The position numbers and the translations under genes were made by a program. 46,616 nucleotides of DNA. Origin: a virus. Location of the stretch: the IMG/VR virus record IMGVR_UViG_3300025141_014699, positions 1 through 46,616 of that record; one strand, written 5' to 3'. Positions 1-46,616 of this stretch are shown here, one piece after another. The notes beneath the pieces were generated by a model that had not been told where the DNA came from, searched no databases, and saw nothing but the letters and a program-made list of their open reading frames with translations. Position 1 is the stretch's first letter, and each line of letters starts with the position of its first letter.

Positions 1-1958
1 TATTTTTACTCTCAGGTTCAGGCGCATCGTCTCATGCCAATGAATCATCCTATACAGACCTAGCACTCTTCGTTTCCGGTGCAATTGGCTCAAAGGATAC
101 TTCTGTAAAAGGTACCTCTGTATTTGGCGGTGATGTTGTCATAAGTGGATCTCTATATGGCGGATCTCCAATGTCTGTTGGAAATACAACAGAGGTATCC
201 GGTGCACTTTATCTTCAAGATCAGGCATCAGCCCCTGGAATAGCTGATTCTGGTGGAAGTGTTCTATATTCAAGAGCTGGAACACTTTACTTCAAGCCAG
301 CAGGCGGCGCAGAGTCATCACTAGGTGGCGGATGGGTTGATGATGGAACAGTTGTAAGATTAGATACAATAACAGACAGAGTCGGCATCGGAACCACAAC
401 TCCGCGTGCAAATCTCGCTGTTAGAGATAGTGCGACTGGCGCTTCTTCAATTTTAATTAGTGGCAACTCAGCTACTAGCGCATCAATTTTCTTCACTGAA
501 GGAGGGGCTAGCCAAATTTCTCGAGGTGGAATTATTAGACACGGTAGCTCGCTGACTAGCGATCTGATGGCCCCGGCAAATAGTATCATTATAGTCAATA
601 GTTCATCTAACGGTTCTATAGTAATAAAAGGAAACATGGGTGACCAAAAACAGGTCGCCATGGCAACTTTTTCACCAAAAAGCTTTATAGCCCCTCATGC
701 AGGACCACAAATATTGTTTCTATCGGGAACGTCAGGCGATGGTAGCGACGATGATGTAACAAATGCAAATGACGTAAACTTCTGGGTATCAGGATCAATA
801 GGAAACAGAGGAAATATAGCTGATAGAGGAACATCAGTATTTGGCGGCGACGTAGCAGCTAGCGGCTCCATTTACTCTCTAAACACCCTAGACGTCTCAG
901 AATATATTAGACATATTGGAGACACTAATACAACAGTAAGATTTGAAACAGATAAGATAACTCTTAATCCCGGCGGTGTCTCGTATGCATCTTTTAATGC
1001 AAATGAAACCGCAATATCTCTTAATCCAGACCAGGCTTCAATTAGCACAATTATTCAGGGTCAAAATAAGATGGGTGTCGCAGTCGATGGATCACTCGAC
1101 AGGGTTCTTATTTTATCCGGCGGTGGTGGTACTAGCGTAGATGAATCTGATTATGTAGATACATCATTCTTTGTTTCAGGATCTGTAAACTCAAGAGGAA
1201 CACAAACAAGAGGAACATCACTCTTCGGCGGGGATATTGTCACTAGTGGCTCGATGTATGTATTGACTAATTCTCCAACAGCAGCACTTCACGTCAACGG
1301 TGCTGTAAAGATGGACGCTGATGTCACTCTTGGAAATGCAGCTAGTGACGATATTACCATTACAGGGAATGTAGCATCTAACATTATTTCTAAAACAAAT
1401 AATGCTTATGATCTTGGCAGCACTGCAAAGAAATGGGCAAATATACATACAACCACGTTATCAGGATCAACAATATCTAGCTATGAAGATTCAAATCTGT
1501 TAATTAAATCAGACGGAGATATTGTTTTTCGTATCGATGATGACAATAATGGATCAAACTCATTCCACTTCAGAAACGGTTCAGATACATCAGTTATCTC
1601 GCTAGATGAAGTTGGAAATATATCTACAGCTGGAAGTATAGAGACACTAGCTAGCGGAGATTTGACCATTAGTGGAAATTCTTTTCTCAATGGGAACACA
1701 ACACTTGGAAATGCATCTAGTGATGATATCACGTTTACTGGAAAAGCAGCATCTAGTCTTATTCCGAAAACAGATAGTACATATGATCTAGGTAGTGTGT
1801 CAAATAGATGGGCAAATATCTATACAGGTGACCTTCACCTTCGAAATGAGAAAGGTAATTGGACAATCCAAGAGGACACAGATAAGCTCATAGTTATCAA
1901 TAATATAACAGGTAAAAAATACAAAATGGTACTAGCGCCATTAGAGGAGAATGAATAA
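1..1958 (+). CDS. Repeat-rich tail fibre/adhesin, 5' partial
   Basis: The reading frame is open from base 3 through the ATG at 171 to the stop, and the stretch before that ATG encodes another copy of the module found twice later in the gene. The ATG is therefore internal and the real start lies left of the window. The visible product is about 650 residues, rich in Gly, Ser, Thr, Asn and Asp, with no enzymatic motif. It carries three copies of a module of about 52 residues ending in GTSVFGGD..SGS and two 42-residue units ending YDLGS....WANI.T. The C-terminus (YTGDLHLRNEKG, then a short charged tail) is a form I associate with marine phage fibre proteins. It overlaps the next fibre gene by one base, so the two are probably co-translated. 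The likely role is a trimeric beta-rich tail fibre, inferred from composition and context. Confidence 0.8.
   Translation, partial: FLLSGSGASSHANESSYTDLALFVSGAIGSKDTSVKGTSVFGGDVVISGSLYGGSPMSVGNTTEVSGALYLQDQASAPGIADSGGSVLYSRAGTLYFKPAGGAESSLGGGWVDDGTVVRLDTITDRVGIGTTTPRANLAVRDSATGASSILISGNSATSASIFFTEGGASQISRGGIIRHGSSLTSDLMAPANSIIIVNSSSNGSIVIKGNMGDQKQVAMATFSPKSFIAPHAGPQILFLSGTSGDGSDDDVTNANDVNFWVSGSIGNRGNIADRGTSVFGGDVAASGSIYSLNTLDVSEYIRHIGDTNTTVRFETDKITLNPGGVSYASFNANETAISLNPDQASISTIIQGQNKMGVAVDGSLDRVLILSGGGGTSVDESDYVDTSFFVSGSVNSRGTQTRGTSLFGGDIVTSGSMYVLTNSPTAALHVNGAVKMDADVTLGNAASDDITITGNVASNIISKTNNAYDLGSTAKKWANIHTTTLSGSTISSYEDSNLLIKSDGDIVFRIDDDNNGSNSFHFRNGSDTSVISLDEVGNISTAGSIETLASGDLTISGNSFLNGNTTLGNASSDDITFTGKAASSLIPKTDSTYDLGSVSNRWANIYTGDLHLRNEKGNWTIQEDTDKLIVINNITGKKYKMVLAPLEENE
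3..170 (+). repeat. Fibre module copy 1 of 6 (about 52 residues)
   Basis: First visible copy of a protein module with the pattern LSG, then an acidic stretch with a Tyr, then FVSG.IGS, GTSVFGGD and SGSLY. It is the copy that shows the first gene continues left of the window. Five more copies lie at 711-882, 1104-1262, 3605-3762, 4208-4363 and 5489-5650. Confidence 0.8.
711..882 (+). repeat. Fibre module copy 2 of 6
   Basis: A divergent copy of the LSG ... FWVSGSIG ... RGTSVFGGD ... SGSIY module. It has a longer acidic loop and lacks the Tyr-Thr pair of the other copies. Confidence 0.75.
1104..1262 (+). repeat. Fibre module copy 3 of 6
   Basis: Copy reading VLILSGGGG, DESDY, FFVSGSV, RGTSLFGGD, SGSMY. 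It is followed directly by the first 42-residue YDLGS unit. Confidence 0.8.
1326..1451 (+). repeat. 42-residue YDLGS unit, copy 1
   Basis: This unit begins TLGNAASDDIT and ends YDLGS....WANIHT. It aligns without gaps to the unit at 1701-1826, with most positions identical. This is an internal duplication in the fibre C-terminal part. Confidence 0.8.
1701..1826 (+). repeat. 42-residue YDLGS unit, copy 2
   Basis: Second copy, TLGNASSDDIT through YDLGS....WANIYT. It leads straight into the conserved TGDLHLRNEKG terminal motif of the fibre. Confidence 0.8.
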
Positions 1959-4900
1959 TGCCTATAGTAGGTCCAATATCAGCATCTGCTGGAAGTGTCT
2001 ATATTCCCGTAACAGGGTCTCTAGTGTTGATCGGAGAGTCAACGACATTTATAACTGGTAGCACACTTGTTACTGGAAGCATGATCATAACTGGATCTCT
2101 CATTACCTCTGGATCTACAACTATAACAGGTAGTACACTTATTACAGGAAGCATGATCATAACTGGGTCATTAACAGTGACCGGATCTGATACTTTTACA
2201 GTTCATGGCCCTTCAATATTTAATGGAAATATTGAGTCATCTGGGTTTGTTACTGCCTCTATGGGTCTATCCGGATCTTTGACAAGGCTAGTTAATGGAA
2301 CATCTTATCTCGCAGCTGGTGACAATATCACAATTACCTCTGCATCAAATGGGCAGGTTGTTGTCACCTCAGTTGGCGGATCACCTGGAGGATCTACTAC
2401 AGAGCTTCAATATAATAACGGGGGTGCATTCGATGGCGTAAGCGCATTCCAGTCTGATGGGACAAATATAACACTTCTCGACGCAGGCCAGCTTAGAATT
2501 GGAACAGGTACAGATCTTGTTATATCTTCATCAAATGATCAAGTTTACTTCGGCCTAAGCACAACTAATAAAGATCTGATCTTTACAAGCATCGAAGAAG
2601 AAATCATGAGAATTGATGAAAGTCACAACTCCGTTGCAATTGGGGTAAATGCCAACACTGTTGCAAAACTTCTAGTAGATGTCGAAGATGAGGAAGATGA
2701 TCACGGAATAAAGATTCAGCAAGCAGACAGCACAAACAGCAAAAGAGCGCTATGGATAGACTCCGCCGCTGCTGGAATATACATGACAGCAAAAGATGGT
2801 ATCCAGGTTGTAGTCAACGAAGACAATGGATACGGATTTTTAACATCTAGAAACAAGGCTACAGTCGATGCTCCGCTAGTCAAAATTAGAGATCAGCTGG
2901 GAGACGAATCTGCACTCAAAGTGATTCAAGAAAGCGCAGATACTTCTGCTTTTGCGATCGAAATTGCAAACGCTTCAGCCACAAAAACTACCCTGTCAGG
3001 ATCTGGACAGGTGGGCATTGGAAAGGGAACTACAGCATATAATGCAATGCTGCATGTCAAAGGAATAAGCAGAGGTGATGGGATTGTTCTTGAAGATGCC
3101 TCCTCCGCTGACATTGTTGTCAAGATGTATGAGAGCACAGATGACGGAGTAATTGATGTATACGCTAACAATTCCGTTACTGCTCGAATTCACGGAAACG
3201 GAACCAGCTACATAAATACAGGAGGAAACTTTGGTATTGGAACAGCTACTCCTGCACATGTCTTAAGTGTTGTTGGAGCAGTCAGTGCCTCACTCGGCCT
3301 AAGCGGATCTTTGACACGACTTGTCGATGGAACATCTTATCTGGCAGCTGGCACAAACGTAACAATTGCATCTGCATCTAATGGTCAAGTTACTATATCT
3401 TCAACAGGCGGATCAGGGTCTCCCGCAGGATCAGATACACAGATTCAGTATAACAATGCAGGTACGTTTGGAGCAATAGCAGCATTTACCTGGGATGACA
3501 CAAATCTCACTATAGATTCAGCAGCAAGACTTCAGTTTAGAGACAGTGATATCTACATAGAATCACCTGCTGATGGAAAGCTCAATATATCTTCTGACAG
3601 CAAGGTTCTTATTCTCTCAGGCGGTGGTGCTGGCAGCTTTGATGAAGCAGCTGCTTCTGATGTTAATTTCTATGTCTCTGGAACAGTAGGCTCAGCTAAG
3701 ACGGCAACTAGAGGAACCTCAGTCTTTGGCGGCGACGTTGTCATATCTGGCTCACTTTTCGGAGGAAGCCCACTTTCAATTGGAGGAGATTTGACAGTAA
3801 GCGGTTCTGTAATTTTGAGTGGGTCTTCTCCTACAGAGATTACAGGCAGCCTCTCAGTTACAGGCAGCATGGATGTATCTGGCTCGCTTACAGTTTCTGG
3901 ATCTGACACATTTACTGTCTACGGTCCTTCAGTTTTCAATGAGGGTGGAGCATCAGATAGCGATTTTAGGGTTGAAACAGATGGTGAAGATGAGGCTTTG
4001 TTCATAGACTCTGCTAATAACAAGCTTTACATTAATAAAGGTAATACCTCTTTTATAACAACCATTGGTGGTGCAGGAACTGCTGAGGCCTTGCGTGTTA
4101 ATGCTGGAGGTGTCGTCCTTAACATGAATGGACATGCTGCGAATGACTTTAGGGTTGAGACAAGCGGAAAAGAAAATGCAATCTTTGTTGATGCAGGAAC
4201 TGATCAAGTTCTTATTCTCTCCGGGGGCAGCCCTACAAGTAATAATGAGTCAAATTATTCTGATACTGTGTTCTTTGTTTCAGGCACAATAGGTTCAAGG
4301 GGAACGGCGACAAAGGGAACTTCTGTTTTCGGTGGTGACACAGTAATATCTGGATCGCTCTACCTCGATGAGCTCGCCGTTACCCCGGGTGTCATACCAG
4401 ATGGGACCGTGGCTGTATACGGTAAAGATGATAGTGGTGTTACAAAACTTTACTTTAAGAATGAATCTGGTGAAACAGAGATAGGTTCAGGTGGCGGGAG
4501 CGGAATCTCATGGGACGGTTCGACTGCAAATGGTATAGCTACATACAAAGATGCCGATGAGGCTACAGTAGAGGCAAACTTTACATTCAATGGCACAGAC
4601 GGCCTGATAGCTTCGGCAGGAAGGATGCAGTTTAGAGATTTGGGCTTGTTTATACATTCGCCTGCTGACGGTCAGCTGGCCATCGAGGCTGACACGACAC
4701 TATCACTTACCGGCTCTGGTGCGGCAATAAATGCTGTGGCTATAATGACAAATAATGTCGGCGGCGGCATAGATGTTGACTCTGGAACAGGGGGATATAA
4801 TAATACCTCGACGGGCGTCCTAGCCTTAAGCTCTTCCTTTAATGATCCCTCTGCGATTCAAATAACAGCAACTGCCGGCGGCATGGATATAACTTGTGAA

Positions 4901-6067
4901 GGTGCGGCGGGTGAAGATATTGACATAGCTAATGCTAACGGGTCAATTAGAATTGTAGCAGAAGAAAACGTACCAGACGCTATAGAGATAGTGGCTGCAC
5001 CTGGCGGAATTATTCTTAGTGCCAATGACACAACAAGCGGTATACAGATAGCTGCTGGAAATTCTGGTGTACCAGTTCTTATAGGTCACACAACATCAGA
5101 AACAACTGTTCAAGATAATCTTAGTGTAACAGGAAATCTGACTGTTAACGGAGCCTTAGCTGAGATATCTGGAACTCTCTCAATAGAGGCAACTGGAACA
5201 GAGGCAATCAGGATAAACAAGGAAGACGCTGACACAAGAGAAATAGTATTTGAGCAAAATGGATCTGATATAGCAAGTATTTTCTGTAATGCTGCAGAAA
5301 GCCTAAGAATTAAAAATGAAACTACAAATGGCACAATAACACTCCAGGCAAAGGATGCTTCAACTGTATTCAATATATTGACTATCGCAGGGGAAAACCA
5401 GTCTGTCGGAATTGGAACTACATCACCCGCTGGAGTTTTAGATGTGCAAGGAATACCTCCGGCACCCGGAGCCAATGCATCAAGTCAGGTATTTATTCTT
5501 TCTGGGTCTGGCTCGCCCATGTCTACAGATGAGTCACTTTATTCAGACACAGCACTTTTTGTATCCGGTGGCATAGGAACAAAAGATACAGCAATTAAAG
5601 GTACGTCTGTCTTCGGGGGAGATTTAGTTTCGTCAGGAAGCATCTTCGGAACAATGAAGCACTTCTATCACTTCTCTGCAAATGTAACAAATATTAACGA
5701 AAACTGGCTTAAGTCAGGTGGAAACGATGCTGGATCACCATTTGATCGTGGGAACCACCAGTGGATCGCACCATATGGAGGAAAATTACAGGCGGCTACT
5801 GTTAGATCTGATGCAACAGACGGAGTCAACTCATTAGACGTCAAATTCTACTCTTCACCCGGAGGAGATGCGACATCCGGCGGCACAACAAAAACTTCTA
5901 ATTTCATAATAAGCAGTACCGACATAGCTTTTTCTGATATTTTATTAGATCACTCAATAGCCCCGGGAGATTCACTGGGGGTTAGTGTTCAAAGAGCAGG
6001 GACTAATCCTGGAAAAGTTAATGTCACACTTATTGTCGAATATGACATAATGAGTAATATAATCTAA
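1958..6067 (+). CDS. Giant repeat-rich tail fibre/adhesin (1369 residues)
   Basis: This very long protein has the same Gly/Ser/Thr-rich style as its upstream neighbour and three further copies of the module of about 52 residues. Residues 33-80 are eight perfect hexapeptides of the form (T/S)GSxxx, which suggests a beta-solenoid or triple beta-helix shaft. A 62-64-residue unit beginning GLSGSLTRLV occurs twice (near residues 103 and 447). The last 140 or so residues, from MKHFYHFSANV onward, are non-repetitive and could be a receptor-binding tip. No catalytic motif or signal peptide is visible. The start ATG overlaps the previous stop by one base. A fibre role is inferred from repeats, size and neighbours; it could also be a giant baseplate-attached adhesin. 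Confidence 0.85.
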   Translation: MPIVGPISASAGSVYIPVTGSLVLIGESTTFITGSTLVTGSMIITGSLITSGSTTITGSTLITGSMIITGSLTVTGSDTFTVHGPSIFNGNIESSGFVTASMGLSGSLTRLVNGTSYLAAGDNITITSASNGQVVVTSVGGSPGGSTTELQYNNGGAFDGVSAFQSDGTNITLLDAGQLRIGTGTDLVISSSNDQVYFGLSTTNKDLIFTSIEEEIMRIDESHNSVAIGVNANTVAKLLVDVEDEEDDHGIKIQQADSTNSKRALWIDSAAAGIYMTAKDGIQVVVNEDNGYGFLTSRNKATVDAPLVKIRDQLGDESALKVIQESADTSAFAIEIANASATKTTLSGSGQVGIGKGTTAYNAMLHVKGISRGDGIVLEDASSADIVVKMYESTDDGVIDVYANNSVTARIHGNGTSYINTGGNFGIGTATPAHVLSVVGAVSASLGLSGSLTRLVDGTSYLAAGTNVTIASASNGQVTISSTGGSGSPAGSDTQIQYNNAGTFGAIAAFTWDDTNLTIDSAARLQFRDSDIYIESPADGKLNISSDSKVLILSGGGAGSFDEAAASDVNFYVSGTVGSAKTATRGTSVFGGDVVISGSLFGGSPLSIGGDLTVSGSVILSGSSPTEITGSLSVTGSMDVSGSLTVSGSDTFTVYGPSVFNEGGASDSDFRVETDGEDEALFIDSANNKLYINKGNTSFITTIGGAGTAEALRVNAGGVVLNMNGHAANDFRVETSGKENAIFVDAGTDQVLILSGGSPTSNNESNYSDTVFFVSGTIGSRGTATKGTSVFGGDTVISGSLYLDELAVTPGVIPDGTVAVYGKDDSGVTKLYFKNESGETEIGSGGGSGISWDGSTANGIATYKDADEATVEANFTFNGTDGLIASAGRMQFRDLGLFIHSPADGQLAIEADTTLSLTGSGAAINAVAIMTNNVGGGIDVDSGTGGYNNTSTGVLALSSSFNDPSAIQITATAGGMDITCEGAAGEDIDIANANGSIRIVAEENVPDAIEIVAAPGGIILSANDTTSGIQIAAGNSGVPVLIGHTTSETTVQDNLSVTGNLTVNGALAEISGTLSIEATGTEAIRINKEDADTREIVFEQNGSDIASIFCNAAESLRIKNETTNGTITLQAKDASTVFNILTIAGENQSVGIGTTSPAGVLDVQGIPPAPGANASSQVFILSGSGSPMSTDESLYSDTALFVSGGIGTKDTAIKGTSVFGGDLVSSGSIFGTMKHFYHFSANVTNINENWLKSGGNDAGSPFDRGNHQWIAPYGGKLQAATVRSDATDGVNSLDVKFYSSPGGDATSGGTTKTSNFIISSTDIAFSDILLDHSIAPGDSLGVSVQRAGTNPGKVNVTLIVEYDIMSNII
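2054..2197 (+). repeat. Hexapeptide TGSxxx array, 8 units
   Basis: Eight consecutive six-residue units of the form (T/S)GSxxx (TGSTLV, TGSMII, TGSLIT, SGSTTI, TGSTLI, TGSMII, TGSLTV, TGSDTF) run without interruption through residues 33-80. The DNA shows a 72-base direct repeat (2051-2100 and 2123-2172), so four units were copied as a block. A shorter degenerate run of the same kind occurs near 3790-3910. Confidence 0.9.
2264..2449 (+). repeat. 62-residue GLSGSLTRL unit, copy 1
   Basis: This unit runs from GLSGSLTRLVNGTSYLAAG to the LQYNNGGAF.G..AF motif. It is closely matched by the unit at 3296-3487. Confidence 0.85.
3296..3487 (+). repeat. 64-residue GLSGSLTRL unit, copy 2
   Basis: Second copy, two residues longer, with the same start (GLSGSLTRLVDGTSYLAAG) and end (IQYNNAGTFG...AF). 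Confidence 0.85.
3605..3762 (+). repeat. Fibre module copy 4 of 6
   Basis: Copy reading VLILSGGGAG, FYVSGTVGS, RGTSVFGGDVVISGSLF. It is the first copy in the second fibre gene. Confidence 0.8.
4208..4363 (+). repeat. Fibre module copy 5 of 6
   Basis: Copy reading VLILSGGSP, NESNYSDT, FFVSGTIGS, KGTSVFGGD, ISGSLY. It is close to the apparent consensus. Confidence 0.8.
5489..5650 (+). repeat. Fibre module copy 6 of 6
   Basis: Last copy (VFILSGSGSP, DESLYSDT, LFVSGGIGT, KGTSVFGGD, SGSIF). It joins directly to the non-repetitive C-terminal tip of the giant fibre. Confidence 0.8.
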
Positions 6068-6079
6068 TAAGAAATCTAA

Positions 6080-6085
6080 TATAAA
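6080..6085 (+). promoter_or_regulatory. Possible late promoter/-10 element TATAAA
   Basis: The 70-base gap between the giant fibre gene and the glycan island contains TATAAACTA, resembling a T4-type late promoter (TATAAATA) or a -10 box. There is no good -35 element. The sequence is AT-rich, so chance is a real possibility. It would drive the start of the island. Confidence 0.3.
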
Positions 6086-6125
6086 CTAGCACACCTCTAG
6101 GCTGTAATATTTCATTGCAATTGTC

Positions 6126-6131
6126 AAGGAG
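6126..6131 (+). promoter_or_regulatory. Ribosome binding site for a TTG start
   Basis: A strong AAGGAG lies six bases before TTG at 6138. It supports this non-ATG start for the first island gene, since no ATG is well placed nearby. Confidence 0.7.
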
Positions 6132-6137
6132 AGTACT

Positions 6138-8102
6138 TTGTTTAGTAGCCCATTTGAAAATCAAGAGACCCCAGTCTCCATTCCAGATCACACTGACGTA
6201 GTTTTTGTTTCTGATCTTTTTTCTAGTGACCACGTAGGTGGAGCAGAGCTTACAACAGATGCCATCATAGATGCTTCTCCGCTTAGTGTTTTCAGGCTAC
6301 ATTCAAAAGATGTAAATGAAAAAACACTGAGCGAGGGAATAGAAAAATATTGGATATTTGGAAATTTTGCATCAATGAACCTAGATCTTCTTCCAGGAAT
6401 CATATCACAGATAAAGTATTCTATTGTTGAATATGACTATAAATACTGCAAATATAGATCACCTGAAAAGCACTTTTTTGCAGAATCTAAACCATGCGAT
6501 TGCAATGAGGATATGCATGGCAAAATGATATCTGCATTTTATTATGGGGCAAAATCTCTATGGTGGATGTCAACAGCACAAAAGGAAGTATACCATTCTT
6601 TATTTCCATTCTTGGGAGAGGTAAAAAATACAGTTTTATCTTCTGTATTTTCACGAGAATTTTTTGAAAAAGCTGCTGAGCTTTCATCAATAGCAGAGAA
6701 GAAAATAGAAGCTGGAGAAGCATCAAGAGATAAGTGGATAGTAGTAGGATCAACTTCTTGGATAAAGGGGGTAGATGATTCTATAAAATACTGTGTAGAT
6801 AACGGTTTAGACTATGAGCTTGTAGAGAACATGAACTATGATGATTTGCTTGAAAAGCTATCTACTGCACACGGTCTAGTGTTTTTGCCAAAGGGCGGAG
6901 ATACTTGTCCACGAATTACAATAGAGGCAAAGATTCTGGGATGTAAGCTTGTTCTTAATGAAAATGTCCAACATGCAAATGAAAAATGGTTTATGACAGA
7001 GGATATTAAAGAGTTTGGAGAGTATCTCTACTCAGCAAGAGAGCGATTCTGGCATGGAATATCAAAAGATGTAAATCACAAACCTACAATAAGCGGGTAT
7101 ACAACTACGCGTAATTGTTTAAATCAAAACTATCCTTTCCAGGAGTCTATATTGTCTTTAATTGGGTTCTGTGACCAGGTTGTAGTTGTTGATGGTGGTT
7201 CAACAGACGGAACATGGGAAGTACTACAGAAGCTGACAGAGGCCCACGAAAAGCTAATAATACACCAGCAGACAAGAGATTGGGAAAATACTAGATTCGC
7301 TGTATTTGACGGTCTTCAAAAGGCTCTAGCAAGAGCTCTTTGTACTGGAGAATTTTGCTGGCAACAAGACTCTGATGAGATAGTTCATGAAGATGATTAT
7401 GATAAAATACTCAGTCTTGTGAATCAGGCGCCTAAAAATATGGATCTAATAGCACTTCCTGTTATTGAATTCTGGGGATCAAAGAATAAAATTAGAATTG
7501 ATTCAACGCCATGGAAATGGAGATTGTCACGAAATAGACCCCATATAACGCATGGAATACCAGAAAATCTTAGACAATTTGACAGTGAGGGAAATCTCTA
7601 TGCACTACCTGGGACAGATGGCTGTGATTATGTTAGAAGTGATACATACGAACCTATTCCATTTGCAAATTTTTACACAGCTGAAATTCATCAAATTAGA
7701 GAATCTGCACTATCCGGGGATGAGACATCTTTATCATCTTATAAAGAAATTTTTAATAATGTGAAAAATCAGCTTCCGTCAATTTATCATTATTCCTGGT
7801 TCGATCTTGAAAGAAAAATAAAAACATATAAAAATTATTGGTCCAAGCACTGGCAAAGTCTCTATAATATGGATCAAGAAGATATCCCAGACAATAATAT
7901 GTTTTTTAATAAAAAATGGTCAAAAGTAACAGATGCAGAAATAAAAAAACTAGCAAAGAAACTAGAAAAAGAAATGGGCGGCTGGATATTTCACACAAGA
8001 GTAGACTTTAGCAATCCGACACCAAGCATTGTTTTTGAAGAAGATCATCCGGAAGTCATCAAATCTTGGATAAAAAAAGAAGAAAAAATACAGATAGGAT
8101 AA
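6138..8102 (+). CDS. GT4-GT2 two-domain glycosyltransferase
   Basis: The start is TTG behind a strong AAGGAG. Residues 20-310 form a GT-B-like domain: a Gly-rich entry (SDHVGGAE), a typical second-domain strand (WIVVGSTSWIKG, near residue 200) and PKGGDTCPRITIEAKILGC. From about residue 316 a GT-A family 2 domain begins, with VVVDGGSTDGTWE near 349 and the metal-binding type motif QQDSDE near 409. The tail (about 560-654) is Lys-rich and unassigned. It is probably a cytoplasmic bifunctional enzyme adding two sugars in a row; donor and acceptor cannot be read from sequence. It opens the glycan island and is followed four bases later by another GT2 gene. Confidence 0.85.
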   Translation: MFSSPFENQETPVSIPDHTDVVFVSDLFSSDHVGGAELTTDAIIDASPLSVFRLHSKDVNEKTLSEGIEKYWIFGNFASMNLDLLPGIISQIKYSIVEYDYKYCKYRSPEKHFFAESKPCDCNEDMHGKMISAFYYGAKSLWWMSTAQKEVYHSLFPFLGEVKNTVLSSVFSREFFEKAAELSSIAEKKIEAGEASRDKWIVVGSTSWIKGVDDSIKYCVDNGLDYELVENMNYDDLLEKLSTAHGLVFLPKGGDTCPRITIEAKILGCKLVLNENVQHANEKWFMTEDIKEFGEYLYSARERFWHGISKDVNHKPTISGYTTTRNCLNQNYPFQESILSLIGFCDQVVVVDGGSTDGTWEVLQKLTEAHEKLIIHQQTRDWENTRFAVFDGLQKALARALCTGEFCWQQDSDEIVHEDDYDKILSLVNQAPKNMDLIALPVIEFWGSKNKIRIDSTPWKWRLSRNRPHITHGIPENLRQFDSEGNLYALPGTDGCDYVRSDTYEPIPFANFYTAEIHQIRESALSGDETSLSSYKEIFNNVKNQLPSIYHYSWFDLERKIKTYKNYWSKHWQSLYNMDQEDIPDNNMFFNKKWSKVTDAEIKKLAKKLEKEMGGWIFHTRVDFSNPTPSIVFEEDHPEVIKSWIKKEEKIQIG

Positions 8103-8105
8103 AAA

Positions 8106-8804
8106 ATGGAAGTAATCTTTGTAGTACCGTGCTTCAATATGAGTAGAAACTTTGAGGCGCTGGTAAAATCTATGATCTCTCAGAAAGACGACAGGTGGCG
8201 ATGTATCTTTATAGATGATATGTCAACTGATGATACCTGGGAATGCATGTCGGTCTTTAGTCATAAAAAGTTTAGTGCAATTAAAAATAATGAAAAAAAG
8301 TTTGCATTAAAAAATATAGTTGAAAATTCAAGGTTATTTCAAGAAAGAAATGATGTAATAATAGCAGTCATAGATGGAGATGATATGCTATGCAATGAAA
8401 ATACAGTATCTCTTCTTATTAATGAATATGACAAAGGGGCAGATGTCGTGTGGACAGCACATAAGTGGGATATAAATGGAATGAATATTTCAAAAGAAAT
8501 GCCTCCCAGTGTAGATCCGTATGCATGGCCATGGTCAAGCTCACATCTTCGATCATTTAAAGCAACTCTATTAAAGCAAATATCAGATAATAATTTTAAA
8601 AATACAACAGGAGAGTGGTTTAAAAGAGGATATGATCAAGCTCTTATGCTTCCTATACTAAGCGGAACATCAAATAGATCTTTTTTAAACACTGTTTGTT
8701 ATCAGTATAATATTAACTCTGTATCAATGAAAGAAAGATCTTGGGAAGAGCATGATCAAATATCTACAATTAATATAGTTAGAGCGCGTGGGTTTTTATC
8801 CTAA
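8106..8804 (+). CDS. Family 2 glycosyltransferase
   Basis: This is a single GT-A domain of 232 residues. VIFVVPCFNMSRN opens the fold, IDDMSTDDTWE (near 36) fits the nucleotide-binding strand, and AVIDGDDML (near 89) carries the acidic DxD-type metal site. No membrane segment is visible, so it is probably soluble. It lies between a GT4-GT2 fusion and a GT4 gene and overlaps the latter by one base, consistent with translational coupling. The sugar specificity is unknown. Confidence 0.85.
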   Translation: MEVIFVVPCFNMSRNFEALVKSMISQKDDRWRCIFIDDMSTDDTWECMSVFSHKKFSAIKNNEKKFALKNIVENSRLFQERNDVIIAVIDGDDMLCNENTVSLLINEYDKGADVVWTAHKWDINGMNISKEMPPSVDPYAWPWSSSHLRSFKATLLKQISDNNFKNTTGEWFKRGYDQALMLPILSGTSNRSFLNTVCYQYNINSVSMKERSWEEHDQISTINIVRARGFLS

Positions 8805-9721
8805 TGAATATTTTTTTTGAAAATGTCAATCCTAGCTCTAGATCCGGACCAAATTCATTTGGTAAAAAGTTATCCGAAGAGTTTATTAAAAATGGCCACA
8901 ATATTGTCTTAGGCATTCCAGAGTCTGTTCCAGATGTTCAGCTATCTTTTATTATGTCATCGATAAAAGTATCACCTATGGTTCAAAGATTGGATGGAAT
9001 ATACTTTAACAGTGAGCAGGATTTTAATTCACTAAATGAGCCAATAGAATCAACCTACCTAGCAGCAGATTCTGTAATTTTTCAATCTAATTTTAATAGA
9101 GATCTTACTTTTCACTATTTCGGAAAAAAAGATGACCATCAAATTGTTAGTAATGGAACAAATCTAGAGATAATTAATGGGATTCCTGCACTAGATAGTG
9201 ATGTTTTAAATTCATTTAATGAGGTATGGTGCTGTGCATCTTCATGGCGGCCACACAAAAGGCTAAAAGAAAATATAAAATACTTTATGGATACAGCCCC
9301 GCAAGATGCGTGTCTAATAATAGCGGGAAGCAACCCAGACGTAATGGTAGCTGACCCGAGGGTTTTTTATGCAGGTGATCTTGACTGGGTTACATTAATA
9401 AGCTTATACAAAAGAGCTTCTAAGTTTTTACATCTTGCGTGGCTTGATCACTGCCCAAATGTAGTAATAGATGCAAGAGCTGCTGGGTGCCATATAGTGT
9501 GTTCATCTGCCGGAGGAACTAAAGAAATAGCTGGAAAAAACTCTACAATAATATTAGAAGATGAGTGGGATTTCTCTCCTATCAGGCTATACAATCCTCC
9601 TGAAATGGATTTTTCAAAAACAATTGATTGTAAATATGAATCAGAAATTGATATAAAAGAAGTATATAAAAATTATCTATCTATACTAGAGAGAATTAGG
9701 AATAAAAACAATGTCAGTTAA
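8804..9721 (+). CDS. GT4-like (GT-B) glycosyltransferase
   Basis: This short GT-B enzyme has 305 residues. SSWRPHKRLKENIKYF near residue 145 is the usual entry to the nucleotide-sugar domain. HCPNVVIDARAAGC near 217 corresponds to the family EX7E region, here with Asp at both acidic positions (D-x7-D). The N-terminal acceptor domain is compact. It overlaps the next gene by 11 bases. Substrates are unknown. Confidence 0.8.
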   Translation: MNIFFENVNPSSRSGPNSFGKKLSEEFIKNGHNIVLGIPESVPDVQLSFIMSSIKVSPMVQRLDGIYFNSEQDFNSLNEPIESTYLAADSVIFQSNFNRDLTFHYFGKKDDHQIVSNGTNLEIINGIPALDSDVLNSFNEVWCCASSWRPHKRLKENIKYFMDTAPQDACLIIAGSNPDVMVADPRVFYAGDLDWVTLISLYKRASKFLHLAWLDHCPNVVIDARAAGCHIVCSSAGGTKEIAGKNSTIILEDEWDFSPIRLYNPPEMDFSKTIDCKYESEIDIKEVYKNYLSILERIRNKNNVS

Positions 9722-10715
9722 AGTAACCATAGGCGTAATAAGCTATAATAGAAAAAAATATACACATGCACTACTAGAAAGCCTGAAGCTAATAAAAGAT
9801 GAAGATATTCAAGTCGTAGTTGTAGACAATGGATCAACAGAGCCAGGCCTAATAGACATGCTTAAAGAATCTGAAATTATAGATGATCTTTACTTAGGAG
9901 AAAAAAGAGACTGGATAAATGACGAGTATATTGCAAAAAACAAAATGATAGAGCTTACAAAAGGAGACGTCTTATTGTCTATGCAAGATGATAGACAGAT
10001 AATTGGCACGTCAAAGTATATAAAGTTATTTAGCCAAGATCTGTTAAATTCAGGAATACCATTTATGGGTGTTGATGCAGTTAGAATAAAGACGCTTTTA
10101 ACACGTGTCGAATCTAAAAGAGGAATACAGAGTCAAGAAACAGGTTGCAAATACTGGATGAATCTTAATAACCATGTTGGAACAACTGGGCTTTTTATTG
10201 TAGATGTTCTTAAAGAGCTCGGTCCATATCCAACAGATTGGCCAGTTGATAAATCTTACTGGGGAAGATCTGAAGACTTTTTTACAAAACGAATGTGGGA
10301 AAAATATCCTGAAGCTTGTGTATCTATTAGATCTCATATCCCACTTATGGCTGCTGTGTGGAATGATAGCAGAGGAGGAGGAGCGTTTATTAGAGATGAT
10401 ATAAGATATGGCGAATATGAATCCGCAACTGATGAATCTGGGTTATATTATAATATGCTAGATAATAATGATTTTGAAAAACTAATGAATGAAAATAGGC
10501 CACAGTCATTTGTAGATACGTGTAAGCCGCTTGGATGGGATTATGCAAAAGATGAGGATGGCGATCAGAGAAAATATAGCCAGCATATCATAGTAACAGA
10601 AGGGCCGTCTGAGCCCGTAGGCAATAAAATAGCGAGCAAAGATAAAAAAAGTGACAATGATATTACCTCTGCTACGCTAGACGAATCATGGGTTTCAGAT
10701 TGGCTGGATAGCTGA
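9711..10715 (+). CDS. Family 2 glycosyltransferase
   Basis: The N-terminus has a clear GT-A fold: TIGVISYNRKKYT, then VVVDNGSTEPG near residue 36 and MQDDRQI near 91 as the acidic metal site. GRSEDFFTKRMW near 186 looks like the later catalytic region. The last 35 or so residues are charged and low complexity (a KDKKSDND stretch) and are probably a disordered tail. The ATG overlaps the preceding gene by 11 bases, and the stop overlaps the GT9 gene by one base. Confidence 0.8.
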   Translation: MSVKVTIGVISYNRKKYTHALLESLKLIKDEDIQVVVVDNGSTEPGLIDMLKESEIIDDLYLGEKRDWINDEYIAKNKMIELTKGDVLLSMQDDRQIIGTSKYIKLFSQDLLNSGIPFMGVDAVRIKTLLTRVESKRGIQSQETGCKYWMNLNNHVGTTGLFIVDVLKELGPYPTDWPVDKSYWGRSEDFFTKRMWEKYPEACVSIRSHIPLMAAVWNDSRGGGAFIRDDIRYGEYESATDESGLYYNMLDNNDFEKLMNENRPQSFVDTCKPLGWDYAKDEDGDQRKYSQHIIVTEGPSEPVGNKIASKDKKSDNDITSATLDESWVSDWLDS

Positions 10716-11551
10716 TGGGTCTCGGGGGCTATTTAACCTGGACGCCTGTTGCTAGAGAAATTTCTAAGAGGCTAAATGGTATTAAAGTTTTACCATATGA
10801 GGCACACGGAAATATCATGAAAGTGATACATAGCCCTATATTTTATAATAATCCGTACTTTGTTCAAGAAAATGACACGTTGGATTATTTTTTTCCTATG
10901 TGCCTAAATGATCCAAATACAAATTATTGCAAAAAAGATACACCGCAACATGCACTCCAAAGACATGATAAACATATATCAGAACAGATATGTGAGTTTT
11001 ATGGAATAGACCTCCAAGATACATCTTGCGAAATATTTTTAACAGATGAAGATAGGGAATATTCAACAAGTATTTTAAAAGATGTTTCTAAAAAATTTAT
11101 TACAATAGATCCTCATACAAAAGATGAATATACTGTCAATAAGAGATACTCTTTTGAAAAATGGCAAGAAGTAGTTGACTCTTTACACGAAAGAATAGAA
11201 ATAGTCCAGATAGGTGAAAAAACAGATATGGTGCTTAATAAGTGCACAAATTTATCTGGAAAGACATCTTTTCGCCAAGCAGGCGCTATAATAGAAAAAG
11301 CTGCACTTCACATAGGCTCAGAGGGCGGGCTCATGCATCTATCAAAAGCTGTTAATACAAAATCTGTTATTGTCATTACTGGATTCTTGCACCCAGTAAT
11401 GACATGCTATTCCTCTAATTCCAACCTATGGATAGGAAGTCCGCACGGCCCATGCGGAATGAAGATACTTTGTGAAAAATGTCAAGAAGAGATAAGTGAT
11501 CACGATCCCCAGCTGATAGTTAAATCTGTCCTCTCGGCGCTAGGAGAATAA
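10715..11551 (+). CDS. GT9 heptosyltransferase-like enzyme
   Basis: The N-terminal GLGGYLTWTPVAREI resembles the Gly-rich loop of ADP-heptose transferases. ITIDPHTKDEYTVNKRYSFE near residue 130 and LHIGSEGGLMHLSKAVN near 198 match the GT9 donor-binding region. Four cysteines (C231, C247, C253, C256) sit after the ITGFLHP strand, recalling the metal finger of autotransporter O-heptosyltransferases such as TibC, although the spacing differs. The first beta strand normally preceding the Gly loop is absent, because an in-frame stop lies just upstream. The gene directly precedes hldD and the HldE-type genes, so ADP-heptose is the likely donor. The acceptor could be LPS or protein; that choice is inference. 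Confidence 0.75.
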   Translation: MGLGGYLTWTPVAREISKRLNGIKVLPYEAHGNIMKVIHSPIFYNNPYFVQENDTLDYFFPMCLNDPNTNYCKKDTPQHALQRHDKHISEQICEFYGIDLQDTSCEIFLTDEDREYSTSILKDVSKKFITIDPHTKDEYTVNKRYSFEKWQEVVDSLHERIEIVQIGEKTDMVLNKCTNLSGKTSFRQAGAIIEKAALHIGSEGGLMHLSKAVNTKSVIVITGFLHPVMTCYSSNSNLWIGSPHGPCGMKILCEKCQEEISDHDPQLIVKSVLSALGE

Positions 11552-11552
11552 A

Positions 11553-12494
11553 ATGATTGTTGTAACAGGCGCATGTGGATTTATTGGATCAAGAATAGTT
11601 GAAGGTCTTTTTAACAGAGGCTGTACAGACAAAGTTGTCCTAGTAGATAAGATCACTGATAGGAATGTTAGGAAAATTTCAAAATTTCCAATATATGATT
11701 TCTTATCACCATCTCAATTTTTACATAGAGCAAGAGACATAACAAAAGAATCTACCTGTGTATTCCACCAGGGTGCAATTACAGATACAACTCATCCTGA
11801 TGTTTCCGAAATTATGAATATGAATCATGTATATACAAAAGCTCTTATTTCAAATTGTGTAGTAGGCAAAACAAGACTAGTATATGCATCCTCAGCAGCC
11901 GTATACGGAAATGGTAAAAATGGCTTTAAAGAAGAGGTTGCATGTGAAGCACCTCTTAATGTCTACGGATTTTCTAAAGTGCTAATTGATAACTGGGCTA
12001 GACAAGGAAATCTATTTGATAATTATGATATTTTTGGTCTAAGGTATTTTAACGTCTATGGTATGGGTGAAGATCATAAAGAAAACATGTGTTCACCTGT
12101 TTTAAAGTTTTTTAATCAGGCAAAGACGTCAAACGAAATAAATGTTTTTAAGGGCTCTAGATCGTTTTATAGGGACTTTGTTGCGGTTGAGGACATTGTA
12201 AACACAAACCTTCAGTGTGCATTCGATGATGTCACAGCAGGTATTTATAACGTTGGATCCGGTAAAAAAATATCATTTTTAAAAGTTGCAAATATTGTTA
12301 AAGATTTCTTTGACGAAGTCCTCGACAATGATGTAAAAATTAATAGTATTCCATTTCCAGATAATTTATGTAACCGTTATCAGAAAAATACCCATGCAAA
12401 TTTAATTAACCTGAGAAAGGCTGGCTATAAAGAAAAAATGATAGACCCAGAAATAGGCATTAAAAAATATCTTCTTGATTTGAGCCAGGTATAA
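11553..12494 (+). CDS. hldD: ADP-L-glycero-D-manno-heptose 6-epimerase
   Basis: This extended short-chain dehydrogenase/reductase of 313 residues resembles E. coli HldD (RfaD) along its whole length, as I recall that sequence. It has the NAD(P) loop TGACGFIGS (5-13), catalytic-type S113/S114, Y138 and K142 (YGFSK), and a second Lys at 176 in DHKENM. The C-terminal SIPFPDNLCNRYQ and NLRKAGY are HldD hallmarks. It interconverts ADP-D,D- and ADP-L,D-heptose in the cytoplasm, the last step of LPS-core heptose precursor synthesis. It is followed after one base by the heptose adenylyltransferase and forms a heptose cassette with it. Confidence 0.92.
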   Translation: MIVVTGACGFIGSRIVEGLFNRGCTDKVVLVDKITDRNVRKISKFPIYDFLSPSQFLHRARDITKESTCVFHQGAITDTTHPDVSEIMNMNHVYTKALISNCVVGKTRLVYASSAAVYGNGKNGFKEEVACEAPLNVYGFSKVLIDNWARQGNLFDNYDIFGLRYFNVYGMGEDHKENMCSPVLKFFNQAKTSNEINVFKGSRSFYRDFVAVEDIVNTNLQCAFDDVTAGIYNVGSGKKISFLKVANIVKDFFDEVLDNDVKINSIPFPDNLCNRYQKNTHANLINLRKAGYKEKMIDPEIGIKKYLLDLSQV

Positions 12495-12495
12495 A

Positions 12496-12885
12496 ATGAA
12501 AACAATCTTTACAAACGGATGTTTTGATATTTTACATCGTGGGCATGTTGAATTGTTAAAATTTTGTAGCACTCATGGAAAAGTTGTGGTAGGATTAAAT
12601 TCTGATAAAAGTATAAAATCTATAAAAGGTAAATCAAGACCACTAAACAATCAAGCTGATAGAGAGCTCCTTCTAAGATCAATAAAATATGTTGACGACG
12701 TTGTAATTTTTAATGAAGATACTCCAATTACTCTTATAAAAACAATAAAACCTGATATAATTGTTAAGGGCGGAGATTATTCAATAGATGATGTTATTGG
12801 AAACGACATCTGCGAAGTAATAATTTTTAACTATATAGATGGGTATTCAACAACAAAAATCATTCAGAATATTGGTGATAGGTGA
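12496..12885 (+). CDS. hldE2: Heptose-1-phosphate adenylyltransferase (HldE C-terminal type)
   Basis: This 129-residue nucleotidyltransferase has the TNGCFDILHRGH motif (His14, His17), VVGLNSDKSIKSIKG, RPLNNQADRELLLRSI, VKGGDY and the ending GYSTTKII. This is the standard set for the RfaE domain II family, which makes ADP-heptose from heptose 1-phosphate and ATP. In E. coli the domain is fused behind a sugar kinase. Here it is a separate gene placed before the kinase, and the two overlap by up to 47 bases. Confidence 0.9.
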   Translation: MKTIFTNGCFDILHRGHVELLKFCSTHGKVVVGLNSDKSIKSIKGKSRPLNNQADRELLLRSIKYVDDVVIFNEDTPITLIKTIKPDIIVKGGDYSIDDVIGNDICEVIIFNYIDGYSTTKIIQNIGDR

Positions 12886-13615
12886 TGCCTGCCTAGATGA
12901 GTATCACTTTGGATCATGTGATAGGCTCAGCCCAGAAGCACCTGTCCCAGTTTTTAAGCGTGAAAAATATGAATCAAAACAGGGAATGTGTCTTAACGTA
13001 GCAGCAAATTTAAAATCACTTGGAAACACAGTGAGAGTTGATAGAAATAAAGAAATAATAAAAAAAATAAGGCTGGTTGATAAAAAATCAAATCATCACG
13101 TTTTAAGAATAGATGAGGATCCTGACATCACGCCTGCTGACATAAGAAAATACAATAGAGAATCTATGAGAGAATTTGATGCACTCGTAATATCAGACTA
13201 TAATAAGGGATATATTAGAAATGGCGATATTTTAGATATTATAGAGCCCGCTAGGTATGCTGGAATTCCTATATTTGTGGATTCCAAAAAGAAAGATCTT
13301 GGAAATTTTGAGCAATGTATTATTAAGATTAATGAAAAAGAAAAATCTGAGGTTATTAATCTTCCCAAGAGATGCGAATTAGTAATTACTTTAGGAAAAA
13401 ATGGTGCTCTATGGAATAATAAAATATTTCCATCTAGACAGGTCAATGTTCATGATGTTTGCGGTGCTGGCGACGTTTTTTTAGCCGGCCTTGTTTATGA
13501 GTATCTTTTAACCCGAGGCAACATGGAGCTGTCTATAGCCTTTGCAAATAAATGTGCATCTGTTTCTGTCACAGAGTTTGGAACATATATAATTAAAAAG
13601 AGTGATGTATTATGA
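12839..13615 (+). CDS. hldE1: Heptose-7-phosphate kinase (HldE N-terminal type), compact
   Basis: This PfkB-family kinase has the RfaE domain I signature: VIGDACLDEYHFGSCDRLSPEAPVPV at the N-terminus, NVAANLKSLG, VISDYNKG and VCGAGDVF with the catalytic Asp near 212. At 258 residues it is about 60 shorter than usual. The missing part follows SLGNTVRV, where the family has its GIDD segment. It phosphorylates D-glycero-D-manno-heptose 7-phosphate at O-1. The ATG at 12839 lies inside the adenylyltransferase gene; TTG at 12872 or GTG at 12875 would shorten the overlap but trim the first strand. Confidence 0.88.
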   Translation: MGIQQQKSFRILVIGDACLDEYHFGSCDRLSPEAPVPVFKREKYESKQGMCLNVAANLKSLGNTVRVDRNKEIIKKIRLVDKKSNHHVLRIDEDPDITPADIRKYNRESMREFDALVISDYNKGYIRNGDILDIIEPARYAGIPIFVDSKKKDLGNFEQCIIKINEKEKSEVINLPKRCELVITLGKNGALWNNKIFPSRQVNVHDVCGAGDVFLAGLVYEYLLTRGNMELSIAFANKCASVSVTEFGTYIIKKSDVL

Positions 13616-13935
13616 CCTATGTTTTTGACATAGACGGAACAATTTGCTCAATGACTGGGGGCAACTATGGTTTCGCCATACCCTTTCTCAAGAGAATAGA
13701 GAAAATTAACTCTCTTTACGAAGATGGTAATATTATTATTTTCTATACCGCGAGGGGCATGGGAAGAAGCAATAATGATAGAGACGTAGCATGTGGCCAA
13801 TTTTACAATATGACCAAGAAACAATTAGGATCTTGGGGTGTAAAATATCATAAGCTCTTTCTAGGCAAGCCAGCAGGAGACCTGTATATCGATGACAAAG
13901 GAACTATTGACACAGAATTTTTCTCTGATTCCTGA
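13612..13935 (+). CDS. Small HAD-family phosphatase
   Basis: This HAD hydrolase of 107 residues has motif I FDIDGT (Asp6, Asp8), motif II YTARG (Thr46), Lys86 in GKPAGD and motif III IDDKG (Asp94, Asp95). It is much smaller than GmhB (about 190 residues) and has no cap domain. Its place directly after the heptose kinase makes it a candidate for removing the 7-phosphate of heptose bisphosphate, the GmhB step otherwise missing here. That role is inference; related small HADs occur in many capsule clusters with untested substrates. Its start overlaps the kinase stop by four bases (ATGA). Confidence 0.75.
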   Translation: MTYVFDIDGTICSMTGGNYGFAIPFLKRIEKINSLYEDGNIIIFYTARGMGRSNNDRDVACGQFYNMTKKQLGSWGVKYHKLFLGKPAGDLYIDDKGTIDTEFFSDS

Positions 13936-14293
13936 TAAAGTGTCTATTGACATGAAACATGTCGAAAAAGGCTGGGGTTGGGAAAGATGGATAGTTAACT
14001 GCGAAGAGTATTGCGGAAAGCTTCTTTTTTTTGAGAAAGATAAAAAATGCTCATGGCACTATCACAAAATAAAAGATGAAGTATTTTATCTGCAGTCCGG
14101 GTTAATGATTGTTAAGTTTTCTGAAGATGACGATATCAACTCTGCCCAGAAGATAGTGCTAAGACCCGGACAAAATTTTCACGTATACAGAGGATTGAGG
14201 CATCAAATGCTAGCTTTGAAAGACTCAGAGCTCTTTGAATTTTCTACCCAACATTTTGATTCAGATAGTCACAGAATTATTAAAGGAGATTAA
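13892..14293 (+). CDS. Single-domain cupin, sugar-isomerase-like
   Basis: This single cupin barrel has a metal site H56-x-H58-x4-E63 and a later H104 in GLRHQM. KGWGWERWIVN and WHYHKIKDEVFYLQSG are typical of mannose-6-phosphate-isomerase-like small cupins. The substrate is unknown; it may isomerise or bind a sugar phosphate for the heptose genes or the carbamoyltransferase around it. The ATG at 13892 overlaps the HAD gene by 44 bases. The ATG at 13951 (MKHVEKGWGWE) removes the overlap and may be the true start. The stop is two bases before the next ATG. Confidence 0.78.
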   Translation: MTKELLTQNFSLIPDKVSIDMKHVEKGWGWERWIVNCEEYCGKLLFFEKDKKCSWHYHKIKDEVFYLQSGLMIVKFSEDDDINSAQKIVLRPGQNFHVYRGLRHQMLALKDSELFEFSTQHFDSDSHRIIKGD

Positions 14294-14295
14294 TA

Positions 14296-15924
14296 ATGAA
14301 AATAGCAGGCGTATGGTCAGGGCATGACTGCTCTTATTGTGTATTAGACAATGGTAAGCCAGTCGTACATGACGAATATGAAAGATTTTTAAGAAAGAAA
14401 GAGCCAAAGGGTGATTCTGTTAGATTTCTTTTAGACAATTATAAAGACGCTCAGGAAGTTTCTTATGTTGTAAGCTGCTTGCCTCAAAGCAAAATAACAC
14501 AGCATGAAGACTCATTTAATGAGATAAAAAGTGTAGTTGAAAAAAATGAAGGCAATATGTTCATGGTAGGACACCACCAGGCACACGCTGCCAATGCATT
14601 TTTTTCAAGTAACCTTGACCAGTCTCTAATTATCACTCTGGACGGCGGCGGAGTCGAGCAAGAAAATAAGGTAACTGCTGCAACAATCTGGGCTGGAAAA
14701 GATAACAAGATAGGCCCAGTTCATGTTTTTGATTTTCATGATTTTAACATAGGTGGCGTCTGGACACGAGTGACTAGGTACGTTTTCAATCTACAGTCTG
14801 GATACCCAAGAGGTCATCAGGCAGGAACCGTGATGGCACTTGCTGCATTCGGCGATCCTACAAAGTTTCACGATGACTTCTTTAAAATGATGACAGTAGA
14901 CAATCAATACGCATATCACAAACCTCCAGGTCAAAAGGATGGAGAGAATATTGGAGAAGATCCACCACACCCGTATCTGGACAAGTATAGAAAGCTTGCA
15001 GATGAAAGTGAGCAAAATAAATTTGACCTTGCAGCTGGATTGCAAAGTGCAACTGAAATGAGATTCAAAGGATTATTAGAAGATATTTTACGACAAATTC
15101 CTGACATTAAAAATCTTTGTCTAGCAGGCGGTGTAGCTTTAAACTCTGTTATGACAGGAAAAATAAAAAACTGGTTCCCACAGATAGAGAATATATACAT
15201 ACCCCCAGCAACCCATGACGGCGGCCTCACAATAGGCGCCGCACAATATGTCTGGCATCAAGTTTTAGATAATCCAAGGATAAAGTGGGAAGATAACTTT
15301 ACACCCTATTTAGGTAGAACTTACTCAATTGAAGAAGTCAAAGAAGCCTTGGGCAAAAGAAGTGATGAAATATCACTAAATGAAAATGCATCTGATATAG
15401 ACATAATAAACTGTCTAAAAAATCAAGAAATAATATCTGTATTTGGCGGCGGCTCTGAGTCGGGCAAAAGGGCACTCGGAAATAGAAGCATACTGGCTGA
15501 CCCTAGAAGTGAAGTCATGAAAGATATTATAAATGAAAAGGTTAAGCATAGGCAGAAGTTTAGACCATTCGCACCTTCTATATTAAGAGAAGAAGTTTCA
15601 AATTGGTTCACTGAAGATCAAGAAAGTCCATATATGTCATTTGTTCTTCAGTTTACAGATGAAGCAAAGAAAAAAGTACCTGCTGTTGTTCATCATGACG
15701 GATCAGCACGCTTACAGACTGTAACTGAAAATGATAATCCGTGGTACTATAGCTTTCTTCAAGAATGGAATATAGAGTCTGGTGTTCCTATAATATTGAA
15801 TACCAGCTTTAACGATAGAGAGCCTATTTGTGAAACTCCAGATCACGCTCTAGACTGTTTTTTAAGGACTAATATAGACAAGCTCTATTTTTATGATTAT
15901 GGAATAATAGTGAGTAAAAAATGA
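14296..15924 (+). CDS. Sugar O-carbamoyltransferase (NodU/CmcH family)
   Basis: This 542-residue protein of normal family length opens with AGVWSGHDCSYCVLDNGK. It has the catalytic metal motif GHHQAHAANAFF (His93, His94, His97), DGGGVE near 116, ESGKRALGNRSILADPR near 388, FRPFAPSIL and PIILNTSFN in the C-terminal part. Family members move a carbamoyl group from carbamoyl phosphate, through carbamoyl-AMP, onto a sugar hydroxyl. An AAGGAG-type ribosome site lies before the ATG. It presumably caps one of the island's sugars. The family assignment is firm; the acceptor is unknown. Confidence 0.93.
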   Translation: MKIAGVWSGHDCSYCVLDNGKPVVHDEYERFLRKKEPKGDSVRFLLDNYKDAQEVSYVVSCLPQSKITQHEDSFNEIKSVVEKNEGNMFMVGHHQAHAANAFFSSNLDQSLIITLDGGGVEQENKVTAATIWAGKDNKIGPVHVFDFHDFNIGGVWTRVTRYVFNLQSGYPRGHQAGTVMALAAFGDPTKFHDDFFKMMTVDNQYAYHKPPGQKDGENIGEDPPHPYLDKYRKLADESEQNKFDLAAGLQSATEMRFKGLLEDILRQIPDIKNLCLAGGVALNSVMTGKIKNWFPQIENIYIPPATHDGGLTIGAAQYVWHQVLDNPRIKWEDNFTPYLGRTYSIEEVKEALGKRSDEISLNENASDIDIINCLKNQEIISVFGGGSESGKRALGNRSILADPRSEVMKDIINEKVKHRQKFRPFAPSILREEVSNWFTEDQESPYMSFVLQFTDEAKKKVPAVVHHDGSARLQTVTENDNPWYYSFLQEWNIESGVPIILNTSFNDREPICETPDHALDCFLRTNIDKLYFYDYGIIVSKK

Positions 15925-16853
15925 AGATATCTTTTAATAGACCAAAAGCATCCACGGCATACGGAGGCGGCGCTCATTTTGTAACAAATTTTTCTAACTA
16001 TCTTGAAAAAGTAGGCCACAGCGTATGTCACAAGCTAGAGCCGGGCATAGATCTAATCTTTATGATAGATCCCAGACCAAACGAAGCCGGATACTCTATT
16101 CAGGAAATTTTTAACTATAAGCATCAATTTCCAAAAACAAAAATGCTTCATAGAGTCAATGAGTGTGATAAAAGAAAAAATACAAACTTTATGGATCAGA
16201 CCGTAATGCTATCCAATCAGCTAGCAGATCACACAATTTTTATAAGCAAGTGGCTAAGTGATTATTTTATACAAAAAGGTTTCAATAAGTCGTATGCCAC
16301 AATAGTGAACGGATGTGATACAAGCCACTTCTACCCAGCAGACAGGCTATTCAATCCTACAAGACCAAAAATAGTTACGCATCACTGGTCAGATAACTGG
16401 ATGAAAGGATTCGATATCTATACTAAAATAGATGAATATCTTCAAGAGAATGATAGATTTGATTTCACATATATAGGGAGATATTTTCAAGGCTACTCTC
16501 CGAAAAAGACTAATATTATACCACCTCTGTATGGTCATGATTTAGGTAACGAGCTTAGAAATCATGACATCTATGTCACAGCATCTAGATGGGAACCGTG
16601 CGGAATGCATCATATAGAAGGAGCATCATGTGGATTACCAGTTTTATATCATGCTGATGGCGGCGGAATAAACGAAACTTGCGTAAACCACGGATATCAA
16701 TTTAGATCTTTTGCAGAGTTTTTAAAATATCTTGATCTAACCACTTCTAATCTCGATGGCTTAAAAGATAAAATAAATTATGAACAGCTAAGCTCAAAAA
16801 TATGTTCTGATAACTATTATAAAGAAATAGTTGGAATGTTCAGTGAAAAATGA
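15921..16853 (+). CDS. GT4 glycosyltransferase
   Basis: This 310-residue GT-B enzyme has a Gly-rich N-terminus (YGGGAHFVTNF), the interdomain VNGCDTSHFYP near residue 128, THHWSDNWMKGFD as donor-domain entry, and a perfect EX7E motif (EPCGMHHIE, near 225-233) followed by ASCGLPV. It overlaps the carbamoyltransferase by four bases (ATGA). Retaining chemistry is expected for the family; the sugars are unknown. Confidence 0.85.
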   Translation: MKISFNRPKASTAYGGGAHFVTNFSNYLEKVGHSVCHKLEPGIDLIFMIDPRPNEAGYSIQEIFNYKHQFPKTKMLHRVNECDKRKNTNFMDQTVMLSNQLADHTIFISKWLSDYFIQKGFNKSYATIVNGCDTSHFYPADRLFNPTRPKIVTHHWSDNWMKGFDIYTKIDEYLQENDRFDFTYIGRYFQGYSPKKTNIIPPLYGHDLGNELRNHDIYVTASRWEPCGMHHIEGASCGLPVLYHADGGGINETCVNHGYQFRSFAEFLKYLDLTTSNLDGLKDKINYEQLSSKICSDNYYKEIVGMFSEK

Positions 16854-17964
16854 AATAATATTTATCTCAACAATTCACAGAATGTCAGAAAGGGTAATCT
16901 CTGTAATGAATAAGCTGCAAGAAAAATTTGATGTAAAAATAATAAACTCGGGCCAGTCTTCTTTTAATACTGAGTATCCTGCAAATTTAAGATATAGAAA
17001 GTATGTCTCAAAATATTTTTCTAAAAGAGATATTTTCAACACACCCGGCCTTTCTCACAGAAGTGAAGCAAAATCTAATAAGAATTCTAAGCACATAATT
17101 GATATTTTTAAAAGACTAGTTAGTGATAAAACAGTAGCTGTTATATTAGATGACTCCAGGTGCAGGGATCATTCATATGAGATATATAAAATTGCAAGTA
17201 GTAAGAAAATCAAAGTTTTTTCTAATTTTCATGGAAATACCACGTTTAAAGAGATTTTTTTATCATATGGTCTATCCTTAGGTAAGTTTTATGATCATAT
17301 ATTTGTGATGGGAGATTTTGAAAGAGACTTTTTAATAAAAAACGGAGTAGACAGATCGATTCTTTTAAGTGGCGGCATACCAGAAAATGATTCACTAAAG
17401 CTGTCAGAAAAAGGCGACGACTACATACTTGTAGTTCCCAACTTTATCTTAAAAAGAGAAGTTTCTAATAACTTTGACTATTGTGACAGGCCAAGATTTT
17501 TAGATGCAGTTGCAATAGACCAAATGAAACTAGCAGATCTTCAACAAAAGCTTGGAAAAAAAATAGTCTTTAAGGTTAAAGATAGAATGTCTACATCGAG
17601 TCAAGAAGAAGTAGATACTTTGATGTCAAACATTCATAGCAGCATAGACTACGAAATTATTCATAATATTGATTCTGAAAATGACCTAATATCAAACTCT
17701 TCTTGCATACTAGGATATGGATCTACAATGATGATAAAGGCTATTCAAATGGGCATACCTACCATAATGTACAGAGAGTTTGGTCATGTAGGAAACTTTA
17801 TAGATTACCCAGGTGTAATCAGCTTAAGTGACCCATATGATAAAATAATTTCTACAAGCCTACCAGAAAATGAAAGAGAAAAGTTTTTAAAAAGAGTAGT
17901 GGCAGGAGGATATAATTTTAATTCAACACATCATTACTTACGTAATTTTTATGATAAACTGTAA
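16831..17964 (+). CDS. GT-B-like surface polysaccharide transferase
   Basis: This protein of about 377 residues lacks the GT4 acidic motif. It has a late segment ILGYGSTMMIKAIQMGIPTIMYREFG of the kind seen in capsule/teichoic-type GT-B enzymes, and FSNFHGNTTFKEI with FVMGDFERDFLI in the middle. The frame can start at TTG 16831, but GTG at 16843 gives MKNEIIFISTIHR, a cleaner first strand, and an 11-base overlap with the previous gene as seen elsewhere here. The function is a probable sugar or polyol-phosphate transferase by fold only. Confidence 0.6.
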   Translation: MECSVKNEIIFISTIHRMSERVISVMNKLQEKFDVKIINSGQSSFNTEYPANLRYRKYVSKYFSKRDIFNTPGLSHRSEAKSNKNSKHIIDIFKRLVSDKTVAVILDDSRCRDHSYEIYKIASSKKIKVFSNFHGNTTFKEIFLSYGLSLGKFYDHIFVMGDFERDFLIKNGVDRSILLSGGIPENDSLKLSEKGDDYILVVPNFILKREVSNNFDYCDRPRFLDAVAIDQMKLADLQQKLGKKIVFKVKDRMSTSSQEEVDTLMSNIHSSIDYEIIHNIDSENDLISNSSCILGYGSTMMIKAIQMGIPTIMYREFGHVGNFIDYPGVISLSDPYDKIISTSLPENEREKFLKRVVAGGYNFNSTHHYLRNFYDKL

Positions 17965-17989
17965 ATTAAAGAGAGTAAAATAATCCATT

Positions 17990-19492
17990 ATGGAGCTACT
18001 GTCACAGAAAAAGATTTGTCTAATAACACCTCCGTCTCCATTTTTACTCGATGAGAGGGTGTTTATGCACCTGGGTGTTTTAAAGATCGCTGCTGTTCTT
18101 GAACAAAGAGGGTATGATGTTGACATGCTTGATCTAAGTGGCGTAGAGAACTATATTGATGTCTTAGACGACTACTTAAAAATTAAAAATCGTGCACAGA
18201 TCGTGGGAATAACAGCCACTACGCCGCAGGTACCATACGCAGTTGAAATTAGTAAATTTTTAAAAAACAAAGTAGACAAAGTTATTTTGGGCGGCCCTCA
18301 TGTTACCTTAATGAACACAGCAGCAAAAAGAGAAAAAAAGAAAAATTTTAAAGGCAGTGACAGAGCTTTTAAAGATGTTGAAAGACTAAAGGAATATTTC
18401 GATATAATTGTGTGCGGTGACGGTGAGTACGCTATATTTGAAGCGCTTGAAGGAAATGAAAAAGTTATAGACGCTGACGACAGAAAGTCACCGCACTTTT
18501 TAACAAATGAAGATTTCTCTACTTTGCCAGTTCCAGCTAGACATCTAGTTGACATTAGTTCATATCACTACACCATAGAGGGTGTTAGTGCTACAAGCCT
18601 CATAGCACAGCTAGGCTGTCCATTTAAATGCGCATTTTGTAGCGGTAGAAACTCTCCGTTTCTTAGAAAAATAAGGACACGATCATCTATCTCTGTTGTC
18701 AATGAGATAGAGCATCTTTATCTAACATACGGGCTCAAGGGTTTCATGTTTTATGACGACGAGCTAAATGTAAATAAAAGTATGGTTCAATTAATGAATA
18801 TGATTACAGATTTACAGGACAAGCATGGAGTCGAGTTTATGCTAAGAGGATTTGTAAAAGCAGAGCTTTTTACAGATGAGCAGGCTGCTGCAATGTACAG
18901 AGCAGGATTTAGGTGGCTATTGACTGGATTTGAATCAGGGGACGAAAGAATACTGGCCAATATTAAAAAGATGGCAAAAAGAGAGGATAATACCAGAGCA
19001 GTTGAAATAGCCAAAAGAAACAATCTTAAGGTGAAAGCTCTTATGTCAATTGGCCATGCTGGTGAGAGTTTTGAATCTGTTGAAAATACAAAAAAATGGC
19101 TACTTGAATGTGAGCCAGAAGAGTTTGATTGTACTATTATTACAACATACCCCGGGTCACCTTACTTCGACGAAGCTGTCAAAGAAGGTGACAATTATGT
19201 GTATACTGATACAAAAAACGGTGATAAGCTATATCAGGCATCTCTGGATTATTTAACTGAACAAGACTACTATAAAGGCGACCCAGATGGAGGATATACA
19301 TCGTATGTATGGACAGATCATATGAGCGCAGCAGATTTGGTTAGCGCTAGAGATGACCTTGAAAATAGTGTAAGAAGTGCTCTTAATATATCATTTAATC
19401 CCTCGCGGCCAGGGATAAAGCATGAACACTCTATGGGTATGGGTAATGTTTCCCTTCCAGATTTTATATTAAAAAGAGCAGTTAAAAAATAA
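17990..19492 (+). CDS. B12-binding radical SAM enzyme
   Basis: An N-terminal cobalamin-binding-like Rossmann domain covers residues 8-145 (HLGVLKIAAVLEQRGYDVDMLDL, VGITATTPQ, ILGGPHVTL, IIVCGDGEYAI). It is followed by a radical SAM barrel with the 4Fe-4S motif C210-x3-C214-x2-C217, then FYDDELN and GFESGDERIL. The architecture is that of class B methyltransferases and related BchE/HpnR-like enzymes. It may methylate or rearrange a sugar or a lipid; the substrate is not readable. A second relative lies at 24979. The ATG follows a 25-base gap. Confidence 0.88.
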   Translation: MELLSQKKICLITPPSPFLLDERVFMHLGVLKIAAVLEQRGYDVDMLDLSGVENYIDVLDDYLKIKNRAQIVGITATTPQVPYAVEISKFLKNKVDKVILGGPHVTLMNTAAKREKKKNFKGSDRAFKDVERLKEYFDIIVCGDGEYAIFEALEGNEKVIDADDRKSPHFLTNEDFSTLPVPARHLVDISSYHYTIEGVSATSLIAQLGCPFKCAFCSGRNSPFLRKIRTRSSISVVNEIEHLYLTYGLKGFMFYDDELNVNKSMVQLMNMITDLQDKHGVEFMLRGFVKAELFTDEQAAAMYRAGFRWLLTGFESGDERILANIKKMAKREDNTRAVEIAKRNNLKVKALMSIGHAGESFESVENTKKWLLECEPEEFDCTIITTYPGSPYFDEAVKEGDNYVYTDTKNGDKLYQASLDYLTEQDYYKGDPDGGYTSYVWTDHMSAADLVSARDDLENSVRSALNISFNPSRPGIKHEHSMGMGNVSLPDFILKRAVKK

Positions 19493-19528
19493 TCAATTCT
19501 AGCAATAGAATCAGACGGTAAAATAGTA

Positions 19529-20476
19529 ATGACTAACATAGCAATTTATTTATCCTCTAGAAACAATTATGATCTCCTAGAGGATCTATTTCTTAAAACA
19601 ACAAATCTAGAGGGATACCAGCTATATAATATAGATGACTTTTCTGACAAAGAAGAGATTGAGAAAGGAAGAGAAATATGTGCCAGAAACAATATTAAGT
19701 TTATTCCAAACAAGAATAGAGGACTGCAGTGGGCAGCACAAACAATGATAGACAGTATAGATGATAATATAAAATATATAGTCTGGTGCTCACACGACAC
19801 GTTCCCGTTGACTTCTAAGTTTTTCAAAAACATTGATGAAAAAGTATCTTCAGGAAAGCTAGACAGCTTTGGCATGGTGGGATTCAATGCATTTGGACCG
19901 CAAAACGGAACTGATAGACCTGCTGATATAAAGCAAAATACGTGTGGAATATTGGGAAGATCATTACTTATGAAGCTACCCGTTGCTGGGCAAGCTGGAA
20001 GCGGGTGGTTCAAATCAAAAGATGTAACTCTAGAGTGGGACAAGTGGGGCAAACCATGTGCTGTAGACACGCCTAACTCATTTTTTGAAATGTTTAATGT
20101 AGAATTATTTAAAAAATATATAACTCCGTCTGACAAGTATCACCTATTCTTTGCACATGATGATATAGCGATGCAATTTTTAAAGAATAATGTTTATAAT
20201 ATTGTGCTACCGGACCTTTTAATATGGCATGATCAGCGACTCAAGTTAAAATTTAACATACCTTTAAGATCAGCAGGAGCTGCTAAGAAAGGAGATACAA
20301 GACACTTTGGCGACTACGGCCCCCATCTTGAGCATTGGGAAAAAACCTGGGGATGGGATAGACACGATAGAGAGACACTAAAGAGTGTAATCGATAGATA
20401 CGAGGGGACACTTATTTATGACTTGTATCATCATGATTTTAATACTGGGCCTATAAGATCTTTTGATTTAGGATAA
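19529..20476 (+). CDS. GT-A-like glycosyltransferase, unassigned family
   Basis: This 315-residue protein opens with AIYLSSRNNYDLLEDLF, a GT2-like first strand. It has VWCSHDTFP near residue 86 where a GT-A metal site is expected, and HDDIAMQFL near 211 as a possible catalytic-base region. Conserved Trp-rich stretches (GSGWF, EHWEKTWGWDRHDR) occur late. I do not recognise a named family. Context among transferases and the fold-like start support a glycosyltransferase; the confidence is for a real gene with probable GT function. Confidence 0.65.
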   Translation: MTNIAIYLSSRNNYDLLEDLFLKTTNLEGYQLYNIDDFSDKEEIEKGREICARNNIKFIPNKNRGLQWAAQTMIDSIDDNIKYIVWCSHDTFPLTSKFFKNIDEKVSSGKLDSFGMVGFNAFGPQNGTDRPADIKQNTCGILGRSLLMKLPVAGQAGSGWFKSKDVTLEWDKWGKPCAVDTPNSFFEMFNVELFKKYITPSDKYHLFFAHDDIAMQFLKNNVYNIVLPDLLIWHDQRLKLKFNIPLRSAGAAKKGDTRHFGDYGPHLEHWEKTWGWDRHDRETLKSVIDRYEGTLIYDLYHHDFNTGPIRSFDLG

Positions 20477-20493
20477 ATTTAGATAGGAAAAAC

Positions 20494-21369
20494 ATGATAG
20501 AATTTTTGCTAAAAGAAACAAATACAAAGCCGTTGATTATACACGGCGCCGGCAAGTCAAAAACTGTGCCAGGCGGCGTGTGGGACACACTTCAATCAAT
20601 GTTTTATACACACATAAATATCTTTCAAAAGTATCCTGGATTAAACAGTATTGATCAGAATGATATAACAATTGTAACGTGGAAAGGGGGAAAGTATCTT
20701 CATCAAAAAACAATTCTAGAAACATGTGCAGAGTATTATGATTTCCCTATTGTAATTTTAAAATGGCCAGATAGAGCTTCTTTTTGGGAAGGATGCCGTA
20801 CAAAGCTTACGTCAACATTAGGCGCAATAGAGGATGGATTAATAAAAACAAAGTATATCATGTATTTAGATGTGAGTGATGTCATTTTACTAGACCACCC
20901 AATGGTGATTCTTAATAGATATTTAGACCTATTTCCTGAAAAAATAGTATTTAATGCTGAAAGAAATCACTATCCTAAAAATGAAGTTATTGGAAAACGG
21001 TGTCCTAGAATTGATCCTCTAGTAAAAAGCAGGTTTGATAAAGTTTTTAATTTTGATTTACTAAAGACTCACACGGAGTTTAAATATTTAAACGGCGGGG
21101 TTGCTATAGGAAAGACAAATGACTTTAAAGAGTTTTTAGAGTATGCGACATCACCAGAAACACAATGTGGAATAGATATTTCACCACCTATAACAAGTCA
21201 ATTTATATTGAGAATAGCGCAGCATGACAAAAGAGAAAAGGTGGTCCTTGATGATGAATGTAAATTATTCACATGTCTATATAACGGCCCAGTAGAGGGT
21301 GATAATATGGGTGAAGGCAGGCCTGCATCTGAGATCAATATGCAAGATGTAGAGATTAAAGCTGGATGA
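20494..21369 (+). CDS. PLOD-like glycosyltransferase, paralogue A
   Basis: This 291-residue protein resembles the glycosyltransferase domain of procollagen lysyl hydroxylases. It has MYLDVSDVILLDHP near residue 123 (acidic metal site), KIVFNAERNHYPK near 149, YLNGGVAIG near 197 and LDDECKLFTCLYNG near the end. Those enzymes add glucose or galactose to protein or sugar hydroxyls. It is followed eight bases later by a clear paralogue. An AGGAAA ribosome site precedes the ATG. The exact donor is unknown. Confidence 0.7.
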   Translation: MIEFLLKETNTKPLIIHGAGKSKTVPGGVWDTLQSMFYTHINIFQKYPGLNSIDQNDITIVTWKGGKYLHQKTILETCAEYYDFPIVILKWPDRASFWEGCRTKLTSTLGAIEDGLIKTKYIMYLDVSDVILLDHPMVILNRYLDLFPEKIVFNAERNHYPKNEVIGKRCPRIDPLVKSRFDKVFNFDLLKTHTEFKYLNGGVAIGKTNDFKEFLEYATSPETQCGIDISPPITSQFILRIAQHDKREKVVLDDECKLFTCLYNGPVEGDNMGEGRPASEINMQDVEIKAG

Positions 21370-21376
21370 TATTGCG

Positions 21377-22240
21377 ATGATAAAATTAAAAGTTAAAGAA
21401 ACAAATACCTATCCGCTTCTTATTCACGCACCCGGACACTCTTCATCTGATCATGGCGAAATATTCGTAACGCTCTGTCATCTGCTATCTCTTCAGATTC
21501 TATCTCTTAAAAAAATACCAGAAGATCATGATAGTAGTGATCTAGATGTAACAATCATAACGTGGAAAGGCGGCCCAAGGTATAAAAATAAAGATACTCT
21601 TATAGAGCAGTTTGCAAAATTGTATAGTATTCCTACTGTGATATTACCATACCCTGATATCGATAACTTTTGGGAGGGCACAAGACATGCAAAAATAACT
21701 CTAACGACAGAATTGCTTAAGCAAGATATTATCAAGACTAGGTATTTTATGTATCTAGATATAGGAGACGTATTGTGGCTAGAATCTCCTAAAAAAATCC
21801 TAGAGAGATACAAAGAGCATTTTAGCGGAAAGATAGTTTTTAACGCAGAGAGAAATCATTATCCTAAAGATGACAGACTTGCTGATATGAATATGCCTGA
21901 TGATCTAAGGGAGAAATGGAATAAGGTTTATGAATTTGATTTGGCAAAAGAGAGTACAAGCTTCAGGTATTTAAACTCTGGAATGGCAATAGGTGAAGTT
22001 AGCATGTTAAAAGATTTTATGGGCTATATTGTTGATGAAAATAATTGTACGGGATACCACCATATTCCTCATCTCGTTGATACGATACCTATAAAGATCG
22101 CCCAGTATGACAATAGAGATTGTGTGGTGACAGACGATAATTGTAAGCTATTTCTCTGTTTATTCAATTGTGTGGCACCCAGCCTAAAACACCAAGAATT
22201 ACACATGTCAGATGTAGAAGTTTCATATACTTCGTACTAG
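21377..22240 (+). CDS. PLOD-like glycosyltransferase, paralogue B
   Basis: This is a tandem paralogue of the previous gene with the same order of motifs: KVKETNTYPLLIHAPGH start, IITWKGG, FWEG, MYLDIGDVLWLESP near 124, KIVFNAERNHYPKD, YLNSGMAIG and DDNCKLFLCLFN. The two proteins share these blocks but differ widely in between, so the duplication is old and they probably use different acceptors or sugars. Confidence 0.7.
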   Translation: MIKLKVKETNTYPLLIHAPGHSSSDHGEIFVTLCHLLSLQILSLKKIPEDHDSSDLDVTIITWKGGPRYKNKDTLIEQFAKLYSIPTVILPYPDIDNFWEGTRHAKITLTTELLKQDIIKTRYFMYLDIGDVLWLESPKKILERYKEHFSGKIVFNAERNHYPKDDRLADMNMPDDLREKWNKVYEFDLAKESTSFRYLNSGMAIGEVSMLKDFMGYIVDENNCTGYHHIPHLVDTIPIKIAQYDNRDCVVTDDNCKLFLCLFNCVAPSLKHQELHMSDVEVSYTSY

Positions 22241-22258
22241 AATGTGTTAAAATATATT

Positions 22259-22264
22259 TATAAT
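22259..22264 (+). promoter_or_regulatory. Possible -10/late promoter TATAAT
   Basis: A perfect TATAAT lies in the 80-base gap between PLOD-like paralogue B and the sulfotransferase. There is no matching -35 at usual spacing. A TTGACT lies just downstream at 22264-22269. The support is only the motif and the unusually long gap. Confidence 0.3.
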
Positions 22265-22320
22265 TGACTCTTTATTCAAAGCTGCTAATAGAAAGCCTAG
22301 AGTCATAGAGATAAAACTAG

Positions 22321-23328
22321 ATGATACTACATCGAAAAAAAATAATATTTATTCACGTAGCAAAAACAGCCGGCACAAGCGTAGAGCAGCATCTTAGAAG
22401 ACATTCAGACTGGCCAGACCTATATCCATATGACGAGTCTTGGAAAGTTCCATTCGGGTATAGAGAACACGACACTGTTGTTGATATTAGAAACGCTATA
22501 GGTGACGATCTTTTTGACTCATATTTTAAATTTACAATAGTTCGAAATCCTTTTGATAGACTGGTGTCCCTATGGAGATATGGCCTCTTAAGAGACAGAC
22601 CGTCTCACACTGGAATTCGACCGGGAATGTGTTTTAAGGACTGGTTACGCGAAAGTTGGAATAGATTTCCATCGACTCTAGACTATATCACAGATGAAAA
22701 TGGTAAAATTCAAGTGGATAAGGTCTATAAATTTGAAAATTTGCAAAATGCTTGGCTTAATATTTGTGAAAAGGCAGACATAGGAAAAGAGACACTATCA
22801 CACTTTAGAAAAACCACGGCGCTCTCTTTAAGAGCAAGATCAATAAACGGAAATATTACTGAACCAGCTCAAGATAACTATAGAAATTATTATAGCGTAG
22901 ATAGTGAGCAATTTCTAATGTCAAAATTAAAAGATGAGTTTGATATTTTTGGATATAAAAAAATCGATAGATCAAAAATAACACTGAGCAATAAGTCAAA
23001 ATTTTGGGACAAGTTTGGTGTCGCACATATGCGATCTTTTAAAACAGACGAAAAATATAAACTTACGCAGCTTGAGGGAATTGGATGTACTGAAAATGTC
23101 TCTATTCACCGTGCACCCACCATCATGGACACCAATCATAAACTCACTAGTGACATGAAGCAATTTCAAGCTTCCAGGTTTATAGAATCCATCGCCAAGA
23201 TCGATGCCGCCGATAGGCAGACAGACAACCATACCCTTGATCATAACAAAAAGATAGACGGTCTTTCAAATGAATGTACCGATGTCTCATCCGCTAAGCT
23301 AGCCATGGACATTAAACTAAAAATCTAG
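22321..23328 (+). CDS. Sulfotransferase with long C-terminal extension
   Basis: Residues 1-220 are a carbohydrate-type sulfotransferase domain. The 5'-phosphosulfate loop is HVAKTAGTS (12-20) and the 3'-phosphate site is IVRNPFDRLVSLWRYG (73-88). It transfers sulfate from PAPS to a sugar hydroxyl. The domain appears to end at FDIFGYKK near 220. The last 110 or so residues match nothing I know, and their codon use (more ATC, GCC, ACC) differs from the neighbouring genes. The extension may be a new partner domain or a recent rearrangement. Confidence 0.85.
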   Translation: MILHRKKIIFIHVAKTAGTSVEQHLRRHSDWPDLYPYDESWKVPFGYREHDTVVDIRNAIGDDLFDSYFKFTIVRNPFDRLVSLWRYGLLRDRPSHTGIRPGMCFKDWLRESWNRFPSTLDYITDENGKIQVDKVYKFENLQNAWLNICEKADIGKETLSHFRKTTALSLRARSINGNITEPAQDNYRNYYSVDSEQFLMSKLKDEFDIFGYKKIDRSKITLSNKSKFWDKFGVAHMRSFKTDEKYKLTQLEGIGCTENVSIHRAPTIMDTNHKLTSDMKQFQASRFIESIAKIDAADRQTDNHTLDHNKKIDGLSNECTDVSSAKLAMDIKLKI

Positions 23329-23382
23329 GCCTTAGAGGGCAACTTTTTATAAGTCGACTTGTACACGCTTGACTTCGTTTAA

Positions 23383-23388
23383 TATAAT
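23383..23388 (+). promoter_or_regulatory. Possible -10/late promoter TATAAT
   Basis: TATAATAAAAT lies in the 85-base gap before the NeuA-NeuB gene, the longest gap in the window. A TTGACT at 23369-23374 is only eight bases away, too close for a normal -35. A good AGGAGA ribosome site follows near 23402. Confidence 0.3.
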
Positions 23389-23413
23389 AAAATCTATAGA
23401 CAGGAGACACTAA

Positions 23414-24982
23414 ATGAATATTTTGGCAGTAATACCGGCAAAAGATGATTCTACTAGACTAGATGGTAAAAATCTTAAAAACATAGGAGGTAAATCTCTA
23501 ATAGAGATAGCAGTTAATCACGCAAAGATGTCAAGTCTTGTAACTGACGTAGTTGTATCTACTGATTCTGAGAGAATAAAGAATTTTGTAGAGTCAAATG
23601 GAATATGTGAATGTATTATAAGAGAGCCCACACTTTCAGGCGAGGATGATGTGTTTCTGGTTTATAAGAGTGCCTGGAAGGCAAAAGGATCACACGCAGA
23701 TTATGTCGTCGGCCTACAGCCGGATAATCCAGATAGAAGCTTAAATCTAGATGATGCAATTTCGTATGTTGTAGAAAAAGATTTGGATAATTTTTTTACA
23801 GTTGGCACAGACGGAAGGAAAAACGGATCGACTCGTATTTTCAAGCCAGCGACAGTCAGCTTTTTAGAAGAAAATACGCTTCTTGATGACTGTACTAATA
23901 TTCATACACAGGCAGATTTAAATACTGCAACAAATAGGCTTTTGATAAATTCTAATCCTCTTAATTTAGGCCCAAAAGAAGTATTTATAATAGCTGAGGC
24001 TGCATGCAATCACATGTGTAGTATAGAGCTTGCAAAGGCTATGATTGATTGTGCAGCTGGCGCTGGAGCTAATGCGATAAAATTTCAAACATACAAAGGC
24101 GAGAGAATTGTCACCAAATATGCCCCTGCATTTTGGGGAACTGAAACAATGAAGCAGACACAATATTATCAAAGACTAGATAAGTTCAACAAGGAAGATT
24201 ATGAATTTCTTTTCGACTATGCAAATAGTAAAGGAATACTTCCTTTTTCAACACCGTTTGGAATAGAGGATGCTATGATGTTGAATGAAATAGGAATGAA
24301 AATTTTCAAAATTCCTTCATTTGAAATAGTCAATTTGGAATTATTGAAATGCATAGCTTCATTTCGCAAGCCTATAATACTTTCAACTGGAGCAGCATCT
24401 TACAAAGAGATAGACAAAGCAATAGATGTAATAACCGGGGAGGGAAATTATGACCTAGCCCTCATGGCGTGCACGTTAAGTTATCATACAGAAGACGAAG
24501 ATGCAAACTTAAAGAGAATTCAGACACTGAAGGCGAAGTATCCAAATTTCATGATAGGGCACTCAGATCATACCATGCCAGATCAAAATATGGCAATACC
24601 TGCAATCTCTGTGGCATTAGGTGCAAGAATGATAGAAAAGCACTATACTATGTCCAGAACAATGACTGGGTCTGGACACTATTTTTCTATTCAGCCAGAA
24701 GATCTTAGAAAGATGGTTCACAATATTAGACTTTATGAAAAAGTCATTGGAGATGGATCACAGGGAACGGCGGAAAATGAAAAGAGAGGAAAGGCAGGAG
24801 GAAGAAAAAGCATCGTTGCTAAGATTGATATTAAAAAAGGAATGACTATAGAAAAAGAAATGCTTACGTACAAAAGACCCGGAGACGGTATCTCACCTGA
24901 CCAAGTTGACGCAGTTGTTGGAATGACAGCGTCTGATGATATTGGCGAAGACTATCAAGTTACATGGGAAAATGTTAAATGA
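23414..24982 (+). CDS. NeuA-NeuB fusion: CMP-nonulosonate synthetase plus nonulosonate synthase
   Basis: Residues 1-175 are a CMP-sialate synthetase-type cytidylyltransferase: VIPAKDDSTRLDGKNLKNIGG, VVVSTDSERI, and LQPDNPDRS in place of the usual LQPTSPLR. It is shorter than stand-alone enzymes (about 225). Residues 185-455 are a NeuB/PseI/LegI synthase (IIAEAACNH, AIKFQTYKGE, STPFG, FKIPSFEIVN, STGAA, IGHSDHT, GARMIEKHYT), and the C-terminus is a SAF/antifreeze-like domain (RRKSIVA... to KRPGDGISP). The synthase condenses PEP with a hexosamine-type sugar and the other domain activates the acid with CTP. Which nonulosonic acid is made cannot be told. Confidence 0.9.
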   Translation: MNILAVIPAKDDSTRLDGKNLKNIGGKSLIEIAVNHAKMSSLVTDVVVSTDSERIKNFVESNGICECIIREPTLSGEDDVFLVYKSAWKAKGSHADYVVGLQPDNPDRSLNLDDAISYVVEKDLDNFFTVGTDGRKNGSTRIFKPATVSFLEENTLLDDCTNIHTQADLNTATNRLLINSNPLNLGPKEVFIIAEAACNHMCSIELAKAMIDCAAGAGANAIKFQTYKGERIVTKYAPAFWGTETMKQTQYYQRLDKFNKEDYEFLFDYANSKGILPFSTPFGIEDAMMLNEIGMKIFKIPSFEIVNLELLKCIASFRKPIILSTGAASYKEIDKAIDVITGEGNYDLALMACTLSYHTEDEDANLKRIQTLKAKYPNFMIGHSDHTMPDQNMAIPAISVALGARMIEKHYTMSRTMTGSGHYFSIQPEDLRKMVHNIRLYEKVIGDGSQGTAENEKRGKAGGRKSIVAKIDIKKGMTIEKEMLTYKRPGDGISPDQVDAVVGMTASDDIGEDYQVTWENVK

Positions 24983-26391
24983 AAAAGATATTACTAATTG
25001 CCGCACCGCGGCCAGATTCAAACCAAACAGCGATGCATATGGGTGACGGAAGACCTCCTATGGGCCTTGCATATATTAGCGCCTATGTAGAACAATTTGG
25101 ACATGAAACGAAGATAGTTGATTTATATCATTTTGGTGGTGGCCACGATGATGAAAAGCAAAAATCAATGAAAGCATCTGCTACAATTTCTCATATCATT
25201 AAGAATGATAAAGAGTTTGATATATTTGGAGAGATAGATACATACAAACCAGATATTATTGGAATGTATCTGGGCACAATATCATATTACGAAGGCACAC
25301 AGCTAGCACTATCAATTAAAGAAAAATATCCAAATATTACCACAATGGTCGGCGGTCCTCATGCCATTGAGCTGCCTGAGACATTAGTTCCATACTTTGA
25401 CTACGTTGTTTGCGGCGAGGGAGAGATTGCAGCATTGGACATAGTGGAAGGAAGAGTCAAAGAGAAAGGCATCGTCAAGAGAGATAATATTGATGATATT
25501 AATGAGTTGCCTCTGCCGGATTTTAGACACTTTATAAACAGGCCATATAACTGGCAATTAGAAATGTTTGAAAATGATATTAATCCTGTTATTACAATTA
25601 ATTCAACTCGAGGATGCCCATTTTCATGTATGTTCTGTGGCGTCGCAAATACAAAATTTAGAGGAATTAGTGCAGGCAGATTAGTAGGCTATATCGATGA
25701 GCTACAGTCAAAGTATGGCGCACAAGGCATCTATTTTAGAGAAGATAATTTCACAGTTCAGCCAAAACGTGTCGAAGAATTTTGTGACATATTAATATCA
25801 GAAAATATGAATGTCAAGTGGGCATGTGAGACTAGAGTTAACAATCTCAAGCCAGCGCTTATTGAAAAAATGGCAAAGTCTGGGTGCGTAGGACTTTATA
25901 TAGGGGTGGAAAGCGGAAGTGAGCGTATGCTAAAATACATGAGGAAAGGAGAGACTCGAAAAGACTTCATTGAAAAGATGCCAATAATTCACGCGTCAGG
26001 AATGACAACTTATACAACGTGGGTATATGGCTTACCGTCAGAGACAGAAGAAGATAGAGAGGCCTCTGATAGATTTATTGATCTTCTAAAGCCTACTACA
26101 GCTGATACATTTGTTTATCTTGGCCAGCCCGGAAGTGATTTTTATAAGATGTTAGATGCAACAAACACTTATGAGCTTAAAGAGAGAAATGGTATTTTTT
26201 ATATTCCGGGATTCTTACATCTTGCAAGAAGGGTATACGGAGACAACGATCCGCGAGTAGAGTTTGTTGAAAGGCTATATGAAAAAAATAAAATCAAGCC
26301 AGGAAAGCTAACACCTTATCATATCAATGATTCACTTTATCATAAGCTTAAAACGACAAAGATTAGAACTCAACTAAGTGTAAAGAAATAG
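24979..26391 (+). CDS. B12-binding radical SAM enzyme
   Basis: An N-terminal cobalamin-binding-like domain (MGLAYISAYVEQFGHETKIVDL, DIIGMYLGTIS, MVGGPHAIELPE, YVVCGEGEIAAL) precedes a radical SAM core with C213-x3-C217-x2-C220 in TRGCPFSCMFC, YFREDNFTV, and GVESGSERMLKYMRKG. The end is a short family-specific domain. It overlaps the NeuA-NeuB gene by four bases (ATGA), suggesting it acts on a nonulosonate-containing product, but this is inference. It is clearly diverged from the radical SAM gene at 17990. Confidence 0.88.
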   Translation: MKKILLIAAPRPDSNQTAMHMGDGRPPMGLAYISAYVEQFGHETKIVDLYHFGGGHDDEKQKSMKASATISHIIKNDKEFDIFGEIDTYKPDIIGMYLGTISYYEGTQLALSIKEKYPNITTMVGGPHAIELPETLVPYFDYVVCGEGEIAALDIVEGRVKEKGIVKRDNIDDINELPLPDFRHFINRPYNWQLEMFENDINPVITINSTRGCPFSCMFCGVANTKFRGISAGRLVGYIDELQSKYGAQGIYFREDNFTVQPKRVEEFCDILISENMNVKWACETRVNNLKPALIEKMAKSGCVGLYIGVESGSERMLKYMRKGETRKDFIEKMPIIHASGMTTYTTWVYGLPSETEEDREASDRFIDLLKPTTADTFVYLGQPGSDFYKMLDATNTYELKERNGIFYIPGFLHLARRVYGDNDPRVEFVERLYEKNKIKPGKLTPYHINDSLYHKLKTTKIRTQLSVKK

Positions 26392-26417
26392 CACTTGGCT
26401 ATCATAGAATTAGAATA

Positions 26418-27053
26418 ATGATAAGTGTTATAATTAGAAATAGAAATGAAGAGCAGTTTATAGGTCACGCAATACAGTCAGTTGTAGATAATTTAGATGA
26501 TTTTGAAATAATAGTTGTCGATAATGATTCTTTTGATGAATCTATTGACATAGTTAAGCTTTTTAATTTTGAAAACATCAAGATAGAAAAAATACAGGAC
26601 TATTCTCCAGGAAGAGCTATAAACACAGGTGTTAAAAAAGCAAATGGTGATTTAGTAATGGTCCTCTCCGCTCACTCTCAGCTTATTCAAAAAATAGATG
26701 AAGATAAAATGTGCGATCTTTTAAAAGAGTACTCGTGTATTTTCGGAAATCAAATACCGGTGTACAGAGGGAAAAAAATAAAAAAGAGATATGTCTGGTC
26801 TCACTTCACAGATGGAGATGAAGAGAACATGTGGTCAAATCTTGAGTCAAGATATTTTCTTCATAATGCTTTTTCACTATTTAAAAGAGATTTTTTATTA
26901 GAAAATAGTTTTGATGAAAGCTTGCCCGGAAAAGAAGACAGATATTGGGTAAATAAAATTATAGAAAGAGGTTGTAAAACTTTATATAAACATGATATTA
27001 GATGCTATCATCACTGGACAGTGAATGGTGCAACCTGGAAAGGAATAGGATAA
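26418..27053 (+). CDS. Family 2 glycosyltransferase
   Basis: This 211-residue GT-A enzyme has SVIIRNRNEEQFI, IIVVDNDSFDESI near residue 33, the middle segment YSPGRAINTGVKKANGD, and LSAHSQL near 83 where other families carry the DxD motif. The LSAHS form is known in GT2 enzymes near sialic-acid and rhamnose clusters. GKEDRYWVNKI near 171 is the probable catalytic-base region. It lies between radical SAM and dehydrogenase genes. Confidence 0.85.
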   Translation: MISVIIRNRNEEQFIGHAIQSVVDNLDDFEIIVVDNDSFDESIDIVKLFNFENIKIEKIQDYSPGRAINTGVKKANGDLVMVLSAHSQLIQKIDEDKMCDLLKEYSCIFGNQIPVYRGKKIKKRYVWSHFTDGDEENMWSNLESRYFLHNAFSLFKRDFLLENSFDESLPGKEDRYWVNKIIERGCKTLYKHDIRCYHHWTVNGATWKGIG

Positions 27054-27054
27054 A

Positions 27055-27894
27055 ATGAAAATAGGAATAGTTGGTCAAGGATTTGTCGGATCTGCAATTC
27101 GTGAAGGTCTTGCTAATTTTTATAAAGTCCAAACTTATGATATAGATTCGGAAAAATGTAATAGCACTCATGAGAAAGTGTGTGTAGAGTCAGATATTAT
27201 TTTTGTCTGTCTTCCCACACCCATGCGACAAGATGGATCTTGTGATACTAGAATTCTTGAAGATGCAATAGAGAAAATTAATGAAGAATGCAAAAACAAT
27301 TCTTCAAGAAATCGTCCTACACTTGTTATAAAGTCAACAATTCCTCCGGGAACTACAAATAGAATAAATAATACGTCTATTCTTAGTGTATGTTTTAGTC
27401 CGGAGTTCCTTACAGAGGCTAATTCATTTGACGATTTTAAGAATCAGACGAGAATAATAATCGGAGGACCAGGTGCCAAGAAAGTAAAAATAATGTTCAG
27501 GAAACCATTTCCTCGCATTCCTATAATAGTGACTAAGTCAGAAACTGCTGAAATGGTAAAATATTTTACAAATTGCTTCTTGGCGTCTAAAGTCATTTTT
27601 GCAAATCAAATGTACGAGATTTGTAAAGAGTCAGAAATAGACTACGATAAAGTGTGTGAATATGCGCTATATGACACAAGGATAGGGAAAAGCCACTTAG
27701 CAGTCCCCGGCCCTGATGGCGACTTAGGTTTTGGAGGCCACTGCTTTCCCAAAGATTTGGCAGCCATGATGTATTTTGCCACACAGAATGGAGCAGGATC
27801 TGAGTTTTTAAAGCAGGTAACATTATCAAATGAAAAATATAGATCTGACAAAGATTGGTTAAAAATGAAAGGCAGAGCCATTTCAGAAGATTAG
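27055..27894 (+). CDS. Short UDP-sugar/GDP-mannose 6-dehydrogenase-like protein
   Basis: The N-terminal NAD loop is GIVGQGFVGSA (4-14). VCLPTP, KSTIPPGTT, SPEFLTE (Glu117), EMVKYFTNCFLASKV (Lys169, Asn173) and the active-site GFGGHCFPKDL with Cys230 all fit nucleotide-sugar 6-dehydrogenases, which oxidise C6 twice to a uronic acid. At 279 residues it stops after the central helix and lacks the C-terminal nucleotide-binding domain of typical members (390-450). It may work on a different substrate, pair with another subunit, or be a reduced phage form. The active-site residues look intact. Confidence 0.85.
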   Translation: MKIGIVGQGFVGSAIREGLANFYKVQTYDIDSEKCNSTHEKVCVESDIIFVCLPTPMRQDGSCDTRILEDAIEKINEECKNNSSRNRPTLVIKSTIPPGTTNRINNTSILSVCFSPEFLTEANSFDDFKNQTRIIIGGPGAKKVKIMFRKPFPRIPIIVTKSETAEMVKYFTNCFLASKVIFANQMYEICKESEIDYDKVCEYALYDTRIGKSHLAVPGPDGDLGFGGHCFPKDLAAMMYFATQNGAGSEFLKQVTLSNEKYRSDKDWLKMKGRAISED

Positions 27895-27942
27895 CATAAT
27901 ATTTTTTTATTATATTTTATTCTTAAGATAAATGAGAGATGA

Positions 27943-28827
27943 ATGGGTGATTATTTGGTAACAGGCGGGTGCGGTTTCATCGGAGGCCATATAGTAGACA
28001 GGCTTATTAGCACGGGTCACAATGTTACAGTCATAGATGATCTTTCTGCACCTGAGAACGAGACATTTCACTATAATGAGAAAGCAAGATATTTCAAGCA
28101 AGATATATCAAAATCAGACTGTAGCTCACTTTTTCAAGGAATTGATTGCGTATTTCATCTAGCAGCTAGATCGAGAATTCAACCCACTATAGGAAATCCC
28201 TCTGAGTGCTTCGAGGTGAATGTCATAGGCACCCAGAGAGTTTTAGAATGGTGTCGAACATATTCTGTAAAAAAAGTAATATATTCAGGAACATCATCGC
28301 TTTATGGTCATCAAAATATAATTCCATTTACCCCGGCAATGCCACCAGATTGCCTAAATCCATACAGCATGTCAAAGTGGATGGGAGAACAGGTATGTAA
28401 ATTATACTATCAGCTTTACGGAATAGAGTCTATAGTTTTAAGATATTTTAATGTTTTTGGACCAAGAGAACCGATCAAAGGTGTATATGCTCCTGTTATT
28501 GGACTTTTTAAAAGGCAAGTTAAAAGTGGAATGCCAATGACAATAGTAGGAGACGGAAGCCAGAGAAGAGATTTTACCTATATAGACGATGTTGTTGATG
28601 CAAATATGTCTGCACTTGTAGCAGACATAAGATTTGGTATATACAATGTAGGAACAGGAAAAAACTATAGTATAAATGAAATAGCAGACATGGTAGGAAA
28701 AGAAAAAGTATACATGCGTGAACGACCTGCTGAAGTTAAAGAAACTCTTGCAAATATAAATTTAACATTACAAGACCTCGGATGGTCACCTAGCACAGAT
28801 ATATCGAAAATTATAGATCAATACTAG
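27943..28827 (+). CDS. NAD-dependent nucleotide-sugar epimerase/dehydratase
   Basis: This extended SDR of 294 residues has VTGGCGFIGGHI, VIDDLSA, FHLAARSRIQPT, SGTSSLYG, PYSMSKWMGE (catalytic Tyr and Lys) and LRYFNVFGPRE. It resembles GalE/UDP-glucuronate 4-epimerase-type enzymes. With the preceding dehydrogenase it could make a UDP-hexuronate such as UDP-galacturonate. Substrate choice is inference. The 48-base gap upstream is AT-rich and holds only a weak AT-only hairpin. Confidence 0.87.
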   Translation: MGDYLVTGGCGFIGGHIVDRLISTGHNVTVIDDLSAPENETFHYNEKARYFKQDISKSDCSSLFQGIDCVFHLAARSRIQPTIGNPSECFEVNVIGTQRVLEWCRTYSVKKVIYSGTSSLYGHQNIIPFTPAMPPDCLNPYSMSKWMGEQVCKLYYQLYGIESIVLRYFNVFGPREPIKGVYAPVIGLFKRQVKSGMPMTIVGDGSQRRDFTYIDDVVDANMSALVADIRFGIYNVGTGKNYSINEIADMVGKEKVYMRERPAEVKETLANINLTLQDLGWSPSTDISKIIDQY

Positions 28828-28829
28828 TG

Positions 28830-28842
28830 TATAATTTATAAT
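28830..28842 (+). promoter_or_regulatory. Two TATAAT boxes in tandem
   Basis: TATAAT occurs twice, at 28830-28835 and 28837-28842, in the 34-base gap before the nuclease gene. This could be a promoter giving the nuclease its own transcript. No -35 is recognisable outside the upstream coding sequence, and the AT-rich gap lowers the weight. Confidence 0.3.
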
Positions 28843-28861
28843 ATTTTGTTATTATTTTAAT

Positions 28862-29695
28862 ATGGAATTTCCAACAAAAAAGAATCACGTTTCGTTTTCT
28901 GAGATAAAGTGCTGGAAGGAGTGCTCTTGGCGACACAAGCTCCTTCATATAGATAAAATTAATATTTTCGAGCCCTCTCCTTACCTAGACTTTGGAACTG
29001 CTGTTCACGAAGGTTGTGAGCAGTATCTCAAGACTAAGTCAATGGATAGCAAACATCACGATAAGCTTCTAAGAGATATTACAGAAGCTTGGAAGAAATA
29101 TGGATTTGATGATCCTGAATGGGTAGATCGTCAGCCAGGATGGTATAAGTACCATCCAGTATCTGTGTGGTGTGAATGGGCAAAGAATATGTGGAGTGAC
29201 GTGCCTAAGTTTCTAGAAGATACATTTCCCGGATGGGAGTGTTTTGATGCTGAAGAAATGCTATACGAGACCGTTACTGACAAGGATATAAACTTTAAAG
29301 GCTATATTGATGGAGTGATAAAGGTTCCCAAGAAGAAAGGAGAAGGATACAATTACTGGATAATTGATTGGAAAACTGCGCAGTCATACGGATGGAGAAG
29401 ATCAAAGAAACAAGATATTTTAATGACTGCACAGTTAATACTCTATAAGTACTTCTGGTCAAGAAAGCATGATATCCCTCTAGGAGATATAAGGTGTGGA
29501 TTTGTACTCCTTAAAAGAGGCGGAAAGCCAGGAAAAATATGCGAGCTAGTAACGGTATCGGTAGGACCCAAATCTCTTGAAAGAGGAACAAAAATATTAA
29601 ATAACATGGTATACTCTGTTAGAGGCGGAATGTTTCTTAAAAACAGGGATTCGTGTAAATATTGTCAATTTAAAGACACAGATCACTGTACATAA
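28862..29695 (+). CDS. Cas4/RecB-like PD-(D/E)XK nuclease with probable Fe-S cluster
   Basis: This 277-residue nuclease has the RecB-family motifs GTAVHE (His49), GYIDGVI (Asp150), IIDWKTA (Asp169, Lys171) and QLILYKY (Gln191, Tyr195). Cysteines near the N-terminus (C17, C21) and a C-terminal C265-x2-C268-x7-C276 fit the four-cysteine Fe-S arrangement of Cas4 and AddB-type exonucleases. The likely role is DNA end processing or recombination in the phage cycle. It is the only DNA enzyme inside the glycan island, and no cas1, cas2 or repeat array is near. Confidence 0.88.
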   Translation: MEFPTKKNHVSFSEIKCWKECSWRHKLLHIDKINIFEPSPYLDFGTAVHEGCEQYLKTKSMDSKHHDKLLRDITEAWKKYGFDDPEWVDRQPGWYKYHPVSVWCEWAKNMWSDVPKFLEDTFPGWECFDAEEMLYETVTDKDINFKGYIDGVIKVPKKKGEGYNYWIIDWKTAQSYGWRRSKKQDILMTAQLILYKYFWSRKHDIPLGDIRCGFVLLKRGGKPGKICELVTVSVGPKSLERGTKILNNMVYSVRGGMFLKNRDSCKYCQFKDTDHCT

Positions 29696-29708
29696 TTTAC
29701 TTGATTCA

Positions 29709-29727
29709 CACATATTAGTAATATGTG
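29709..29727 (+). promoter_or_regulatory. Perfect 19-base palindrome (possible operator or hairpin)
   Basis: CACATATTA and its exact reverse complement TAATATGTG flank a single G, 23 bases before a glycosyltransferase ATG. It could be a dimeric repressor site, or in RNA a seven-pair hairpin with a five-base loop. No poly-T follows, so it is unlikely to be a terminator. It is the only strong palindrome I noticed in a gap. Confidence 0.45.
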
Positions 29728-29750
29728 ATTGATGTATCATTGAGGTTTGG

Positions 29751-31001
29751 ATGAGTAAAAAAAAGGTACTAGTGCTTTCTGATCACGCATTGTCTACTTC
29801 AGGCGTAGGCACGCAAACAAGACACTTAATTAATGGTCTTCTTGAAAAATATCCGGGCGAGTGGACATTTCGTCAATTTGGAGCTGCACTAAAGCATACT
29901 GAATATAATACTGCTGTAGTTAATGAAGACTTTATAATAAAGCCAATAGACGGATTCGGAGATAGAGACTTAATAAGAATAACACTGGCAACTGAAAAGC
30001 CTGATATTCTTTTAATTTTTACAGATCCTAGATTTTTTATTTGGCTTTTTGAAATGGAAGATGAAATTCATCAGGTATGTCCAATAGCCTGGTGGCATGT
30101 CTGGGACAACTATCCGTATCCTGAATTTAACGATGTGCTTTATCAATCAACTGATCTTATAAATTGTCATTCACACCTAACTTATGAAATGGTTTCTGAA
30201 AGGCATCCCGATAAGACAAACTTTATTCCACACTCATTGCCAGACAATTTATTTTTTCCGATTGACAATAATCAGAAACAGATGCATAAATCAAGCATCA
30301 TAGGTCATGATAGAAAGGATCATTTCGTAGGAATATGGGTAAATAGAAACGCTAAGAGAAAAAGGCCAAACGATGTACTTTTATCATGGAAGATATTTCT
30401 TGACAAGATAGAGGAAAAATATGGGCATAGAGATGCGACACTTATAATGCATACAGATCCATACGATGTCGAAGGACCAAACCTTGTTATAACTTCAGAG
30501 TTATTGAATATAAATAAAAATGTCATCTTCTCTAGCCAGCGGCTAGAGTTTGACAAGATGAATGTTCTTTATAATATCTCAGATTTTTGTATCAATGTGA
30601 GCTATGCAGAGGGATTCGGACTGCCAACGCTTGAGTCAATGAATTCTGGAAAGCCAATAATTGCAGTCAAAACAGGTGGCTTAACTCGCCAGGTTGTCGA
30701 TCATAGAGACGGAACAGAAAACGGAGTTGCTCTCGATGTCGACTGTAAAACGCTTGTTGGGTCACAACAAGTTCCTTATATTTATGAAGACTATGCAACT
30801 AATGAATCTATTGCAGATGCAATGTTTAAGCTATATGAGATGGATCCAGATGAAAGAGAAAAGCTTGGAGAAAAAGCTAGAAGCTATGCACAATCAGAGT
30901 TCTCTTACGACAAGACAATAGATATGTGGCATGAATCTTTGACTAATCTTTATCATAATTGGAAAAATGACTATGAGAGATGGTCACTAAAAACGTACTA
31001 G
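29751..31001 (+). CDS. GT4 glycosyltransferase
   Basis: This 416-residue GT-B enzyme has SDHALSTSGVGTQTRHLINGL at the N-terminus, a donor-domain entry (WVNRNAKRKRPNDVLLSWKIF) near residue 197, and the textbook EX7E motif in YAEGFGLPTLESMNSGKP near 285, followed by KTGGLTRQVV. It is close in style to mannosyl/glucosyltransferases of polysaccharide clusters. It follows the 55-base gap containing the palindrome and pairs with the next GT4 gene 13 bases downstream. Confidence 0.9.
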   Translation: MSKKKVLVLSDHALSTSGVGTQTRHLINGLLEKYPGEWTFRQFGAALKHTEYNTAVVNEDFIIKPIDGFGDRDLIRITLATEKPDILLIFTDPRFFIWLFEMEDEIHQVCPIAWWHVWDNYPYPEFNDVLYQSTDLINCHSHLTYEMVSERHPDKTNFIPHSLPDNLFFPIDNNQKQMHKSSIIGHDRKDHFVGIWVNRNAKRKRPNDVLLSWKIFLDKIEEKYGHRDATLIMHTDPYDVEGPNLVITSELLNINKNVIFSSQRLEFDKMNVLYNISDFCINVSYAEGFGLPTLESMNSGKPIIAVKTGGLTRQVVDHRDGTENGVALDVDCKTLVGSQQVPYIYEDYATNESIADAMFKLYEMDPDEREKLGEKARSYAQSEFSYDKTIDMWHESLTNLYHNWKNDYERWSLKTY

Positions 31002-31014
31002 GTAGGATATATAA

Positions 31015-32169
31015 ATGAATGTTATTGTTAGGGCGCCTCTTTTGTCTATAAGTGGCTATGGTGTTCATTCTAGGCAGATATTTAAATGGCTTGATAGCAG
31101 AAGTGATGTGCAAGTATTTTCTCAAGTTGTTCAGTGGGGAAATACTAGCTGGATAATAAATAGTGAAGATGAAACAATAAAAAGAATAGTTGCAACATCC
31201 ATGGATTGTAATGGAAAAGCAGACATCTCTTTTCAAGTACAGCTTCCAGATGAGTGGGATCCCAATCTTGCAAAGAAAAATATCGGCGTATCTGCGTTTA
31301 TAGAGACAGACAGATGCAATCCAGCGTGGATAGAGGCAATTAATAAAATGGATTTAGTTATAGTTCCTTCAAATCATGTCAAGGATATAATTTTAAAATC
31401 TGGGCATGTAACCAAAGAGGTAATTGTTGTACCTGAATGGTATTTTGAGGAAATAGATAATGATGAAATAGACGAGATAGATCTCGATATATCAACAAAA
31501 TTCAATTTTTTGACTATAGCACAGTTTACAGGCAATGATCCCACAACTGATAGAAAAAATCTTCTTTTTACTATAAAATGGTTTTGTGAAGCATTTGAAA
31601 ATGACAAAGATGTCGGACTTATTATCAAGACAAATCATGGAAAAGGCACCCGTATAGATCGGCAGCTAACAATGAATAAGATAAGACAGGTAGTAAGCCA
31701 GGTAAGAAAAGGCAAATATCCAAAAATACATCTCTTGCATGGAAATCTCTCTCCAAGTGAAATAGCCGGCCTCTATAAGAGAAAAGATGTAAAGTGCTTT
31801 TTAAGTCTCACAAGAGGTGAAGGGTTTGGATTACCTCTTCTTGAGGCAGCAGCATGTGCCCTCCCTGTCATGGCAACAAACTGGTCAGCTCATTTAGATT
31901 TTTTGAATTTAGGAAAATTTATTCCTATTAGCTATTCAATTCTGCCTATAGATTCTAAAAAGGTAGATAATAGAATATTTCTAGCCGGGATGCAATGGGC
32001 AGAACCCTCTGAGCTAGATTTTAAGAAAAAAGTAGTTAAATTAAAAAACAAATATGATATTCCTAAAAAATGGGCACAAGACCTTTCTAAAAAAGTTAAA
32101 GAAAAATTTAGCTCACAAGCTATCATAAAGACTTATGATGAAGTTTTTGAAAGGATAAATCTTAAATGA
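31015..32169 (+). CDS. GT4 glycosyltransferase
   Basis: This 384-residue GT-B enzyme opens with RAPLLSISGYGVHSRQIFKWL. It has VVPEWYFEE, donor-domain entry FLTIAQFTGNDPTTDRKNLLF near 166, and EX7E in RGEGFGLPLLEAAACALPVMATNWSAH near 267. It is the last gene of the glycan island. Its stop overlaps the next gene by four bases (ATGA), so the island is physically joined to the sigma factor region. Confidence 0.9.
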   Translation: MNVIVRAPLLSISGYGVHSRQIFKWLDSRSDVQVFSQVVQWGNTSWIINSEDETIKRIVATSMDCNGKADISFQVQLPDEWDPNLAKKNIGVSAFIETDRCNPAWIEAINKMDLVIVPSNHVKDIILKSGHVTKEVIVVPEWYFEEIDNDEIDEIDLDISTKFNFLTIAQFTGNDPTTDRKNLLFTIKWFCEAFENDKDVGLIIKTNHGKGTRIDRQLTMNKIRQVVSQVRKGKYPKIHLLHGNLSPSEIAGLYKRKDVKCFLSLTRGEGFGLPLLEAAACALPVMATNWSAHLDFLNLGKFIPISYSILPIDSKKVDNRIFLAGMQWAEPSELDFKKKVVKLKNKYDIPKKWAQDLSKKVKEKFSSQAIIKTYDEVFERINLK

Positions 32170-32483
32170 CAATTTTTTCAATATCTCTATTGGCTGTGTG
32201 TATTTTGCTAGTAATTATTTTAGGAATCTCTCTATATTTTAATTTTAAGCACGGAGTGGTTATATTAAAGATGCAAGATGCAATAGAGAAGTCTCTAGAT
32301 ACTTTAGATCTAAAGTATAAAAGGATTTCTGAAATTCTTGAAACACCAGTATTTTTCGACTCTGTAGAAGTAAGACAAGTCTTGTCAGAAATAAAAGATG
32401 CTAGAAGATCAGTATTGTATGTAGCTGGTGAATTATCTAATATAGACTACGACGATGAGGCTGAAGAAAGAAAGAATGGCTAA
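32166..32483 (+). CDS. Small inner-membrane protein with coiled tail
   Basis: Residues 4-26 form one clear hydrophobic membrane helix (ISLLAVCILLVIILGISLYF). The remaining 75 or so residues are charged, helical and end in an acidic stretch (NIDYDDEAEE). There is no enzymatic motif. I believe similar proteins occur beside late-gene regulators in marine T4-like phages, but I cannot name one. It is coupled at both ends, overlapping the last glycosyltransferase and the sigma gene. Confidence 0.65.
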   Translation: MTIFSISLLAVCILLVIILGISLYFNFKHGVVILKMQDAIEKSLDTLDLKYKRISEILETPVFFDSVEVRQVLSEIKDARRSVLYVAGELSNIDYDDEAEERKNG

Positions 32484-33210
32484 GAAAAAGATAATAAGAA
32501 GAAGAAGGGGAAAGAAAAGGGCGAAGCCATATTTTGACAGTAATACACAAGATGCTATTGTGAGATTTCAGTCTACTGAATCACCTGAAGACCAAGAGGT
32601 AATTTATATAAATGAAATTTTGCCTGCTCTTAGCAAACTTACTGAAAATTTAATTTTTATATATGGATTTGCAAAAACTAGTGAATATTCTTATGAAGTT
32701 TTACAGAGTGATTGTATTTCATTTTTATATGAGACATTGGGAAAATTTGACGCCAGTAGAGGCACAAAGGCATTTTCATATTTTAACGTAGTGGCAAAAA
32801 ACTGGCTAATTATCCAAAGTAAAAAGACGCTAAAAAATAAAAAACGTCACATAAGCATCGATGATACAGCTATAGATGTTTATTCTGAATTTTATGAAAC
32901 GTTTTCAATAGGCGCAATGCAAGAGCTTAAAATTGATAAAGAGGAATCAATGCAAAGTCTTTTTTCGCTAATGGAAGAGATAAAATCAAGGCTAAATAGT
33001 GATAATGAGCTAGCTTGTATGAATGCAATTATAACATTATTTTCAAAAATAGACGATCTTGATCTTTTGAATAAGCGTGCAGTTTTTGTGTATATGAGGG
33101 AGCTGTCAAGCCTCAGCCCTAAACAGCTATCAATAGCTATGTCAACAATTAGAAAACACTATAGGGACCTAGTTAAAGATGATAGATTTGATATATTTTT
33201 TGGAGTTTAA
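32476..33210 (+). CDS. gp55-like late-transcription sigma factor
   Basis: This protein of about 244 residues has a very basic start (MAKKKIIRRRRGKKRAKP) and a sigma-70 region 2-like core: LPALSKLTENLIFIYGF, DCISFLYETLGKFDASRGTKAFSYFNVVAKNWLIIQSKKTLKNKK. This is the pattern of T4 gp55, which directs host RNA polymerase to TATAAATA-type late promoters. The frame also has an ATG at 32455; 32476 gives only an eight-base overlap with the previous gene and seems likelier. It presumably drives the structural genes and perhaps the glycan island. Confidence 0.75.
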   Translation: MAKKKIIRRRRGKKRAKPYFDSNTQDAIVRFQSTESPEDQEVIYINEILPALSKLTENLIFIYGFAKTSEYSYEVLQSDCISFLYETLGKFDASRGTKAFSYFNVVAKNWLIIQSKKTLKNKKRHISIDDTAIDVYSEFYETFSIGAMQELKIDKEESMQSLFSLMEEIKSRLNSDNELACMNAIITLFSKIDDLDLLNKRAVFVYMRELSSLSPKQLSIAMSTIRKHYRDLVKDDRFDIFFGV

Positions 33211-33212
33211 CA

Positions 33213-33572
33213 ATGTCAAAATCAATAGAAGATGCAATGGACTCAGTAAATGACAAGAAAAAGAAGATCTCCAAATTCTCAGATCTTCTAGACTCTTTAG
33301 AAAGTACAGAGGATAAGAAAAAGCTTTTGTGGAAAGAGGTATATGAAAATGCACTTAACGACAGAGAGAATGCAGGAGTCTTGTTTACAGACCTGCTAGT
33401 TCAATCACAAGGAAATGCAGCGAACCACACCATGTTCGGCCCTATAATGTCAAAATACCTAGAGAGAATGGCAAAGTCAAACGATCAAATTTTAAGACTT
33501 GCTGAGCTAATAGCAAAGGAAGATGAAAAATCAGTTGATGTAAATGACATCTTCAACAAGATAACGGAGTAG
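33213..33572 (+). CDS. Possible gp16-like small terminase subunit
   Basis: This 119-residue, mostly helical protein has a central block YENALNDRENAGVLFTDLL followed by HTMFGPIMSKYLERMAKSNDQILRLAELIAKE. The pattern (paired helices ending in a ring-forming coiled coil) recalls the core of T4 gp16, the small terminase subunit, but identity is low and no large terminase is in the window. Treat the function as a hypothesis. It lies between the sigma factor and the spike gene, with two-base gaps on both sides. Confidence 0.5.
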   Translation: MSKSIEDAMDSVNDKKKKISKFSDLLDSLESTEDKKKLLWKEVYENALNDRENAGVLFTDLLVQSQGNAANHTMFGPIMSKYLERMAKSNDQILRLAELIAKEDEKSVDVNDIFNKITE

Positions 33573-33574
33573 CT

Positions 33575-35188
33575 ATGGCTGAAACAACAACCACAGTTGG
33601 AGGATTTGATTCACAGCAGGGAACTGCAGGAGTAGGCGGAGAAGACGCGGGAACAAAGCCATCAGCTGTTCCTTCTACTAGTACAGTTTTTTACTCAGTG
33701 ACTGTTGTTGACTTTATATCAAATCCATCAGAGGATTTAATGCTTAATCCTATAAATGATCCAGACGTAACTTATGCGGAGTCACTTGAGAAAGGTGTAA
33801 ATAGAGTTGTTAATCCGAACTATGTTCCTAGAATGCCAAGAAACTCTATTGTTGGAATTAAAACAACAGCTCGCGCAGCATATGAAGCCACAGAAGAGTC
33901 AAAGCAATATGAGATATTTTATCCTTTCTTTTCTCCCCATCTATCTCTTCCTGTAAAAGCAGGTGAAGAGGTATGGGTGGTATATGAATCAGCAGGAAGT
34001 GCATCCGGTGTAGGCTACTGGCTAACAAGAAAGGCAGCCTCTCTTGAGGTAGACGACCTGAATTACACACACAACCCTAGAGAGACACTAACATTGAGAG
34101 AAGCAGATAGCGCTGAGACTTCTCCTATGATCGCTCATGAAGGTGAAAATGTTGATGAGACATTTAATCCAATGGGATTTCCTAAAGGCGGCGGCAGGGT
34201 CAAGACAAATAATTTAATGCCTGACATAGATGGTGAAAGTGCATTCGAATATATAGTTGTAAATTCTAATTCATATCAGACACAATTCACATCAGAACCT
34301 GTTCCAAGATTTAGCAAGCGATCTCCGGACTTTACAATACAGGGATCAAATAATACTCTAATATGCCTCGGAGAAGAAAGAGGGAGAAATTCAATAATTT
34401 CAGCAGAGCTTGCTGGAAAATCAGCGCCTGACTCAAACAATACAGTTCCTGTAAAAGTTGCAGGAGATCCAGATCTTCAGGGAAGGGGAACTATTGACAT
34501 AGTCGCTGGAAGAAGTGTTTTGCTTGAGGCCCTAACTGCTAATGAGACAGTTAGGGGGCTTGATACTTTATCCACTACGTCTGAAGCACTAACTGTTGAT
34601 CCTGAAGCAGGATACGCTGCTGAGAAGATTGACACGGCTAAAAATCCTACCCTACCCGCTGCTGTTGGAAAGAATGCACGTGAGAGAGATGAGATTGATA
34701 AGACGCCTGATGTTACTGAGGCAAATAAGGACGGTGACAACGCAGCAGAAGGAGATCCTGACTTTATCAATGATCTCTCTAGAATCTATATCTCAATGAA
34801 GACAAATGTCGATGAGAATTTTGAGATAGAGGCTGCAGACACAGCTATGGTGAAATCTGAAGGTGATGTTCCAGGAATAGTAATAAAGTCAGATCAGGTG
34901 AGAATTGTTGCCAGAGAGGATGTTAAATTTATGGTAGGACCGGCAGATGATGGCGCCGCTATTGTTCTCAAGGCTGATGGGAATATTATCTTTATTCCAG
35001 GTGCAAAAGGTGTTATTAAACTCGGAGGAGACGACGCATCCAAGGCAATTCTTTGCCTAGATGGCGCAACAGGGGCTGATGTTGGAATTGTGGCTTCATT
35101 ACCTATAGCTACAACAGCAGGAGGTGCTGCGGGCCACACGCCAGCAGGTCCATTTGGAGAATTTGCAACCAAGGTACTGGTGAAGTGA
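33575..35188 (+). CDS. gp5-like baseplate central spike/hub protein
   Basis: Residues 85-165 look like an OB-fold domain (RNSIVGIKTT ... YEIFYPFFSPHLSLPVKAGEEVWVVYE), as in gp5 and VgrG spikes. The C-terminal part (about 400-500) is a run of short beta repeats (IVIKSDQVRIVAREDVKFMVG, IVLKADGNIIFIPG, VIKLGGDD), typical of a triple-stranded needle, ending PAGPFGEFATKVLVK. No lysozyme domain is present, unlike T4 gp5. It heads the baseplate cluster. The fold assignment is by pattern only. Confidence 0.7.
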   Translation: MAETTTTVGGFDSQQGTAGVGGEDAGTKPSAVPSTSTVFYSVTVVDFISNPSEDLMLNPINDPDVTYAESLEKGVNRVVNPNYVPRMPRNSIVGIKTTARAAYEATEESKQYEIFYPFFSPHLSLPVKAGEEVWVVYESAGSASGVGYWLTRKAASLEVDDLNYTHNPRETLTLREADSAETSPMIAHEGENVDETFNPMGFPKGGGRVKTNNLMPDIDGESAFEYIVVNSNSYQTQFTSEPVPRFSKRSPDFTIQGSNNTLICLGEERGRNSIISAELAGKSAPDSNNTVPVKVAGDPDLQGRGTIDIVAGRSVLLEALTANETVRGLDTLSTTSEALTVDPEAGYAAEKIDTAKNPTLPAAVGKNARERDEIDKTPDVTEANKDGDNAAEGDPDFINDLSRIYISMKTNVDENFEIEAADTAMVKSEGDVPGIVIKSDQVRIVAREDVKFMVGPADDGAAIVLKADGNIIFIPGAKGVIKLGGDDASKAILCLDGATGADVGIVASLPIATTAGGAAGHTPAGPFGEFATKVLVK

Positions 35189-35189
35189 T

Positions 35190-36254
35190 ATGGGCTCTCT
35201 TTCTGGTGACGTTCTACAGGTCTTAGATCCCGCAACAGGCGATATATCAGACGCAGGAAGAGCTGCATTTATAGCCGATACCCAGATGATCATGGCAGTC
35301 GGCCCAGCAGCAACAGCTGGAATGATAGCGATAGCCGGAACAGACGCAGAGTTTAACATCACAGAGATGATGGGTGTCGTGTCACTTGGCATCATTGGTA
35401 CTATGCTAGCAGCAGCGTTTGGCAGGCCAACGCTAGAAGAGCATATGACAGACTATGAGGCCTGGCATAGAATAATTGTTGACGGAATCTATAAGGATCT
35501 AGCACAGCAATTTGATATTACAAGTCAATATCCCCTTATGCCTATATTTGACCCTACATTTCTTGTTCCGCCAATCATTAACTGGATAGAGATAAATCTT
35601 AAACTCAATCTAGATATCAACATAGATTTAGACATGGTGCTTGGTCTGGGGTGGATTCCATGCATGCCAACACTTCTTGCTGACTGCGAGGGGTTTCTAT
35701 GCATGACAGACTCTGTTGGAGATAACGGACACGTTAGGGAGAAATTTGAGGAGCCGCAGGATCCGGACAGCGCTGATAATCCTGTTGGAGAAGGAGAGCC
35801 ATGGACATTCTGCGATCTATTTCCAATAGAGATACCTTTCCCGCCTCCATTTGTAATCCCTCCGATTCCTAGTCTACCTTCGTGGGCAATACCTGGAATT
35901 CCCGGTATTCCTCCGTTTGATCTTAACTTTCCGCCAGCAATACCCACAGTTCCATCATTCGCGATAGCACTCGGGGCCGCAATTCCAGAGTGGTTAATAA
36001 ATTTAGCACTTGAGTTCACAGTAGAGTGGATGGAGCTACTTCCGTGCATTCCGTGCTTTATCGAGTGGGTGATAATGAAGATAATAGATCTAATAATATT
36101 GGTAATGGAGGCCATTGCAGGATACATTGCATTTGTTGCTTCAATCATAGTTATAATCAAACACATGGTTGTTTGGGTTGCTGTTGACTTAGTCGTCGCA
36201 CTTCTTGGGCCCGGGATGATAGCAGATCTGGTTGCCACTTTGCTTGGTGCGTGA
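35190..36254 (+). CDS. Hydrophobic proline-rich virion-cluster protein, unknown
   Basis: This 354-residue protein has three parts. Residues 33-78 are hydrophobic (two possible membrane helices). Residues 211-258 are extremely Pro-rich with a PPFVIPPIPSLPSWAIPGIP pattern. Residues 262-354 are almost continuous hydrophobic helix. Several Cys pairs occur (GWIPCMPTLLADC, LPCIPCF). Position between the spike and gp25 genes suggests a baseplate or tail-tube component that inserts in the host membrane on injection, but I recognise no family. Confidence 0.6.
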   Translation: MGSLSGDVLQVLDPATGDISDAGRAAFIADTQMIMAVGPAATAGMIAIAGTDAEFNITEMMGVVSLGIIGTMLAAAFGRPTLEEHMTDYEAWHRIIVDGIYKDLAQQFDITSQYPLMPIFDPTFLVPPIINWIEINLKLNLDINIDLDMVLGLGWIPCMPTLLADCEGFLCMTDSVGDNGHVREKFEEPQDPDSADNPVGEGEPWTFCDLFPIEIPFPPPFVIPPIPSLPSWAIPGIPGIPPFDLNFPPAIPTVPSFAIALGAAIPEWLINLALEFTVEWMELLPCIPCFIEWVIMKIIDLIILVMEAIAGYIAFVASIIVIIKHMVVWVAVDLVVALLGPGMIADLVATLLGA

Positions 36255-36317
36255 TAATGTTTAGTCTATTGTCCCTACAGATCTCAAGAGCGACATATTT
36301 ACTATCTAGAGGGCACT

Positions 36318-36824
36318 ATGGCAAAAAGAGATATAACTTTCAGAAGCGTTGGTGTACAGCAGGGTGATCCTGGTCTCGAAAAAGAGATAAGCATCAGGCC
36401 TTTCGGTATAAAAACACCTATTGAAATCGGGGTGGGTAGATCTGGTATATTTGAAATGCACTTCAACGCTGTTTCACAGACTGAGGATAATTTAAGAAAT
36501 CTTATCCTCACAAATCACGGTGAAAGATTGGGAAATCACGGATATGGTGCAAATTTAAGAACACTGACAACAGAGGTATCTTCTATTGATGATTTTGATA
36601 CAATTGCAATGGAGAGAATTAGAAATTCTGTCACAAAACACATGCCTTTCGTAGAGTTGTCATCTTTTTCATCAGACTTCGGCGGAACAGACAGCGCAAC
36701 AGCTGGCCCCGGTGACGGAGTCCCGGCAGGTATGACACGAGTAAATATGAAAATAAAATATCGCATTCCACAGCTTCGGTCCCCAGAAAGGGCAATCGAA
36801 ATTTCTATATATTGTGTAGGATAA
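36318..36824 (+). CDS. gp25-like baseplate wedge protein
   Basis: This 168-residue protein matches the T4 gp25/GPW family: early FGIKTPIEIG, VSQTEDNLRNLILTNHGERLGNHGYGANL as the core motif, then two short strands and KIKYRIPQLRSPERAIEISIY. The wedge subunit is needed for sheath assembly. It sits directly before the gp6-like gene, the classic contractile-tail order (gp25, gp6). The 63-base gap upstream carries AGAGGG before the ATG as a weak ribosome site. Confidence 0.88.
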   Translation: MAKRDITFRSVGVQQGDPGLEKEISIRPFGIKTPIEIGVGRSGIFEMHFNAVSQTEDNLRNLILTNHGERLGNHGYGANLRTLTTEVSSIDDFDTIAMERIRNSVTKHMPFVELSSFSSDFGGTDSATAGPGDGVPAGMTRVNMKIKYRIPQLRSPERAIEISIYCVG

Positions 36825-36827
36825 ATA

Positions 36828-38678
36828 ATGGGCTCAAAGAAAAATAACGTTAAAAGCATACGAAGAAATCAAAGATCTTATCTAAATAAAGATTTTGACG
36901 CATTCAAAGCAGAAATGACTCAGTATGGTCAGATTTACTTCGCTGATAAGATAAATGATTTCTCTGAAAATGGCGTAGCTGGCATGTTTGTAGAAATGGC
37001 TGCGATGGTTGGAGATAACTTATCATTCTATTTAGATCATCAGTTTAGTGAGCTAGATGTGTTTACTGCTGTAGAAGATAAAAACGTAGAAAGACTTGTA
37101 AGATCTGCAGGTGTAAAAATACGCGGTGCCGCGCCAGCGACAGTTGATATTGATTTTTATCTAGAGGCACCAGCAGTGCTAAGAGATAACAAATATATTC
37201 CAGATTCAAGCTCACTACCTATAATACAGGCTGGAACAATACTGGCAGCCAGCTCCGGAGTCAAGTTTGAGCTGATTGATGATTTAAATTTTTCAAAAAC
37301 TAAAAGAGACGGATCTTTTGTAGCATCATACGTGACAATGAAATCAAATTCAGATGGTGCGCCCACAACGTTTTCTGTTAAAATGAGCGGTCTTTGCTCA
37401 TCTGCAATAACTTCATCTGAAAGCTTCACAATACCAGACAAGTTTGTTCCATTTAGAACAATCAGGCTGTCAACTTCAAATGTCGCAGAAATAATAACAG
37501 TTAAAGATTCAGATGGAATTGAATATTACGAAGTAGAATCATTGACACAGGACACAGTATATAAAAGAGTTGCAAATGAGTCTTACGATTCTGAGCTAGT
37601 TACAGAAAATATAGAAATGATTCCTGCTCCATACAGATTCTTAACAAAGACAAGCAGGAAAACAGGATCAACAACTTTAAGATTCGGCGGCGGCAGTGCT
37701 GCGGGTACTGACGATGATATTATGCCAGATCCAAGTGAAGTTGCAATTCCTCTGTATGGGAGAAAAAAGACGTTTTCTAGACTTACATTAGATCCTAACA
37801 AGCTTTTACAAACACGAACACTTGGAGTTTCACCGAGAAATACAACAATATCTGTAAGATATAGAGCAGGTGGAGGCATAAAGCATAATGTTTCCGAAAA
37901 ATCAATAAAAACAGTTTCTGTATTAAAAACTAAGTTTGCTGCATCAACAGTGGCATCTACAATAGGCGCAGTGAGAGCATCGGTAGAGGTTAATAATCCT
38001 ACTTCTGCAAAAGGAGGAGAAGCAGCGCTTACAGTTGATGAACTAAGGGCTACAGCACTGGCATTTAGAAATTCACAATCTCGAGTAGTGACAAGGCAGG
38101 ATCTGGTTGCAAGAGTTTACACGATGCCAACAAAATTTGGAAGAGTATTCAGGGTGGGAATTAGAGATAATCCATCCAATCCCCTCGCTGCTGTTGTATC
38201 AATAATAAGTAGAGACTCTAAGTCAAAGCTTGTTATATCGCCAGACACACTTAAGGAAAATTTAAAGCTATACCTCAATGAATATAGACTCATATCTGAT
38301 GCAGTAGATATAGTTGATGCAAGAGTTGTAAATATAAAAATAGAATATGGCGTAGTCATAGATGCAACAGCAAATAAAAACCTTACGATACAGAGGTCAA
38401 ATGATCTAATTAAAAAGTATATGTCAATTGAAAATTTTCAAATAGATCAGCCTATAGTTAAGTCTGATATTATTAATATAATCTTAAATACAGAAGGGAT
38501 TATCTCTCTTGTCAAGTTTAAAGTATCAAGCTTGTCAGGAACAGTTGGAAAAAACGATTATGCTCCTGAGGGATTTGCTGTCAGGGCAAATACAGATAGA
38601 GGCCTTATAATTCCGCCCCCTGGATCAATATTCGAGATAAAATATCCCTCCGATGATATCATAGGAACAGCGAGATAA
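36828..38678 (+). CDS. gp6-like baseplate wedge protein (baseplate J family)
   Basis: This 616-residue protein is similar in length to T4 gp6 (660). The N-terminal ADKINDFSENGVAGMFVEMAAMVGDNLSFYLDHQFSELD and later DLVARVYTMPTKFGRVFRVGI with IINIILNTEGIISLVKFKV are typical of gp6/baseplate J proteins. It forms the inner ring of the baseplate with gp7- and gp25-type partners. The gene starts four bases after the gp25-like stop. Confidence 0.88.
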   Translation: MGSKKNNVKSIRRNQRSYLNKDFDAFKAEMTQYGQIYFADKINDFSENGVAGMFVEMAAMVGDNLSFYLDHQFSELDVFTAVEDKNVERLVRSAGVKIRGAAPATVDIDFYLEAPAVLRDNKYIPDSSSLPIIQAGTILAASSGVKFELIDDLNFSKTKRDGSFVASYVTMKSNSDGAPTTFSVKMSGLCSSAITSSESFTIPDKFVPFRTIRLSTSNVAEIITVKDSDGIEYYEVESLTQDTVYKRVANESYDSELVTENIEMIPAPYRFLTKTSRKTGSTTLRFGGGSAAGTDDDIMPDPSEVAIPLYGRKKTFSRLTLDPNKLLQTRTLGVSPRNTTISVRYRAGGGIKHNVSEKSIKTVSVLKTKFAASTVASTIGAVRASVEVNNPTSAKGGEAALTVDELRATALAFRNSQSRVVTRQDLVARVYTMPTKFGRVFRVGIRDNPSNPLAAVVSIISRDSKSKLVISPDTLKENLKLYLNEYRLISDAVDIVDARVVNIKIEYGVVIDATANKNLTIQRSNDLIKKYMSIENFQIDQPIVKSDIINIILNTEGIISLVKFKVSSLSGTVGKNDYAPEGFAVRANTDRGLIIPPPGSIFEIKYPSDDIIGTAR

Positions 38679-38681
38679 GAT

Positions 38682-40214
38682 ATGTATAGAATTCTAACTG
38701 CCAGCAAAGACACATATATTACAAATAAAATTATTAATAATAGCTTTAGAGCTACTGATGCAAATGTAGGAAAAGCATCTACTCTTGACTTATTTAAACT
38801 TTATGGAGAGTCTACGTCTGGATCTGTGGCTTCTCCTTTTGAATTAACTAGAGCATTATTAAAATTTAATCTTAATCCACTAAGAAAATTAACAGGATCA
38901 TTTTTAGACATAAGCGACTCTTCGTTTAAATGTACGTTAAAGCTTTTTGATGTATACGGAGGGCAGACAACGCCCTCAAACTTTAAGCTGATAATGTTTC
39001 CCCTATCTAGATCATTTGACGAAGGAGTGGGCTTAAATGTCGTTGACTTTTCTGATCTTGATTCTTGCAATTTTATAACATCGTCTGTCCAGGGAAGTAC
39101 ACCGTCACTATGGTATCACTCAGGTGCAAACAAGCAGGGCCTACTCGGATCAGACGACATAGATATAATCTCAAGTGGAAACTTAAAAGATGGTGACGGA
39201 GTTGTAAATCTTTGGAAAACACAGTCATTTTCATCGGGTGATGAAGATTTATCTATCGATATAACTACAATCGTATCAGCAACATTGAAAGACATTATCC
39301 CAGATCACGGCTTTAGAATATCATATTCTGGGTCTGAAGAGACAGACCAGATAACTCGTTTTGTTAAAAGATTTTCATCTACACAGGCTGCCGATTATGT
39401 TAGAAGGCCTAGATTAATTGTCACGTATAATAATTCAACGCAAGACCACCACAAATCCTTTTTCTTCAATGTTTCAGGGTCACTATTTCTTAACAATTTT
39501 CACAGAGGAACACCGTCAAATATACTATCAGGTGCTTCAGCAACAGAGGTAAAAGGTGCAAACTCTCTTCTTCTCGAGCTACGATCTGGAAGCCTCTCTG
39601 GAAATACATTTTTTCAAAAATTTATCACAGCTTCACAGCATAAAATTGGTGATAATTTTATAACTGGGGCATATTCTGCATCATTTGCTATCTCACAATG
39701 GTCAACTGCATCTTTGACAAATGAGATAAAAAATGCTGCTTCTGCAACTTTTACTGAGATATGGAGCTCTTTAGACAAGACAGTTGGATATCTAACTGGA
39801 TCTATAGTTGTCAATTCTGTAGATAGGACATCTTTTAACAATCAGACAAGCAGGCTCCTTGTGAGCGTGACAAATATGCAGCCAAAATATGTGTCTACTG
39901 AGAAGGTGAGATTTAGGATTTTTATTGAGAATATTGATAGGCCAGTAAGATACAAAAAAGTTCCATTTGTCACACCGAGTCAGATTTTTACATCTATGTA
40001 CTATAGAATAAGAGACTGTGATTCTGATGAAGTTATAATTCCTTTTGAAACATCTGGAGGAACGTTATGCTCCACAGATTCCGATGGAATGTATTTTGAT
40101 GTATACATGGATTCACTGTTTAAAGGAAGATTATACACTATTGATTTTCTTGTAAAAGATAAGGATTTTGATCAAACTTTTACAGATGTCGCTGCTAAGT
40201 TTAGGGTTGATTAG
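38682..40214 (+). CDS. Baseplate-cluster protein with DNRLRE-like N-terminal domain
   Basis: This 510-residue, beta-rich protein begins YRILTASKDTYITNKIINNSFRATDANVGKASTLDLF and then ELTRALLKFNLNP. This is close to the start of DNRLRE-type beta-sandwich domains (a pattern of Asp-Thr-Tyr-Ile, then Asn-Val-Gly). The remainder has repeated GSL/SGS strands and Ig-like ending KDKDFDQTFTDVAAKFRVD. It is probably a virion adhesion or baseplate-periphery protein. Only the N-terminal similarity is suggested, with moderate trust. Confidence 0.6.
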   Translation: MYRILTASKDTYITNKIINNSFRATDANVGKASTLDLFKLYGESTSGSVASPFELTRALLKFNLNPLRKLTGSFLDISDSSFKCTLKLFDVYGGQTTPSNFKLIMFPLSRSFDEGVGLNVVDFSDLDSCNFITSSVQGSTPSLWYHSGANKQGLLGSDDIDIISSGNLKDGDGVVNLWKTQSFSSGDEDLSIDITTIVSATLKDIIPDHGFRISYSGSEETDQITRFVKRFSSTQAADYVRRPRLIVTYNNSTQDHHKSFFFNVSGSLFLNNFHRGTPSNILSGASATEVKGANSLLLELRSGSLSGNTFFQKFITASQHKIGDNFITGAYSASFAISQWSTASLTNEIKNAASATFTEIWSSLDKTVGYLTGSIVVNSVDRTSFNNQTSRLLVSVTNMQPKYVSTEKVRFRIFIENIDRPVRYKKVPFVTPSQIFTSMYYRIRDCDSDEVIIPFETSGGTLCSTDSDGMYFDVYMDSLFKGRLYTIDFLVKDKDFDQTFTDVAAKFRVD

Positions 40215-40223
40215 AGAGTTTAA

Positions 40224-43200
40224 ATGTCAAGCAACAGAAACGTTAACAATACTGGAAAGCCCAGACTTTTTAGCCCGTCGATGTTAAGGGAAGAGGCAAA
40301 ATATGCCCCTCCTACGCGTGTAAAGCTTAAAAGTCTTTCCAATACTAACTTTGAAAGCACATCTTCGTTTAGATATGATGATCCCGGAATCGGTCTAAAA
40401 TCAACGCAAGAAATACCGCTTGACTGGTCAAGATTTGAAAATCATACATTTTTTAATTCTGCTCAATCAAAGGTAAATATAGCATTTGATAAAATTATTA
40501 ATGAGTATCCTTTTGATGGAACTGCTGTAGAAGTAGAGGCTTTTGAAGATGGCTTGACAGGCTACGAGTTCTATGTCTATGAGCAGTTTCCTAAAAACAG
40601 GGGATACCTGAATCTTTCCGGAGCAACACATCCGCACTCTGAGAAAGAAGGAACATACATAAAGGTCATAGATAGTGCAGGAAGTCAATTTCCAGACTTC
40701 TCACGGCTGAATAACGGAGAAGCAATTATAGATTTTGGATTGAATCCATTTTCATTTGAATTTCTATTAAGGCCTGTTCCTGCACAAAACGAACATCAGA
40801 TCATATTTCAGAAGAGAGATGCAGCAGATAGGACTGTTTCTCTTTTTCTATCCGGCGCTGCTAGTGAAAGAAGCACAGATATAATTTTTACTATAGCGTC
40901 TGGATCTGGAAAATTAATAGCGAGTGCGTCTGTAGAAAAAGGAAAGTTTAGCCATATTTGTACAACATATGACCGAGGCGACACAAACAAGCTTAAGATA
41001 TTTGTAAGCGAGTCGCTAGTGTCTACATCGTCTCGGGCATTTGAGTTTGGAAGCCTTTCTTTTAATAGGCCTCCGCTTTTTATAGGATCAGGATCTGCAG
41101 TCTCTATACCAGGATATTTCAATCTAGGGTCTCCGGCTGAAACATCTCTATCTCCGCTTCAAACACTATCAGGTGCGCTAGATGAGTTTAGAGTATTCCA
41201 CTCAATCAGGACTATTGAGCAACAGCAGGAAGACGCAAGAAAAGATATTTATGCATCTGATGATTTAAAATTATACTTTAAATTTAATGAACCATCTGGT
41301 TCATTTAACATAGAAAGTGTTGTTCTTGATAGCTCTGGAAACTCTCTTCACAGTAGAATATCAAACTTCTCATCAGAGATGAGAAACACCGCATCAATAG
41401 CAAATCCCATGACTGAAGAAAACATAAAAAGATGTCCTATCTTGTTTCCCTCTTTTGGCGAAGTGAACGGGCTAAATACAGTCCTATTGAATAGTGCAAG
41501 CTTTTATGATAGCGAAAATCCCAATATTATTACAAAGATGCTTCCTATACACTACTTGCTTGAAGGGCAAGCAGCTCAAGGACTTGCAACAGAAGATGGT
41601 CAAATAGGAAATATAATTACAGCTAATTCAATTCCCGGATCTGCAAAAATTGGATCTGCCCAGTATATGACTGCTTTCTTGTTTATATGGGCAAAGTTTT
41701 TTGATGAAATTAAAATATTTATTGATCATTTTGCTGATGTGCTACATCCTGACTATGACGATGCCGAGACAGTCGCGGCAAAGTTTTTACCATTTGTTGC
41801 AAATTATTATGGTGTTCAATTACCAGCAATATTTCCAGGTACAGATCCGACACAGTTTATAGCCGGAGAGAATATACAGGACAGCTATTCTAGATCATTG
41901 AGATCATTATTCTATATTCAAACAGAAATCTGGAGAAGAATATTGATAAATCTTAATGAAATAACAAGATCAAAAGGAACTGTTCACAGTGTGAAAGCAA
42001 TAATCAGGGCAGCGGGAATCAACCCAGATAGCCTGATGGCAATAAGAGAATACGGCGGCCCGACAAAACGGGCTCTCGTCGGGCTTAGACAAACATCGAC
42101 AGAGGTGGCAAACTCACTAGAATTCTCAGGAAGTCTGGCAAAGGTGTCAGAAGGGACTCTTTCAGCTCAGGGCATTTCACCAAACAAGCCGTTTATAATG
42201 TCTGCGCCGCTCTCTTCGTCAAGAGTTGAAGTTGGATTTCCAGAACCTGTGGGAACTTTCGTACATAAGCGACAGTTTCATCCGCACGGTATTTCAGACA
42301 ATAGAAGTGATGGAATGCTAACATCTGGATCATTTACATATGAGGCGATATATCAGTTTCCAAAAAGTATAAGAAATCATTTTCAAGTTCAAAGCTTAGC
42401 TAGATTGCATGTAACCGGAACAAACGACCCTTCTATTAATCAGAGTGTTTTAGCAAATTTAACTGTTGTATCTGGAACTGAAAACTCATTGACATCTAGC
42501 GGATCAACATTAAGACTTTTTGTGAGATCTAGTGATAATGGCGGAAATACGCTAAACCTATTTTTAACTGGTGTTAATATATTTGATGGAAATCTATGGA
42601 ATGTTTCATTTGGTAGAGAGAGATCTGACCAGAAAAAGATTACAGATGCAAATTATTATCTTGCAAATAAAGTATCTACTGCAGGATCATCATCGTATTT
42701 TCTAAGATGCGCACGAAATGCCTTTGGAGAGGTAAAGCAGGTATTTACAACATCATCGTTCTTTATGGAGACTCCAGATACTGACGAGGATATGTTTGAG
42801 GTGTATAATAATCAGTTTAACACATCAGGCTCATTTGTAGTGATAGGTTCACAGAGCATAGGTGGAACAGCTGAAGAATTATTTTTAAACGATGCCATTA
42901 ATGTGGCTGATCAGGCGAGAGCAACAAATTTTGATGGACAGGTAAGCCAGATAAGATTCTGGTCTAGCGCCCTTGAAGAAAGCAGCTGGCTAGAACACGT
43001 CAGAAACTTTAAGTCACTCGGCGTGGACGATCCTCTTGTTCACTTTAATTTTGATACAAAGCCAACAGGGTCATTTGGCAGATTAAGAATGGATCTGTCA
43101 ATAGATCAGGAAGTTACAGCTGCAAATCTACACTACAATAAGAATTTTAGGTCGCAGGTTGGAGAAATTGTATTAAATGACTTTTCACAGAATTCTTTTT

Positions 43201-43835
43201 ACGCAACTGGGTCTGGGTTTGAATCAGCAAAGATTGTTATAGTTCCAGAAACATTCTACTTTAGTCATCTTTCACCTAAATTTGACATAGCACAAACTGA
43301 TAATAAGATAAGAATTAGAAGCTATGAAACAGCAAGGCTTGTAAAAGAAAATATCTATGCTACAGCTGCACCATCCTATGAGGTACTTAGAAGCGAAGAG
43401 CCTAATGATGATACAAGATTTTCAATAGATTTTTCATCAGTAAAAGCATTAGACGACGATATAATGAACATTTTTGGAACATTAGAGTTTTTTGATGATG
43501 CGCTCGGAAGACCCAACCTTCTTTTTGATGATTTTTATCCAGATATGGATCAGCTAAGAAAGATCTACTTTGATAGGTTGACAGGTGTTCCAGACTACCA
43601 GATTTTCTTTAAGATGTATAAGTGGTTTAATGGAGCAATGGGATCAATAATAACACAGCTAATTCCGCGAAAGACTAAGTTTTTAGGAATAAACTTTGTT
43701 ATAGAGTCTCATGTCTTGGAAAGAAATAGATTTAGATACTTATTTGATGATATCTATCTTAAGGCACTAGATAGAAATACTGAAAGAGGCAATCTTCTTC
43801 TTTCACAAATCGTAGGAACGATGAAGAAGTTTTAG
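40224..43835 (+). CDS. Large baseplate/adhesin protein: two LamG-like domains around a tail-protein-I-like core
   Basis: This protein has 1203 residues. A first LamG-like lectin fold covers about 172-340 (NPFSFEFLLRPV ... GALDEFRVFHSIRT). Residues 490-645 hold a core ending IWRRILINLNEITRSKGTVHSVKAIIRAAGI, which resembles phage tail protein I (P2 gpI family). A second LamG-like fold covers about 699-930 (FTYEAIYQFP ... GQVSQIRFWSSALEESSW). The C-terminus has LIPRKTKFLGINFVIESHVLERNRFRY. It probably acts as a gp7/gp8-position baseplate protein that also binds glycans. The order after gp6 is as in T4-like phages. Confidence 0.7.
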   Translation: MSSNRNVNNTGKPRLFSPSMLREEAKYAPPTRVKLKSLSNTNFESTSSFRYDDPGIGLKSTQEIPLDWSRFENHTFFNSAQSKVNIAFDKIINEYPFDGTAVEVEAFEDGLTGYEFYVYEQFPKNRGYLNLSGATHPHSEKEGTYIKVIDSAGSQFPDFSRLNNGEAIIDFGLNPFSFEFLLRPVPAQNEHQIIFQKRDAADRTVSLFLSGAASERSTDIIFTIASGSGKLIASASVEKGKFSHICTTYDRGDTNKLKIFVSESLVSTSSRAFEFGSLSFNRPPLFIGSGSAVSIPGYFNLGSPAETSLSPLQTLSGALDEFRVFHSIRTIEQQQEDARKDIYASDDLKLYFKFNEPSGSFNIESVVLDSSGNSLHSRISNFSSEMRNTASIANPMTEENIKRCPILFPSFGEVNGLNTVLLNSASFYDSENPNIITKMLPIHYLLEGQAAQGLATEDGQIGNIITANSIPGSAKIGSAQYMTAFLFIWAKFFDEIKIFIDHFADVLHPDYDDAETVAAKFLPFVANYYGVQLPAIFPGTDPTQFIAGENIQDSYSRSLRSLFYIQTEIWRRILINLNEITRSKGTVHSVKAIIRAAGINPDSLMAIREYGGPTKRALVGLRQTSTEVANSLEFSGSLAKVSEGTLSAQGISPNKPFIMSAPLSSSRVEVGFPEPVGTFVHKRQFHPHGISDNRSDGMLTSGSFTYEAIYQFPKSIRNHFQVQSLARLHVTGTNDPSINQSVLANLTVVSGTENSLTSSGSTLRLFVRSSDNGGNTLNLFLTGVNIFDGNLWNVSFGRERSDQKKITDANYYLANKVSTAGSSSYFLRCARNAFGEVKQVFTTSSFFMETPDTDEDMFEVYNNQFNTSGSFVVIGSQSIGGTAEELFLNDAINVADQARATNFDGQVSQIRFWSSALEESSWLEHVRNFKSLGVDDPLVHFNFDTKPTGSFGRLRMDLSIDQEVTAANLHYNKNFRSQVGEIVLNDFSQNSFYATGSGFESAKIVIVPETFYFSHLSPKFDIAQTDNKIRIRSYETARLVKENIYATAAPSYEVLRSEEPNDDTRFSIDFSSVKALDDDIMNIFGTLEFFDDALGRPNLLFDDFYPDMDQLRKIYFDRLTGVPDYQIFFKMYKWFNGAMGSIITQLIPRKTKFLGINFVIESHVLERNRFRYLFDDIYLKALDRNTERGNLLLSQIVGTMKKF

Positions 43836-43844
43836 GAGTAAAAA

Positions 43845-44834
43845 ATGTCAATTAAGCCGTGGGTAGACGCACCTGCTAATGATACTGGCACTCCAGTTAG
43901 TGACCCGTGGCGTCTCGCTAAGCAGGCAGCAATAGATGCAGGAGAGCTCGCGGCAAGCGGAGCAATGAACACGTCAGAGATCGATAGATTTAGGCAAGGC
44001 GTAAACACTAGGGGCCCATCTGACTTTGTTAAATCGATGCTACCGTGGATGTCTGACAGGGGGTTTCCTGATAAGGCGGGTGAGAAATTTGATCCCACCA
44101 TTGAAAAACACATCTATGGCCAGCCGAAGCTTTTTGAAGATCTCGGTAATGCTGGGCCGTTTAATGACAAGTTTGCACCTTTTGATGACATAGCAGATCT
44201 AGATGATCCTGTCGCGTTTATAAAAGATCCGGGAACACAAAGGTACCCAGTTGTCTTGCTCAGCCCGAATTGGCTGGATCCCGCATCGATGGATGGGATA
44301 ATAGAGCCCCTAGCGGTGAGGCAGTCTTTTACAAATGCCTCAATAGAAGGCCCGTGGCTTGCACACGACATTAGAGCATCATTACAACCCACTGTTGGAC
44401 CCGAGATTTTAGGTTATAATATTGAGATCTCAACATTTGTTCAATTCGAACCACAAGATGTTATAAGACCATTTCTAGATTCACAAGATATTGCTATGTC
44501 ATCTGGAAGCTATGCGACAATCTCAAGTGGAAAATATACAGCAATATCTAGCGAAGGATACGCATTCCCAATCCCGCAGACAATAGATCCTTTTGACGAT
44601 GTTGATGCTGATAATTTCAACACAACTGACATAGACTTTAATCAGTTTGAGATATCAGGATCATTTATGTCCACTGGTAAGTTTATAGAAGATCCTAGAT
44701 TTGGTATCCTTGGTAAGAGCTCAACAGTGGGCTTTATTCAACGTGGTGGAAGCTATGTTGTTAATGATGACATATCTGGAAACAGAAGAGTTAACGGTGT
44801 AGATTCAATAGCATTTGCAGGATGGCTTAAGTAA
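43845..44834 (+). CDS. Unknown virion-cluster protein (329 residues)
   Basis: I do not recognise this protein. It is acidic, rich in Asp, Pro and Phe, with no membrane segment and a short repeat-like stretch (GSYATISSGKYTAISSEGYA, near residues 219-238). The N-terminal region reads like an extended or assembly segment (WVDAPANDTGTPVSDPWRLAKQAAIDAG). The ending GFIQRGGSYVVNDDISGNRRVNGVDSIAF is beta-like. Tight spacing to the adhesin genes on both sides, with a one-base overlap downstream, argues for a structural role. Confidence 0.6.
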   Translation: MSIKPWVDAPANDTGTPVSDPWRLAKQAAIDAGELAASGAMNTSEIDRFRQGVNTRGPSDFVKSMLPWMSDRGFPDKAGEKFDPTIEKHIYGQPKLFEDLGNAGPFNDKFAPFDDIADLDDPVAFIKDPGTQRYPVVLLSPNWLDPASMDGIIEPLAVRQSFTNASIEGPWLAHDIRASLQPTVGPEILGYNIEISTFVQFEPQDVIRPFLDSQDIAMSSGSYATISSGKYTAISSEGYAFPIPQTIDPFDDVDADNFNTTDIDFNQFEISGSFMSTGKFIEDPRFGILGKSSTVGFIQRGGSYVVNDDISGNRRVNGVDSIAFAGWLK

Positions 44835-46616
44835 TGCCTAAAACGATAAAGACAAAATTTGATCCGACTGGCGATTTCGTAACAGTGGGAGAGAATTCTC
44901 CTAATGTGTCAGCAGGAACGGTTACAGCCACGTATAATAAGAGTTTAAATCTCATAGGGTGGTGGAAGTTTGATGCAGGGTTGAATCCAAATACATTCCC
45001 TACAGCAATAGTTGCTCCAGACACCGTCGACCAGACGGGTAGGGGAAACAATGTGAAGTATGAAACCGCTGATTACTCACCATACCTTAGTTCTAATCCT
45101 CCCTCAAAATCTCACTGGATCCAGGACTACTCTCTATCGTTTAGCAATAATGTCAACGGTCCTGGAGGCTCAAATGACTATGGCTACGTGGAAAACCCAC
45201 CAGACGATCTTTTTTCATTTGGACGACAGAACCCTACGCCGACTGACTATCCTTTTAGCGTGTCATGTTGGGTATACCCTACAAGCCTTGAAGATACGAC
45301 ACACCAGCTAATAAGAAAAGTTGACTTCGACGATGACAACTACGAGTGGCAGATCTTTCTCCACGACGCGGTTGGCGATGGAACCCACTCAAGAATTTAT
45401 TTTTATCTATACAATAATGACGACTCCGCCACCTACGTATGGGTTAGGTCGTCTTCGACTTCCATCAAAATTAATCAGTGGAATCACGTAGTAGTGACAT
45501 ATGACGGCCGTGGAGGAGCTACAGCCGATGATGGTATGAATATCTATATAAACGGTGTCAACAACATCAACTTTCGAGCAGGCGACGGCAGCTACGTCGC
45601 GATGGCAGTAACTAGTTGCACTATGAAAATAGGAGCATATCTTTCCAGCGGCACCCCAACCCAGGAGTTTAGAGGTGATTTAGCGTCTATGTGCATCTGG
45701 AACGCAGAGCTTAGCGCAGCAGATGCGCAGGCCCTCTATGAGTCAAAAAATGGCTCATACCAGATGATGACAGGGTATCTCAATAATCCGTACAAGACAG
45801 TGATATCTGATCGTGATAACATGACAGGGTCATATCCCACGATACTTAGAACAACTGGAAGAAGGTCAACATCAGGAAAGGGTCCGGGTGGAAAGGCAGA
45901 TCCATTTGATGATACAAGGGTTGTTAACTTTGGGGCATCAAGAACCATCGTATATCCATTTGTTCTTACAAAATATGATACAGCAAAGTATGAGTCAAAC
46001 TGGGTGGCAAGTCCAAACTTATCACCAGGGACCATGTGGCTTTCGGGAGGGCTGGGAATTCCAGACAGTCCACCCATCGATGCATCAGGAGAAGCTCTTC
46101 CAGGATTATCAGATCAAGGCCTCATACCATCCGTTCGACAGGGATTGCAGTTTGCTCCGTTTGCTGAAAACAGGATTTATTTAGAAGACACACCTTTCTA
46201 TCTCACAGGAACAAATCCGAGTGTTTATCCTAGCTTTGGTTCACGCCTAGCAGACAAGGTTCAGATCAAGATAGGACTGGGATCTGTTTCTGACTCATTT
46301 GTATCGAGATATTCACTAAGCGGAACAATGAGCGAAAGAAAGGCATACGGCTGGCCTGGATCCCACACGGGAGGCGATCCAGCATCAGAACCATCACATC
46401 GTGTCGAAGGCCTAGCTGAAGAGGAGCACACTGGATTTCTGTATTACAACCCTGCGAAGAGACGCTGGGAGGATATTGGTGTAAGAGATCCTCAGACAGG
46501 TGCAAACCTTCACTACAATTCATGGTACACTGAAGTATCAGGCACATATGCTAACTGGGTCCCACCTAACCCAATCTCGTATCTTTCAACATACTCTCCA
46601 GGCACTCCAGGCACCT
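44834..46616 (+). CDS. LamG-domain virion adhesin, 3' partial
   Basis: The ATG overlaps the previous stop by one base. I translated the frame to the right edge and found no stop, so at least 594 codons belong to one gene. Residues 35-300 are a clear concanavalin-type LamG domain: LIGWWKFDAGLN, PFSVSCWVYPTSL, INQWNHVVVTYDGRGG, MNIYINGVNN, FRGDLASMCIWNAELSAADAQALYES. After it come Pro/Gly-rich segments (SGTMSERKAYGWPGSHTGG) and a final PGTPGT at the edge, perhaps the start of a collagen-like or repeat stretch. The likely function is binding of host surface glycan. Confidence 0.85.
   Translation, partial: MPKTIKTKFDPTGDFVTVGENSPNVSAGTVTATYNKSLNLIGWWKFDAGLNPNTFPTAIVAPDTVDQTGRGNNVKYETADYSPYLSSNPPSKSHWIQDYSLSFSNNVNGPGGSNDYGYVENPPDDLFSFGRQNPTPTDYPFSVSCWVYPTSLEDTTHQLIRKVDFDDDNYEWQIFLHDAVGDGTHSRIYFYLYNNDDSATYVWVRSSSTSIKINQWNHVVVTYDGRGGATADDGMNIYINGVNNINFRAGDGSYVAMAVTSCTMKIGAYLSSGTPTQEFRGDLASMCIWNAELSAADAQALYESKNGSYQMMTGYLNNPYKTVISDRDNMTGSYPTILRTTGRRSTSGKGPGGKADPFDDTRVVNFGASRTIVYPFVLTKYDTAKYESNWVASPNLSPGTMWLSGGLGIPDSPPIDASGEALPGLSDQGLIPSVRQGLQFAPFAENRIYLEDTPFYLTGTNPSVYPSFGSRLADKVQIKIGLGSVSDSFVSRYSLSGTMSERKAYGWPGSHTGGDPASEPSHRVEGLAEEEHTGFLYYNPAKRRWEDIGVRDPQTGANLHYNSWYTEVSGTYANWVPPNPISYLSTYSPGTPGT

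What the first reader, a model, noticed from the sequence alone, without database searches (positions are those of the whole stretch)
6138..32169. A complete-looking glycan factory inside the late region of a T4-like phage
About 26 kb of activated-sugar synthesis, transferase and tailoring genes lies between tail fibre and baseplate genes. It includes ADP-heptose, CMP-nonulosonate, hexuronate-type, carbamoyl, sulfate and radical SAM functions. Location and tight packing suggest late expression with virion genes. Hypothesis: the phage builds a complex glycan on its own virion or on the host surface late in infection. Family calls are from motifs; the joint function is inference.
Basis: partly seen in the sequence, partly recalled or inferred. 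Interest (0 to 1): 0.82.

Follow-up and report, generated by a model that had tools for sequence, protein, structure and literature searches.

The report
Swappable sugar-coating gene island in phage
A T4-like phage known only from environmental DNA carries about 26 kb of genes for making and attaching unusual sugars, wedged between its tail-fibre and tail-baseplate genes; two of the attaching enzymes are inherited with the virion genes while sugar-making genes around them are exchanged, which suggests (but does not prove) that these phages decorate their own particles.

Summary
6138-32169 has 26 same-strand, tightly packed ORFs; 21 carry above-cut-off glycan domains. It is not a chimera: an independent contig (G003) has the island in the same order beside the same baseplate-side neighbours, under purifying selection. 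"Complete" is too strong: several donor pathways lack steps.

New: the island has two tiers. The right-edge cassette (PD-(D/E)XK nuclease, two GT4 transferases) precedes a late sigma factor and baseplate genes with near-perfect synteny (64/64, 66/66, 41/42 loci) and diverges in step with them (r 0.59-0.86). The neighbouring sugar dehydrogenase does not (r 0.02-0.23), and relatives carry other sugar genes in the slot. A six-gene heptose/cupin/carbamoyl module is homologous, gene for gene, to one of the "LPS" clusters of Prochlorococcus phage P-SSM2.

No lipid-carrier initiating transferase or flippase was found in 12 relatives, and no island protein has a clear membrane segment. I therefore favour cytoplasmic glycosylation of virion proteins, probably tail fibres (0.5), over host-LPS modification (0.3) or DNA glycosylation (0.1). 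The acceptor is inferred.

Phage "LPS clusters" and virion glycosylation are both published, so this is a new variant of a known kind.

The parts
3..1958 (+). w01 tail fibre protein (open at 5' end), 24% Ser+Thr
   Evidence: phrog_25747 tail fiber, 1.2e-11; composition
1958..6067 (+). w02 Ser/Thr-rich repeat fibre-like protein, 1369 aa; candidate acceptor
   Evidence: 22% Ser+Thr; similar ORFs lie directly upstream of w03 in relatives
6138..8102 (+). w03 two-part transferase with C-terminal GT2; left anchor of island
   Evidence: PF13704/PF00535; 68 IMG/VR loci, none in 50,697 deposited phages
8106..8804 (+). w04 GT2
   Evidence: PF00535; 46 loci hold both w03 and w04, in order and adjacent in 27
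8804..9721 (+). w05 GT4-type transferase
   Evidence: PF13692/PF00534
9711..10715 (+). w06 GT2
   Evidence: PF00535
10715..11551 (+). w07 GT9 (heptosyltransferase family)
   Evidence: PF01075, 55 bits
11553..12494 (+). w08 HldD-like ADP-heptose epimerase
   Evidence: TIGR02197 above cut-off; P-SSM2 gene 313 homologue, 33%
12496..12885 (+). w09 HldE C-domain-like heptose-1-P adenylyltransferase
   Evidence: TIGR02199 154 bits, below cut-off; P-SSM2 309, 37%
12839..13615 (+). w10 compact HldE N-domain-like kinase (258 aa)
   Evidence: TIGR02198 151 bits, below cut-off; P-SSM2 310, 41%
13612..13935 (+). w11 small HAD-type phosphatase-like protein
   Evidence: weak TIGR01689; P-SSM2 311, 49%
13892..14293 (+). 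w12 cupin
   Evidence: PF07883 below cut-off; P-SSM2 312, 61%
14296..15924 (+). w13 O-carbamoyltransferase (NodU/TobZ type)
   Evidence: PF16861/PF02543; TobZ 1.7e-48; P-SSM2 308, 28%
15921..16853 (+). w14 GT4-type transferase
   Evidence: PF00534
16831..17964 (+). w15 unknown, conserved in G003
   Evidence: no meaningful family even at E 10; 50% in G003
17990..19492 (+). w16 B12-binding radical SAM enzyme
   Evidence: PF04055+PF02310; 85% in G003; 54-65% in many bacterial phyla
19529..20476 (+). w17 probable GT-A transferase (weak)
   Evidence: no Pfam; G003 homologue weak GT2, E 0.0016
20494..21369 (+). w18 PLOD-type glycosyltransferase
   Evidence: PF25342, 36.3 bits
21377..22240 (+). w19 PLOD-type glycosyltransferase
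   Evidence: PF25342, 29.6 bits
22321..23328 (+). w20 sulfotransferase
   Evidence: PF03567
23414..24982 (+). w21 short NeuA-like cytidylyltransferase fused to NeuB-like synthase
   Evidence: PF02348+PF03102+SAF; pseudaminic acid synthase 8h2c 2.7e-47
24979..26391 (+). w22 B12-binding radical SAM enzyme
   Evidence: PF04055+PF02310
26418..27053 (+). w23 GT2
   Evidence: PF00535
27055..27894 (+). w24 two-domain UDP-glucose-dehydrogenase-like enzyme lacking the C-terminal domain; exchangeable
   Evidence: PF03721+PF00984 only; 98 homologues, median 280 aa, none over 350; Mantel r 0.02-0.23
27943..28827 (+). w25 NAD-dependent sugar epimerase
   Evidence: PF01370 191 bits
28862..29695 (+). w26 PD-(D/E)XK nuclease, core cassette
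   Evidence: PF12705; upstream of w27 within 2.5 kb in 64/64 loci
29751..31001 (+). w27 GT4 transferase, core cassette
   Evidence: PF00534; directly before w28 in 66/66 loci; GT-B model
31015..32169 (+). w28 GT4 transferase, core cassette
   Evidence: PF00534; before sigma in 41/42 loci; model, top fold hit chlorovirus GT 3oy2
32455..33210 (+). w30 late sigma factor (T4 gp55-type)
   Evidence: phrog_234 late sigma factor in 7 of 13 family members, best 2.8e-7; the window member itself gives no hit
36828..38678 (+). w35 gp6-like baseplate wedge
   Evidence: phrog_219

Best explanation
The segment is an O-antigen-like, two-tier glycan island of a T4-like phage. Cytoplasmic enzymes make or remodel activated sugars (heptose, a nonulosonate, a dehydrogenated/epimerised sugar) from host intermediates. 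A conserved set of transferases (w27-w28, and w03-w05) builds a short glycan on a phage-encoded acceptor, most likely the adjacent Ser/Thr-rich tail-fibre or other virion protein. Exchangeable enzymes then cap, carbamoylate, sulfate or otherwise modify it. Because the cytosolic machinery needs no lipid carrier or flippase, the glycan would be attached before or during virion assembly, at the time the late sigma factor drives virion genes. Exchange of the sugar cargo would change the virion's 'serotype' while the attachment core stays. Shown: gene content, order, conservation, absence of export genes, co-inheritance. Inferred: enzyme specificities, the acceptor, timing, purpose.
For: Enzyme families. 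Same island in an independent contig and the same slot with other sugar genes in relatives. Core cassette synteny with late sigma and divergence in step with sigma and gp6 (r 0.59-0.86) while the sugar dehydrogenase w24 is uncoupled. No clear TM segment in any island protein. No PF02397, PF00953 or PF01943 in 12 relatives, although most bacterial controls ring. Long Ser/Thr-rich ORF directly upstream of w03 in 18 of 64 loci, against 3% of background ORFs at >=18% Ser/Thr. w28's best fold hit is a chlorovirus transferase, and its list includes the Ser-rich-protein transferases GtfA and SdgB; this is weak because GT4 folds are all alike. The core is shared by relatives on Flavobacterium and Microcystis, which fits a phage acceptor better than a host-specific one. 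Precedent: phage-encoded transferases glycosylate mycobacteriophage capsid and tail tube (PMC12363180, citing Freeman 2023).
Against: No virion glycan data. Host LPS-core modification also needs no phage flippase, since the host would export the LPS; the GT9 heptosyltransferase w07 fits that. GT4 fold matches are generic and include WaaG. In immuto and Mel-JY01 the transferases are not next to fibre or baseplate genes, so adjacency to virion genes is not universal. No T4-type late promoter (TATAAATA) lies in a gap before the island.
Confidence: 0.5

Rival explanations
1. The island remodels host surface glycans (LPS core or lipooligosaccharide) during infection, to block superinfection or hide from grazers. 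Soluble phage transferases would act on host lipid-linked acceptors that the host then exports.
For: This is the published reading for the P-SSM2 'LPS genes' (PMC2984593; PMC9602691), and w08-w13 are homologous to one of those clusters. ADP-heptose enzymes plus a GT9 heptosyltransferase are classic LPS-core functions. w03's GT2 part is weakly GtrB-like.
Against: No flippase, initiating transferase or membrane-anchored transferase in the island or 12 relatives. The transferase core is conserved across relatives on unrelated hosts (Flavobacterium, Microcystis). Expression with the late sigma/baseplate block (inferred from position) would leave little time before lysis.
Confidence: 0.3
2. The core transferases glycosylate phage DNA, and the linked PD-(D/E)XK nuclease digests unmodified DNA, as T4 does with glucosyl-hmC.
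For: The nuclease is always upstream of the two transferases (64/64). Viral transferases are known to hypermodify DNA (cited in PMC12619734). Phage SP-15 (hypermodified DNA by my own knowledge, not tested here) carries a UDP-glucose dehydrogenase close to a transferase.
Against: No thymidylate-synthase/hydroxymethylase family (PF00303) in five long relatives, including the 160, 236 and 284 kb ones. No T4 AGT/BGT among the 50 best fold hits of either transferase. Carbamoyl, sulfate, heptose and nonulosonate cargo beside tail genes is not expected for DNA. The TET/JBP search was uninformative because no control rang.
Confidence: 0.1
3. The genes are largely passenger 'stuffer' DNA picked up from hosts, without function in the phage.
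For: Sullivan 2010 raises stuffer DNA for the cyanophage clusters (PMC3037559). Cargo is variable between relatives.
Against: dN far below dS for every island gene with a counterpart in G003. Intact frames, tight packing and conserved order in an independent contig. Near-perfect synteny of the core.
Confidence: 0.05

Closest known systems
Prochlorococcus phage P-SSM2 'LPS' cluster (genes 308-313; part of the set co-occurring with S-SM2 and S-SSM7)
   Same: Carbamoyltransferase, HldE-C, compact kinase, small HAD, cupin and HldD-like epimerase: all six homologous to w13, w09-w12, w08 (28-61%), near tail-fibre genes in a T4-like phage.
   Different: Different phage lineage. The published cyanophage clusters are placed near hli03/phoH and tRNAs; here the slot is between tail fibre and late sigma/baseplate. 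The window adds NeuA-NeuB, sulfotransferase, PLOD-type and radical SAM genes and the nuclease-GT4-GT4 core.
Flavobacterium phage immuto (Immutovirus) glycan cluster
   Same: Homologous nuclease-GT-GT core (23-34% id) followed by about 10 kb of transaminase, epimerase and transferase genes; same baseplate-gp6 and late sigma families.
   Different: Cluster lies at 48-59 kb, about 20 kb away from its sigma/baseplate genes; other sugar genes; w03 family not found.
Moraphages (jumbo phages, PMC12619734)
   Same: Four putative glycosyltransferase orthogroups in the core genome together with sigma, gp6 and gp25.
   Different: Paper treats the transferases singly; a tie to this cassette was not tested because the sequences were not compared.
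Mycobacteriophage virion glycosylation (Che8, Corndog, Myrna)
   Same: Phage-encoded transferases; the proposed outcome is a virion glycoprotein (PMC12363180).
   Different: No large donor-synthesis island is described there; unrelated phages of actinobacteria.

Membership tests
T4-like phage | Gp23-type major capsid protein | tested here: met
   PF07068 in 10 of 10 relatives of 120 kb or more; not in the window itself, which is a fragment
T4-like phage | gp55-type late sigma factor and gp6-type wedge | tested here: met
   w30 family phrog_234; w35 phrog_219
Cyanophage 'LPS cluster' (P-SSM2 type) | Carbamoyl/HldE/kinase/cupin/epimerase gene set | tested here: met
   six homologous pairs, 28-61% identity
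Cyanophage 'LPS cluster' (P-SSM2 type) | Placed near hli03/phoH and tRNAs; cyanobacterial host | tested here: not met
   No tRNA in window; flanks are fibre and sigma/baseplate genes; host unknown
Wzx/Wzy-type O-antigen or capsule locus | Initiating phosphoglycosyltransferase and flippase | tested here: not met
   No TM protein in island; PF02397, PF00953, PF01943 absent in 12 relatives; several relatives are fragments
Gtr serotype-conversion operon | Membrane GtrA/GtrB and polytopic Gtr | tested here: not met
   w03 GT2 only weakly GtrB-like and without TM
T4-type DNA glucosylation | Base hydroxymethylase and DNA glucosyltransferase | tested here: inconclusive
   PF00303 in 5 of 12 records and absent in 7; which of the hits are hydroxymethylases is not known; no AGT/BGT-like top fold hits
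Phage virion glycosylation | Glycan demonstrated on a virion protein | not testable with these tools
   needs virions and mass spectrometry

The most novel reading that the evidence does not exclude
T4-like phages carry a general virion-decoration system built like a bacterial O-antigen locus: a vertically inherited attachment core linked to late and baseplate genes, with exchangeable donor cassettes that give each phage a different complex glycan (heptose, nonulosonate, carbamoyl, sulfate) and hence a variable virion 'serotype'. One six-gene cassette is shared with cyanophages.
Probability: 0.35. Interest if true: 0.8.

Novelty: new variant of a known kind. Interest (0 to 1): 0.55.

Why it matters
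Large sugar-gene clusters in T4-like phages have been called 'LPS genes' and assumed to alter the host, with their function left open in the 2010 comparative study. Showing that the transferase core is inherited with the late sigma factor and baseplate while a neighbouring donor gene is exchanged points to a phage-encoded acceptor. Because relatives with the same core are cultured (Flavobacterium phage immuto, Microcystis phage Mel-JY01), the question becomes directly testable.

Tried and rejected
Chimera/assembly artefact: rejected by G003 with the whole island in order and an identical independent contig across the baseplate genes. Autonomous surface-polysaccharide locus: no export or initiation genes. 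T4 late promoter TATAAATA before the island: only inside genes; k-mer search of intergenic DNA of the 160 kb relative gave no convincing motif. Structure search of w30 against PDB found nothing, PHROGs on the family did. NeuA-NeuB scan of viral contigs with the single protein found no relatives by pattern, although tblastn on fetched loci found G003. TET/JBP test uninformative. Bacterial relatives of w16 are spread over many phyla with no consistent neighbours shared with the island, so the donor lineage was not identified. A count of w27-w28 adjacency was wrong (stop-to-stop coordinates); one search replaces it. Host: not determined.
Full report
What is there. The window is a 46.6 kb virus record. 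Between a Ser/Thr-rich tail-fibre pair (w01-w02; w01 hits a tail-fibre PHROG) and the baseplate block lie 26 + strand ORFs from 6138 to 32169. Twenty-one have above-cut-off Pfam domains of transferase, sugar-nucleotide or tailoring type; eleven ORFs are glycosyltransferases. The exceptions are w11, w12, w15 and w17 (weak or no call) and w26, a PD-(D/E)XK nuclease. None of the 26 has a clear transmembrane segment.

How complete. ADP-heptose: an HldD-like epimerase passes its equivalog cut-off; the adenylyltransferase and kinase halves of HldE are present as separate small ORFs, below cut-off; GmhA is absent. Nonulosonate: a NeuA-NeuB-like fusion with a short NeuA part; no enzyme making its hexosamine substrate. 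The hexuronate-type dehydrogenase w24 lacks the C-terminal nucleotide-binding domain, and none of 98 phage homologues exceeds 350 aa (median 280). Sulfate and carbamoyl transfer enzymes are present, but no PAPS synthesis was seen. So host intermediates are needed.

Is it real. G003, a separate contig from another metagenome, has w03-w18, w21-w22 and w24 and w26 onwards in the same order with 40-85% identity, plus an inserted aminotransferase/hydroxyacid dehydrogenase/ligase/acetyltransferase cassette. dN is far below dS for every comparable gene, with dS near saturation. G005 has the same fibre-w03-w04 left edge and w24-w28 right edge but different contents; G001, G004 and G007 carry other sugar genes next to the right edge. 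The slot is conserved, the cargo varies.

Two tiers. In IMG/VR loci with both genes, w26-w27 are neighbours in order in 64/64, w27-w28 in 66/66, w28-sigma in 41/42 and sigma-w31 in 48/48; w24-w25 only in 17/64. Across 21 non-redundant loci, pairwise distances of w26, w27 and w28 follow those of the sigma factor (r 0.83, 0.75, 0.86) and gp6 (0.59, 0.76, 0.76), whereas w24 follows none (0.02-0.23). w03 has 68 IMG/VR loci and no match in 50,697 deposited phages; it follows a long Ser/Thr-rich ORF in 18 of 64 loci, and in another group it follows w28.

Lineage. T4-like by Gp23 in 10 of 10 long relatives and by a late sigma factor (phrog_234 in 7 of 13 family members). The nearest deposited phages by gp6 are an uncultured 484 kb phage, Microcystis phage Mel-JY01 and Flavobacterium phage immuto, at about 31%. 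Immuto and Mel-JY01 also carry the nuclease-GT-GT core followed by further glycan genes, away from their baseplate genes.

Known relatives of the cargo. Six P-SSM2 genes (308-313), in one of its published LPS clusters, are homologous to w13, w09, w10, w11, w12 and w08 (28, 37, 41, 49, 61, 33%) and lie among its tail-fibre genes. Sullivan et al. [quoted passage not shown] The older proposal is host-surface change (PMC2984593). Virion glycosylation by phage-encoded transferases is established in mycobacteriophages (PMC12363180).

Mechanism. Initiating transferases (PF02397, PF00953) and flippases (PF01943) are absent from 12 relatives, while most bacterial control genomes ring; several of these records are fragments. 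That argues against an autonomous surface polysaccharide, but not against action on host LPS core. The shared core across phages of different host phyla, its inheritance with late and virion genes, and the fibre neighbours favour a phage-encoded acceptor. Models of w27 and w28 are ordinary GT-B/GT4; hits to a chlorovirus transferase and to Ser-rich-protein transferases are suggestive only. DNA glycosylation is less likely: PF00303 is absent from five long relatives and no DNA glucosyltransferase appears among the 50 best fold hits, but the constant nuclease linkage keeps it open.

Verdict. Real, well-conserved and not a chimera; a new variant of the known phage 'LPS cluster', with a two-tier inheritance pattern that I did not find described in the papers read. 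The acceptor remains inferred.

Noticed in passing
window 27055-27894 and loci L133-L212: A phage-wide two-domain UDP-glucose-dehydrogenase-like family (median 280 aa, none over 350) that lacks the C-terminal nucleotide-binding domain; its substrate may not be a UDP-sugar.
   Followed up: partly
window 28862-29695: PD-(D/E)XK nuclease invariably upstream of the two GT4 transferases, also in Flavobacterium and Microcystis phages; reason for the linkage unknown.
   Followed up: partly
window 17990-19492: B12-type radical SAM protein, 85% identical in G003 and 54-65% in very many bacterial phyla, function unknown.
   Followed up: partly
window 23414-23970: The NeuA-like half of the fusion is short, and the usual DID-type motif near its end reads TNIH in both the window and G003; it may not be a standard CMP-sugar synthetase.
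   Followed up: no
G003:17102-23941 (L022/L023): Inserted cassette of aminotransferase, 2-hydroxyacid dehydrogenase, AMP-ligase-like protein, AAC(3)-type acetyltransferase and a DUF4910 protein in the middle of the same island: looks like an acyl or amino-acyl sugar decoration.
   Followed up: partly
G001:120585-125089: Second sugar-gene group (epimerase, cupin, sulfotransferase) elsewhere in the 160 kb relative.
   Followed up: no
window 40224-43835: Large baseplate-side protein with a LamG/concanavalin-like lectin domain (PF13385).
   Followed up: no
window 35190-36254: Hydrophobic, proline-rich 354 aa protein between w32 and w34, found by similarity only in the closest relatives.
   Followed up: no
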